Shown in pieces: positions 1 through 64,000 of a stretch of DNA of 64,000 bases. Source of the stretch: Boswellia sacra (taxonomy: Eukaryota; Streptophyta; Magnoliopsida; Sapindales; Burseraceae); assembly GCA_013180625.2 (NCBI GenBank), contig SNVD02009802.1:1-64000 (forward strand), in the 5' to 3' direction. Numbering within the stretch: position 1 is the first letter of the stretch; every line of letters starts with the position of its first letter. The translations under genes and the position numbers were made by a program. The notes beneath the pieces are model-generated. The model did not search any database. It had not been told where the DNA came from and saw nothing but the letters and a program-made list of their open reading frames with translations.

Positions 1-2
1 AG

Positions 3-402
3 CCAAGGTGAGATTGTCCTGTGAGCCGGACATTAATCTCGCAAAATACATGCCTGGTCTAGGAAAGACTACGCCAAGAGGCGAAGAGCAAAGAGGTTAC
101 AAGTATGTTATAATGTGCTAGATGGAATTGTAACCAGACTTGTCGTTCATTAGGTTTTGCGTCCAGGAATAGAGAAGATAAACTTTCATTTATTAAGAAT
201 GGTCTGAGTAATGAGTCGCTGGATAATATTTTATTAACTCTTGAGTCACATTCTTGTGGACTTGTTCAGCGTGAATTACTTAATTTATGGACAACAATTT
301 CGTGATGAATTGCAGTGTTATAGTCTAGGGAATCTGACTAAAAACGACCCTGTTTGCCAGTTTATAAGAAAACTGGATGGGAAGCAAATCCCCGACTCAT
401 AG
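3..402 (+). pseudogene. Frameshifted copy of the element's cysteine-containing ORF (3' two thirds)
   Basis: The sequence parallels residues about 76-209 of the intact ORF at 34503-35132 and ends at the same stop (TAG 400-402, after IPDS). Compared with that copy it has a 4-nt deletion near position 67, a 1-nt deletion near 111 and a 1-nt insertion near 291, so it cannot be read through. The cysteine cluster is still recognisable out of frame. The 5' end lies outside the window. Function unknown. Confidence 0.7.
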
Positions 403-633
403 AAGGCGTTTCAGCCGTTACTGGACGTAAAACCAGAGGAAGATGTGAGCCACAATCACAACTACTTGTATATTTGAATGTGTGTTGTTGTTGTCAAATT
501 TCTTTTTTCTTGTTTCGTTTGATCTGATTATCAATGTTGTTTTTGTATTATTGTTGTTTGTTGATTTTGTTTGTTTTAATTTCAAGTTTTCTTTTTGACA
601 AACAAACCATATGACTACCCTATGGCATAAGTA

Positions 634-639
634 CACGTG
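634..639 (+). promoter_or_regulatory. Single G-box (CACGTG) upstream of LOG in element A
   Basis: One CACGTG lies about 245 bp upstream of the LOG start. In element B the surrounding ~65-bp unit is present three times, each with the same G-box. A regulatory role is inferred only from the motif. Confidence 0.45.
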
Positions 640-881
640 GGAGATAAGTGTGGAGGTTTTGTCAAACCCCGTCAAAAGCATATCTCATTTTTTTCAAATC
701 TTGGGGCGATAAATCTGCATCGAGCAACTCCCACCGAAATTATGTCCCCATGTGTCAAATTTAAGAGTTATATATCCATGCTGCATATTTTGAAATGTCA
801 TTTCATAACCTGTATTGCACTTGAATCGCATAATACCTAACGTGCAACATTGTCTTACACAAGTTTAGAGCACTTGTAGAA

Positions 882-1532
882 ATGGAGAAAACACCAATTC
901 GGCGATTCCAAAATATATGCGTATTTTGTGGATCGCAATTTGGTAAAGATGGAGAGTTTACAACAGCAGCTCTTGATCTTGGTAGGACATTAGCTGCGAA
1001 GGGTATTCATTTGATTTACAGAGGAGGTAGTCTTGGGTTAATGGGGTGTGTGTCGACAGCTGCATCCCTAGGAGGGAGCAAAGTTCTCGGCATTATCCCT
1101 AAACTATTAGCTGTACGAGATATCGTAGGCAATACAATCGGGGAAGAGTTACAGGTCTCTAGCATGCATGAGCGTATTGCACATATGGTTGTTAAGTCCG
1201 ATGCATTTATAGCTTTGCCCGGTGGTTATGGTACATTAGAGGAGATATTTCAAATCACCTCTTGGGCACAGCTAAACATCCATCGGAAACCCATTGGTTT
1301 GTTAAATGTCAATAATTTTTTTGATGGTTTGTTGTCCTTTCTTGATCAAGCTGTAGAAAAAAACTTCATCTCACCGTCAGTGAGGCAAATCCTGGTTACA
1401 ACTTCAACTGCAGGGGAGTTAATTGATAAACTCCAAGAATTCGTCTATTTGCCTGATCCAACAACGGCTCCGATAGATTGGTTTGGAGAAGGCAATAAAA
1501 GGCGTAGACTGGATTTAACGCTCCATCTATAA
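882..1532 (+). CDS. LOG-family cytokinin riboside 5'-monophosphate phosphoribohydrolase, carried by a retrotransposon
   Basis: A 216-residue ORF of the lysine-decarboxylase-like LOG family. Plant LOG enzymes release free-base cytokinin from its nucleoside 5'-monophosphate in the cytosol and nucleus. Visible hallmarks are ICVFCGS near the N-terminus (residues 12-18), a GGSLGLMG segment (48-55), the MHER segment with the conserved Arg (R98) and PGGYGTLEE (113-121) with the conserved Glu. Length fits the family. Cellular LOG genes are normally split by several introns; this one has none, which points to capture of a spliced transcript. One oddity is at residue 47, where the usual GGGS loop reads RGGS; Gly to Arg in a nucleotide-binding loop may impair activity. 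The lysine usual after MHER is Ile. The ATG at 882 was chosen because it matches the start of the inverted copy. Expression is unknown. Confidence 0.85.
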   Translation: MEKTPIRRFQNICVFCGSQFGKDGEFTTAALDLGRTLAAKGIHLIYRGGSLGLMGCVSTAASLGGSKVLGIIPKLLAVRDIVGNTIGEELQVSSMHERIAHMVVKSDAFIALPGGYGTLEEIFQITSWAQLNIHRKPIGLLNVNNFFDGLLSFLDQAVEKNFISPSVRQILVTTSTAGELIDKLQEFVYLPDPTTAPIDWFGEGNKRRRLDLTLHL

Positions 1533-3515
1533 TCTCCATCTATTGGTTTGCTTCGCTTTTGTTTACTTTCTTTTTAGTGTGTTTATTTGAGATTTTTCGT
1601 GTTTATTTGAGATTTTTCATGTCATTTCTTTTGAGTTTTTTTCAGGTTATTTCTTTCGCCCCAGGTAATATTTTCTAATCATGGCTTTTAGAGTGGTGGC
1701 TTAAAAAGTTTAATTCCTCTTGAAACGCATTCTGGATCTCTTCAATCCATAATGGCTGAATAAGGAGGTTAACTTCTAAACTTTTTAGACCCATTCTAAC
1801 TGACTTGTTTTTGTTTGCTGGCTTGTTAGACTTTGTTATTTTATGAGCAAGTTTAGTTTTATGTAATTTAGAGTTGTTGTGTGTTTTTGTCTTTATCAGT
1901 TTTAATTCGAAAACAAAAAAAACATTGTGGAAAAACCTAAGAATGGCAGAATATGGGGTTTCCTTAACTCTTGAAACGCATTCTCTCTAAATAAATCTGT
2001 AGTTTGTTTATTTCATGTTGTTTGAAGTGTCTTGTTTCTTGTTTTGTTCTTTCATAATAAAGGTATATAGGCTGGAAACCTTAAGTCTGCGGGCTACTGG
2101 TCCTAAGGATTGTTGAAATATACAATCTTGACTCAGGTGTAACAACGCCACGTACCTCTTCTCTTGCATTTTATGGGCCAATGATAAGGCAATGATTGAA
2201 TTGAGAATAACTCTTGGAAAATGATAAATGATGCATAGATCTGTGTGCTTGAAATGTTAATTAGCTTTTGCTTTACCTTTGATTCCTTGCACAAAATTGA
2301 GCACCGAGCCATTATCACTGAGTTATTTGTTTACTTAGAGAAAGTTTATGTAATTTAAGTGTTTCTTCAGATTTCAATGAATTCTAGAACTTGTTTGATG
2401 GTCACTCGAGGCGAAATCCTAGACTGTGCAACATTAGGGAAATGATTTAGGCCATCTTTGGATCGTTTGAGCCTTAAGAGCCAACCTTGACTAAAATTGA
2501 TCCCTAGTTACCCCTTTGAGCCTCTGTAAACCTTTTTCTTTGTTAACTCACTAAAAGACTTCCTAATCTCAATTGAATTTGTTCCAAACAGTTTATCCCT
2601 TACCTATGAGCATGTAAATCATTCGCAATTACATTTTGAGCTATGTTCTGGTTTTGGGAAGTTAGAGGAAGTTGGATTGTGCCATGAGCAATGCAAGTGA
2701 GTTTTATTATGTTTGTAAAAAAAAAAAAAAGAGAAAAAAATCTGTACTTATCTTCCACGTACTTAAACATTGAGGACAATGTATTATTTAAGTGTGGGGG
2801 AGTGGAATTGCAGTTAAAAAAAGAAAAAGAAAAGAAAAAGAGTTCTATACCCTTGGGTGTTCTTAAAAAGAATGAAACAACAAAGTGTGGGGGTGTAGTT
2901 TCTTTTGTTTTCTACAAAAAAAAAAAAAGAAGAAGAAGAGAAGAGAAAAAAAAATAAGATTGAGTGTTCTAAATAAGTTTGGGGGAGTAACCTGGTGAAT
3001 TAAAATAAAGTTGTGTTTTAGGGGTGAGCTCTACATAATCTTGAATGATTTATGTGTTTGTGGGTGATTTGAGCCAAATTATTATCCTTGATCATACCTT
3101 CACCCAAGCCAAACGTTACAAGCTTAATAAAGTCCTACTTGATCCTTGGTGTTGTACATGTCTACATTAGTGGAGAGTGACTTGAAAAGCAGGCCTATGG
3201 AGTTCATTTATACATACATCTTCACTATTAAATATGATTCATTTTTAAGCATAAACTCATCCGGGTTACAAGTGATTAGGTGAGAATGGCTCTACACACA
3301 CACACTTGAGGAATTGAAGTGAAGCGAAACTAATCTTTGAGATAAAATTCTTGATCAAGTGCATTATTTTGAAGTTTTCCTTGGGTTATAATTAAGTACA
3401 ATCTTTGAGGCCTATTTGCAAGTTGAAGCATTTGTGTGTTTTAATTTTTCTTTGATTCTGTTTCGGTTTAGTTTTGTTTCGTATCATTTTAGTTGCTCGA
3501 GGACTAGCAAAGTCT
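1533..3515 (+). other. Noncoding 3' region of element A between LOG and LTR
   Basis: No credible ORF. The stretch is T- and A-rich with homopolymer A tracts (2718, 2917, 2949). It repeats a polypurine-tract-like motif (A)AGTGTGGGGG at 2791-2801 and 2883-2893, and AAGTTTGGGGG at 2975-2985, before the true tract at the LTR. The same stretch is present inverted at 31307-33240 in element B with scattered substitutions and indels. Confidence 0.7.
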
Positions 3516-3530
3516 AAGTGTGGGGGAATT
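3516..3530 (+). other. Polypurine tract of element A
   Basis: AAGTGTGGGGGAATT abuts the LTR start TGATAGG. This is the expected site of plus-strand DNA priming during reverse transcription. Element B has the same tract inverted at 31292-31306. Confidence 0.75.
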
Positions 3531-4943
3531 TGATAGGTGTCTATTTATGTATTACTTTTATATCAATTCGTCCATGTTTCTTTGCTATATTCCTTGGTAT
3601 TTTTATGTTTTTGTGTGGTTTTGATGTTTGTAGGAGTTTTGGAGCAACTTGCACAAAAATGGAGTAAAACCCTTCATTTTCACCTCTGCTAGTCAGTGAT
3701 CTTCTCGGATTTAATTGTATTGATATACAATGAACCCGATGACATGTTATATACCGTTGGAAAGCTCTCGAAGTCTATTTTCTGGAGAAATTTACGGTTT
3801 ATAAATCCATTCAGTGTACCAAAAGTTCTAATCAAAACAGTGTGAGATGTATAGAAATATAATTCCACAAGTCACTGTAGCATGTATAATACGGGGCACT
3901 GTAGCAATTCACTGTAGCAGAGTATTTAAACACATTTTAGGGTTTTATTTTCATAACTTGAAGAGGGGAGAACGTGGTGGAGGCTGCAGCTCTGGAATTC
4001 TTTCATCTCTTGGAGTTCTTGAAGGAGAAAGGAAGCTTGGAAAGAGGAAGAACTACAATCCAAAGAGAATTACATCAAATTTGCTAAGTTTTTCCCTTCC
4101 CTTTCATTTTCTGGAATGTCTCCATGTTGTATTGTATTTACCACGTTCTTAAACATGTGTAACTGAATCTGAATTGGTTGAGGGTGATTTCAAAGCCCCT
4201 GATATGGTTTTTGTAAGTTGATTGTGTAAGGAATTGTTATCCAATTCTCTAATTGAAGTTGCTTGTATTCTCCCATATTTAATGCTTATGATTGCTTGCT
4301 GATTGTATTTGAGTGGCCAACTGAATATAATCTGGTTGTGATTTATTGCTAGACTAGAAATCTTGATCCGTAATTGTCTTGAATTTCTAATCATTAGTAG
4401 CAAAATTGTGATCAGAGATTACAATTGGAGAATATAACCTAAGTTAAATAATCCGAGCTTGTGTGTTTATTGCTTAGATCAACCTATCTTTCTTATCATA
4501 ATGCATCCATTGAATTAAACTCAGAGAGCTTGTTCTAGGTTGTTTAATGGATAGAGATTAAATAAAGAGCTTGTTTTATTTAACAACAAAGTAAGGAAAG
4601 ATTGGGGTAATAGAGCTTGTTATTATCTACGGTTGATAACTTCAATGCTGTAATTAGATGACAATTCTACAATTAATTCGCAAATCCATATCTTGTGGTA
4701 GAGAAGGATCCCTTAACCAGCTTTCTCCCATTGATTTTTCATTCAAATTTACTTTCTGTTTTGTTATTCTTTACTTGCATTCTTATTTCATTTAGTAAAG
4801 CATTCAACAAAAATCCCCCCCTGTTTAGTTTATTGTTGCTGGAAATAACAAATTCAATTAGAATCAATCCTCGTGGGAACGATATCTTACTTATCACTTT
4901 ATTACTTGTGCGACTAGTATACTTGCTAGTTTCGAACGCATCA
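3531..4943 (+). repeat. 3' LTR of element A (1413 bp)
   Basis: The LTR starts TGATAGGTGTC and ends CGAACGCATCA, with TG/CA termini and a polypurine tract immediately upstream. The same ends bound the two LTRs of element B. By eye it is nearly identical to B's 5' LTR (37574-38984), including the stretch at 4149-4403, and clearly more diverged from B's 3' LTR (29868-31291), which differs by many substitutions and indels around 30690-30850. The base after it starts a short direct repeat of flanking sequence (TGAAACATGCCATTTACTAT at 4944 and again near 4990). Confidence 0.85.
3873..3930 (+). promoter_or_regulatory. LTR core promoter: three CACTGTAGCA repeats and a TATA-like box
   Basis: CACTGTAGCA occurs exactly at 3873, 3897 and 3910, followed by TATTTAAA at 3923-3930. 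The arrangement is present in inverted orientation in both LTRs of element B (near 30895-30950 and 38590-38645). It looks like a retroelement promoter with reiterated cis-elements; the function is inferred. Confidence 0.55.
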
Positions 4944-6225
4944 TGAAACATGCCATTTACTATGCTAGTACAAGAAGATGAGAATAGTGTGAAACATGCC
5001 ATTTACTATCTTAGCAAGAAGTTGCTACCATACGAGATAAAGTATAGTTACGTGGAGAAGACGTGCTTAGCCATGGTGTGGCTCTTGAAGAAATTGAGGT
5101 ATTAGTTTTAGTCTTATAAGATGAAGGTTGTTTCGAAGGTCAATGAAGTACCTTTATGAAGCACCATCATGGATGAGGAAGCTAGCAAGATGGCTGGTCC
5201 AGTTGTCAGAATTTGATATTGAGTATCTTACCAGGAAGGTGGTGAAAGAGAGAGTAGCTGCAGAATTTTTAGCCATGAATCCAATCGATGATGATGAACC
5301 ATGGGAGTTGGATTTCCCAGATGAACATCTAGGGGTGATCTCAATAGTGGGATGGAGGATATTCTTTGACGGAGCTGTCAATAGAAAAGATGCTAAAATA
5401 TAGGTTATTCTAGTATGAAGAAGTCATTCCTTTCGCTAAGAAGCTAGATTTTAGAGTTACTAACAACATGGCTGAGTATGAAGCATGTGCCTTTAGCCTA
5501 GAAATCATGATTGCGATGGGCATCGGTGAAATAGAAGTGTTAGAAGATTTGAAGTTAGTCATCTCTTGAGTCAATGAAGATTGGGATCAACGGGAAGAAC
5601 GATTAAAACTGTATCTGGAGCGTATTGGAACGTTGATTGGGAGGTTCAAGCAGTGCACTTTTATCCATCTTCTTAGAAATGAGAATTAGATGGCCAATGC
5701 CTTAGCCTCTTTGGCATCTGTTTAGGTGTGTACTTAGGAATTGTTGGTGAGACCAATTGTGATATCGCAAGCATTGGGTCTGTGCTATATGGAGCCTCAT
5801 ATAATGGAAGTTGAAGTGGATGAGAAGCTATGGTTCTATGATTTGAAGAAGTATTTAGAAGAGAGGATTCTACCAGATGAGGCCAGTTAGAAAGACAGGG
5901 TTATGCTACAAAGGTTGGCCCACCAATTTACTTGTCATCAAGAAGTGATGTACAAGAGAATGCCACAATGGATGCAATTGAGATGTGTTGATGATAAAAA
6001 AGCTAGAAGCCTTATGGAAGAAATCCATAGTGGTGTATGCGGGCCACACATGAATGGGCTAATTCTAGCAAGGAAGATAATGAGACAAGGCTTTTATTGG
6101 TTAACCTGAGCTGTCACCGATACTAATCAATGGAAATTTGATTCACCAACCACCTTTGGAGCTACAAGGAATGATAGCACTGTGGCCCTTTACTGTATGG
6201 AGCATTGACATTATAAGCGAATTAT
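4944..6225 (+). pseudogene. Tat-lineage gypsy pol fragment (RNase H, second RNase H, integrase start)
   Basis: Several short open stretches in different frames add up to the 3' half of pol. First comes the end of the ordinary RNase H (YLSKKLLPYE, then EFDIEYLTRK near 5205-5235). Next is a second, plant-type RNase H (FFDGAVNRK near 5363 and NNMAEYEACAFSLE near 5465), and then the integrase zinc-binding region (EEIHSGVCGPHMNG near 6020) and the first residues of the integrase core (WPFTVWSIDII near 6185). A second RNase H domain is the mark of the Tat lineage. In-frame stops and frameshifts are scattered throughout, so it is dead. The left end is the LTR of element A; the right end breaks off before the catalytic integrase residues. 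Confidence 0.75.
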
Positions 6226-6229
6226 AGCG

Positions 6230-7290
6230 GTCAGCCTCTAATGGGCATCGATCAAGGTGTTCAAAATAATCTGACATGATCGGTTTAGTCAGGTTTATCG
6301 ACTTATAATCAAGTTTTATGATTAAAGAACTCAAAATCGGGGTGGAAAAGAGAGCTTTTATCGAGTTCAGGTCATAATCGGGTCTTTTTGTGAGAACCCG
6401 ATTAAACCTAACCCGAGTACTATAATTTTTTAAAAATAAAATAAGCCACGTGTCACTTGATAATTAGTTGAGAACACCATCTTATTATAGATTTTGCCAT
6501 ACCAAATTTTTTATATAAAAAACCTTCAATTACCCAAGTTTCTAAACCTAGATTCTAATTGAAAAATGAAAGCCTTGCCTCCAAGCCTTACACTCCATGG
6601 TCTCCATGATCCTCTCTAGGCCCCCCTCTCCACAATCTTCACCATCCTTTCCAAACCCTCTGCTCCACCGTTCTTTATCACGACACCTGCACCATCCTCT
6701 ATTGCGACTACACTGGACGTCACCATATGTTGGCTAAGATCTGAAGGCTACCAACAACTTTGCCAATCTACCTCCACCATTTTCTGTCGTGGCTCTACAG
6801 GAAGTCACCCTATATTGTTTGATATATGCCAATCCTATTAGGCTTTAGTGTATAGTGTTTTTAGTTATGTTGTGAAGCATTGCTTAGAACTATTTTCTTT
6901 CTCTTTTGGTAATAGAACTCCTTCTGTTGACTTTATCTTGACCGGTGAAAAAGATCTCATGTTTAGCTTATAGTTGCAGTTGTTTTTCAAATTATGATTT
7001 ATTTTTGAACTGGTTGTAATTTTTAAAAAAAAATGCTAGTATTAGAAAGTTGAGAAAAGTGGCGAAAGAACCTATGGTGTTGTTTACAAGGAAAGAAATT
7101 ATGGGTTATAGGTGTTGTTTCAAATTATGTTTTACTTTTCAACTAGTTGTAACTGGTGAAGAAAGTTGAGTTATGTTGTGTGGTGAAGGAACCTGATAAC
7201 CCGACAATCTAATCTGACCCGATTAGACAGGTTTGTTGTCGGGTTTTTTTTTTCAAAAAACCAAGCCAACCTCAAGTAGACAAAAAATAA
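6230..7290. mobile_element. Possible hAT-like nonautonomous insertion (ends uncertain)
   Basis: The pol fragment stops at about 6225 and is replaced by sequence rich in short GATCGG, AATCGGGT, ACCCGA and CCCGATTAGAC motifs at both ends (6255-6410 and 7196-7240), with unrelated DNA between. The better-defined hAT-like element at 41124-42154 has similar subterminal ACCCGA/TCGGGT motifs. I cannot identify clear terminal inverted repeats or a target duplication, so this is tentative. No coding sequence is seen. Confidence 0.3.
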
Positions 7291-7296
7291 GAAAAA

Positions 7297-7610
7297 ACCT
7301 ACGAAGTCGAAAACCTAAAAAGGTGGCTTAGGTAAAAATTAAGGCAAGCTTGCTGGGTCGAAAACCCGAAATGACGGCTTAGACAAAAATTAGAGCATGA
7401 AAAAGAAAAAGCAAGAAAAGCCTGCTGAGTTGAAAACCCGAAAAGGGCAACTCAGGCAAAAATTAGGGCAAGCTTGCTAAGTCGAAAACCCAAAAAGTCA
7501 GCTTAGGCAAAGATTAGAACATGAAAGAAAAAAGCAAAAAAAGCAAAAAAAAAAGAAAAAGAAAAATAAACCTTGAAAACCCGAAAGGGTGACTTAGGCA
7601 AAAATAAGGG
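7297..7610 (+). repeat. Degenerate minisatellite, about five units
   Basis: Units share a core of the form GAAAACCCGAAAAGGTGGCT followed by TAGGCAAAAATTA, at roughly 60-95 bp spacing, with A/AAG-rich fillers. It lies between the pol remnant and the antisense genes of the Tat element, where Tat elements commonly carry variable tandem repeats. Confidence 0.6.
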
Positions 7611-7831
7611 TGAAGAGAAAAATACTTGAAGAATTAGAAGACTGCCACCAAACCTCTAACTCAGATCAATCCTGATGCAGCCATCCAATTCGATCAATGT
7701 CTCAGCTAGAATCAAGCGAACTACCATGAAATCAAGTGCTACCTGAGGAATGATGGTCACAAGATGTGGGTTGCCAAGATCGTCAGGTGAGACTAGTAGA
7801 AACTATTAAGGCAGAATTTAAAAAGGCGAAG

Positions 7832-8248
7832 TCAACCGAACAACGTCCTATCCATCATCTTAAGCAAAGGCATGATGAAAGACAATGTCACTTTACCACC
7901 TCTAGCATGAATACCCATGGTAGAAATTGAAAAATCGAAGAAGTCGACAAGATCATATATCAATGGTATCTCAATAGTAGGTAGAATGATGCTCTCAGAA
8001 CTGGATGAATAAACACCGAGTATGGCACAAAATTTCTCATACAGGGGGCAAAGCTCTTGCCCATTGAAGCGGAAGACATGATCATGAAAATCCCAAAAGT
8101 TCATGCACTCCTTGAGAAAAAGAATGTCGAGTTTCACATATCAAAGGAACTTCAAATTGCAGAGACCGTTGGATTCGAGTCGCTTCTAGTCATCGTCCTT
8201 TAAAAGCATTAAGAGAGGCCGGGGAGTCTTGAGAGAGGGCTCAGACAT
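7832..8248 (-). pseudogene. Antisense DUF7745-like gene of the Tat element, copy 1
   Basis: Read on the minus strand from ATG 8248-8246, the frame runs 20 codons to a TAG (8188-8186) following three Asp codons. It then continues in frame through another stop to a segment with FWDFHDHVFRFNGQELCP and an EKFCAILG motif. From memory this pattern (aromatic-D, VFRF, ELCPT-EEF, ILG) resembles DUF7745/plant mobile domain-type proteins found in plant retroelements. The gene is antisense to the LTRs and sits between pol and the 3' LTR, the published location of antisense ORFs in Tat elements. A second copy at 11089-11470 has the same first stop. Confidence 0.5.
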
Positions 8249-8347
8249 ATTGAAAAGCATGAAGAGGTGTTAAGAAGCACAAAAGAAAACTCAAGAAAAG
8301 AGGAAGAAAGTGTTGAAAGGCGTGAAAAGAAGTGCAAAGGAGCAGTG

Positions 8348-8500
8348 CTTAAATAGTGCAAGAAGAAGATAGAAAAAGACAAGGAAAGGAAGGACCACTA
8401 GCAGGCCATGGAAGGTGTCAGCCGACTGTCCCACCATCGACCAACGGTGATAGGATAGTCAACCAAAAATCTAACAACTGGCCAATGGCGGTCAGGCAAG
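8348..8500 (-). promoter_or_regulatory. Antisense promoter, copy 1: TATA-like box plus palindromic modules
   Basis: On the minus strand CTATTTAAGC (8348-8357) lies about 100 bp upstream of the ATG at 8248. Beyond it at 8416-8500 are repeats of the module family seen in the LTRs (for example CAGCCGACTGTCCC, CGACCAACGGTGAT and TGGCCAATGGCGGTC). Confidence 0.45.
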
Positions 8501-8809
8501 AGGCCCTCCAATGCATCCTTTCACCTGTTTTGTCTTCGGATCCACGTACTGACCAGCGATTTCGAGCATGCAATTTCCAAATTTTGCAATTTTGTTCAAA
8601 ATTGAATAAGAAACAAATTTGAATAAATTTGAATGTAAATTGATCAAAGTACACACATTTGAAGAAGTAGTGACAAAGCTGAAAATAGAAAATTTTCACT
8701 AAGTCTTTGAAACTGATTACTTTTATTAGACATCATGATAATTCAAAGCATAGAAGTTCGTACATAGAAGAAAAATGTAAAATTCAAAAAGAAATTAATG
8801 AGAGGGCCG

Positions 8810-9483
8810 ATGGTGACGATCGCCGATGGTGACAATCCTCACTCATCACCATCATCATCATCATCATCATCGATAGAGAAGACAGCAACTTGAGCTTGAA
8901 GGCACTCAATCTCTCACTCTAAACAAGCATTCTTTTGATGAGTCGTCTTATCCAAGCAAAATAAAAAAATATATATGGTTAGAAAAACTATTTAGAAAAC
9001 ATGCATGCATGAAGTATAGAATATTGTTTTACTTGATACTGGTGAGACATTTCAAGACATAACCATAAGAAGCAACTTGTATCTGAAAGACACGCTCCAT
9101 GGAAGATCATGGTACTTGCATTGCATTGCATTTCTATGACTAACAGATATTTGAAGAATAACAGGAAACCTGAAGAAGACATAGTTAGGAGACTTACTAG
9201 AGTGGTATCATGAGGAATGAAAGGAATAGACATAGTTGGATCCTAAGTGATCACATGGCTGCTGATCTGCCCGCTCACATCCGATATGTAGACTACATTG
9301 TTGGGGCAGGCTTGGAGGTCACGAATCAAATGACCAACTAGAACGACTAGAGCAACTGTAAGGGCAGGCGGACATGGCTACTCAATGGCACCAACAAAAG
9401 AGTAGAAGTGCCAATACTAGAGGAAGAAACCCTTAATCTCTTCCCACGATGGGGTCGAAAAGCTACTAGCACGGCTGAAAAAG
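8810..9483 (-). pseudogene. 3' end of an antisense plant-mobile-domain gene, copy 1
   Basis: This stretch parallels 12059-12720 of the better-preserved copy 2. It includes the segment encoding a leucine-rich helix followed by an Asp-rich tail (CATCAT repeats at 8843-8872, Asp codons on the minus strand) and the segment around 9240-9480. It is cut abruptly at 9483, where an LTR begins, so the N-terminal two thirds are missing. No long ORF survives. Confidence 0.45.
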
Positions 9484-11088
9484 TGTAGACACTAGATTTT
9501 TAAAGGCTCAATGATGAAGTGAAGATGAATGTCAAGCAATGGAAATGACCAAAATTCCATTGGAAGCAAAACGGAGGAACATTTTCAAAAACTAAAACAT
9601 GATTTTAAAAAATCACTAAAATTAATCCAAGAGGGATCTGTTAATGAGTCATATACCTTTGAGAAGCTATGGATGTCTAGTTTTCATAGAAATTTATGGA
9701 TTACAAATAGGAGTTGAACTCAAAAAGTTACTAGTGATTGAAAAAACGAAGGCGAAGGAGAACTACACTAAAAAGTGGCAAAATAAGGGGGTTAGGTGGA
9801 CCATAACCAGCCGGCAATTGTAAGATAGCCGGTCGATTGTCCTCACACAGTCGATCGACTGTTCCTCTTATATTTTTGGAAAATTTTGATTCTAACCTTC
9901 CTATTTGATTTCTTCCTTCCTTTTTCAACTTCAACCTTCAACTATATGAACCTTCATCCTCCTCATTTCACAACACACATCAAATTCATCTCTTCTCTCT
10001 CTTGAAGGCATGCTTGAGAATTCAAGAAGTCTTTTCTAGTTTAAAGTTTTTGGGTATTTTATATTACTATAAACCCGGAAAGGGTACCTCTTGAGAGTAG
10101 TTCTCTCTTCTCCCTCTATTTTTCTTCTTTATTTTTCTTGCTTAGAATTATACATGTTTAGATCCGTTTATGCTTAGAATAAGCATGTTTAGGTTTTATT
10201 TTGATGCTTAGGAGCATTAGGGTTTGATGAATTATTTAAACCCTTATTTGTTTTGCAAGATGGATAAGAGTGTCAAGGTAAGTTCGTTTTCCCTCCTTTA
10301 TTAGAATCATGTTCAAGAGTTTAATTTCTTTGCGAATACTTAAAATCATACTTAGGAGCACATGCTTAGAATCATGTTTAAGAGCACATGATTAGAATCA
10401 TGCTAGGAAAACTTATAATTGCTTTGAAGTATGCTAGGAAATAGCAATAGTTACCATGTTTACCGTTGTGTGCTTGAGTTGGGCTAGAATAGCCATATTT
10501 TTTCTTGCTTGATTGAACTAGGCTAGAATACCCATGTTTTACCATGATTGCTTAGATTAGGCTAGAAATGCCATGTTTAGGCTAGAATTGTCATCTTTAA
10601 AATTTCTATTGAATTATGCTAGAATAGCAATAGGCTAGAATGCCATGATAAAATTATCAAATCTAGGTAGAAGTGCCATAATTCTAGATTATCGCTTTGT
10701 ATAGAATCTTAATTGATTGATATGAATGAATGTATGAATATACTATTATTAGAATGATGCCATGAAGTGATGATGGACTCATATCAATGGTGAGGGATCA
10801 TCACTAAGAATGATAATTATATGTATAAATATACATGTAGAGGTTTAATAAACATACAATAAACTTACATATGATGGTAAGGAATTCCTTATTTATCGAA
10901 TCTCGCATTTATTGATTATATTAAAGATATGATTTACATGAATATGCTTTCCATTATTGAATGCTTTAATTTTATGAATGAATGAGATATATGAAGGGTT
11001 AGAAGTAGAATTTACTTTATTGTTGAATAGCAATGTAATCCTCTCTCATATCCCACATGTTTGAAAGGAATGTAACTCTATTCTCCAT
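9484..11088 (+). repeat. Tat-type LTR 1, truncated at its 3' end
   Basis: It starts TGTAGACACTAGATTTTT, the TGTAGACA-type start typical of Tat LTRs, and runs parallel to LTR 2 (15881) and LTR 3 (21582). It breaks off after CTCTATTCTCC, where LTR 2 continues with another ~280 bp. At the break it is fused to the antisense DUF7745-like gene. It carries the module array (9797-9872) and a TATA-like ACTATATGAA at 9941. Confidence 0.75.
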
Positions 11089-11470
11089 GGTAGAAATCCA
11101 TGTTAGAAAGCCTATCGGATCACAAGATAATGTCACTCTACCACCTCTAAAGTGAATGTCCATGGTAGAAATCGAAAAATTGAAGAAATTGACAAGATCA
11201 GACATCGACGGTGTCTCAACAATAGGCAGAATAATGCTCTCTGAACTGGACGAATAATAATCGAGTGTGGCGGAGAATTTCTCATACAGGGGGCAAAGCT
11301 CTTGCCTATTGAAGTGAACGATGTGATCATGAGGATCTCAGAAGGTTGTGCATCTTCACATGTCGAAGGAACTTTAAATTATAGAGACCGCTGGATTTGA
11401 GTCGTTTCTAGTCATCATCCTTTAGAAGCTTCAAAAGAGGTTGGAGGGTCTTGAGACAGGCCTCAAACAT
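11089..11470 (-). pseudogene. Antisense DUF7745-like gene of the Tat element, copy 2
   Basis: Read on the minus strand from ATG 11470-11468. As in copy 1, the frame reaches Asp-Asp-Asp then TAG (11410-11408), at codon 21 in both copies. It continues with recognisable but frame-broken sequence matching copy 1 (tail segments FFNFSISTMDIHFRGG and LPWTFTLEVVE). The 3' end is fused to truncated LTR 1 at about 11088. Identity by eye is high enough to call it the same family. Confidence 0.5.
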
Positions 11471-11572
11471 GTTGAAAAATGTGAAGAGGTATCAAGAAGC
11501 ATGAAAAACACTCGAGAAATGAGGAAGGAAAAGTATTGAAAAGTGTGGCGAGAAACACAAGAGGAGCAACGC

Positions 11573-11755
11573 TTATATAATGCAAGAAACAAAGCAGAAA
11601 ATGGAAGACCAACGACAGGCAGTGAAAGGATTGCTAGCAGGCTATATGACAGTTGGCCAACAATTGTAAGACTATCAACCGACTATCTGACCATTGACTG
11701 ACAGTTGTATGATAGCCAACCAGCGGTCCAACAGCCGACCGGCGATGATAAGGGC
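11573..11755 (-). promoter_or_regulatory. Antisense promoter, copy 2: TATA box plus palindromic modules
   Basis: TTATATAA (11573-11580; palindromic, so it reads the same on the minus strand) sits about 100 bp upstream of the ATG at 11470. Upstream, 11640-11755 holds about five repeats of the GACYGNCNGTTGT-type module, for example GACTGACAGTTGTATGAT and CAGCCGACCGGCGATGA. Confidence 0.5.
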
Positions 11756-12058
11756 AAAAGGCCTTATAAAATCCCTCTTTCGCACGTTTTCGACGTCGAA
11801 TCCTCGTACCGATAAGCAGTTCGAACGCATGATTTCTAGATTTTGTAATTTTGTTTAGAATTGAATAAATGTTGATGTAGAAACAAATTTGATCAAATTT
11901 AAACATAAATTGATCAAAATACGCACAGTTTAAGGAGCAATGTACGAAACTGAAAATAGAAAATTTTCACTAAGTTTTTAAAATTTATTCACATAACCGA
12001 TTGCCTTGATTATACATCATGAAAAGTTGAAACACAAAAGTTCATACATATAAATGAA

Positions 12059-14286
12059 CATGAAGGAACCTGATGGCGACAGTCCCCACTCATCACCATC
12101 ATCATCATCATCGACAAAGAAGGCAGCAACTTGAGCCTGGAGGTGCTCAATCTCTCATTCCAAATAAGCATACTCCTAACGACTTATCTAATCCAAGCAA
12201 GACGCATATAGTCAGAAAAACTATTAAGATAAAAATCATTCATACATGAAGCATGGAGTTGTGTTTTACTTGATACTGGTGAGACATCTATAAGACGTAT
12301 CCGTGAGAAACAGCTTGCATCCAAAGGACACTCTCCATGAAAGATTGTGGTACTTGTAATGCATTGCATTTTTATGCCTAACAGATATTTGAAGAATAAC
12401 ATTAAACTTGAAGAATACATAGTCAGAATACTTAATAGAGTGGTATCATGAGGAATGAAAGGAACATGCATGGTTGAGTCCTCAGTGATCACATGGCTAC
12501 TGATCTACCTGCTGGCATCCCACCTGTAGGCCACATTGCTAAGGTAGGCCTGTAAGCTGCCAATCACATGACCAGCTGAGATAGTCAAAATAGTTATAGG
12601 GGTTGGAGGCGGGCATGGCTGCGTAGTAGCACTAGCGAAAAAGGCAAATGTGCCAATACTAGAATAAGAGACCCTCGATCTCTTCTTATGACGAGTAGAA
12701 AAGCTACCAGTATGGTTGGAAGAGCCACGAGCAGCACTAACAGAGGGGTGAGGAACCTCGTCAATAGATCGACCTAGCCTAGTATATATCAATGTAGCTC
12801 GAGCCCACTCAGCATAAGAAACTGTCGTCACTGGGAACTCAATCTAGCTCAAGTGAATTTCAATCGTGTAATCTGGCATATTTGGCACCATAACCAAGTT
12901 CGCTGAGTCTATCATCAGAACTAGCAGAGGTGGAAGAATCAGATGATGCTCTAAGCCTTCGAACCAATCCCAGACGTGGTCACCTAAATACTAAATCATG
13001 TTGTCAATGCATGGGAGAAGGATGCAATATTGACAAATGGGACAGCGACCTATATAACAGCTGGCCAACCCTCAACAAGCCCCCACCACTCAGAACGAAT
13101 CTGCGAAGAATAGAAATATGGTGAGATTATAATATAGATAAGAATGAAATACTTACTGCAATGTCTTTACCTCCTCCTAGGTCATCGTATGGATGTAATC
13201 ACAAAAGAAGTCCAGCTCGTGAGATCTCTTGAGCTCTACATGACGTGCAGCCCACCTCTTTATCTAGGGGAAAGAAAAGTCCTGACAGGTAGGAAGTAGG
13301 GAAGGCAGGATACCCAACTTGTAGGCCCACATCTGTTATAAACAAGGCAGAATCAAAAATGGAAATCATACAAACAAAACACAAAGGTCTAAAAAGAAAA
13401 AAGTTACATAAAGTACTAGAGCAAAACTTGTAATCGCGGCAACACCTCGACAAGCACGGTCTAAACTGAAATACAACTGGCTAAGAGCAGCACGACCCCA
13501 CTCAAAAGTCCTCACTCGATCGAGATCCCAGAGAGTAGGAAGCAAAGTCACAAGTAGTGTTCGACGCATTGGCAAAAAGCGTCGAACCGAGCAGATACGA
13601 GATGAAGCTACGTGCATACTGCTGCACCTTAACTTGAGTCAGGTTTGATCTCCTCCTCCAATGTTTGTACAGTGTAGTGTACAAAATCAAGATATTGTCC
13701 TTGATCTTCACATTGCACCCAAGAAGCTAGCGAACCAAATTTTGCTGATCCCTCGAGTTTGCAATACAAACATCAATGGGTGTAACCTTTCCATCATACA
13801 GAATGCCAATCATAGCGGTAATTTCAAAAGGTGTGATAGTCATCTCACCAACCGAAAGATGAAAAGTGTGAGTCGTGTCCATCCATCTGTCACATAGAGC
13901 AACCAATGCTCGACGATCAGTGTGTCAAGTAGCATGTGAAAGACAAGTAATAAACTCATGGAAGCCAAAAGCAACAATCGTATTTCTAACAACATCGTTC
14001 TCTATCTCTAAGAACCAAGTTAGAGCTCCATAAAAGGACCCACACATCTTGCTCTCATGGAAATCCTAAAGCAAGAAATTAAAGTCTCTACATGAATAGA
14101 TGCTTAGAAAATTCCTAGAAAATGGAAGACTAAAAAAATGAAGAAGAATGCATACCTGGTTGATTGCGTGGGAGCCCACGTCGTAGACAACGAGCACTTC
14201 TTGGTCTTTTGAAATACCTTTCAACGTCAATCTCTAAACTAGATCACTCTCATTCAAGTCAAGATGGACTAAATGAGCCGACATTG
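12059..14286 (-). pseudogene. Antisense plant-mobile-domain (PMD) gene of the Tat element, copy 2
   Basis: The most complete of three copies. On the minus strand it starts at ATG 14286 (MSAHLVHLDL...), runs to a plausible splice donor after AINQ at about 14157, and resumes near 14060. The PMD is recognisable: THTFHLSVGEMTITPFEI near 13880, RDQQNLV and LLGC near 13755-13700, ARSFISYLLGSTLF near 13625, then FEWGRAALSQLYFSLDRACRG near 13510-13450. The C-terminal part includes a basic/serine-rich segment (12831-12505) and a leucine-rich helix ending in a run of Asp (12100). PMD (PF10536) occurs in MAIN-like proteins and in antisense ORFs of Tat elements. In-frame stops (for example codon 17) and frameshifts show that it is decayed. 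Confidence 0.65.
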
Positions 14287-14389
14287 AAAAAAGGAAGTCG
14301 AGATGAGCACATAGGAGAAAACAAAAGGCAAATAAGATGAAAAACGAAGAAATGGCATCCGAATGAACAGGAAGAAGGCGAATGGTCCT

Positions 14390-14510
14390 TATATAAACCC
14401 TTCACCATCAGGTGGCAATCGAAACATCAGTCGGCTGTTGACTGACCACCGACTGATAGTCAAACTGTCGACCGATGATCCTTGCACAGTTGGCCGGCTG
14501 TCCTTTTAAT
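14390..14510 (-). promoter_or_regulatory. Antisense PMD promoter, copy 2: TATA box plus palindromic modules
   Basis: TTTATATAAGG on the minus strand (about 14387-14397) lies 100 bp upstream of the PMD start. 14408-14510 carries repeats such as CATCAGTCGGCTGTTGACTG, GACCACCGACTGATAG and GTTGGCCGGCTGTCC. These match the module arrays in the sense LTR promoters. Confidence 0.5.
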
Positions 14511-14517
14511 GAAGGGC

Positions 14518-14690
14518 AAAAACATAAAAAGAGAGAGAAAGATAAAAGACAAAAGAAAAAGAAAAAAGGAGAGAGAAATAAAAGAAAGAAAAAAGAAAAG
14601 AAAAGAGAGAAAGAAGAGAATGAGAGAAAGGGAAAAGAAAAGAAAAAAGAAGCAACAGAGAAAAAGAAAGAGAAAAGAGAAGAAGAACTC
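14518..14690 (+). repeat. Purine (GA/AAAG) tract, copy 2
   Basis: About 170 bp are nearly all purine on the plus strand (CT-rich on the antisense coding strand). It lies directly upstream of the antisense promoter. An equivalent tract is at 19741-19925. Lys/Arg/Glu-rich or Phe/Leu/Ser-rich readings of this tract are artefacts of composition. Confidence 0.75.
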
Positions 14691-14699
14691 CACATCGAC

Positions 14700-15194
14700 C
14701 CTAAGACACCAAAAGGATTTTTGGAACATACCAGTGACAAGCACTCAGCCATGGTAATAGCTTAGCAACTCATAAAGAAAGATGAGTAACGTCGATGAAT
14801 GGAATCCTTAGCTAAAATCACATTGAAGAATTCCTCCAATGACTGGAAGTAGCTTGTTGAAGAATACACAGTATAAGAGATGTTTGATATTTTGGAGGAT
14901 TTGCAAAGACAACGAAAAGATTCCCAGTGAGTCCGAGAATTAACAACATGATAAGAACCCTAAGTGGAGAATCCTATGAATGCAAAATCTGAAGAGATTA
15001 AGAACAAAGAATGCCAAAGCAAAACGAATAAAGAATTTTTCCCCAGCAGACAAGAAGAAATCAAGAAAAAAAGTATGAAGAATGCTTAGAAGAAGGGCAT
15101 GAAACCCAATGAATAGATCAAAGAAGAATACTCAATCGAAGCATGAAGAATGAAGAGGTCTAAACACCGCGATGTAATGCATGATAGACACTTT
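14700..15194. other. Noncoding Tat internal DNA
   Basis: AG-rich, with many GAAGAA/AATGAAGA words and no credible ORF. The equivalent stretch of the next unit is 19930-20640. Confidence 0.5.
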
Positions 15195-15725
15195 TTGATA
15201 GGCATGCATTAGAATAAACCATACAAAGTAGGTGCACTTAAAAGTGTTTTAAGCCCTTAAAATAGGCACAAACCTTAAGAAAATGCGCACCTAAGAGTGT
15301 TGAAAACCCCAAGAAGTATGTGCACTTAAGAGTGTTTTAAGTCCCTTAGAATAGGCATAAGCCCTAAGAAGAGGCATATTGAAGAGTGTTGAAAACCCTA
15401 AGAAATATGTGTACTTAAGAATGTTTGAAGCCCTTAGAATAAGCACACCAAAGAGTGCTAACAAACCTTAGGAAGTAGGTACACTAAAGAGTGTTAGAAA
15501 CCCAAAAAAAAGGTGCACTAAATAGTGTTTTATCTTAGCATCATAAGGATGCACTTCATGCATTAGAAGGATGCATTTGTCAACCCGAAGAGTGCACATT
15601 ATGCATCATAGGGATGCATTTGTACAAACTAGAAGAGTGTATTGCATGCATTATAAGGATACATTTCAGCCCTTGAGTGGGCACATCAGGCCTTGAATTG
15701 GTACACCAACTCTTGAGTAAGTGTA
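15195..15725 (+). repeat. Minisatellite upstream of LTR 2
   Basis: Repeated units contain GTGCACTTAAGAGTGTTTTAAG, AGCCCTTAGAATAGGCACA and GAAAACCCTAAGAAGTA, at about 90-105 bp spacing. They are followed by shorter units built on AAGGATGCATTTGT and AGAGTGCA. The same two-part array precedes LTR 3 at 20640-21430. Confidence 0.7.
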
Positions 15726-15880
15726 TCTTTTTAGTAGAAATTGAAGGAGGAAAGCAAATGATGAGAAGTCTGATAGAACGCAGATAAAGGCGAAGATGCC
15801 AAGATCAAAGGAGGAAAGATGAAGCAAGAGTACTTTGTCCATTTTTGTGTTTCACAAACTTCTCCAAAGTAGGAGCAAGT

Positions 15881-17827
15881 TGTAGACATTGGATCTTTTT
15901 TAGGCTTGATGATGAAGTGAAGATGAATGTCGAGCGATAAAAATGATTGAAATGCCCTTAGAAGTAAAAGGAAGGAAGGTTTTTAAAAACTGGCACATTA
16001 CTTCAAAAAATCATAGAGATTAATCTAGGGAAAATCTATTGATAACTCATATACCATTACAAAGCTACGGATGTCTAGTTTTCATAGAAATTTACAAATC
16101 GCAAGTTGGAGTTGAATTCGCAAAGTTATGTGCGATCAAACAAATGAAGGTCAAACGGGGACTACACTGAAAAGTGGTGCAACAAAAGGGTTTAGTGGGC
16201 GACAACCGATTGGTGGTTGTAAGACAAATGACCAGCTGTCCAACCACTGACCGAAGGTCCACCCACAACTGACCAGTTGTCCCACTATTGGTCAGCGGTC
16301 CTCACACAACTATTTGATTGTTCCTCTTGTATTTTTGGTAAATTTCGATTCCAACCTTCGATATTTGATTTCTTCGTTCCTTTTTCAACTTCAACCTTCA
16401 ACTATATAAACCCCGTTCCTCCTCACTTCACAACACACATCAAATTCATCTCTTCTCCCCCATGTAGACACACTTGAGAATTCAATGAGTCTTTTCTAGT
16501 TTAAGATTTTCAGGCATTTTATATTGCTCTAAACCTAGAAAGGGTATGACCTAAAAGCAGTTCTGAGCAATTCTCTCTTCTCCTTGTATTCTTCTTTTTT
16601 TTTTTTTTGCTTAGAATTAAGAATGCTTAGGTTTGTTTATGCTTAAAATAAGCATGTTTAATTTTTATTTTGATGCTTAAGAGTATGATTAGGGTTTTAC
16701 GAATTGTTTAACACCCTATTTGTTTTGAAAGATGAATAAACGTGTCAAGGTAAGTCCACTTTCCCTCCTTTATTAGAATCATATTTAGGAGTTTAATTTC
16801 TTTGCGAATGCTTAGAATCATGCCCAAGAGCACATGCTTAGAATCATACTTAAGAGCACATGATTAGAATTATACTCGAAAAACTTACAATTGTTGTGAA
16901 GCATGTAGGAAATAGCAAGAATTATCATGTTTACCCTTGAGTGCTTGAGTTAGGCTAGAATAACCATGTTTTGTCTTGCTTGATTGAATTATGTTAGAAT
17001 AATCATGTTTTCTCATGATTGCTTAAATTAGGGTAGAAATGCTATCTAGGCTAGAATTGCCATATTTAAAATTTTTATTGAATTATGCTAAAATAGCAAA
17101 AGGCTAGAATGCCATGATATAATTATCAAATCTAGATAGAAGTGCCATGATTCTAGATTATGGCTTTGTATAGAATCTTAATTGATTGATATGAATGAAT
17201 GTATGAATATACTATTATTAGAATGATGCCATGAAATGATGGTACACTCATATTAATGGTGAGGGACCATCACTAAGAATGATAATTATGTGTATGAATA
17301 TACATGTAGAGGTTTGATAAACATAGAATAGACCCACATATGGTGATAAGGAATTCCTTATTTATCGAATCTCGCATTGATTATATTAAAGATATGATTT
17401 ACATGAATATGATTTCTATTATTGAATGCTTTAATTGTATGAATGTATGAGATATATGAAGTTTTAGAAGTAGAATTTTACTTTATTGTTGAATAGCAGT
17501 GTAATCCTCTCCCATATCCCACATGCTTAAAAGGAATGTAGCTCTATTCTCCTCCCTCTTTCTTTGTATGAATATATAATTGTCATGATTGAAAATCACA
17601 TTATTTGTCTAAAGAAGATAAAATGAATAATGTGTGCATAAAATGAACAACACTAGGTGAACTGTATAACAACATGAGCTATTTTAATTTAGTGTACCCT
17701 GGTGGAGGCCAAATTTTGATTTGGGCGAGGCGAATGACTTGTACCTAACTCTCCAAGCCTATCTCTCAAAGGATGATGGTAGTTTAGGTTCTGAAGCAAG
17801 GGATCAGATTACCTCCATTCATTCCCA
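15881..17827 (+). repeat. Tat-type LTR 2 (about 1.95 kb)
   Basis: It starts TGTAGACATTGGATC after a purine-rich TCCAAAGTAGGAGCAAGT tract and ends near ATTCCCA, 14 bp before a TGGCGACTCCA primer-site motif. It carries the module array and TATA box. It also has many decayed AT-rich repeats of TTAGGCTAGAATNNCCATG (16900-17160) that recur in LTRs 1 and 3. It is full-length relative to LTR 3. Confidence 0.75.
16197..16410 (+). promoter_or_regulatory. LTR 2 promoter: five palindromic modules and TATA box
   Basis: From 16197 to 16312, units of about 20 bp follow the pattern TGACCRGYKGTCCNA: ACAACCGATTGGTGGTTGT, TGACCAGCTGTCC, TGACCGAAGGTCC, TGACCAGTTGTCC and TGGTCAGCGGTCC. ACTATATAAACC follows at 16401. 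LTR 1 (9797-9872), LTR 3 (21900-21975) and the inverted LTR (27185-27265) have the same plan. Confidence 0.6.
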
Positions 17828-17841
17828 ATTGAAGAATTGGA

Positions 17842-17853
17842 TGGCGACTCCAT
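17842..17853 (+). other. Tat primer-binding-site motif
   Basis: TGGCGACTCCAT lies 14 bp after the LTR end. TGGCGACTCC is the primer-site core I know from Tat/Ogre elements (tRNA-Arg type). It marks the downstream side of LTR 2 as internal DNA, i.e. LTR 2 also works as a 5' LTR for the next unit. Confidence 0.55.
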
Positions 17854-17967
17854 TTCTCCAAACGTGTCCATGGCTCGTTTGTGTTCCCTTAAATCTCAAA
17901 AGAGGCTTTGACACATTGTCGTTCTCGCAACCACTCCGGTGGGATGAAAGCTCCATTCACAAAGAGC

Positions 17968-19528
17968 CATAAGCAGAACTACTAGGAGGATGGGGAATCT
18001 CATTAGCAGATCGAGCTTACCTAGTATACAGCAACGTGGCTCGAGCCCATTTAGCATAAGAAACTATCGTCACGAGGAACTCAAACTCGATCAAGGGAAT
18101 CCTAGCAGTGTTAATGGTCACCTCTGGCTCCATAGCCAAGTCAGCAAAATCTATCATCAAAACCAGTGGAGTAAGAGGAATTTGGCGATGCTCTGGACCT
18201 CTAATCCAATCTCAGACTCGGTCACTCAAATACCATATCATGTTGTCAACAAATAGAAGAAGGATGCAATAGTTGATTTATGGGACAGGAACCTTTATAG
18301 TAGTTTACTAACCCTCAATGGGTCCCCACCACTTAGAACGAATCTGTGAATGATAGATTTGTTGTGAAATTATAAATAAAATAAGAATGAAATACTAACT
18401 GCAATGTCTTTTACTTTGTCCCTAGTCATTGTGTAGATGTAATCATGAAAGAAATCCATCTCGTGAGATCTCTCCACCTCCGCACGACGTGTAACCCACC
18501 TCTTCATCTATGAGAAAGAAAAGTCCTGACAAGCAAAAAGTAGGAAAGGTAGTACGCGAAACTTGTAGGCCCATATCTATTATAAACAAGACAAAATTAT
18601 AAATAGAATTTATACAAACAAAATATGAAGATGTAAAAAAGGAGAAATTACCTCAAGCAAAAGAGCGTAGCCGATAATTGCAATGATGCCTCGACATGAA
18701 CGATCTAAACTGTAGTACAGCTGGCTGAGAGCATTACAACCCTAATCAAAAGTCCTCACTTGATCGAGATCCTAGAGGGTAGAAAGCAGAATCAAGAAGG
18801 TAGTTTTCAACGCATTGGCAAAAAATGTCGAACCGAGCAAATACATGATAAAGCTACATGCATACTAATCCACCTCGACTAGAGTCGGGTCTAATCTTCT
18901 CTTCCAATGTTCGTACAATGTAGTGTACCAAATGGCGATGTTGTTCTTCATCTTCATATCGCACCCAAGAAGTTGATAAACCAAATTTTCCTGATCCCTC
19001 GAGTCTGCAATGCAACCATCAATAGGTATAACCTCTCCACCACATGGAAGGCCTGTCAGAACGACAATGTCGAATGACGTGACAGTCATCTCACTAATCG
19101 AAAGATGGAAAGTGTGAGTCATATTGATGTACTTCTCACATAGAGCAACCAGTGCTCAACGATCAATGTATTGAGAGACATGAGGAAGAGAAGTGATGAA
19201 CTCATAAAGCCGGTAGCAACAATCCTATTCCTAATAGCTTCATTCTCTCTCTAAAAACCAACTGTGGGCTCCAAAAAATGACCCATACATTTTGTTCTTA
19301 TGGAATTCCTAAGGTACAAAATTGAAGTCTCTATAGAATACATGCCTAGAAAACTCTTAAAAAAATAAAGAACTAAAGAATGAAGCAGAATGCATACCCG
19401 ATTAATCGTATAGGAATCCAGGTTATAGATAATAGGTACCTCTTGATCTCCCGCAAGACCTCTTAACGTCAATCTCTAGACTGGATCACGCTCATCAATT
19501 CCAAATGGACTAGATGACCCACCATTAG
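17968..19528 (-). pseudogene. Antisense PMD gene, copy 3 (3' truncated)
   Basis: On the minus strand it starts at about 19528 (MVGHLVHLEL, followed by a frameshift relative to copy 2). It contains THTFHLSISEMTVTSFDIVV near 19120, an LTGLPCGGE segment near 19060 and RDQENLVYQLLGC near 18990. It is truncated at about 17968, where it is fused to the 5' untranslated region behind LTR 2, so the C-terminal helix and Asp tail are lost. The product would be the plant mobile domain only; multiple stops make it nonfunctional. Confidence 0.6.
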
Positions 19529-19629
19529 AAAAAAGAAGTTGAGACAGTTGTGTAAGAGAAAATTGGAAGTAAAACGGACAAAAAATGAAGAAATAGCGCG
19601 TGAATGAAACAGAGGAAGGCAAAGGGTCC

Positions 19630-19735
19630 ATATATATAAACCCTCCACCATGCGACGACTGTTGGTTGACCACCAGTCGACAATCAAACCGTAAGTCGTA
19701 GTCCTCCCATAGCCAACCAATTGTCCCTTTAATAA
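19630..19735 (-). promoter_or_regulatory. Antisense PMD promoter, copy 3
   Basis: GGTTTATATATATGG on the minus strand (19629-19643) lies about 100 bp upstream of the PMD start. Modules follow at 19655-19735, for example CGACGACTGTTGGTTGACC and CACCAGTCGACAATC. Confidence 0.5.
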
Positions 19736-19740
19736 AAGGC

Positions 19741-19925
19741 ACAATGGTAAAAGGCCAAGAAAAAGAAAGGAAAAGAAAAAGATAAGAAAGGAAAAGAAAA
19801 AGAGAGAGAAAGAAAAGAGAGGAAAGAGAGAGAAAAAGAAATGAAGAGAGAGGAGGAAAAGAAGAAAGAAAAAAGGGAGGAAAAAAAAAGAGAGGAAAGA
19901 AAAGTCCAAAAAGAGAAGAAAAACT
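19741..19925 (+). repeat. Purine (GA/AAAG) tract, copy 3
   Basis: About 185 bp almost wholly purine on the plus strand, in the same position relative to the antisense promoter as 14518-14690. Conservation of position in two decayed units suggests it was part of the original element. Confidence 0.75.
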
Positions 19926-20639
19926 CTACACCGACCATAGGACATCGAAAGAATTCTTGAACATGCCAGTGATAAGCATCCGACCATGTCGTTTAATAAC
20001 TCACAAAGAAAGATTAGTAACATCGATCGATGAAATCTCTGATCAGAACCACATGGAAGAATTCCTTCAGACACTAGAGAGTAGTTTGTTGAAGAACACG
20101 CCGACTGGGGTAAAATTTAAATTGATTTAAATCATCAAAAGATGTTTGATATTTTGCAAGGATGATAGAAAGATCCCTAGTGAGTCCAAGAATCTACAAG
20201 AGGATTAGAATTCTCCAATGGAGGGTCCTATGGATGCAAAATTTGAGGAAATCAAAGAACAAGGAAAGCTTTGCCCAAGGCACGAAGAAATGAAAAGTTT
20301 AAAGCATAACGAATCAAGAATTTTCCCTAGTAGAGGATGTAAAATCCTGCGAATGCAAGGTTTAAAAATTCTATGAATGAAGAATGAAGAATACTCAATC
20401 ACGTATGAAGAATGAAAGGTCTAGAGTCGAAGAAGATGAGATATGAAAGAATTTTCCCTAGTGGACTAGAAGAAATCAAAAATAGAAGCAAGAATTCTCA
20501 ATAAAAGGGCATGAAACCCGATGAATGCAAAATTTGAAAAGATCAAAGAAGAATGAAGAATACTCAGGCAAAGGCATGAAGAATAAAAAGGTCTAGATAC
20601 CATAAAGCGGTGCATGATAGACATTTTCCTAGTGGGCAT

Positions 20640-21430
20640 GCATTAGAAAAAATCCTAAGAAGTAGGTGCACTTAAAAATGTTTTAAGCTTTTAGAATAGG
20701 CACAAGCCCTAAGAAAAGACACATTGAAGAATATTGAAAACCTTAAGAAGTATGTGCACTTAAGAGTATTTTAAGCCCTTAGAATAGTCACAAACCCTAA
20801 GAAGAGGCCCATCGAAGAGTGTTAAAAATCCTAAGAAGTAGGTTGACTTAAGAGTTTTTTAAGCCCTTAGAATAGGTACAAACCCTAAAAAAAAACGTAT
20901 CGAAGAGTGTTGAAAACCCTAAGAAATGGGTGCACTTAAGAATTTTTTAAGCTCTTAGAATAGACACCAACCCTAAGAAGAGGCGTACCAAAGAGTGTTT
21001 AAAAACCCTAGGAAATAGGTGTACTTAAAAGTTTTTGAAGCCCTTAGAGTAAGCGCATCAAAAAGTGCTAACAAACCCTAAGAAGTAAGTGCACTGAAGA
21101 GTGTTTCGTCTTAGCATTGTAAGGATGCACTTCATCCATTGAAAAAATGCATTTGTCTACATTAGATGAGTGCACATTGTGCATTATAAGGATGCACCTG
21201 TCGACACTAAAAGAGTGCAAATCATGCATTAGAAAAGTGCATTTGTCTACACTAGAAGAGTGCATATTGTGCATCATAAGAATGCACTTGTCTACACTAG
21301 AAAAGTACACATTGTACATCATAAGGATGCACTTGTTGGTACTAAAAGAGTGCATTTTATGTATTAGAAGAATGCTAATTAGGCCTTAAGTGGGTGCACT
21401 AGCCCTTGAGTGGCCACATCAGTCCTTGAG
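20640..21430 (+). repeat. Two-part minisatellite upstream of LTR 3
   Basis: 20650-21100 has about four units of roughly 105 bp with CTAAGAAGTAGGTGCACTTA and TTTTAAGCCCTTAGAATAG. 21110-21380 has about five units of roughly 60 bp with AAGGATGCACTTGT and ACACTAGAAGAGTGCA. The 60-bp period is a multiple of three, so the array makes a repetitive 20-residue open reading frame on both strands that I regard as accidental. Confidence 0.75.
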
Positions 21431-21581
21431 TGGGCAAACCTCCTCTATAGGAATTGAAGAGAAAAACAAATGATGAGAAGTTTGACCGAATGTAGATTAA
21501 AGTAATGATGCCAAGATGAGAAAAGGAAAGACAAAGTAAAATCTTTATGTCTCACAAACTTCTCCAAAGTAAGGGGCAAGC

Positions 21582-23542
21582 TATAGACATTGAATTTTTT
21601 AGGCTCGATGATAAGGGATGAATGAAAGAAATGATCGAAATGCCCTCAGAAGCAAAAAGAAGAAAAATAAGATGAAATCGATCGAAAGCTTTGAAAACCG
21701 ACACATGACTTTAAAAAATCACAAAAATTAATATAAGAGGAATATAATGATGAGTCATATGCTATTGTGACGCTACAGATGTCTAGTTTTCAAAAATTTT
21801 ATGGATCGTAAATCGGAGTTGAACTCAAAAAGTTAGGCATGATCGAACCTCTAAAGGTTAGAAGGAACTACATTAAAAAATGCAGAACCAAGGGGTTCGG
21901 TGGGCCACAACTGACCGACAGTTGTAGGATATATGGTTGGTTGTCCTACCACTGGCTGGCTGTCGACTCTCCTTCCCTTATTTTCAACAAATTTCACCAC
22001 CAAACTTCCTTTTTTATCCTCTTCCATCCTTTTTTAATTTCAACCCTCAACTATACAAAACCCCACTCCTCACTTTCAAGATACATCGTAAACCTCTTTT
22101 CTTATGCTTGAAGACACACTTGAGAATTCAACGAGTCTTTTCTAGTTTAGTTTTGTCAAGCACTCCGTTGCTCTAAATCTAAATATGGTACATCTTAAGA
22201 GTAGTTATCTCTTTTCTCTCTTTATTTCTTCTTTATTTTTCTTACTTAGAATTTTGCATGTTTAAGTTTATTTATGCTTAGAATACGCATGTTTAGGTTT
22301 TTAATTTGGTACTTAGAAGCATGTTTATGGTTATTATGAATTGTCTTAACCCTTATTTATTTTGCGAGATGGATAAGCGTGTCGAGGTTAGTCCGCTTTC
22401 CCTGCTTTATTTAGAATCATGCTAGAATTTTATTTTTTTTACGAATGCTTAGAATCATGTTTAAGAGCATATGTTTTAAAATCATGCTTAAGAGCACATG
22501 ATTATAATCATGTTAAGAGTCGAACCTATTTTTGAAGAATGCTGAAAAATAACATAGAATAGGTAAGAATTGTCATGATTGGTTGAAATTCCATGATTAC
22601 TTTGATTTATTGCATTAGACATAGTTACCATGATTAGGCTCGAATATGCCATGATTTGATATGATTGATATGATTGGGCTAAAACAGCCATGTTTTATTA
22701 TTATTGATATAATTAGGCTAGACATACTATGCTAAGCTAGAATTGCCATATTTAGAATCTACATTGTCCATTGGACTATGCTAGAATAGCAATGAATAGG
22801 TAAAATTACCATAATAAGATTTGATAATTCTAGGTCGAAGTGTCATGATTTTAATTTATAGCCTCAATTAGAATTTGAATTGATTGATATGAATGCATGT
22901 ATGAATATACTATGTTTAGAAGTATAATTGTATGATGTCATTAAGTGATGGTGGACTCACACTGATGGTGAGAGACTATTACTTAGAATAAATACTTGAA
23001 TGATAAATATATAATAAATATATACTCAAAAAGGCTTGACAAACATTGAATAGACTAACATATGGTGGTAAAGAAGTCACTATTTATAAAATCTCGATTT
23101 GATTTGATTATATTTATTATTTGATATGCATGAATATGCTATGCTATGAATGAATGATATTTGAAGTATTAAAAGTAGAATTTACTTTATTTGTTGAATA
23201 ACAAAATTGTTGTAATACTTCTTCCATTTCCCCATGTTTGAAAGGAAATGTAATATTTTCTCCTCACCTCCTTCTATGTATGAATATACAACTGCCATGA
23301 TTGAAAATCATCTTATTTGTTTAAGAAAAATAGAAGTGAAAATGTTTGCATAATATGAACAACGTTAAGTGGATTATATAACAAAGTAAAGGTATTTTTA
23401 TTTGAGATTTCGTAGTGGAGGCCGGATTTATATCCGGACAAGCCGAAGGCTCATACCTAATTTCCTGTACCTATCTCTTAAGGGATGAGGATAGTTTAGG
23501 TCCCAAAGTGAGGGATCGAATTACCATTATCCATTTTTTTCA
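21582..23542 (+). repeat. Tat-type LTR 3 (about 1.96 kb)
   Basis: It starts TATAGACATTGAATTTTTTAGG (TG mutated to TA) after the polypurine tract CCAAAGTAAGGGGCAAGC and ends near TTTTTTTCA. It shows the same internal landmarks as LTR 2: module array (21900-21975), TATA-like CTATACAAAA at 22051 and the TAGGCTAGAAT-type AT-rich repeats. Confidence 0.75.
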
Positions 23543-23555
23543 ATAAAAAATTCGG

Positions 23556-23567
23556 TGGCGACTCCAT
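23556..23567 (+). other. Tat primer-binding-site motif behind LTR 3
   Basis: TGGCGACTCCAT lies 13 bp past the LTR end. About 120 bp of 5' leader follows and parallels the leader behind LTR 2, then stops at about 23688 against CRM-like pol. Confidence 0.55.
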
Positions 23568-23689
23568 TCTCTAGAGGTACCTATGGCTCATATGTGTTCC
23601 CTTAAATCTCAAAAAAGGTTTTGATACAGTTTCATGGTCATAAGCGCTCTACCGGGATAAAAGCCCCATTCACACCTAGCAACATCCCT

Positions 23690-25628
23690 TTTCAATGAAG
23701 GCTAATAAAACATATCCTCAACTAAGGCAATAGTCTTATCTCTCCCTAGGTAGCCAGCTAATCCTCCAGCATGCATCTCCCAAACTAGAAAGCATCATAG
23801 AAGTATCCATAAATGAGAACCATTAAAAGATAACCATCACAAAGGATAAAATCCAAATGATCTCTATGATTATTATCCAAGAGTTCCTTATAGATGATGC
23901 CAAAATTAGGGTAGGAGGGATACTTAATTTTCATCCTATCAAAATCTATAATTTCATTCGGCATTATGTTTAAAATGTTTGTGGCTCTACTAAGGGCATT
24001 AGCTACTTTGTTATCGACTCCAAGCCTATGTCTAAAGACAAAGGTAAACATTTAAGGAATTCAGACCACTTGAGATGTCTTTCACTCAATGGTTTTTAGG
24101 ATTAAAGATATTTTAAGGCTTGATGGTCAAAATAAAGGACAAACTCACTAGGCAAAAGATAATACTACCAAAGATGTAGAGATCTAACAATGGCATAAAA
24201 CTCTTCATCATTGGTAGAATATCGTTGTTTGCCCTTATTAAGTTTCTCACTAAAGAACGCAATAAGGTGACCCTTTTGACTTAAGACGACACCTATATCT
24301 ACACTAGAAGCATCACAAGCTACCTCAAAGACTTTAGAAAAATCAAGGTGCCTAATGACAGGGGCTTGAGTCATTCGTTGTTCGATATGCTCAAATGCAC
24401 TAGTAACAATAAAGGTCCATTGAAATTCACCCTTTCTCATACAATCAGTGATGATAAGTTAATAACGCTAAACTCTCTAATGAATCTCCTATAAAAAGAA
24501 GCCAATTCATAGAAACTAGAAATCTCAAAAAAGGTCTTATATGTAAGCCAATATGTGACGGCTTTCACCTTCTTAGGTTCAACTATAATACCCTCAGAAA
24601 AAACTATGAATACTAAGAAAAGGACTTGAGATTGCATGAAAGAACATTTTCTAAGATTGATATACATCTTCTCATTCCTAAGGGTATGGAAAACCTTTTT
24701 AAGGTGGTCTAAATGCTCTTCCTCACTCTTACTATAAATGAGAATGTCATCAAAGTAAACTATGGGAAGTTCCCTATAAAACGTCATAATATATGATTCA
24801 TGACTCTAATAAAGGTGCTAGGGCCATTTGACAGACCAAAAGCCATGACTAGCCACCCATAGAAGCCATCAGAAGACTTAAATACAGTTTCCCACTAATC
24901 ATCTGGTCTAATCCTAATTTGGTGGTAATCACTCCTTAAATCTATCTTGGAGTATCAACTAGAACCAGCTAGCTTATCTAACATATCCTTAAGCCTAGGT
25001 ATGGAAAACCTATACTTGATAGTTATTTTTTTTATGGCTCTACTATCTACACACATTGTCCAAGATCCATCTTTCTTAGAGTTGAGTAACACAGGGACTG
25101 CAAAAGGACTAAGGCTATGACAAATAAAACCTTTTTCTAACAAACTCTCTATCTTCCTATTTAACTCAATTCTCTCAGTAGAATTCATCCTATAATGAGA
25201 AAGGTTTAGGAATTGAGTTCCTGAAACTAAGTCAATGGCATGCTAAATGTCTCTCATGGGTGGTAGCTCATTTGGTAATCCTTCTGGGGCGACATCACTA
25301 AATTCTTCCAAAAGGTGACTTACCGTTGGGGAAATGTCTAAGTAAGCCTCTAAGGAATTAAGTGAATGTTCTTTAAAGACTAAAGTGTACACAAGTCTAG
25401 TATCTTGGCTCCATTTCATGAAATGATTCGGAGTCAAGATATACAAATTGTGTTGCTTAGGCTCTAAGGAATTGGATCTAGGCTTTGGAGTTGGTTTGTT
25501 CTTCTGAAGCCTAATGGCGACCTTACTACTGTCAGTGGGTTTAGTAGGTTTTAAGGTGAAGGTTGTGCCACAATAATTAAAAACATAGGTTTTGTCTTTT
25601 CCATAGTTTATAACATCATGTTTATAAA
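23690..25628 (-). pseudogene. CRM-like chromovirus pol fragment (RT, RNase H, integrase zinc finger)
   Basis: Minus-strand open stretches in several frames. An upstream linker comes first (FSDVAPEGLPNELPP near 25310). RT follows, with the N-terminal segment ([15 protein letters not shown] near 25070) and the catalytic YFDDILIYS (near 24750). Next is the connection and RNase H (VFEVACDASSVDIGVVLSQ near 24320 and RLGVDNKVANALSR near 24010), then the start of the integrase zinc finger (MHAGGLAGYLGRDKT near 23765). Part of RT between 24950 and 24790 is out of frame. It is decayed. Gag and integrase core are absent: both ends abut Tat LTR leaders in opposite orientations. Confidence 0.75.
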
Positions 25629-25639
25629 GCCAAGACCTA

Positions 25640-27405
25640 CTGTGAATGAGGCTTTCTTCCCGTCAGAGTATTTGTGACCACAACACTGTGTGAAAGCCTC
25701 TTTCGAAACTTAAGGGAACACAAACGAGCTATAGGCATGTCTGGAGATTAGAGTCCTCACCCAATTATTCAATTAAGAATGAATAGGGATAATCTGATCC
25801 TTTGCTTTAGGACCTAAACTATCTTCATCCCTTTAGAGATGAGTCCAGAAAGTTAGGTACAAGCCACTCACCTCTCCTGAATCTACATCTGACCTCCACT
25901 AGGGTATGCCAAATAAGGATAGCTTATATTGTTATACAATCCACTCATGTTGTTCATTTTATACACACAAGGTTTTGTCTTATCTTCATTATTCATGTGA
26001 GGTGATTTTCAATCAAGACAACTATATATTTATACAAAAAAAGAGATGAGGAGAATGATGACATATCCTTTCAAACATGGGGAAATAAGAGGACAATTCC
26101 ATCAATTGTTATTCAACAATAAAATAAAAGTATTTCTTAACTATTTATAGGATATTCATGCAAAAAAATATAAACATTCAATTCGAGACTCGATAAATAA
26201 TAAATTCTTTACCTCCATATATAAGTCTATTCATTGTTTATCGAGCCTCTTCAAGCATATATTCATCATATTCATATCTTTTAAGTGATGGTCATTCACC
26301 ATCAATGTGAGTCCACCATTACTTAACGAAATCATACATTCATCAAGTCTCTAATCATAGCACGTTCGTACATTCATAATAAATCAATCCAAATTCTAAA
26401 CAAAGCCATAAACTAAAATTATGGCAATTCTATCTAGATTTGATATTTCTATCATGGTAATTCTACCTAATTAAGATAATTCTATCATGGCATTCTAATT
26501 GTGGCAATTCTAGCCTAGACATGACATTTCCAGTGTAATTGAATCAATCAAGACAAAACATTGCTATTCTAGCTTAATTCAATCAATCAAAGCAAATATG
26601 CCAATTTTAATCAATCAAGGCAATTCTTGTCTAATCTATGTTATTTTCTAGCATTATTCAAAGCAATCATAAATTTGAATTCTAATCATGTGTGCTTAAG
26701 CATGATTACAAACGTGTTCCCTTAAATAAGATTCTAAGTAAGAAATAAAAATCCTAGCATGATTTTAAATAAGGAAATGATAGATGACTTACCTTGACAA
26801 GCATTTCCATCTTGCAAGACAAATAAACGGTTAAACAATTCATAAAAACCCTTAAATATCTTCTAAGCATCAAAATGAAATCCTAAATATGCTTATTCTA
26901 AGCAAAAATAAACCTAATCATGCTTAATTCTAAGCAAGAAAAATAAATATGAAAATAAGAAGAAAAGAGAACTGCTCTTAGGACGTAGCCTTTCCAAGTT
27001 TAGAGCAACATAAAACGCCCAAAACTTTAAACTAGAAAAGACTCCTTAAATTCTTAAGTGTGTCTGCATGTAGTGAAAGTGAGGAGAAGGGGTGTTTATA
27101 TAAGAGAGGGTGAAAGTTGAAAAAGGAAGCAAAAAACAAAAAAGGAAGGAGTTTAATTAAAATTTCCAAACTAAAAGGGGAAGTGTCAGCCGATTGTGGG
27201 AGGACCGCTAGCCACTCGTGGGACAACCAGCTGGCTGTGGGAGGACCTCTAGCCAATGGTGACTTACCAATCCTCCTTATTTCCTTTTTTTGCAATGTAG
27301 TCCCCTCTGACCTTTATATGTTCAATAATGCGTAACTCTTCGAGTTCAACATGGATTTCTAATCTATAAAATTTTGTGAAAATTATACGTCTATAGCTTC
27401 ACAAG
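25640..27405 (-). repeat. Tat-type LTR 4, inverted and truncated at its 5' end
   Basis: Read on the minus strand it parallels LTRs 1-3 from a point about 150 bp inside the LTR start. It has the module array (27185-27265, e.g. TGGCTAGCGGTCCTCCCAC), a TATA box (TTATATAAACACC near 27093-27105), the AT-rich TAGGCTAGAAT-type repeats (26400-26660) and a degenerate leader and primer site around 25640-25790. The primer-site core is mutated. It interrupts the chromovirus at 27405. Confidence 0.7.
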
Positions 27406-29866
27406 GGTATATGATTTGTGACCAAATTGCCCCTTTTTTAGTAAATTAGTGAGAGGATATGCTATGAGCCCATAGTTCTGCACAAACTTTCGATAGTAAC
27501 CTGTGAGACCCAAAAACCCATGTAATTCTGAAACATCATTAGGTCGAGGCCAATTGATCATTACCTCAATTTTTCTTTGATTCACCTTAACCCTTTGACT
27601 AGTCATGATATGGCCAAGATAATCTAATTTGTGTTTCCCAAAAACACACCTGGCAGCTTTAATAAAAAACTAATGTTGCCGCAATGTTTCAAAAGTCTTC
27701 ACAACATGTCTAAGATGCATGGTCCAATTGGGGCTATAAACCAATACGTTATCAAAGAATACTAATATGAATTTACAAAGATATGGGCGAAAAATAGAAT
27801 TCATAATAGCCAAAAAAGTAGAAAGAGCGTTACACAGGCCAAAAGGCATAACCAAATATTCATAATGACCATTATATGTACAAAAGGCCGTTTTGTGAGT
27901 GTCATAAGGATTTACCCTTACTTGATGGATCCTACCCTTAGATCTAATTTGGTAAAGTAGGTAGCCCCATGAAGCTCATCAAGCATATCATCAATGGTAG
28001 GAATGGGAAACCTATCTTTAATAGTCACGGCATTAAGTGCCCTATAATCAATGCAAAATCGTCAAGTCCCATCTTTCTTAACTAATGGTACAGGTAAAGA
28101 GAAGGGACTGGTGCTAGGTTTAATAAGCCTCAATTTCAGCATGTCTTGAACATGTTTCTCAATCTCAGCTTTTTGAAAATAGGCATACATGTAGGGTCTT
28201 ACATTGATAGGTTCAGTACCATCCTTGAGGGGAATACAATAATCCACTTCTCAGATCGAAGGTAGCTGCGTGGGTTCTTTAAGAATATCTGTGTATGCTT
28301 CTAGTACCTTCTGCATATCTGATTGCATTTTGGGTTGATCCACCTTGTCTATAGACTAAAAATAAATAGCAAATGTTGAACTTCCTTGTCTAGCTTCCTT
28401 TGAAACTGCCTCTAATGATGTTGAATGGATGGCTTGACTATTTGCCCCCTGCAATTTACGTTCTTGGTCCTCCCATTGGAACACCATGGTCATCTTTTGC
28501 CAATTACATATAACCAGCCCAAGTAGTTCAAGCCATTGTACTCCTAGCACAAGATCAAGTCCTATAAAAGGTATAGAGTAAAGGGTTAATGCGAAAGGAA
28601 TGCCTTGAAGGAGAACCTGCACATGCTCGAACCTTCCCTGACATTTAAGACTGCTACCATTAGCTCTACTCAAATGACAAAAGATTCTATTGGAATAACT
28701 GATAGCTGAAGTATCTCTGCCATTTTCATACTGTAGAAGTTGTATGTGGATCCACTATCAATAAGCACCCCCAATTCATGTTGGCCAATTTGACCTTTAA
28801 CTCGCATGGTGCGAGAGATGAACCACCCGGTAAAAGCATGTAGAGAAATTTATGGTTCGATCAATTCCTTATGTTGGTCCTCTGTCAAATTTTCATTTAC
28901 AACTTCTTTACATGCAATCTCATTGGTTTCATGTTGGCCCTCCAGTAGTAGTACTCGAGGTCTTTGGCACTTAAGACTTATAGTAAACTTGTCATTACAA
29001 TTAAAACAAAGTCCCTATGCTCATTTTCTCTGCATCTCATCCCAAGTTAGTTTCTTCACAGGTGAAGCTTTTGTTGGTGTTGGCAGAGCCAGCAAGGTGC
29101 GAGTACGTAGTGATGGCGTGAAAATCTCCTTTGCCGTTGTATTTGTTCATCCTTCATGGGAGCTAAGCTTATTGCCTCCTTCAAAGATTTAAGCTGAAAC
29201 ATGCGAATTGCTTCTAAAATTTATGAACGTAAACCACCCATGAATGATCCTACAAGTGCCTTTTGTGACCAACCGTGAACCCGATTACCAAGTCTCTTGA
29301 ACTCTTTTTGGTAATCTCGAAGGGATCCAACCTGTCGAACTTTGGAAAGAGCTTCGTCAAAATCTTCACATCTCTGTAGGTCCAAAACGAGCCCACAATT
29401 CCTCCTCAAATAATTCCCATGTCACCAAGCGGCCTTCCTCCCGAAAAGCTCGATGCAACCATTGCCACCATTGGTTAGCCTTTCCTTCAAGGTGGAAAGA
29501 TGCTAGAGATACCTTTTGGTTGTCAGTTGTGCCTTGATATTCAAAGAATTGAGCTACTCGGTTGAACCATTCAGTTGGATCATCGCCAAAGTATTTCAGA
29601 AATTCCAACTTTGCCATTTTGGAAGAGAAAACTGGTCTACCTCCATCATTCTCCTCACGGTGCGAACGAGAGGATCCTTCTAGCCCATTATTATTGTTGT
29701 TGCTGGAGGTCTCTCTAGTTGAGAGCAAAGCATTGGACAGCTTGCTGATGGTTTCCTCCAGTTGGTACAACTTATCATTCATGCTTAACTCCAGTGGTTT
29801 CATTCCACCTTGAACTCCACCGAGTTCATTCTCCAAAGTCTCAATCCTCTCTTTGTTGGATGCCAT
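27391..29866 (-). pseudogene. Chromovirus-type gypsy gag-protease-RT fragment
   Basis: On the minus strand gag starts at ATG 29866 (MASNKERIETLENELGG), directly against the LTR of element B. It shows a capsid segment (FFEYQGTTDNQKVSLASFHLEGKANQWW) near 29560 and DFDEALSKVRQVGSLRDYQ near 29350. Protease-linker sequence follows (GLDLVLGVQWLELLG near 28550). RT then shows FQKAEIEKHVQDMLK and VPLVKKDGT (28180-28065), MPFGLCNALSTF near 27850, FFDN in place of the catalytic FFDD near 27755, and the RT-RNase H connection ending at LLKKGQFG (27410). Stops between segments and the lost Asp show that it is inactive. RNase H, integrase and LTRs are missing. Confidence 0.75.
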
Positions 29867-29867
29867 G

Positions 29868-31291
29868 TGATGCGTTCGAAACTAGCAAGTATACTAGTCG
29901 CACAAGTAATAAAGTAGTAAGTAGATATCGTTCCCACGAGGATTGATTCTAATTGAATTTGTTATTCAAAAGCAACAACAGAATAAATGGGGGGGGGTTT
30001 TGTTGATGGATTAACTAAATGAAATATTAATGTAAATGCACAATAACACAACACAAAGTAAAATGGAGTGAAAAATCAATGAGAGACACTTGGTTAAGGG
30101 TTCTTTCTCTGCCACAAGATATGAATTTGTGAATTAACATAGAATTGTCATCCAATTACAGCATTGAAGTTATCAACCGTAGATAACAACAAGCTCTGTT
30201 ATCCCAATCTTTCCTTACTTTGTTGTTAAATAAAACAAGCTCTTTATTTAATCTCTATCCATTAAACAACCTAGAACAAGCTCTCTAAGTTTAATTCAAT
30301 GGAAGCATTACGATGAGAAAGATAGGTTGATCTAAGCAATAATCACACAAGTTCGGATTATTTAACCTAGGTTGTATTTTCCAATTGCAATCTCTGATCA
30401 CAATTTTGCTACTAATGATTGGAAATTCATGACAATTACGGATCAAGATTTCTAATCTAGCAATAGACAACAACAGATTATATTCAGTTGGCCATTCCAA
30501 ATACAATCAGTAAGCAATCATAAGCATTAGATATGGGAAAATACAAGCAACTTCAATTAGAGAATTGGATAACAATTTCTTACACAATCAACTCACAAAA
30601 TCCATATCAAGGGCTTTGAAATCACCCTCAACCAATTCAGATTTAGTTACACATATTCAATCAGAATAACAAATACAATACAGAGAAATTCCAGAATTGA
30701 AAAGGAAAGAAAGAACTTAGCAAATTCTTTGAAAATCTTCTTTGTAGATGAATCTTCTTGGAATTGTAGTTCCTCCTCTTTCAAAATCTTCTTTCTCCTT
30801 CAAGAACTCCAAGGGATGAGAGAAATCCAGAAATGCAGCCTCCTCCCACGTTTTCCCCTCTTCAAGTTATGAAAATAAAACCCTAAAATGTGTTTAAATA
30901 CTCTGCTACAGTGACTTGCTACAGTGCCCCGTATTATACATGCTACAGTGGCTTGTGGAATTATATTTCTATACATCTCACACTGTTTTGATTACAACTT
31001 TTGGTACACTGAATGGATTTATAAACCGTAAATTTCTCCAGAAAATAGACTTCGAGAGCTTTCCAACGGTATATAACATGTCATCGGGTTCATTGTATAT
31101 CAATACAATTAAATCCGAGAAGATCACTGACTAGCAGAGGTGAAAATGAAGGGTTTTACTCCATTTTTGTGCAAGTTGCTCCAAAACTCCTACAAACATC
31201 AAAACCACACAAAACATAAAAATACCAAGGAATATAGCAAAGAAACATGGACGAATTGATATAAAAGTAATACATAAATAGACACCTATCA
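29868..31291 (-). repeat. 3' LTR of element B (1424 bp)
   Basis: Same termini as the other LTRs of the family, preceded (minus strand) by the polypurine tract at 31292-31306. It differs from the 5' LTR by many substitutions and by indels in the segment 30690-30850, and by a longer G run (29990-29998). Confidence 0.85.
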
Positions 31292-33240
31292 AATTCCCCC
31301 ACACTTAGACTTTGCTAGTCCCCGAGCAACTAAAATGATACGAAACAAAACTAAACCGAAACAGAATCAAAGAAAAATTAAAACACACAAATGCTTCAAC
31401 TTGCAAATAGGCCTCAAAGATTGTACTTAATTATAACCCAAGGAAACTTCAAAATAATGCACTTGATCAAGAATTTTATCTCAAAGATTAGTTTCGCTTC
31501 ACTTCAATTCCTCAAATGTGTGTGTGTAGAGCCATTCTCACCTAATCACTTGTAACCCGGATGAGTTTATGCATAAAAATGAATCATATTTAATATTGAA
31601 GATGTGTGTATAAATGAACTCCATAGGCCTGCTTTTCAAGTCACTCTCCACTAATGTAGACATGCACAACACCAAGGATCAAGTAGGACTTTATTAAGCT
31701 TGTAACGTTTGGCTTGGGTGAAGGTATGATAAAGGATAATAATTAGGCTCAAATCACCCACAAACACATAAAATCATTCAATATTATGTGGAGCTCAAGC
31801 CCATGACATAAAAAAATTCATTCTTATTCATCAAATTACTCTCCCAAACTTATTCAGAACACTCGAACTCTTTTTTTTTCTTTTTTTTCTTTTTTCTTTT
31901 TTTTTCTGTAGAAAGCAAAAGAAACTACACCCCCACACTTTGTTGTTTCATTCTTTTTAAGAACGCCCAAGGGTATAGAACTCTTTTTTTTTCTTTTTTT
32001 TAACGGCAATTCCACTCCCCCACACTTAAACAATACATTGTCCTCAATGTTTAAGTACGTGGAAGATAAGTACAGATTTTTTTCTCTTTTTTTTTTTTTT
32101 ACAAACATAATAAAACTCACTTGCATTGCTCATGGCATAATCCAACCTCCTCTAACTTCCCAAAACCAGAACATAGCTCAAAATGTAATTGCGAATGATT
32201 TACATGCTCATAGGTAAGGGATAAACTGTTTGGAACAAATTCAATTAAGGTTAGGAAATCTTTTAGTGAGTTAACAAAGAAAAAGGTTTACAGAGGCTCA
32301 AAGGGGTAACTAGGGATCAATTTTAAGTCAAGGTTGGCTCTTAAGGCTCAAACGGTCCAAAGATGGCCTAAATCATTTCCCTAATGTTGCACAGTCTAGG
32401 ATTTCGCCTCGAGTGACCATCAAACAAGTTCTAGAATTCATTGAAATCTGGAGAAACACTTAAATTACATAAACTTTCTCTAAGTAAACAAATAACTCAG
32501 TGATAATGGCTCGGTGCTCAATTTTGTGCAAGGAATCAAAGGTAAAGCAAAAACTAATTAACATTTCAAGCACAAAGATCCATGCATCATTTATCATTTT
32601 CCAAGAGTTATTCTTAATTCAATCATTATCTTATCATCGACCCACAAAATGCAAGAAAAGAGGTACGTGGCGTTGTTACACCTGAGTCAAGATTGTATAT
32701 TTCAACAATCCTTAGGACCAGTAGCCCGCAGACTTAAGGTTTCCAGCCTATATACCTTTATTATGAAAGAAACACTTCAAACAACATGAAATAAACAAAC
32801 TACAGATTTATTTCGAGAGAATGCGTTTCAAGGGTAAAGAAACCCCATATTCTGCCATTCTCAGGTTTTTCCACAATTGTTTTTTTTTTCAAATCAAAAC
32901 TGATAAAGATAAAAACACATAACAACTCTAAATTACGCAAAACTAAACTCACTCATAAAATAACAAAGTTCAACAAGTCAGCAAACAAAAACAAGTTAGT
33001 TAGAATGGGTCTAAAAGTTTAGAAGTTAGCCTCCTTATTCAGCCATTATGGATTGAAGAGATCCAGAATGCGTTTCAAGAGAACTTGAACTTTTTAAGCC
33101 ACCACTCTAAAAACCGAGATTAGAAAATATTACCTGGGACGAAAGAAATAACCTGAAAAAGCTCAAAAGAAACGACATGAAAAATCTCAAATAAACACAC
33201 TAAAAAGAAAGCAAACAAAAACGAAGCAAACCAGCAAATA
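31292..33240 (-). other. Noncoding 3' region of element B
   Basis: Inverted counterpart of 1533-3530. On the plus strand the reiterated purine motif appears as CCCCCACACTT near 31296, 31930 and 32020. T-rich homopolymer tracts vary in length from those in A. Lysine-rich readings here are low-complexity artefacts. Confidence 0.7.
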
Positions 33241-33244
33241 GAGA

Positions 33245-33894
33245 TTACAGATGGAGGGTTAAATCCAGTTGACGCCTTTTGTTGCCTTCTCCAAACCAAT
33301 TTATCCGAGCCATTGTTGGATCAGGTGAATAGACGAATTCTTGTAGTTTGTCAATTAACTCTCCTGCAGTTGAAGCTGTAACCAGCATTTGCCTTGCTGA
33401 CGGTGAGATGAAATTTTTTTCTACAGCTTGATCAAGAAAGGACAACAAACCATCAAAAAAATTATTAACATTTAACAAACCAATGGGTTTCCGATGGATG
33501 TTTAGCTGTGCCCAAGAGGTGATTTGAAATATCTCCTCTAATGTACCATAAACACGGGCAAAGCTATAAATGCATCGGACTTAACAACCATATGTGCAAT
33601 ACGCTCATGCATGCTAGAGACCTGTAACTCTTCCCCGATTGTGTTGCCTACGATATCTCGTACAGCTAATGGTTTAGGGATAATGCCGAGAACTTTGCTC
33701 CCTCCTAGGGATGCAGCTGTTGACACACACCCCATTAACCCAAGACTACCCCCTCCATAAATCAAATTAATACCCCTCGCAGCTAATGTCCTACCAAGAT
33801 CAAGAGCTGCTGTGGTAAACTCTCCATCTTTACCAAATTGCGATCCGCAAAATACGCATATATTGCGGAATCGCCGAATTGGTGTTTTCTCCAT
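33245..33894 (-). pseudogene. LOG-family gene in element B, frameshifted in the catalytic motif
   Basis: On the minus strand it starts at ATG 33894 and matches the element A ORF closely. Here the nucleotide-binding loop is the family-typical GGGSLGLMG, unlike the RGGS of copy A. At about 33555 the codons for PGGYGT have lost one base and carry a substitution, so the frame shifts right after ALP and stops five codons later. The rest of the gene is open in the original frame from about 33540 down to the stop at 33245. The encoded enzyme would lack the catalytic PGGYGTLEE motif and everything after it. Confidence 0.8.
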
Positions 33895-34089
33895 TTCTAC
33901 AAGTGCTCTAATCTTGTGTAAGACACGTTAGATATTATGCTTTTCAATTGCAAGACAGGTTATGGAATGACATATGAAAATATGCAGAATGTATATATAC
34001 ACCCATAAAACTCTCAAATTTTGACACATGGGGACATACTTTCGGTGGGGGTTGCTCGATGCAGATTTATCGCCCCAAGATTTGAAAAA

Positions 34090-34285
34090 ATGAGATATGC
34101 TTTCGGCGAGGTTTGACAAAACCTACACACTTGTCTCCCACGTGAAGCATGGAAAATGGACATACACTTTCGGCGGGGTTGACAAAACCCCACACTTGTC
34201 TCCCACGTGAAGCATAAAAATGGAGATACACTTTCGGTGGAGGTTGACAAAACCTCCACACTTGTCTCCCACGTGTACTTATGCC
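34090..34285 (-). repeat. Three tandem ~65-bp repeats, each with a G-box
   Basis: Units share TTGACAAAACC, a short CA-rich stretch, ACTTGTCTCCCACGTGAAGC and ACACTTTCGGYGG (plus-strand reading). CACGTG falls at 34139, 34204 and 34270, i.e. 65-66 bp apart. Element A has one unit (about 634-690). The array is 195-400 bp upstream of the LOG start, where a promoter could lie. The spurious ORFs across it are by-products of the repeat. Confidence 0.75.
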
Positions 34286-34502
34286 ATAGGGTAGTCATAT
34301 GGTTTGTCAAAAAGAAAACTTGAAATTAAAACAAACAAAATCAACAAACAACAACAACACAAAAACAACATTGATAATCAGATCAAACGAAACAAGAAAA
34401 AAGAAATTCGACAACAACAACACACATTCAAATATACAAGTAGTTGTGATTGTGGCTCACATCTTCCTCTGGTTTTACGTCCAGTAACGGCTGAAACGCC
34501 TT

Positions 34503-35132
34503 CTATGAGTCGGGGATTTGCTTCCCATCCAGTTTTCTTATAAACTGGCAAACAGGGTCGTTTTTAGTCAGATTCCCTAGACTATAACACTGCAATTCAT
34601 CACGAAATTGTGTCCATAGATTAAGCAATTCACGCTGAACAAGTCCACAAGAATGTGACTCGAGAGTTAACAAAACATTATCCAGCGACTCATTACTCAA
34701 ACCATTCTTAATAAATGAAAGTTTATCTTCTCTATTCCTGGACGCAAAACCTAATGAACGACAAGTCTGGTTACAATTCCATCTAGCACATTTATAACAT
34801 ACTTGTAACCTTTTCGCTCTTCGCCTCTTGGCGTAGTAGCTCTTTCCTAGACCAGGCATGTATTTTGCGAGATTAATGTCCGGCTCACCGGACAATCTCA
34901 CCTTGGCTTCGATAAGCCATCGGATATCAGCAGGCACATTTAGGAGCATCAATGCCCAAAGTCTAGTCATCCGTACTTTATAAATTTTAAACACAGCATT
35001 TTGAGGAAGTGAAGGAAAATATTTACGAAGGTTCGACAGAAAGATATCGGCATCCATTGAAGAGAAGAAAAGGAGAGATATTACCGATAATGCGATTGAG
35101 TCTTGTTCTTCTCCAAGATATGCACGTTTCAA
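34503..35132 (-). CDS. Retrotransposon-borne ORF of unknown function with a Cys cluster
   Basis: An open frame of 209 codons between the end of pol and LOG. The likelier start is the internal Met at residue 26 (MDADIFLSNL, about 35057), since the preceding residues look like leader. It has a conserved-looking core (NVPADIRWLIEAKVRL, residues 65-80), a basic stretch KRRRAKR (102-108) followed by C-x2-C-x4-C-x3-C (C112, C115, C120, C124), which could bind zinc, and a C-terminal NLTKNDPVCQFIRKLDG (187-203). I do not recognise the family. Position matches where Athila elements have an env-like ORF, but there is no signal peptide or membrane segment. The copy in element A is frameshifted. The composition and lack of introns fit retroelement coding DNA. 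Confidence 0.6.
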   Translation of the reverse strand: MKRAYLGEEQDSIALSVISLLFFSSMDADIFLSNLRKYFPSLPQNAVFKIYKVRMTRLWALMLLNVPADIRWLIEAKVRLSGEPDINLAKYMPGLGKSYYAKRRRAKRLQVCYKCARWNCNQTCRSLGFASRNREDKLSFIKNGLSNESLDNVLLTLESHSCGLVQRELLNLWTQFRDELQCYSLGNLTKNDPVCQFIRKLDGKQIPDS

Positions 35133-35465
35133 ACCTTCGGGCGAATGGTTTCAACTCCCCTTCGAATGTTTCCCCAAGCTGTTGCACAAATGAATTCGAA
35201 GTACGAAATAATCAAATTGAACAAAGGAAGGAAAAGAAAAGAGTAGAGACGAAACTAAAGACACATAAAAGAGATAACAACACAATAGCAAACAAAAGTC
35301 AAAAACAAGTAAAAAAATATAAAAACAAATAAGACAGATGGCAAAGAGAGATAAAACCTGATCAATTTGATGGCCTACGAAAGGAATCTCCTTGAGACAC
35401 AAAAATCGATCATTATTACCTCATTTTATTTTTCTTTTCTTCTTTTTTTTTATTTTTCAAAAACA

Positions 35466-35481
35466 TTGGGTTGCCTCCCAA
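35466..35481 (-). other. Conserved post-pol hairpin motif of Athila-like elements
   Basis: On the minus strand TTGGGAGGCAACCCAA, a 5-bp stem with a 6-base loop, follows the pol remnant by about 20 bp. GGGAGGCAACCCA after pol is known to me from Athila/Calypso-type elements and supports the lineage call. Confidence 0.6.
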
Positions 35482-35502
35482 TAAGCGCTTGGTTTTACGT
35501 CC

Positions 35503-35751
35503 TCAGCCCGACGTTGGTTCCATCATGGGAGGATCCAATCTCCGCTGTGCTTCTCTAATGGGCTTGGATCCTTCTTTGAACAAGAAATGGTGCATGCATA
35601 TGGTTGGGCCTTGGATGTTAACAATCGTCCACTTAATAGCTGTTTTGTGACCTCTATAAGTAGATCGGACGAGTTTCTCTTCTTGTATTCGTGCAAGCCC
35701 ATTTTCTATTGTAACTAGCAAAGTATCATTTGCCACAAAACCAGGCCTCAA
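35503..35751 (-). pseudogene. N-terminal edge of Athila RT, remainder deleted
   Basis: The minus-strand frame contains ICMHHFLFKEGSKPIREAQR and RLDPPMME, the conserved entry into the RT domain of Athila/Tat pol. It then runs into the post-pol sequence with a stop after TSG. RT catalytic, RNase H and integrase domains are absent, so about 3 kb or more of pol was deleted between RLDPPMME and the post-pol motif. Confidence 0.6.
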
Positions 35752-36052
35752 ATGATCTGGAAGACTTAAGCTCCAAGGGGTTTGGCTTTCATCACAGAAG
35801 GAAGAAGTTTCTCATTAGATAAAGCAAATTGAATGTACGAAACATCATACCTATTTGTGTATTGCTATATCTCATCTAAGCTGCCACAGCTTTCCTCCTT
35901 TTCTTTGGACATTGTATCAACTTCTTGGTTCTTTGAAACTTTCTTCCTATGAGCTCATTATAGCATCATTCCATCCATCCTTGCGAGTTAACTCAAAACA
36001 TTGTTGTGGCAAATAATCAATAACGTCAACTGCAAAAACAGAATGTAAGTCA

Positions 36053-36806
36053 TTAGAGTACCTCATTCCTCAAAATATTAAAACATATCACCTTGCCATC
36101 AAACTCTATGGTCAAAGTGCCATAATGAACATCAATCTTGATTCTAGCAGTTTTCGAGAATGGCCTCCCTAAAAGAATCGGTGTTGGATTAGGAGATGTC
36201 TCATCCTCTATTTTAAGGACATAGAAGTCTGCTGGAAAAACCAATTGATTCACCTGCACAAGCACATCTTCCACAACTCTTTTGGATATGCATTAAAATG
36301 ATCAGCAAACTGAATGGTAATACCAGTTTTCGCAAAAGGTCCAAGATTTAAAGAAGCATAAATAGAATATGGCATGATGTTAATAGATGCTCTAAATCTA
36401 ACATAACTCTTTCAAACTTGGTTTTACCAATGGTGCATGGAATGGTGAACGTACCTGGATTATTGCATTTCGGAGGAATTTTCCTTTGCAATACAGCTAA
36501 AACATCTTCCCCCACACTTACTTTCTCATTTCCCTTTAACTTTCTTTTGCTGGTGCATAACTCCTTGAGACATTTTGTATAATGAGGTACTTGCTCGATA
36601 GCATCCAGAAGTGGTATATTTACCTCGATTTTGTGAGAAGTTTCCAGGATTTCTTGTTCTTGTTCCTCCTTCGATTTTGCAAATCTACTAGGAAAAAGTG
36701 GAGGAGAAACATATGAAGGAATGGGAGTTATAGGATTTACCTGAGAATTCAGTGTTTTGTTCATGGTGGAAGTGGTGTCATCTCCTTCATCAGTTTGTGA
36801 TCGCAC
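36053..36806 (-). pseudogene. Gag-protease linker and aspartic protease remnant of element B
   Basis: Two minus-strand segments. 36806-36348 encodes PPLFPSRFAKSKEEQEQEI, NIPLLDAIEQVPHYTKCLK, VLQRKIPPKCNNPGTFTIPC and the protease entry VMLDL, where the active-site DLGAS has been broken by a small deletion. 36274-36053 encodes the C-terminal protease part (VLVQVNQLVFPADFYVL, then PTPILLGRPFSKTA). The active site and the frame between the segments are both lost. Confidence 0.7.
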
Positions 36807-36874
36807 AAGAATTCTCTCTGGAATTGATCATCGTTTGACAAGATAATTCTTCTGAGCCTTGGCCCTCGATTTGC

Positions 36875-37496
36875 TCATGCTAGTAGCCAGTTGTCCATTT
36901 GATTTACCAGGTTTTGGATACTTGCCCCAGTTTCCTGCTGGAATTGCATTGTGTTAGTGGCAAGTGCATTAACAATATCCTGGAGAGACATACCTGAGTT
37001 TTGTGAAGCTGGTTGCGGTGCTGGATGTGGCATTGGTGGTGGTTGCATTTGAAAAGGTTGCTGCACTCTAGGTTGATTGAAACCTTGTGGCCGATTTGGT
37101 ATCACATTTGGAGTGATTGGTTGATGATTCCAGTAACTGAAATTATGGTGATCTTCCCATCCAGCATTGTAAGTGTTAGAGAAAGGATCATACCATTGCC
37201 TTGTTTGTCCTGGAAATCCACCCATGGCATTGGCTTGTTCCATATATTCTTCTTGTAAAGTTGGATACATGTCGATTGGATGCTCCATCGTAGAATATAC
37301 CCCATTCATAAGATTTTTGCATATCTCCTACAGCCATGTTTTCCACAAGAGAGGTTAGCTCAGAAAGTTGTTGTTCAATGTTCGGAGTGCTTACCTCATT
37401 TACTCTCCATGGTACTTGTGGCTCAAATCCGCTACTGAATTGATAGAAGTTTACTGCCATGTTGTCTAAACACAAACAATCAGAAAGGAAAAACAA
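36875..37496 (-). pseudogene. Gag remnant of element B (N-terminal capsid part missing)
   Basis: Minus-strand frames cover only the C-terminal half of an Athila-type gag: a coiled segment (IEQQLSELTSLVENMAV), a former zinc knuckle (HPIDMYPTLQEE, with the usual Cys positions changed), a GGFPGQ/YDPFSNTYNAGW segment, a Pro/Gln-rich tract (QMQPPPMPHPAPQP) and SGMSLQDIVNALATNTMQFQ. A frameshift separates the first from the second piece. It begins almost directly after the primer site, so capsid is deleted. Confidence 0.65.
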
Positions 37497-37549
37497 AGAA
37501 AATATGAATCAACAATGAAAACAAAATAACAAATTGATTAGAAAATCAA

Positions 37550-37567
37550 TCCCCGGCAACGGCGCCA
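37550..37567 (-). other. Primer-binding site complementary to tRNA-Asp
   Basis: The plus strand reads TCCCCGGCAACGGCGCCA, the 3' end of plant tRNA-Asp(GTC) including the terminal CCA equivalent. It is separated from the LTR by six bases (37568-37573). This is the standard primer site of Athila-type elements and fixes the minus-strand orientation. Confidence 0.85.
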
Positions 37568-37573
37568 AAAACT

Positions 37574-38984
37574 TGATGCGTTCGAAACTAGCAAGTATAC
37601 TAGTCGCACAAGTAATAAAGTGATAAGTAAGATATCGTTCCCACGAGGATTGATTCTAATTGAATTTGTTATTTCCAGCAACAATAAACTAAACAGGGGG
37701 GATTTTTGTTGAATGCTTTACTAAATGAAATAAGAATGCAAGTAAAGAATAACAAAACAGAAAGTAAATTTGAATGAAAAATCAATGGGAGAAAGCTGGT
37801 TAAGGGATCCTTCTCTACCACAAGATATGGATTTGCGAATTAATTGTAGAATTGTCATCTAATTACAGCATTGAAGTTATCAACCGTAGATAATAACAAG
37901 CTCTATTACCCAATCTTTCCTTACTTTGTTGTTAAATAAAACAAGCTCTTTATTTAATCTCTATCCATTAAACAACCTAGAACAAGCTCTCTGAGTTTAA
38001 TTCAATGGATGCATTATGATAAGAAAGATAGGTTGATCTAAGCAATAAACACACAAGCTCGGATTATTTAACTTAGGTTATATTCTCCAATTGTAATCTC
38101 TGATCACAATTTTGCTACTAATGATTAGAAATTCAAGACAATTACGGATCAAGATTTCTAGTCTAGCAATAAATCACAACCAGATTATATTCAGTTGGCC
38201 ACTCAAATACAATCAGCAAGCAATCATAAGCATTAAATATGGGAGAATACAAGCAACTTCAATTAGAGAATTGGATAACAATTCCTTACACAATCAACTT
38301 ACAAAAACCATATCAGGGGCTTTGAAATCACCCTCAACCAATTCAGATTCAGTTACACATGTTTAAGAACGTGGTAAATACAATACAACATGGAGACATT
38401 CCAGAAAATGAAAGGGAAGGGAAAAACTTAGCAAATTTGATGTAATTCTCTTTGGATTGTAGTTCTTCCTCTTTCCAAGCTTCCTTTCTCCTTCAAGAAC
38501 TCCAAGAGATGAAAGAATTCCAGAGCTGCAAGCCTCCACCACGTTCTCCCCTCTTCAAGTTATGAAAATAAAACCCTAAAATGTGTTTAAATACTCTGCT
38601 ACAGTGACTTGCTACAGTGCCCCGTATTATACATGCTACAGTGCTTGTGGAATTATATTTCTATACATCTCACACTGTTTTGATTACAACTTTTGGTACA
38701 CTGAATGGATTTATAAACCGTAAATTTCTCCAGAAAATAGACTTCGAGAGCTTTCCAACGGTATATAACATGTCATCGGGTTCATTGTATATCAATACAA
38801 TTAAATCCGAGAAGATCACTGACTAGCAGAGGTGAAAATGAAGGGTTTTACTCCATTTTTGTGCAAGTTGCTCCAAAACTCCTACAAACATCAAAACCAC
38901 ACAAAAACATAAAAATACCAAGGAATATAGCAAAGAAACATGGACGAATTGATATAAAAGTAATACATAAATAGACACCTATCA
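37574..38984 (-). repeat. 5' LTR of element B (1411 bp)
   Basis: Bounded by TGATGCG (left, 37574) and CTATCA (right, 38984) on the plus strand. By eye nearly identical to the 3' LTR of element A: an 84-codon stretch (38112-38366 here, 4149-4403 there) translates identically. It is clearly different from B's own 3' LTR. Confidence 0.85.
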
Positions 38985-39750
38985 AGTGCATTAAGTAGTT
39001 TCTTTTAGATAGTGTTGTTTGTGCTTTCGATGTCTTAGGTACTGCAATAAATATTCGATTCGACTTCTGATTAGATTCATAATTTAGTAAGTTTCCGGGA
39101 TATCCTCCCTCTTTATGTGAACGTATGTAAACTCCTCATATGTCATAAAGAGATAAAATTTGATTGTGTGCATAAAGAAACTTAGGATCAAGATAGGGTA
39201 GCATTAATCACTTAAAACTTAGAACTCTGAAAACCTTAGTGGAGGCCGTATTCATCCCGATGATTTACGAATCGTACCCAATTTCTCGAACCCAACTCTG
39301 AAAGAGTGAAGATAGTTAGGTCCAGAAGCAAGGCATCAGTTGTCGTCATCCACATATTCCCTTGGTTAGTTACCTAGATGGCGACTCCATTATTTTTTTG
39401 GATCATGTCCTCATGACTTAATCTGTTAGGCCCTCTAAGTTTCTAAAAAGAATTTAGAAAAGCAGTGTCGAGATTGTAAGCACTTGGAGTGGGATGGAAG
39501 TCTCGGTTACAAGTGGTGAAAAATGTAATATATTTGAGGTGAACTGGGTTGGGATGAAGCCCGTCCACTTTACCACAATAACAATTACCCCTTGATAGAT
39601 GAGGGGTATCGTTGTTTAAAGAACGGTAGACCTGATGATTTTTACACCAAGTGGCATTGGCAACCCAAAGATAGCGACTTGCCTAGGTTTCTTGATATTT
39701 TTTCTTCAATTTTCATCTCATTGTAGTCGGTCAGTGTATTAGGTGGATCA
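38985..39750 (+). repeat. Tat-type LTR 3' end with primer site and leader
   Basis: The stretch GTGGAGGCCG...ACTCTGAAAGAGTGAAGATAG (39238-39310) parallels the ends of LTRs 2 and 3. It is followed by TGGCGACTCCAT at 39379-39390 and a leader with AGTGGGATGGAAG and GATTTTTACACCAAGTGGC. It is a more diverged family member than LTRs 1-4. The start of this LTR is missing; element B occupies that side. Confidence 0.55.
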
Positions 39751-40177
39751 GGTGGATTTCTACATTAATTTTATATAAAATAAAAAAAAAGAGCTTACGA
39801 AAGTTAAAAATGGACATATGAAAGTAAAAAGGGTGACAAAAATTTGGAAACTCCTATGTACATACAACTTTTTTATGCATCATTTTTCAACTTTTATATC
39901 AATGAAAGTTGTATATGCTTGTTTCCTATTTTTATATGTCTACTCATAATTTTTATGCATTTGTTTGTGATTTTTGTATGCTTGTTTTCAATTTTTATAT
40001 AAAATGAACATGTTTTGGTGCATTGCTAGTTGTTTTCAATTACAATTGCAAACTTTACTTTCTTTCCTAGTGGAAGACATTTTATTTTCTATAGCTGTGT
40101 AATATATTTGGTCAGTTTGAAATTTTAACTATAAGTTTTTGTCATGTAATTGTGATGGGTGTGAATGATGAAACCAG
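39751..40177. other. AT-rich DNA upstream of the TBL pseudogene
   Basis: Contains TTTTTATATGC-type repeats (39880-40000). The 5' exon expected for a TBL gene (membrane anchor and start of the TBL domain) is not visible here. Confidence 0.4.
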
Positions 40178-42457
40178 ATTTGATGCACAAAAAAAGTTGG
40201 AAAAGCCACGGAAGTGACGGGTAGTATTTGTTGAAGACTTAAGTAGGATGGAATGGGAATCCCTCCTCTGCATGCTATCATCAGCTGTTCCCAACAAGTC
40301 TTCAATATATGAAGTGAATGGGAACTCAATCACAATGCATAATGGGTCTTTGGTGTTTATGTTCCAGGACTATAACTGCACCCTCGAGTACTCCAGGGCT
40401 CTGTACCTAGTGGTCCTACGTCGCCCTCCTCTTGACGCTCCACCGGAGTGGAAGCTCACTGTCAAAGTTGATGAATTGGTCCGGACCTCCAAGCTTTGGA
40501 GCGACGCAGATATTCTGATCTTTAACTCTCTGGCATTGGTGGACTTGTGAGAATACCATAATAAAAATGTAAATAGCTAATTTTGTTTTGAATATGATTT
40601 TCTGATCAGTTAATATAACCGTTGTTAGGTCTCCATGTTTCAGAAAATTTCTTTGCACTATCGTTTAACTGTTTCATTTATATTCCGCATGACAATCCAC
40701 ACCATTTCAGGTCCCACAACAGTAAAAGTTAATGAGGGATGCTACTTAATTATTATATATATGTGCTAAATATGATGAATATAATCAATTTGTGGTTTGA
40801 TAGCTTGATTTGTTTTGTTTTATTGGTTAGAGGTATTTACTTCCAAGAGGGGCAGGGGGTAAGGATGAATATGAGCGTTGAAGCTGCTTTCAGAAGATCG
40901 ATTGATACCTTGTTGGATTGGATGGGTAGCGAAGTAAATATGACCAACCTTTGCTCCTTCCAGATTCAGATTCATCTCAATCATTTATTTGATCTTCAGC
41001 TTATCATGTTGATATTTGATAATAGTTGAATATGTAATTGACTGCTAAATGCTAATGAGTTGGGCTAGATTTATCAGAGGCGGCAAGTGGACTCCTGATG
41101 GAGATAATGGTCAATCTCAGAGGTAGGGGTGCACAAAATTATCCGACCCGATCCGACTCGATCGGGTTTTATCGTGTTGGTCGGGTTATAGGCAGGTCAA
41201 GGTAATAAAAAATACGAAATCGGGTTTTAAAATTCGGGTTTTGTACAATCGGGTTTAATTCATGTAACCTGTTATAACCCGACCTGATCAAAAAACAAAG
41301 CTAAAACAAGTAACCTGCCAAAACGCTTGACAAAACTCGACGAGTTCGACACGACTCGACATGTAAATGTCGAGTGTCGGATTCATTATCCGACACTCGA
41401 TGTCTTCGAATATAGACTGATATCGAGTGTCGGTTGTGAATTCGACACGACTTGACATGTAAGTGTCGAGTGTCGGATGATGTAAGTGTCGATATTTTCG
41501 AAGACATCGAGTGTCGGATGCATCATCCGACACGCGACACTTACATGTCGAGTATTAGATGATGCATCGTCGACTGTCAGATGATGCATCTGACACTCAA
41601 TGTCTTCGAAAATAGACTGATATCGAGTATCGGTTGTGAATCCGACACGACTCGACATGTAAGTGTCGAATGTCGGATGATGCATTATCACTCGACACTT
41701 ACATGTCGAGTGTCGGATGCGATATCAGTCTATTTTTAAAGACATCGAGTGTCGAATGATGCATCATCGAGTGTCAGATGATGCATCCGACACTCGATGT
41801 CTGTGAAAATAGACTGATATCGAGTGTCGATTGTGAACTTACACGACTTAACATGTATATGTCGAGTGTCAGATGATAGTGTCGAGCTCTATCGAGTTTT
41901 GTCGAGTATTTTGGCAGGTTGCTTGTTTTAGTTTTGTTTTTTTGTTTTTGTCTTTTTGCATAGGCCGTTATAGTTAAATATGATGCATGATCCGACAGAC
42001 CCGATAGACCCGACCAATCCGATCATTTGGGTTATATATCGAGTCCTATACTTCGAAAATCTGATTTCAAATATAAAATAACGAACTCGATCATCTATCG
42101 AGTCATATCAAGTTGGGATAAAATCTGACCCGACCTCACCCATGTGCACGTCTGCTTAGAGGCTACCCGAGTTTGGCTCATTGCCTGACTCATTCGGAGC
42201 ATATTTCGACATAGTATCTGATTTATTGTCAGAGGGCTCAAACGAGTACAAGTGAAGAATTTGAATTTGTTGAAAGTTACAAGCATGACGGCTAGGAGAA
42301 AAGATGGCCTTGCGGCTTTCCACAACAAAACGCCTGATGCTGAGCCTAGTACTGCCAAATTTAAGACTGCCATCATTGGTGCTTGCCTCGGGTTCCTCAT
42401 TCCTGGAATGAGCTTTTTTATGCTCTTTTTCTCGAGCAAGAGTCTGTTGGTTTATGA
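40178..42457 (+). pseudogene. Trichome birefringence-like (TBL/PMR5) polysaccharide O-acetyltransferase pseudogene
   Basis: TBL proteins are Golgi enzymes that O-acetylate wall polysaccharides. Exon-like pieces in order: RFDAQK...RVVFVEDLSRMEWES (40178-40262), where the catalytic GDS has become EDL and an in-frame TGA sits at 40215-40217. Next is LLCMLSSAVPNKSSIYEVNG through DADILIFN (to about 40530), then HWW in a shifted frame (about 40535). After an intron come YFQEGQGVRMNMSVEAAFRR (40831-40890) and SEVNMT. After another gap is RGGKWTPDGDNG (41076-41110). A 1.03-kb transposon interrupts the gene at 41124-42154. Beyond it are LNLLKVTSMTARRKDG (42254-42305) and the DCHHWCLPRVPHSWNEL motif (42365-42415) with the conserved DxxH, ending at TGA 42457. 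Retained introns make it a duplicated, not processed, pseudogene. Confidence 0.75.
41124..42154. mobile_element. hAT-like nonautonomous foldback element in the TBL pseudogene
   Basis: The ends are TAGGGGTGCACA and, inverted, CAGACGTGCACA. The flanking octamers are CTCAGAGG (41116-41123) and CTTAGAGG (42155-42162), an 8-bp target duplication with one mismatch, as made by hAT transposases. TBL coding sequence is interrupted exactly there. Inside is a large inverted repeat: 41290-41360 (AACCTGCCAAAACGCTTGAC region) against 41875-41945. Between the arms are repeated TCGAGTGTCGGATGATGCATC-type blocks in both orientations. No transposase is encoded. Confidence 0.7.
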
Positions 42458-44052
42458 AATTCAACTTTTTAATGTTTTGAAGCTTACAGAATGAAGAAAA
42501 ATGCACTGATATATTCCTAGCCCCAATAGCTTAAGCATGATGCCAAATATACTGAGTTTGGGACAAAGTTAAGAAGAGTCCAGGCTATTACTACATATAC
42601 TGCCATCTTGATAGTTGATACCGCATGTCTTGAGAGATGTGGGACTTTTTTTTTTTTAATTTATTTTTAATCTTTTGTAACCTGCGAAGGTTTCTTTCAG
42701 ATTTGTCCCTTCAGTAAGCACTTCTTGTTTCACTTCCGGAGACCAAACTCCGGGTCTTTCAACGTGAAGTGGGCTTATTGGTTTGTATCAATTCTGTACA
42801 AATCCATGATGTAACTGACCATTTTTTTAAAAAAGGAATTTAAATGAATAAGCATATTAAAAGAAGAATTGTAATGGAAGAATCTTCTTGGCATCTCATA
42901 GATAGACCTGGGTGGAAGGGACTCTTAGTCCTCTGCGAGTCTCAAACCAAGAAAACAATATAATTAAATTTCATCACTTGATCGCCGGTTTTACTTTTTC
43001 AAATGAGAGATATCAAGAAGATTACAAACTTACATTGAAGTTTTATTAACGCTTCTGTGAATCAAATCCCTCAAATATTAATTATTTTCTCGTTTAAGAA
43101 GACCGAGAAGGAGCAGATGAATGGAAGCCGGGTCCTACCCTCTCTGCAGCATTTCAACAAACATTTTGACTCCACAGTAAGTCGTTAATTATGGCTTTCC
43201 TAAAGAGCTTTATTTAGCTCTTAATACATATATGACAACTGGGAATCTATTCCATTACAGGTTATCTTCAAAATGGTAGAGAAGAATTTCTAATACATTG
43301 ATATTATTATCTATTTTCTCCCAGAAAGCTATCCATGTTAATGGTATGGTGAAAAAATTTGTCTACAAAAATTGCCTTATGGCAAAGTTGCATGTCTTTT
43401 CTTAGATTGGTGAAATCTTTAGGGCATTGATCAAAATCGGATGCAAACTTTATAAATAAATAAATAAAACCCTTGAGATATATCTCATGTCAATGAAAAT
43501 AAGTGAACAGCAAAGGGTATAAGCACTTGAATGAATTGATTGGCAACCCAACCCACCCAGAATCTGCATTAGTGGGTCTGATGGATAAGCCACGCAGGTC
43601 TTTTCTAATTGAGTTATAAATCCACACCTGCTTACTCAGAAATGGGATATCGAGTATACATTCTGTCAGCAATTAAAAACAAAATAACTCAACATTGACC
43701 GAAGACCTTTATACTTTCTTTAGGCCATTCTTATTTCGCACGTTTGTGTTGTGGTTTGGTTGGAATTCTTATTGTACCATTCTGGTCGATAATTAGTTGG
43801 TGCTGCTGTTCTATTGTTAGAACTCAGCGCATTAAAATCAAAGTTGCTTTGATTTAAGGGACAGTGGATCCTAACTTCTGATCATTCAGAATTGTGGAAC
43901 AAACAATCAATACGCAAGAACGCAAAACTATGTCTTCTAGGATTACGTAGATTCAGGAAAAGAGTGGAAAATACAGCCATTTCACTCAAATAAGATAAAA
44001 TTACACACTTTGCGCTAGAAACCAAACTCGAGAGTTGTAATCTCCTGGTCTT
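42458..44052. other. Intergenic DNA, no gene seen
   Basis: Beyond possible 3' untranslated sequence of the TBL pseudogene (to about 42850) I see only AT-rich DNA and short chance frames up to the DUF26 stop at 44053. Confidence 0.5.
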
Positions 44053-44463
44053 CTAGTCATCGAAAGGATATTGCTCATACCTAATGGTACAATCATGGAG
44101 CACCGAGCGAGCTCCTATCCGGCTTTGACAAGTAGCAAACATTGCTGTTTTTGCCGCAGCAAGGCAAGTAGTGCAGTCCGAGCTTGTGAGATTTTGGTTG
44201 CAAGCAGCATGACCATAAGCAAACGAGTTAGGATAAGGAGAAATGTTGTAGGAATCATACCCTTTACTAGTTGGCGTTATAGTCTCCAATTCTGCAACAA
44301 CGTAGTCTAAGCTGATAGCAAAAGGATCTCCACTCGTGTAAACCCCTGAATTGCAAAGAACAGTTGTCACATTTGTATTGGGAACACTTCTGACATCGCT
44401 GCACAACATTAACAGGCCAATTGTAATTGCTGCAAATCTTTGAAGAAAACCCAAACCCATCAC
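44053..44463 (-). CDS. Secreted single-domain DUF26 (ginkbilobin-2-like) antifungal-type protein
   Basis: A complete single-exon gene of 136 codons. Residues 1-26 form a signal peptide (hydrophobic core AAITIGLLML), so the product is apoplastic. The DUF26/Gnk2 motif C-x8-C-x2-C is at C88, C97 and C100; with C37, C112 and C125 it gives six mature cysteines, enough for three disulfides. By analogy with ginkbilobin-2, the mannose-contact residues Asn, Arg and Glu correspond to N38 (CN), R119 (GAR) and E130 (YEQ), all present. This supports a carbohydrate-binding defence role rather than the kinase-linked DUF26 receptors, because there is no membrane span or kinase. The next Met (codon 2) could equally be the start. 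It is read away from the TBL pseudogene and toward lower coordinates. Confidence 0.85.
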   Translation of the reverse strand: MMGLGFLQRFAAITIGLLMLCSDVRSVPNTNVTTVLCNSGVYTSGDPFAISLDYVVAELETITPTSKGYDSYNISPYPNSFAYGHAACNQNLTSSDCTTCLAAAKTAMFATCQSRIGARSVLHDCTIRYEQYPFDD

Positions 44464-45352
44464 TCTCTTTTTCTTGCTTTTTGATGGAAATGAAAGCTTT
44501 GATGACTTTTATGTACAACCGCCTCTTTGGTTTATCCATCAATATCATTACACAGCATGAGTTTTGTCTTTATTCATTTGTACTATGCGGAAATATTCTT
44601 TGCTATATTTATTTTTATATTTTAATGAAAAATTTGTGTTCAATGCGAATTAGGTAGATGTTATTATCAAAGCCACTGTTGTTCAAGCCGATGCAGCCTA
44701 AAAAAAAACACGTGAACCTCTTCTGCGTGGCTTATACTCGTATAGGCGATGATGCTGGGCGATGGTTATGCATAAAAATAACCTTTTGGCAAATTAATGA
44801 CATCAGTACACAATAGTCTTGGAAGGTACGTGAAGAGTAGTAATTAACATCGACTTTCTTGCCCCGTGGTGGAATATTGGCCGCTATGACTTCATCAACC
44901 TTTTTTTTTTTTTTTTTCTGGAGCCTCTGTTTTGAACTTTTCTCTTCTTTATAGAGCTTCCCTTCTAATTGTAAAGTTAAACAACTTTTTAACTGTTAGG
45001 AATTCAGGTATGGCCTATAGCTGCAATGAGGGCAGGTTACGGGCTATAATTTCAATTATTATTAATGCTAAAGGTTAGAACACTTAATTAACTTATCCTC
45101 GACGGTTGAACCGTTTTACTGACATTAACTGCTTTCTCCTCTTCATCTCTAGTATCTGATTCTATTAATGCTAAAGTTTAGAAAACACTTATTTTTTTTT
45201 CATAAGTTTACAACTTTTTTAAACATAAATGTATGTTTAAAAAGCCAAAAATTGGCATAAGCTTTTCTAAAATCTATACAGTATAACGTGCTAATCATTT
45301 TTATGTCTTCGAATAATTGGTTATTTATAGCATATAGTTTAGAACAAATTGG
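44464..45352. other. Intergenic DNA between DUF26 gene and ALMT
   Basis: Probably holds the DUF26 promoter (minus strand, AT-rich with TATATTTATTTTTATA near 44602) and the ALMT 3' end. No further ORF is supported. A T run lies at 44901-44917. Confidence 0.45.
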
Positions 45353-47237
45353 CTACTTATAAGCTTGGAATCTAGCAAGTTCCCCGAGTTCTTCCACCTC
45401 CTTTGTTAATTCTTCCACCTTGTCCACTATCTCTGTCAATGTAAATACAAAGTTTGCTACTCCGAGTCCATCACCATTCTCCTGTGCTTCTAGTGTAGAA
45501 GGAGACATGATTGCACTTAACTCTTGTCTCATTGACTTCAACTTGGGCAATATCAGATCAACTGTGGGGCATCTTCTCATTTTCTTGATGCTCTCTCCAA
45601 GCTCTCTTAGTGTCCATGCAACCGATGACCCAACTGCTTCACACGGTTCTTTAATCAACGCTCTCCCAGTTTGTGAGGACTGTGAATAACATAACAGTTA
45701 GCGAATCATATGCTCTTGATATATCGTCAGAAGATTTTCGCAAAATAGGCTGTGACAAATCAAACCTGTCCACGAGATTGAAGGCAACCCTTTAATGAAA
45801 GAATTGTTATAGCCACATCTCGCAGATTCTCTCCAATTAGTAGGTACTTTGCCCAAGGATAGGAGAATCCAAATCGTCCATGCCATGGTTCCCATCTTGC
45901 AAAATTGGCCTAGACATCGTACAACTTTTCGAATAAGCTTGGACTGTATTACTAATGTGCAAGCAGTTTCGAGTATATAATTTAATAATATAGTATTGAA
46001 ATGATTGTTGTGACTGTTGAAAGGAATATCCATCCTATGTAACTTTTATCTTATCATTCTGCCATAAAGTGAATGACAAGTAGAGATAATAATATACCAG
46101 CGACTCATCCTTTGACTTTGAATGGAGCACTGATTTGCAACGGCTGAATTTGAAACTGGACTGGTTTTCCTTCTCTGTGACAAAGCTGAAGTACTCCTTG
46201 AAGCATCCTACAATAAATAATGTTGAATCAAAAGTTATCCTTTGTAGTTTTATTTATAGAAAGAGCTAGATAAATTAATTTACCTTCAATAGAGGTAGCG
46301 AGGTCTTCGAATTTGGAGATAACAGAGTCATGAAGATCATCACTGGCCCAGATGGGAAAGACAAGTAAGCTTGTGAAAATGCTTACAGCAAAGCCCATAA
46401 CAATTGTTGAGAGACGTTGTTTAGCTAATTTTAGGACCTGCTCAGCTCGTATGCCAGATACCACCACCAAATTGAATGTAAGAATGAATATCATTGCTCC
46501 ATAGTCATATCTCTTTTTAATGTTCGGGACCAATCGAGAGTATGTTGCTGCTGCACCTGAAATATTTCATATATAAATAACAATTAATAATACCGCCAAA
46601 AAGGGCATATAAGACAGTGGAATGTGAAGCTTCTAAAAAAATTAAAAAAAAAAAAGGAATATCTTCGTCTCCCCTGAATCGGCTAAAAATCTTACCAAAT
46701 ACAAATACAGAAGTGCCAACAACAATGGCGTTGCCAACCCCACCAATTTTTTGAGCAAAAGCTGCTGCCAAACATCCAAGACCGCCTCCTAGTACAGTTC
46801 CCAGTCCACGATTTAAGCCTTTGCTGAGCGTAGCACCTGGCATGCATGTTCCATCAAATAATATATACAGGACTCTCCCTAGGAAAAAATAAGCAAAAAT
46901 GGTTCAATTAATTTATTATAAAAATCATGACATACATATTTGCTAAGAACAAACCTGCAAAGAACTCAAAGATGACCACGACGGTCATTATTGCCCACAT
47001 GGCGTTCTCTCCAACTTGGTTGTAGAGAGGGTCAAGTAGATAGAGAAGAGAAACCACAACAAGAGCAATTCCAACTTTGATACTATGTATCAGTTTTCTC
47101 GTGTCATGGTTACTTTTCTTCTCTTTAATGGGGGAAATAATGGGCGAAAGATAATCTTGAAGCTTCTTCTTCTTCTCTTCTGGAGACACATCCTCTCGAT
47201 GATCACCATCAGGAATAGCTACAACAATCGAGCCCAT
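45353..47237 (-). CDS. Aluminum-activated malate transporter (ALMT-family anion channel), six exons
   Basis: Plasma-membrane or tonoplast anion channel of the plant ALMT family. Exons by splice sites and homology (minus strand): 47237-46955, 46836-46696, 46556-46284, 46207-46098, 45909-45766 and 45679-45353. They total 1278 nt, 425 residues, slightly short for the family. Exon 1 encodes a cytosolic N-terminus and the first helices (HSIKVGIALVVVSLLYLLD, MWAIMTVVVIFEF). Exons 2-3 encode the other helices (GATLSKGLNRGLGTVLGGG, KKRYDYGAMIFILTF, QRLSTIVMGFAVSIF). The cytosolic domain has the family WEP motif (NFARWEPWHGRFGF, exon 5), and the C-terminus ends GELARFQAYK. All introns are GT-AG and the frame is intact. 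The start at 47237 is chosen over an upstream in-frame Met because the intervening residues look like untranslated leader. Which ALMT clade, and whether malate is the substrate, cannot be told here. Confidence 0.9.
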
Positions 47238-50200
47238 TTGTAAAAGTTTGCTCTCATTAATTAGATTTTTTGTTGTGAAGTTGGTGGAGGAGTAACCTAC
47301 TATATATAACCATTCGATGAGATGTGTAGAAAGTTGGTAAGTTAGGACATGGTGCCAAGTGAACTCTAAAGTGGACACAAAACTTTGTGCACTTCTCTTA
47401 AAATTTATCGAAATGGGGTAAAGGAAAAAATTGAAGTACCATGTACATCCAAATGGGTGTCTTTGTTTGTGCATTTATCTCAATTGGGACTAGTGAAGTC
47501 AGTGACATTAGTGGAACACGCTTGCATTGCATGGCATGAGTGAAATAAGCTTCTCTCAATGGTCTTTTCGCAACCACTCCATGGACTGACCACTTTTCAG
47601 ACAATAAGAGGTACCTAATTCTATCGTGAAATTGACGGTGAGGGTTTAGTACGTGCAGCAGTAGTTGTGGATCTCATCATAATATCTTCGGGGCGCTCAA
47701 TGTCAAATGGAGTGCTAGCAACTTGGAGAGAATTCCACCATAATAAGAATTAAAGGCACTATAGGAGCCTAAAGAGACAAGGGCCGGTACACTAAGTTTC
47801 ACAGAGAAACTTTGATTATTTTGTCATGCTAACGGCCTAACTGAATGGTTGGAATGTCACATCCTGCAGGGATTTATGTAATCATCTTCTTTCAAACTGT
47901 TCTCCATTAAATTATATATATTGTCTGGTATTCATGATCCATCACCTCTCCTGCATATTACTAAGTTACAGCATTTCTATATATATACATAATACAAAAA
48001 TTTGGGAGATACTGTAATTTGATAAATATAATTAAGAGAGTAGAGGATGGTTTGAATTGGAGTCAAATGGAAAAATAGTGGAAAAGATCAGATAACTAAT
48101 TCGAATGCTTAAGATCATATATAAATGGGGGTTGAGAATTGTACTGCTAATTTATGTTAGTGATGATTGAATGGAAAATGACACCACCTGTGGATAGTGG
48201 ACGAATATTGGAGTCGGGTGCCACTTTCCATTGTCTGATTTGATAATATACGCCATGCATCCTATTACTTATTCGTTGTTTTTTTTTTTTAATTACAATG
48301 CTTTGGTATTATTTGTTTTGATTTTTAGTAGTAAATATTATATTCTCTAGATTAATCCTGGAATACATAATTTGGTCCGATGAAACGTCAAAATTAGTTA
48401 TGTCATTAATAAGGTTATATATCGTTAATTTAATTATTATTTGGAGAAGTTCCGTGCGTGATTTGTATATGTATACATCCATTCATGTTACAGATGGATG
48501 GAGTTACACTCCCTCGTTTAATGACGCAATATCATTTAGTAAAGTTGGGAAAGGCATTGCACATACAATACACTGTTTAATTATCTTTTGATAATGGAAG
48601 GGAATGGACAGCATCTACCTCTTTTCATGATGAGCTTCACCCTGGCCAATGCCTCGAAACTTCTTCGGCTAGCAGATCAGCCTGGAATTAATTATAATGA
48701 AAATGTCATTGACGAATCAGTAATTAATAGTTAAATGGTACTGGGTTAAGTTAATATAATTAATTGTTGCTTTTAGGAGCACTTAGTTTGTCTTAATTTG
48801 AGCGTTAAGTCAATAAAGTTTGTTGTGGAGGGACCTGAGAATATAAAAGATCTTGACTGAGAGGTCCAAGACTCGTATCTTTTTTTCTCAGATTCTCTGC
48901 TTTCACATTATTTACCGGGTGAACACAAGGGAGATCGATTCAAACCTTCTTTCATCATTACCATATATACAGGATTATTAATATTAATATAAAATCCTAA
49001 CGAAGCAATGCCGTGGAGACTCCGTGTTAACATGTGTAGCACTCAAGTTATGGGATTTATAAATTATTATTCAATTTTAATGATCCCGACAAGAGGATAT
49101 GATCTGAAGAGATCTGATCCTCTTTTACTCTACGTTGTTGTCACTTTTGCTATGTACGAACATTGTACCTTCGAGGGAATTTCCCACCACTATGTTAATT
49201 GTTAAAAGCTAAAAAAAAAAAAAAAACTATATATTGGTTTTTAAATCCGTTCATTCTTTAGTCTTGATCAACTCAAAGTCTCAAACCCAAATTTTAATGT
49301 ACTAAAAATATCAAGAAGTTATATTGATTTGAAGAACTAGCCACCGTAGAATGTTAATTATTTTTCTTGCGCTGCTGTTGGAAGTGAAAGAAAGCTTTTG
49401 ATAGAGGGTAGCTGTGTATCGGCCACACCTCAGATGCAATAAAGAGACAACAAAATAGGAATAAACTTCAGGTTTGGTATAAACGATCAAATCATTCATG
49501 ATCATAAACTAAGGAGGATAAAACATGCTCTTAAAGTTAAATATAAATCATATTTAATCTATATTACATGATTAATGATAATCCATCAAATGTAAAATAA
49601 ATGCAACACTATATAATATATATGATACATTATTATCATTACCTAATTATATTATATGTTGTCAGATCGTGATGAACTACTCAATAAGTGCTTAATTTCA
49701 TTTGGCCGTGACACATTCTTCCACCCTTTATGAGTGCTTCCTATCTAAACCCTTTTCTTAAGCAAAATATAAAATCAAAGAAAAAAGTTGAATGCCAGCC
49801 AGTTGCCTAACTTAATTAATTATATCACTTAACTGACACAAAAATATAAACAATATTAAAAATAATAATGGAAAGTACATAATTTGCTGTGTATATATTT
49901 ATGTATGAACAGCCGGGATTTCGATTGTTGATTATACGCAAGTATTTTTCTTTTAGTTTTAGAAAGCACTAGTAAATATAATTAAATCTATTCACAAAAT
50001 TGATATAAAATTATTCATTCAAATTTATATTATCCACGAAAATTTATTATATTAACTTGTTGATAGATCATATCAATTTTATATATAAATTTTATCCATA
50101 AATTTTATAAATGTAATATTATTAATAATATAAAGTGGTTAAATCGTAAATACAAGATAATTGGCATGAAGATGATGACATCGCATCTGGGTTTGGTTTG

Positions 50201-53200
50201 TGAGAAATCTCACTTAATTAAAGCTTGGGGTAGTACACTTAAAAACATTATAATTGAGATGGCGTCAATGTATATTCATTACGGATACTACTTTCACTAC
50301 TTGAAATCAAAACAAAATATGATTGATACATACATATAAGTATTCATAAAGTATAATTGTAGAGGCCGCGATTGATTACGTAAGACATGTCTAAGCAACA
50401 AGCAGGCATACCTAAAAAAAACCTAATTATATATATATATTTGTAACTCCACTCCACCCTGTTAATTCCATTTCCATTAAAATAATTGACAAGGCCGTGC
50501 CACGGAATTCTGCCGTACAATTGTTTGTCGTTATTACATGTCACTACTCTTTAAAAACTTTTCTTTAATTAATTAATTAATTATTTGTTTAGCGCAACAT
50601 CTTTATATTTATCATTTATGTGATACAATGTTGCTGCATCGTCATCCAAGGGATCCCACCGTGCTGGACCCCAACTGGTTGTTTGTTTGTTCTCAATCTC
50701 AATCTCAATCTCAATTTGAATTTGATGTCCCTTCCATGGAAAATTGTGAAGTGACCTTTTCCTTTAATTTACATGTTCAATATTAGTTGCTGCTTTAGCG
50801 TGCGTACCAAATGTATGGATGAGACACAAGTGCGCAACTCCACCTGTCCTGTCGCCAGTACTCCCCTTCGCCCTTCGTCATCTTTTCACTTCATTCTCAG
50901 GTGTTTGTCTTCTTATTTGCTACCTACCGATCTCTCTTGTATATAATATTGAAACTCCATTTTCAATATAGAAATGTCTCTGTTTTATATTGACAAATTC
51001 AAGTTTGATTAATGTACGTATATATTCTTGCTGATGATCAACTTGTTGGTGTCTACATATAAAATCATAATAATAACAATAATAATAACAGTTTAGTTCC
51101 CGAATCCTGATCGCTATTAATTGGAGAACTGGAGAGAGGACGTGGTAATGGGCTGCCAGAAACCAGCCACTTTGCTCGGTCTGATATCTAAATGAGAGAT
51201 ATCTGATGAGTCTAGGAGCCCATCATTTGATGGGACCAAGTTGCTGCTCCCATATTCTGCCCTTATTCAATTCATTCTAAACGTGAACTAGAAAGTAGAG
51301 CACAAATTTGATTGATGGAAACATCAAATTTTTTCAAAGATAAGACGGATTTCGGACTCTTATCCACTTTGAATCAGCTGATGATCAGTAGAAGCTTAAT
51401 TACATTTACACTAACCGATCGCATGAAGTGTATATATTTCTTAATTGACATTTAAAACAATTTCTATGTATATATATATATGTATATATATCTACGCTAG
51501 CTATAGCTAGCTAAACCTTTATTGAGACAATACACATATATGCACTCATATATATACAGACCAATATTTAACAATTAGGTTTATATTAAAGTGGGGTTTC
51601 ACTCAAACGGGCAATCTATTGTGGAGTACCATGTATGTATTACGTGTTCTGCAATTCTTTTATCGTTACCATCATGATCTAGAAGCTACCAGTGCTTGAG
51701 GTTCAACCAACAATCATTAGTTTGGAGATAAATGATATTGAAGTTGAAATATTGCCATTGATAACAAGCGTACATGGGTATTGATTATAACAAGAAATCA
51801 GCTTTATACTTGCGTAATTTCCAACTTCTTATCTTTGCTTAAGTGATAAGCGGTAGTGGCAACGATGTCGACTATTAATTTGTCCCATCATGATCTCTTC
51901 AAAAAATCGATTAATATTATAACACAAGTTTTATGAGGTGCAATGAGTTTGTGATCAGAAACCAATTAAAGAGAGTGAGCTAGCAACAACGTGACATATA
52001 GTAGAGTTATAGAGAAGGGAATATACGGAGGACAAAGTTTGATGAAAAGAAGACAAAAAATAAGTGGAGAGTGCACTAAGGACTAAGCTATGGAACTCTG
52101 CGGTTGCAACTAAAGAGAGTGCGATATTCATATTCCTGGTGTGGTACCTTTATTTTATCAGTTGAGACACAATAATAACATCAATTGCTTTATCTATAAC
52201 TTACATAAAATGTTTATGCTGCTATATATGCCACTTACTTCTCTTCTATCCATAAAAGGAAACTGTTGCGCCTTTGATAAACTTGTATGTCTTGCCTTAT
52301 ATAAGTAAATATTCCTTTTTTTTTTTCAACCTATAATCATAACCTCTCCGTCAACATCTTTCGAGCAAAAACCTTTCACACCTTGATGGGGTTGTTGGAA
52401 GAAGAAGAACATCACTCTACAAAATTAAGCTAATAATACAAGGGAACTTATTAGTTGCTGGAGGAAAAAAATTTAACCTAATTTCATTCTTTATTCAGAG
52501 ATCTAACCTGTCATTTTGTTCTTTCTAGGCTTAAGAATCAACTAAAAATCAGGAAATATCGATAAAACTTGGCAAAATCTGTTATGTCTTCACAATACCA
52601 AAAATGAAAATAAAAAGAAGTAGGAATACTCTTTGAACGAAGAAAACAGAAGAATAAACTCGACTTATAGATTGAAGAAAATATATAGAGGAACAAACTC
52701 TGAATTATCTAAAGACTATCAAGATGATATCTCGAATCATTTTTCAATTGGATATTCGCTTTACTATTTTAATTTTATCTTCCTTCTATCATTATTTTGA
52801 GTTTTTTATGTAGTATTACTCTCCGGCCGTCTCTTATTATATATATATCTTGAACGTGTTTTGTTTTTTATATTTGTAACGGTAAGAAGTTGAGGAGATG
52901 AAGGATGCCAAATAAATTCAGCTGAGCAGCTGAATGCCTGAATCGGTGCATGTAAGCTCGCTATATATCCAATTTGGCACGCATTTTTTTTTTTTTTGAT
53001 TAATTGGCCAATACATTGATACATATATATGCATAACGCATGTGGATACTACTGAAACAAGCACATCAAGTAAATTGATCACGTTTTGGTTTTGGACGCA
53101 TGTTATAAAATATATATTAATTGCAGCAACCGAAAATATAGAGTCGAATTTTCATGTCGGAGTTGCAAAGATTGGGACAAGAGGATGATGAATGGGCAAT

Positions 53201-54808
53201 TGGCATGTACCATGCGGTCCCCAAGTGCAGAGAGATGTGACGCCTACAAATTTATTGGGCTGAAACCCAACATTGTCTAAACCCATGTGGAGACTCGTAC
53301 CTGCACGTTTACAACTTAATTTAGATATTAAAAGATCGATCTATTAACAAATTAAATTCTAAAATTATTATATTCAACTCTCATTTTTTAATTCTTCAAC
53401 TTTTATTTCTAAATATATTTTATTAAAAATTTTAAACCTCTATTTTTTCTTCATTAAACCTCAATTGACTCACAAATTACCTTTTAAAATATAACTGAGT
53501 TTTTCATTGTACTCAAGGTAATTTGCATGATTTCTCTTCGTTATGTGACTTATCTATGCAATCGGTCTTGCATTTTTACATAATAAATTCAGCTCCTTTT
53601 CTAGGTTAATTAATTTGTTTCTCTGCATATAATATGCTTTTGTTTCATGGATGCATAATTAGATTTCTACGCATATTCTACAGATTAATCAGGGGAATTA
53701 ATTTCTTCTTCTTCTTCTTCTTTTCTCATTTGTTTGCTTGCTAGGATAAATACTACTGTATGAGCGATCAGAGGTCCTGACTTGTGTTTTATGGCCACAA
53801 ATTGATTTTTAGATCTCTAGTCCAGTTCTATTATGCAGAATACGGTGTTTTCAATTTTATCAGTTTTCATTAATCATTCTAGTTTTTGAGTCTCATACCT
53901 AAGATGATTATCAAGCCATATCTCTTAGCAGTATAGTCTATAATAGGTGGGTCTCTTTGACAAATGAATAGATAATAGTGTATTTCATTTTAGTTGTGAC
54001 TGAGTTCAAATTAATTAACTAAGCAGTCCTTGTTCGTTAGTTTAGAAGAGAAACAACTAATGGCCACAAACTGAAAAGAAAAAGAAGGAATGATATCCCC
54101 ATGAATGAAAGCATGAAAAGGATAAATGTTGTTTAAGAGAAGTAAAGCTTAAATAATTATAATTAGCAATTTTATGTTTGGATAAAAATGTCAAAATAAA
54201 TAAAATTAAAAATACGGACTAAAGAGTTAATAAAGAATGAGGACTGAATAGAACAACTCTAAGTTTTATTAAATACCTCGTAAAAGAAACTATCGGTAAC
54301 AATATCTTTAACTGATTTCTACTTTAATTCTTACTCATGGCATGATCAGAAACAGAAATTACTTTTCTGTTCACTGTATTAATAAGCTTTGGCATTTGAA
54401 TTTGAGATAAGAATTTTCATTTGGGTCCAAATTGAATGTCACCAACTAGATTCTATATAAGTTAATGATTTGGAGGTCATTGATGCCAAAGCACACTTTA
54501 TATAGGAGTTATTTCTTTTCCGGTGGAAAAAGAGTAAAAATCTTTGCAGATTTGAGATGTGCGTATATATTATAATGATTACTCATTTTACCTACACAAG
54601 CTTTTAAGTAAATAAGCAGCAAGGAGAATAAAAATATAGCAACCATCATAAATACCAACAAGTAGTCTATATATTAAAAGTATATAAAATTGATATAACA
54701 TTGCTCATTTAATGTCACATTATTTATCAACATTTATTATATTAACTTTTTTATATTCATCTCTCCATTCATTTTATGTCACATTAACCTTGTATACATA
54801 CTTTGTAC
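47238..54808. other. Long AT-rich intergenic spacer, no gene seen
   Basis: Includes the ALMT promoter/leader. Otherwise microsatellite-like AT stretches (50428-50442, 51466-51490), AATT repeats (50566-50584), poly-T (48280, 52319, 52985), and a CCCATCATTTGATGGG palindrome at 51219-51234. Many chance frames under 75 codons have no coding character. I find no tRNA or recognisable microRNA precursor. Confidence 0.5.
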
Positions 54809-54813
54809 TTATT

Positions 54814-56094
54814 TCGTAAACTCTACAAGTGTACAAAATTGTAAACAAGTAATATAATAATTATTATGAGAATCATTCTCACGAAGTTACTAATTACCAA
54901 GCCTACTGTAATCCGAGTTTTATTTGAACAATGTTAATTGAATGATGATTTGATGCAAAATTAAATAGATTAACAATTAAACTAAAATTTAAGCAAATAA
55001 ACAATAGTAATGAATTCAAGTTATGAAAAGTCCTATTAAACCAAGTTCTAGGCGTGTTGATTTCACCCAAATTTATCCATCCTAATTCTTCAATCTAATA
55101 ATATCAACGTTTATTCCTATGTTGCCGATCAATTTCACTAAGGTTATTGTTATTCTTAAGTAACAACAATGTATATTTATAAAATAGAATTACATCTCTG
55201 TCAATTTTAACAACCTATGAATATTCATTACGCACAAAAAATTACAACCTATGAATATTCATTACGCACAAAAAATTTAATAAGGCTGCATAGATCACAT
55301 AAATATCTTTATCTTATATCAATTTATGGTAATTTAATCAAGGAATAAAATGAATTTCACTTCTCAGTCTCAATCCAGATCTTAAATCATGCAAAAATTG
55401 ATCAGGCTAAGCATATAATTAAATCACTCAACAATATTACAATAAATAATTGATATATTAAATTCTAAGAACTAGAATATCAAATTTTGATTACCTCTTA
55501 ACATTAGAATAAAAGATTTAGTTCGCAGTGTAATTAAAGCAATCCAGAAACGAAATTGAAAACAAAATTTACAAAGAAAACAAGAAGAAACTAAAAACCC
55601 TTGAAGAATTCTTGATATAAAACCCCAATTCGCATCTCCAAGTTTGTTATTTTTAGCCTCTCTCATCTCCTATGCGTCCCAAGGAATCAATTCCGAGCCG
55701 GTATGAATTAGAAGCCTATAAAAATAGTTGTTGCAAAAAGAATCCTAAAATCTGAGTTCCGATGTTTTCCAGATTTGTAGATGCGCGGGCTCGCATCACT
55801 ATTGTGTGAGGGTGCAAACTTTCTGCCTCAAATTAAAATTTTGCTGTAATATAAGCGCCGCCTTGCAAGCTCCATGTCTGATGCCTATCATAAAACTTTC
55901 ATGAAAATGGCCCGATTTTAGCACAAACTTCAATTGTTCTCCAAAATTGATCCAAATTGAATCAAATTCTTTTCTAACTGCAAACGAAACACAAAATACA
56001 CATAGAAGCATAAAGATACTCTAAAACCAGCGAAATTTAAAGCCTAAAGATACTCAATTTATGAATAAAAACCCACATATTAGTACGTCTAGCA
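54814..56094. repeat. Solo LTR with TTATT target duplication
   Basis: TTATT at 54809-54813 and 56095-56099 flanks a 1281-bp block. It begins TCGTAAACTCTACAAGTG (TG mutated to TC) and ends TAGTACGTCTAGCA. Its layout (CAAGTAATATAATAATTATTATGAG, CATTCTCACGAAG near the left end) resembles an LTR read on the minus strand and distantly resembles the Athila-like LTRs at 29868 and 37574. No internal element DNA is adjacent, so it is a solo LTR left by recombination. Confidence 0.65.
55211..55278. repeat. 34-bp tandem duplication inside the solo LTR
   Basis: CAACCTATGAATATTCATTA followed by CGCACAAAAAAT occurs twice head to tail. The two copies appear identical, so the duplication is recent relative to the LTR. 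Confidence 0.8.
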
Positions 56095-56099
56095 TTATT

Positions 56100-57390
56100 G
56101 ATATATTAATTATTGGTTTATCACTTTGCTATTCTGTTCCCTATGAGTTCCATAATTAGATTTATATACGCATTATTTTTATTAATAATGGAGCAACTAG
56201 ATTCCCAACAAACTACCTCTAGATAAGCAGATATTGACTTCGGAGTTGCACCAAATCAATCTCAGGATTAATTGAAGTGGTCATGCCATAGAGTTTCTAC
56301 TCGTATATTTGCCCCAACTCCTCCTTGTAAAAACCATTGATCAGAAGTACTTGTCTGTCACATCATTTATATATATGTTCAAGTGCCATTTGTAATGAAA
56401 CAGTCGTATTATATCTTCTCTATTTTTTTTTGTTCGGTTAATCACAGTCATAATTGACTATTCCTCAGACGATTGCACATACAACGAAATTTTATTAAAT
56501 AGGTACGTGGATAATATTACACGTGATCTCTGTTACTTATATATATATATATATTTTTTTTTCTTTTACCTAAAACTTTGGTACTTTTGTATAATACAAA
56601 GCTTCTTAGGGAGGTCAGGCAAAAGAAAGATAAACCATAATGCGTCCAAGGCAACCCCAATCGGGATTAGGACAGGTTTATGCCTTGTCAACGTCTAATT
56701 AGTATGTGTTTCCAAACTAGTATATATATATTTGTAATCCAAATTAATGCCTGCATGACTACATACATGTAACATATCTACCATTCTACATTGAGATTGA
56801 GACTTGAAAGTGAGGCTGTAATAGATACACATCAATATCATGCAACTACTATCTATAGCTGCACCACCCTCATCGCCTTTATATTAAAGTCAATACTATA
56901 TATAATTAATAATCCGTTAATTAATCTCACTCAATTCATAACACACATGCGCGCATACACACTCACACACACATATATATATATAGAGAGAGAGAGAGAC
57001 TAGGAAAAAAAATACAATTTAGAACTTCCAATTCATTTTTATTTAATTAATGCAACTTTATGATTATCTTATATATACTTCTTTGTGGTGATAAAAAAAA
57101 TTGAATTAATTAAAATCATTATGCAAGAAGAATTTTATTTTATTATGCAAGAAGAATTTTATTTTATTTTTTCTAATCATTATACCGTTAAAAATCGAGA
57201 GATGAAATGAAAACGATTCATCACTCATTAATGTTCTATTAATTTTAAGAACTTGTTTGATTTGTATCTGGATATGTAAAATATATAAATCATATACAAC
57301 AAAAAATATACTTTGTAAAAGTGTTTAGATAAAAAACAAAATTTAAACGTTGTAAAATAGCCACATTTTTTTTTTTTGTATTTTCAAATG
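56100..57390. other. AT-rich intergenic DNA
   Basis: No gene supported. Contains a CACACATATATATATATAGAGAGAGAGAGA microsatellite (56969-56998, given here as dinucleotide runs of CA, TA and GA) and a ~25-bp tandem duplication of TTATGCAAGAAGAATTTTAT (57119-57166). Confidence 0.5.
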
Positions 57391-57392
57391 GG

Positions 57393-57770
57393 ATAATATC
57401 ATGCGCTATACCTAAGGTTTAACTTAATATCATCCATAAATGTAATTTCATAGTTATATTATTTCAGTCCTTAAGGTTTGCATATTTGTATCATTTAAGT
57501 TTAATTGACTATTTCCATTTACTTTTTCACAAACGGATAAGGACATTTTTGTCAATTGGACCTATATATTTAATAAGTATGGGGCAACATTGATTTCATT
57601 TTCATCATAAATAATTATTCAATTATAATTTAATTCATGAGAAAGAAAAAAAAAAATTAGTCACTGGACCTAAATGATACAAATACGATAACCTTAAGGA
57701 TTGAAATAATGCAAATATAAAACTATGTTTCTGTGTGATATAATGTCAAATCTCAGTAGTGTACGATACT
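57393..57770. mobile_element. MITE-like element with long terminal inverted repeats
   Basis: Left arm (ATATCATGCGCTATACC, TATTATTTCAGTCCTTAAGG, ATTTGTATCATTTAAGT) and right arm (inverted: GTATCGTACACTACTGAG, TATTTCAATCCTTAAGG, ATTTGTATCATTTAGGT) match over about 100 bp with mismatches. The short centre includes CAAACGGATAAGGACATTTTTGTCAATTGG. No coding sequence. It lies about 2.1 kb upstream of the TT8-type start codon. A clear target duplication was not found. Confidence 0.6.
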
Positions 57771-59894
57771 ACCTCTTTTTTAAATTGTACAGAAAAATCT
57801 CAATCCACATATATAGTAGATTATAAAAACTACATTTCAATATTCATAAAGTAAAAAGGCATAAATTATGGAGGAGGCTCGTTTATTTTATTATGAATTG
57901 GTGTTATATATAGGTGGCTTGAAAATGTGTATAATACATAAAAGATACATTAAGCACATGTATTTGAGGGTTAGGGTTTTGTCCCTATTGAAGGTAACAA
58001 AAAATCGATTGAGCGGGTTGCATTTATGGTATAAAATTCAATTGGATGGTCCAAAATTCAACGAGAAGAGTCTTCGCTGGAATCTGCCATTCCACTGGGA
58101 TTCCCAAGTCAAACACCTTAACTCTTTTCTGTTCACACTCCAACTAGATTAGATTTAGCTAATTCCTAAACACATTTTATTTATATTTAATAACACTATT
58201 TGTATTTAAATTATTTGTATATCTATTTTTTAAAATTATCATTATTAAAATTTTACAACTGTATTAATTTTATCATTTTAAAATTTTATATATAGATTAT
58301 TAGAGGTTGAAACCGATTATTTTAAAAGATCTTTCTAACCAATCATTGAATTTTTATAATTATCTCAAATATTTATTTAAAAATTATTCGTAGGTCAGTG
58401 TTCATGCCATCAATAAAGTTCAACTTGATTTTTAACTGCATTATTAGAATGCTTTTATGAACTAAATTATTATAATTAGTTAGAACTAGGATTTATTATT
58501 ATTGTTATTATTATTATGTGTTTAGCTAACAAAATGTTCCCAGAATCAAAACCACACCAGAATCAACGGCGTTGACAGGGGAAATCAAAATTGCTCTACG
58601 TTTCCCGACGAAATCAGTCAATCAAAATCGCATAAGCCAAGTTGCACCAAAATTCTGTTGTACAGCTTGCCATTATCAACAAAACATCAAATCTCAGCAC
58701 TTAACAATCAAAATCATCCTTATAAAATCATAAAATATGTGAATAAGAGGGATTCATATTCTCATATCCTAAAGAAAATAAATAATAATAATAAGTATCC
58801 CTTATGCTGATAAAAAAAAGTTGGCACGTAACTATATATTAGATGTAATTTTTATTAAAAAAAATCATGAAAGCTGTATTTTATGACAAATTAAACGAAC
58901 TAAATAATTTTAAACAGCACTACTAGTCTTACAAGTTATTTACATTAAATTTTCATACAAATAAAAATAAAAATGATAGAAATTAAATCAATTTAATATT
59001 CAATGGCAATCATATAAGAGTGATTAAAAAATGATTTATAAAAGTAATAGTAATTTAACGAATATCTGGGTTGTCTGAAGAAAAATTGAAGAAACACGTG
59101 ATGCATATAGAAACGAGAAAAACAGTGACCGATAGGAGATGGATAGACTGATTAATAAGAGGGCGTGGAAAGTCAGATGGTTTCCATGAAGAGTAAAAAT
59201 AAATTAATTAATTAATATTTGTAAATCCCAACGCCCAGTCTTCGGCAATTTGCCACCTACTCTTTCTCTCACCAAATAAACAGCGCTGAGGCGAGAGAAC
59301 ACGCAACTAACAAATTCGCGCACACACCAGAGTACGACAAGTATCATCAAAACTGTCTGGTAGACCGAACAGTCAAAACCTCTCTCTCTCTCTCTCTCTA
59401 GTGCTATTGCTACTTCTCCTACAGAAACCCTAACTACTCTCTCCCCACTCCAGAATAATTGTTATTATTTAACACATCAATCTCAGCTAACGACCCTTCA
59501 ATCTTTGGAACTTATACCAAGTGATCATTTATTGGGCAACTCGCATTTTCACCTCAAAGTCATCAACCTTTCTTTTCTTTCCTTGTTCTTGTTTTTCTTC
59601 ATTGCCACCTGCAGGTCTCATCTGCGGCTATATACCTTCTCTTCTCTCCTTAAAGTCTTCTATCAAAGCTTACCTTACTTTCTCTTTTTCAGTGGAGATA
59701 AAGGGATTTGATTTGTAGCTCAGATCTTGGTACTCTCTTCTGTCTATTTACTTACATTAGATAATCCCACCTGCTTTCTTTTTCTTTTTCTTTTTCTTTT
59801 TCTTTTTCTATTTCTTTCGCTTTTATTTACTTGTTTCTGGAATTCATATCTCAATCAAAAGAAATTAGAATCCGTGCCGTGCCGAAGAATAGAA
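57771..59894 (+). promoter_or_regulatory. Upstream region and 5' leader of the TT8-type gene
   Basis: AT-rich to about 59250, then a change to a C/T-rich leader: ACCAAATAAACAGCG (59270-59284) is a possible TATA region, a CT dinucleotide run is at 59382-59400, and a TTTTTC run is at 59777-59812. Short frames in the leader (for example ATG 59505) could act as upstream ORFs. An ATG at 59727 is in frame with the main ORF, with no stop between. Confidence 0.4.
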
Positions 59895-62429
59895 ATGGCT
59901 GCGCCGCCCAGTAGCCGGCTTCAGACTATGCTGCAGGAGGCGGTGCAATCAGTTCAGTGGACTTACAGTCTCTTTTGGCAAATTTGTCCCCAACAAGGGT
60001 AATTTCTATCAAAAGGCATTTCTAGTTAGCGCGTGATTTTTTATCAATATTGTATAATTCATATGCGGTTTTAGCAAGTTAGTTTTTGGGGTGCTTAATT
60101 TTTCACGCTGTTTTCTCAGGATCCTAGTATGGGGAGATGGGTATTATAATGGAGCAATTAAAACTAGAAAGACAGTACAGCCTATGGAGGTTAGTGCTGA
60201 GGAAGCTTCTCTGCAAAGAAGTCAGCAGCTTAGAGAGCTTTATGACTCATTGTCAGCCGGAGAAACGAACCAGCCAGCAAGGAGGCCTTGTGCTGCTTTG
60301 TCTCCTGAGGACTTAACGGAGTCCGAGTGGTTCTATTTGATGTGTGTCTCCTTCTCTTTCCCTCCTGGGGCGGGGTGAGTTCTACTAACGGCAACCTAGA
60401 TTACTTTCTCTTTACCTACTAGCCTAATGAATTCTTTTGTTACTTTTTCTTAATTTCCATTTTACATTTCGTTTGTTTTGTCCACTTGAATGTATATTTC
60501 TTATTATGGTGAAGTTCAGTGCCTGAATCTGCGGGTGAAAGTAGTAAAATTTTTGGGTGAATGATCTTTTTTGTTTCACACTTTTTGTCACACAGACACT
60601 AAATATTTCTAAACTACTTTCCCTTTCTATTTCCTTCAAAAACTTTGTGTAAAGCTGTTCAAAATTTCTTTTCCAGGATAATTGGACATTTATTGTAGCA
60701 AGCACACCATTCAATTTTTCCTATAGAAGTGAGCAAACACAATAATGGAGTAGTACCACCTCTTCCCTTCATGATGGTACTGGTCGTTGTGTCATTTTTG
60801 TAATTGTCTGAATGGCAGGAAATCAAGTAGACGCAAAAAAGAGTAGTAAATGACACTCTGTTAGGATTCTTTATGTTAGACTGCGCAGGAGGATCCTTTC
60901 CAGCTAGTAGATTGCAGATGAAGCAGTTTCATGTCTAGTAAGTAGTGAATAGTGAGTTTGGTGACCAAAATAAATCCTTGATATAAAACCTGTTGCTGAA
61001 GTTTATTTCTGCCGTTAAGAAGCTGACCAGCACCCGCAATTGTTCTTTATAGTAGGGGAAAAAGTTGATGTTTCCTTCAGTCCTTTGCAATAGAATTTGG
61101 GTGAGAGTCCTAATGTCTTCTTCTTTCTGTCAAGAGCTTCTAGAATTCTCATTTAGAAGTGATTGGAAATCAATTCACCATGGTTAAATTTGTCTTTGGA
61201 AATGTTTAGGATTTTAAGTAACTTTTAGAGACTATTTAATTCTGAATATATTCAGAATTCTGAGTCAAAAGACTTGATGAGTGTTAGGTAATAAATTGGA
61301 TTGAGCTAGGTTGAACGATAGCTTAGTTAATATTTCTGCCATGGAAGAAGCTACTCCTTTGGAGAAAGAGACAAACTAATGCGATAACGCTTGAGAACAC
61401 ATATAGTGCGCTACTCTATTATAGTTAGCAAGTCTCTCTCTATGTGTATCTTTCCTATAATCTTATATATATTTCTTATTCCCCTTTATTTCGAGTACAA
61501 GCTATAAAAGCTGAGGTGAATTATTGATGACCATATATAGGGTAGTAAAATACCCTTTCAGAACCCACCGAAAGATTGGACCATTCTTGGGAGGAATTTT
61601 AGTGCTTTGGTAATTTTTTCATGCACGATATTCAGACAAAAGGATATTCAATATCTTGGAGGGAACCTTTTCAAATAACATAATAATTCTCATATAGATT
61701 ACTCGACATTTATAGGTTAACTTCAATTGCATTGTTAATTAAACCACTGTTCAAAGCATAATATTTACTTGTAACTTTTATGTAATTGCTTATAGCAGTG
61801 AGGCAGAAGAATATTCCATTCACAAAGAGCACTAATAATAAAAAAAGGGCTTAATTTGGCTATTATAATCAGATTGCACTTCGGTTCTCATGCGGTTGAT
61901 GCATAGAGAAGATTATGGTTTTTTTAATTGTTTTCTGGATATTCATATATGTTAGTTTTAATTAATTAGGTTGCCAGGAAAGGCATATGCGAGGCGGCAA
62001 CATGTATGGCTTACGGGAGCAAATGAGGTTGACAGTAAAACCTTCTCTAGAGCAATTCTAGCCAAGGTACGATGACATTGCACACTTCACCGTGACACTA
62101 TCCTGTAACCATACAATTATTTAACTGCAAATCTGTGTCAGAAAGGTTGGAAATGAAAATTTTATCAAGACTTGCTTTTTGTCCATTTGCATGACTTCAC
62201 ATATATGGGCTGAACTACCAGTTTGGCTAGCCATGAGACACCCTAAATAGAACTGATCTGCAGTGTAAGTATGGTGTTGAAATATGAGCTGTTGCTTTGC
62301 TCATGAACAATTAAAAAGTGATTTTAGAATATATAATTTGTCTGGTTCTCCAGAAAGAAAGAGACAATAAAGATTAAATTTGAAAGATGTCAACAAAACA
62401 GTACTCTTCGCCGTGACTAGATTAGTCAT

Positions 62430-62475
<46 letters not shown>

Positions 62476-64000
62476 TGTATATTTTAATTTCTTGTAGCAT
62501 CTTTTTGAATTCCATCCAGTATTTAAGTTACTAACTACCCGTTTCTCCTCAACATGAAACTTGCTTCCCGGTGCACCAGAGTGCTCGTATACAGGTAACT
62601 CTTGAATCTGTGCAGTCCCATTCCCATTGTGATCAGTTTAACAATAACTCTACTATGAGCTCTATATTTAAAGGAACATTTTAATCTCTTATATCATGCA
62701 GACGGTTGTATGTATTCCTCTCCTCGACGGTGTTGTTGAACTCGGCACCACGGAAAGGGTAACTGAAATTCTCGTCTATAAAGGAAAGAGTTTCCATTGT
62801 AATCGATGCTAAAAGCAAATAGCTAATGCGGATGCCGAATTGTAGGTTCAAGAAGACCTTGGATTCGTCCAACATATCAGGAGTTTCTTCACTGATCACC
62901 ACCACCCAAACCCCCAGCCACCCAAACCAGCTCTCTCTGAGCACTCCACCTCCAATCCCGCCACGTCCTCAGACCACCCGCGCTTCCATTCACCAACTGT
63001 CCCAGCCATGTACGCCGCTGTCGATCCACCAGCCAACCCTAACCAAGAAGACGACGATGACGAAGAAGATGATGACGAAGAGGAAAACGAATCGGACTCT
63101 GAAGCTGAAACAGGTCGCAACAGCCTCCAAGCCGCTGCTCAAAACCCTCCAGCCGTAGCCCCACCTGCAGCGGAACCGAGTGAGCTGATGCAACTGGAGA
63201 TGTCAGAAGATATCCGGCTGGGCTCGCCTGATGATGGGTCGAATAACCTGGACTCAGATTTTAATTTGCTGGCGGTGAGTCAAGGAGGGAACCCGGCTGA
63301 TCTACAGCGGCGAGCCGACTCGTTCAGAGCGGAGTCAAGTCGGAGGTGGCCGATGTTGCAAGATAGTGGAATTCAACAACCTTCAGAATCAGGTAAGAAT
63401 AAAATAGGGAAACTGGTAGTTGGGTTTTGGGTTTTGAGCACTTACGTTAGGTTACGTTGATCCAGTACAACTGCGCTCAGTGACACAGCTTCAGAATCTA
63501 GTACAAGATCTTGTATATAGATCTGATACGTGATAATAAATTTTTTTCTAAACTTAGTGTACGAGAGTGGCCCACATTGATCAATAACCATAACCGTGTG
63601 AGTGAGTGAATTCGATGGAGAAACTGATCATGAAATGATGATTCGCACTCAGTGATAATATATAAATACTAAATAGAGACGTGTTCATGCAGGGCATGCA
63701 CATGGGTTGAACTTTGACTTGAAGACTAAAAGTTACATACTTGTGGGTCCCATACGCATTTATGATGAGTTGGTGGCCTTTTTGATGCAGTCTCTAAAGC
63801 TTAAAGCTTTTTGCTTTTCTTTTTAGTGATCAATAAAATAGGACTGCTGCTTTTCCCAGAACACGTGCATAATTTCTTTTTGTCCTTTCAAGTTTCAACT
63901 AACCCTTCAGAAAATTCAATGTTATCGTTAAAAGTAACATTTCATTCATATATAAAATTGATCGTTATGTTATCTCCAGTTCAGAGTTTTGGGTGAAAGC
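59895..64000 (+). CDS. TT8: TT8-type bHLH transcription factor, exons 1-6 (3' part outside window)
   Basis: Subgroup IIIf bHLH partner of R2R3-MYB and WD40 proteins, controlling proanthocyanidin/anthocyanin genes in the nucleus. Exons: 59895-59998, 60120-60374, 61970-62066, 62580-62594, 62702-62758 and 62846-63392, giving 358 residues plus one base; 63393-64000 is intron. The MYB-interacting N-terminal domain is intact: QSVQWTYSLFWQICPQQGIL, VWGDGYYNGAIKTRKT, ALSPEDLTESEWFYLMCVSF and GKAYARRQHVWLTGANEVDS. Then SARIQ on a 15-nt exon, TVVCIPLLDGVVELGTTERV, PALSEHSTSNPA, an acidic run (about residues 245-264) and SEDIRLGSPDDGSNNLDSDF. The bHLH and ACT-like domains must lie beyond the right edge. 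Start MAAPPSSRL was chosen by family resemblance. All introns are GT-AG. Confidence 0.9.
62428..62482 (+). repeat. (TA)n(TATG)n microsatellite in TT8 intron 3
   Basis: A TA dinucleotide run followed by about nine TATG/GTAT units, between exon 3 and the 15-nt exon 4. A likely length-polymorphic site. Confidence 0.85.

What the first reader, a model, noticed from the sequence alone, without database searches (positions are those of the whole stretch)
1..38984. Athila-type retrotransposon family carrying a processed cytokinin-activation (LOG) gene
Two element copies (A at 1-4943, B at 29868-38984) hold the same intronless LOG-family ORF between the end of pol and the 3' LTR, where Athila elements normally carry an env-like ORF. 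The gene has no introns although cellular plant LOG genes usually have several, so it was probably captured as RNA. Both copies also share the ORF upstream of LOG and all intervening DNA, so LOG is a stable part of a family that multiplied after capture. A mobile element that carries a gene making active hormone could affect its host or its own activity. I do not know whether this family has been described.
Basis: partly seen in the sequence, partly recalled or inferred. Interest (0 to 1): 0.88.

Follow-up and report, generated by a model that had tools for sequence, protein, structure and literature searches.

The report
Jumping gene carrying hormone, virus-like genes
A very abundant plant retrotransposon carries a gene for a cytokinin-activating type of enzyme next to a gene resembling a plant-virus silencing suppressor; both genes show signs of selection and are kept in copies that have lost their own copying machinery.

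Summary
Both elements lie at the stated coordinates. The 882-1532 ORF is a LOG-family enzyme by profile and predicted fold. The ORF upstream of LOG (34503-35132) matches Pfam Viral_NABP/Carla_C4, the carlavirus nucleic-acid-binding silencing suppressor. In the window, copy A's NABP and copy B's LOG are broken. The host genome (639 Mb) holds 4,967 matches to a LOG active-site 30-mer; NABP lies upstream in 29 of 30 LOG loci examined. In both genes singleton changes look neutral, while variants shared by three or more copies are depleted of amino-acid changes. Five of six elements fetched show the same deletion of RT, RNase H and integrase; the four with both LTRs moved recently (0.6-4.4% divergence, 5-bp target duplications). 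Of six integrase loci chosen, five have NABP downstream. Related LOGs in rosids and Rehmannia form one clade with an EAR-like LxLxL C-terminus (97 of 120; cellular 0 of 120) and two replaced prenyl-pocket residues (108 of 121). LOG-like domains in a few plant Gypsy elements were already reported; the NABP partner, tail, pocket change and pol-less retention I found in no paper that I searched. The biochemistry is inferred.

The parts
1..402 (+). Copy A, remnant of the NABP-like gene, cut by the window start and broken into frames
   Evidence: tblastn pieces of P0121/P0194 at 2-64, 114-290, 238-399
882..1532 (+). Copy A LOG-family ORF, 216 aa, intronless and open; Arg at residue 47; ends NKRRRLDLTLHL
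3516..3530 (+). Copy A polypurine tract AAGTGTGGGGGAATT beside the 3' LTR
   Evidence: sequence
3531..4943 (+). Copy A 3' LTR (TGATAG...GCATCA)
29868..31291 (-). Copy B 3' LTR
31292..31306 (-). Copy B polypurine tract
   Evidence: sequence
33245..33580 (-). Copy B LOG, second open piece (frame-broken gene)
33538..33927 (-). Copy B LOG, first open piece
34086..34275 (-). 65-bp tandem repeat, 2.9 copies, in the NABP-LOG spacer of copy B
34503..35132 (-). Copy B NABP-like ORF (the start Met used by most relatives lies at about 35051): Viral_NABP / Carla_C4, basic stretch and a four-cysteine cluster
35503..37508 (-). Copy B remnant of the 5' polyprotein in pieces, ending at a deletion junction near 35503 after which RT, RNase H and integrase are missing; protease region read by homology to L031
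   Evidence: the homologous 688-aa ORF of L031; shared junction
37551..37567 (-). Copy B primer binding site TGGCGCCGTTGCCGGGG, recalled as complementary to tRNA-Asp
   Evidence: sequence
37574..38984 (-). Copy B 5' LTR

Best explanation
The window holds two copies of a high-copy Ty3/gypsy (probably Athila) retrotransposon family with a conserved two-gene accessory module, NABP then LOG, between the pol position and the 3' LTR. Shown: the module is present genome-wide and in other plants; variants shared between copies of both genes bear the mark of purifying selection; five of six elements read have lost RT, RNase H and integrase at one shared junction, while of six integrase loci chosen in the same genome five carry NABP and four the start of LOG. 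Inferred: the pol-less copies borrow reverse transcriptase and integrase from such relatives. NABP, like its carlavirus relatives, is a basic zinc-finger protein that binds nucleic acid and weakens RNA silencing or alters host transcription. LOG is an active phosphoribohydrolase (catalytic Arg and Glu kept) that raises active cytokinin, or a related base, in the expressing cell, favouring division and persistence of meristem or germ-line lineages; its C-terminal basic-plus-LxLxL tail docks the host TOPLESS corepressor. Together they make the cell a better place for the element to multiply. My confidence is about 0.9 in the anatomy and selection, 0.5 in NABP as silencing suppressor, 0.4 in LOG as hormone enzyme, 0.3 in the TOPLESS link.
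For: Copy number: 150 of 150 scored LOG hits and 150 of 150 scored NABP hits; 4,967 LOG 30-mer and 5,734 LTR-start 30-mer matches, controls 0. Linkage: NABP upstream in 29 of 30 LOG loci, LOG downstream in 19 of 20 NABP-picked loci. Selection: LOG in NABP-picked loci, singletons N/S 53/25 = 2.12 against a neutral 2.16, variants in 3 or more copies 9/25 = 0.36, stops 7 among singletons and 0 among shared, Fisher P 5.7e-5 (singletons against two or more); NABP in LOG-picked loci 74/36 against 11/23, P 3.3e-4, stops 5 against 1. Recent movement without pol: the four LTR pairs differ 0.57, 2.0, 4.0, 4.4% with matching 5-bp duplications; same junction, 39 of 40 bases, in 5 of 5. Enzyme: LOG fold, 1.0 A from 2a33; catalytic Arg in 113 of 121 and Glu in 115 of 121. 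NABP: of 25 rows scanned (window ORF included) 21 match Viral_NABP and 22 Carla_C4; of 37 Foldseek viral hits 21 are named silencing suppressor, nucleic-acid- or RNA-binding protein of flexivirus-type viruses and 2 more are other small proteins of such viruses (my count). Carlavirus CRPs as silencing suppressors, one also as a transcription factor causing hyperplasia: PMC12172455, passages. Tail: 97 of 120 against 0 of 120 cellular; one relative, P0050, ends IDLNLTP, the other EAR type (definition PMC9956375, passages).
Against: No biochemical or expression evidence. The LOG prenyl-pocket Lys and Glu (Lys100, Glu125 of CgLOG, PMC4979012, passages) are both replaced in 108 of 121 element-type rows, the window's included, so cytokinin may not be the substrate. 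No single Foldseek viral hit is significant (best E 0.035) and the NABP model is weak (pLDDT 63.7, pTM 0.35). Most copies picked without regard to LOG have it broken: 3 of 20 are open. NABP too is often broken: 12 of 30 LOG-picked loci hold it full-length, gapless and open. With all 48 LOG rows pooled, variants in exactly two copies are hardly depleted (15/10). Element-level selection for a protein that benefits the whole cell is hard to explain in pol-less copies unless it acts in cis or between cell lineages. Cytokinin-response motifs (AGATHY) are not enriched in the LTR (4 found, 7.7 expected).
Confidence: 0.5

Rival explanations
1. LOG and NABP are passengers: captured sequence copied along without function.
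For: Many copies are decayed: of 20 NABP-picked loci 3 have an open LOG. In the window each copy has one of the two genes broken.
Against: Shared variants are depleted of amino-acid changes while singletons are near neutrality, in both genes. Listed relatives of LOG and NABP stay near full length at roughly 50-75% identity across plants. A against B LOG: 14 nonsynonymous and 17 synonymous where 21.2 of 31 nonsynonymous are expected, P 0.006.
Confidence: 0.05
2. The LOG protein is kept for something other than cytokinin: an altered substrate (plain AMP, another N6-modified nucleotide, nucleotide-pool or RNA turnover) or a non-enzymatic scaffold role, with TOPLESS docking as the main function.
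For: Lys99 and Glu124 (window numbers) are K-E in 122 of 122 cellular rows but K-E in 12, K-Q in 1 and neither in 108 of 121 element-type rows; the next residue, Leu in 122 of 122 cellular rows, is Phe in 121 of 121. The tail is element-specific within the sets compared.
Against: The pocket change maps to about one event (K 2 changes, E 1 change), so it is not repeated evidence. Catalytic Arg and Glu, Met95 (105/121) and Trp128 (119/121) are kept.
Confidence: 0.35
3. The NABP similarity runs the other way or is convergent: carlaviruses took the gene from a retrotransposon, or both took it from a host gene.
Against: The window ORF matches above Pfam's curated cut-offs and most relatives match at E 0.01; apart from the LOG domains of a fused gene model no other Pfam family matched the 25 rows.
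Confidence: 0.35
4. The region is conserved for an RNA or DNA signal, not for protein.
For: Not excluded in principle for parts of the element; the Rfam scan at gathering cut-offs found nothing.
Against: What is conserved is amino acids, not bases: N/S about 0.3-0.4 among variants in three or more copies against 2.2 expected.
Confidence: 0.03

Closest known systems
Athila-like elements with LOGL4-like extra ORF (Steinbauerova et al. 2011; recalled abstract, not held) and LTR-element consensuses with YgdH/LOG domain in Citrus and Populus (PMC9289625, passages)
   Same: Plant Ty3/gypsy LTR element with a LOG-type ORF; Citrus and Populus proteins also appear among the relatives here (P0238, P0053)
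   Different: The passages I saw do not mention an NABP partner, the LxLxL tail, the pocket change, a pol-less family or selection on LOG
Plant LOG cytokinin riboside 5'-monophosphate phosphoribohydrolases (LOG3 2a33, LOG8 1ydh)
   Same: Fold, PGGxGTxxE motif, catalytic Arg/Glu
   Different: Separate clade; Lys100/Glu125 pair mostly lost; Leu to Phe beside it; basic plus LxLxL tail
Carlavirus/allexivirus NABP or cysteine-rich protein
   Same: Pfam Viral_NABP and Carla_C4, basic stretch plus four-cysteine cluster
   Different: About 182-aa element protein; sits in a DNA-integrated retroelement; activity untested
Non-autonomous LTR elements that borrow polymerase in trans (for example BARE-2, LARD; recalled)
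   Same: Pol missing, recent transposition with LTRs, primer site and target duplication
   Different: Keeps two accessory genes
Orchid Gypsy elements with an m6A demethylase ORF (PMC9289625, passages)
   Same: Gypsy element fixed an extra functional gene of a kind also known from flexiviruses
   Different: Different genes; there the enzyme activity was shown

Membership tests
Athila lineage (Ty3/gypsy) | RT/integrase tree places it with Athila; no archaeal RNase H | not tested
   RT and integrase are absent from the window copies; integrase relatives were found but no tree was built
Athila lineage (Ty3/gypsy) | Extra ORF region between integrase and 3' LTR | tested here: met
   Of 6 integrase loci chosen from 150, 5 have NABP downstream and 4 the LOG start within 1.3 kb
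Athila lineage (Ty3/gypsy) | Athila ORF-1 domain PF03078 | tested here: not met
   No match in the Pfam scans of the window pieces and of L031; not a required feature, found in 16% of Athila elements (PMC6317226, passages)
LTR retrotransposon | TG...CA LTRs, primer site, polypurine tract, 5-bp target duplication | tested here: met
   duplications match in the 4 of 6 fetched elements with both LTRs found; window B lacks one
LOG phosphoribohydrolase | Fold and PGGxGTxxE with catalytic Arg and Glu | tested here: met
LOG phosphoribohydrolase | Canonical prenyl-pocket Lys and Glu | tested here: not met
   Both lost in 108 of 121 element-type rows, the window LOG among them
LOG phosphoribohydrolase | Releases active cytokinin from nucleotides | not testable with these tools
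   Needs an enzyme assay
Viral NABP / carlavirus CRP | Profile match above curated cut-off | tested here: met
   Window ORF 41.4 bits against 23 and 23.8 against 20.9; 21 and 22 of 25 rows at E 0.01
Viral NABP / carlavirus CRP | Same fold | tested here: inconclusive
   37 hits at E 10 or better, none at 0.001; 21 of 37 named as flexivirus-type NABP, RNA-binding or silencing-suppressor proteins; weak model
Viral NABP / carlavirus CRP | Silencing suppression or nucleic-acid binding | not testable with these tools
   No assay
EAR-motif protein | LxLxL or DLNx(x)P consensus | tested here: met
   97 of 120 plus one DLNLTP, window LOG included in form (LDLTLHL); tail disordered in the model, pLDDT under 50 at 202-216
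EAR-motif protein | Binds TOPLESS and represses | not testable with these tools
   No assay

The most novel reading that the evidence does not exclude
A retrotransposon lineage assembled a virus-like counter-defence and hormone module: a carlavirus-type silencing suppressor plus a LOG enzyme re-tooled with a new substrate pocket and a TOPLESS-recruiting tail. The module matters more to the element than its own polymerase, since pol-less copies that kept it multiplied to high number. It would be an endogenous element that steers host cell fate as gall-forming pathogens do, from within the genome.
Probability: 0.3. Interest if true: 0.92.

Novelty: new variant of a known kind. Interest (0 to 1): 0.76.

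Why it matters
Extra genes in plant retrotransposons are mostly of unknown use. Here two of them have nameable activities, a shared position, thousands of copies of at least the LOG in one genome and a signature of selection, so the question what accessory genes do for a plant retrotransposon becomes directly testable. If LOG is active, a sizeable repeat family of a plant genome can in principle make hormone; if the tail binds TOPLESS, the element touches the host's main corepressor. It also matters for annotation: LOG-like proteins of Reevesia, Diplodiscus, Pterospermum, Xanthoceras, Populus and Rehmannia fall in this clade and are annotated there as LOG enzymes or hypothetical proteins.

Tried and rejected
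LTR activation by cytokinin: type-B response motif AGATHY (motif recalled) is not enriched in the LTRs (4 against 7.7 expected in A, 8 against 7.7 in B's 3' LTR). Relatives outside plants: none in viral contigs for LOG or NABP, none of P0121 in plasmids. Rfam scan at gathering cut-offs and tRNA scan of the window: nothing.

Simple pN/pS among copies: 0.119 for 26 open LOG-picked copies but 0.487 for the 5 gapless of 20 NABP-picked copies. The first is deflated because the tool ranks copies by protein similarity, so I do not rest on it and used the frequency comparison. In that test LOG in LOG-picked loci has singletons at 38/30, below neutrality, as that bias predicts; on all 48 LOG rows together variants in exactly two copies are hardly depleted (15/10), only those in three or more are (15/46). 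The match of Lys99 and Glu124 is perfect by count but amounts to about one event on the tree. The tail needs 10 changes on that tree, so it was lost or gained several times.

Donor clade: not resolved. The cellular rows are the best 120 of 7,998 scored relatives of LOG3 plus LOG3 and LOG8; LOG5/LOG7-type rows were not sought, so the statement that cellular LOGs lack the tail covers LOG3 relatives only. A search of the host genome for its own cellular LOG did not complete; nor were counts of the deletion junction and of NABP. Host species not determined. Not every sampled locus was checked for the pol deletion.
Full report
What is there. LTRs of about 1.41 kb with TGATAG...GCATCA ends are at 3531-4943 (A, 3' LTR), 37574-38984 (B, 5' LTR) and 29868-31291 (B, 3' LTR). 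Next to B's 5' LTR is TGGCGCCGTTGCCGGGG (37551-37567), which I recall as complementary to tRNA-Asp, one of the primers used by non-chromovirus Gypsy elements (PMC6317226, passages); next to the 3' LTRs is AAGTGTGGGGGAATT. Copy A carries an open LOG ORF (882-1532) and a broken NABP; copy B an open NABP (34503-35132) and a LOG broken into two frames. A's LTR is 99.6% identical to B's 5' LTR while B's own LTRs are 90.7% alike, and B has no target duplication, so B is probably a recombinant.

The missed gene. The ORF upstream of LOG matches Pfam Viral_NABP (E 2.1e-10) and Carla_C4 (E 4.4e-5), both above the curated cut-offs. Of 25 rows scanned (the window ORF and 24 relatives that I chose from the 120 listed), 21 and 22 match at E 0.01. 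A 60-row alignment shows a near-invariant basic stretch and four cysteines. The AlphaFold model is weak (pLDDT 63.7, pTM 0.35). Foldseek against viral models gives 37 hits, none significant alone (best E 0.035); by my reading 21 of the 37 are named as silencing-suppressor, nucleic-acid- or RNA-binding proteins of viruses that I recall as flexiviruses, and 2 more are other small proteins of such viruses. Viral CRPs of this kind suppress silencing, and that of chrysanthemum virus B also acts as a transcription factor inducing hyperplasia (PMC12172455, passages; PMC10219291, passages).

Copy number and linkage in the host. The window is part of an unnamed 638.6-Mb assembly; its genes are those of a plant (ALMT, bHLH-MYC_N, Stress-antifung). 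LOG: 14,732 first-look candidates, 150 scored, 150 matching at 92-100% identity, 136 of them without an internal stop by my count of the table. NABP: 14,205 candidates, 150 scored, 150 matching. The candidate numbers are no copy counts. A 30-base LOG active-site pattern with up to 3 mismatches has 4,967 places, its control 0; the first 30 bases of the LTR have 5,734, control 0. NABP lies upstream in 29 of 30 LOG loci (only a divergent match in L018 and a short one in L023; none in L016), and LOG downstream in 19 of 20 NABP-picked loci.

Pol was lost, the module kept. Of 6 elements whose 5' part I fetched, 5 show a 5' LTR followed after about 2.58 kb by NABP; the sixth (L037, the locus of L016) showed neither. 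The intervening frame is open over 688 aa in 2 of 5 (L031, L033). In L031 it has only a weak aspartyl-protease match (E 9e-4, below the cut-off) and no gag, RT, RNase H or integrase match at E 0.1. The same junction (39 of 40 bases) is in 5 of 5, so one deletion most likely founded this subfamily. Four of the six have both LTRs in the stretches fetched; they differ by 0.57, 2.0, 4.0 and 4.4% and all four have a matching 5-bp duplication (AAAAC, AAGAT, GCTAG by script; GAGAG read by eye, since the strict pattern missed that 5' LTR). At a recalled rate of 1.3e-8 per site and year that is roughly 0.2-1.7 million years. Integrase relatives exist in the genome (5,323 candidates, 150 scored, 150 matching at 74-77% identity to a Rhamnella protein; that this piece is an integrase tail is my reading, no Pfam match). 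Of 6 that I chose from the 150 for long open frames, 5 have NABP downstream and 4 the LOG start within 1.3 kb; one (L075) has neither. That LOG start is 54-65% identical to the window LOG, and the NABP frame of L073 holds stops. So a distinct integrase-bearing subfamily carries the module too and could supply enzymes in trans (inference).

Selection. Picking copies by protein similarity biases dN/dS (0.119 for 26 LOG-picked; 0.487 for the 5 gapless of 20 NABP-picked). I therefore compared variant classes in loci picked by the other gene. LOG in 19 NABP-picked rows: singletons 53 nonsynonymous, 25 synonymous, 7 stops; variants in two copies 6, 8, 0; in three or more 9, 25, 0. NABP in 27 LOG-picked rows: singletons 74, 36, 5; two 7, 10, 1; three or more 4, 13, 0. 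The neutral N/S is 2.16 and 2.21. Fisher tests of singletons against variants in two or more copies: P 5.7e-5 and 3.3e-4. LOG in 29 LOG-picked rows gives 38/30 against 16/47, P 3.4e-4. Singletons look like neutral decay after insertion; shared variants, which passed through replication, were purged. A against B LOG agrees (dN/dS 0.24; 14 of 31 nonsynonymous where 21.2 are expected, P 0.006). I did not verify that every sampled copy is a pol-less one, so selection after the loss of pol is likely but not fully shown.

Other plants. The best 120 of 6,543 LOG hits include proteins of Xanthoceras, Melia, Reevesia, Diplodiscus, Pterospermum, Populus and Rehmannia, several of them with many members whose locus tags lie on different chromosomes; the 120 listed of 147 NABP relatives add Rhamnella, Citrus and Gossypium. 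Gene models fuse NABP with LOG in Rhamnella (P0195) and Citrus (P0238) and, by my reading, Gossypium (P0235), and an integrase tail with NABP in Rhamnella (P0194). Contig lengths of at least 1,500 bases shared between the two lists number 4, against a mean of 0.59 and a maximum of 3 in 120 shifted controls (76 and 109 lengths, without chromosome-size records). With shorter lengths included 9 coincide against a mean of 3.0 and a maximum of 8. Element-type LOGs are one clade apart from cellular LOG1/3/4-type and LOG8 (37 of 37 rows in a 57-row tree, support 100/100; 121 of 121 in a quick 140-row tree, SH-aLRT 100). That all 120 sit in elements is not shown; copy number, clade and fused models argue for it.

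What is different about this LOG. The model (pLDDT 82.8) lies 1.0 A from Arabidopsis LOG3 over 178 columns. The catalytic Arg is kept in 113 of 121 and Glu in 115 of 121. Two residues that line the prenyl pocket, Lys100 and Glu125 of CgLOG (PMC4979012, passages), are K and E in 122 of 122 cellular rows but in only 12 of 121 element-type rows; 108 have neither; the neighbouring Leu became Phe in 121 of 121. After the conserved Trp the cellular tail is replaced by a short basic stretch and LxLxL at the very end: 97 of 120, 93 with a double basic pair just before it, cellular 0 of 120. The set was ranked by similarity to a query that has the tail, which favours it slightly. In those 97 the positions between the leucines vary, and one relative ends in IDLNLTP. 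These are the two EAR consensus forms, most often C-terminal (PMC9956375, passages). The tail is disordered in the model. In the 26 open host copies the three tail leucines never vary. The 23 of 120 without the tail include Xanthoceras proteins that stop just before it.

Novelty. LOG-type domains in a few Gypsy elements are known (PMC9289625, passages; Steinbauerova 2011, recalled). The review of extra ORFs in plant LTR elements holds neither 'LOG' nor 'cytokinin' (PMC7264820, term search). For the NABP partner I searched the library with Athila plus carlavirus (1 paper), retrotransposon with CRP terms (4 papers) and Pfam names with retrotransposon (1 paper); I saw titles and abstract starts only and none suggests such a report. 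YgdH plus retrotransposon gives only PMC9289625; Athila plus LOGL4 none. Most subscription journals are not in that library. I rate it a new variant of a known kind: an extra-ORF Gypsy element whose extra genes form a selected, virus-like module.

Noticed in passing
59712-63460 (+): Exons of a bHLH gene; 60058-60375 matches bHLH-MYC_N (E 1.4e-14); the sequence reads like GL3/EGL3/TT8-type (recalled)
   Followed up: partly
45353-47474 (-): ALMT (aluminium-activated malate transporter) gene in pieces; 46908-47474 and 46520-46903 match ALMT
   Followed up: partly
44053-44508 (-): Stress-antifung (DUF26) ORF, CRK-like fragment
   Followed up: no
40218-40547 (+): PC-Esterase domain stretch
   Followed up: no
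4947-5403 (+): RNase H-like stretch of another retroelement directly beyond copy A's 3' LTR; A appears inserted in it
   Followed up: partly
29366-29881 (-): ORF with a Retrotrans_gag match just under the cut-off directly beyond copy B's 3' LTR
   Followed up: no
24168-24805 (-): RT and RNase H fragments of another retroelement; more of that kind by eye up to 28754
   Followed up: no
15226-15447 and 20648-21048: Two arrays of a related 88-89-bp tandem repeat, and repeated blocks between 7.9 and 17.5 kb
   Followed up: no
41388-41877: 200-bp tandem repeat, 2.5 copies
   Followed up: no
3531-4943 and 37574-38984: 99.6% identity between LTRs of two inverted elements while B's own pair is 90.7% alike: conversion, inversion or recombination
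   Followed up: partly
L075 (host contig C3677): An integrase-like locus without NABP or LOG within 1.3 kb downstream
   Followed up: no
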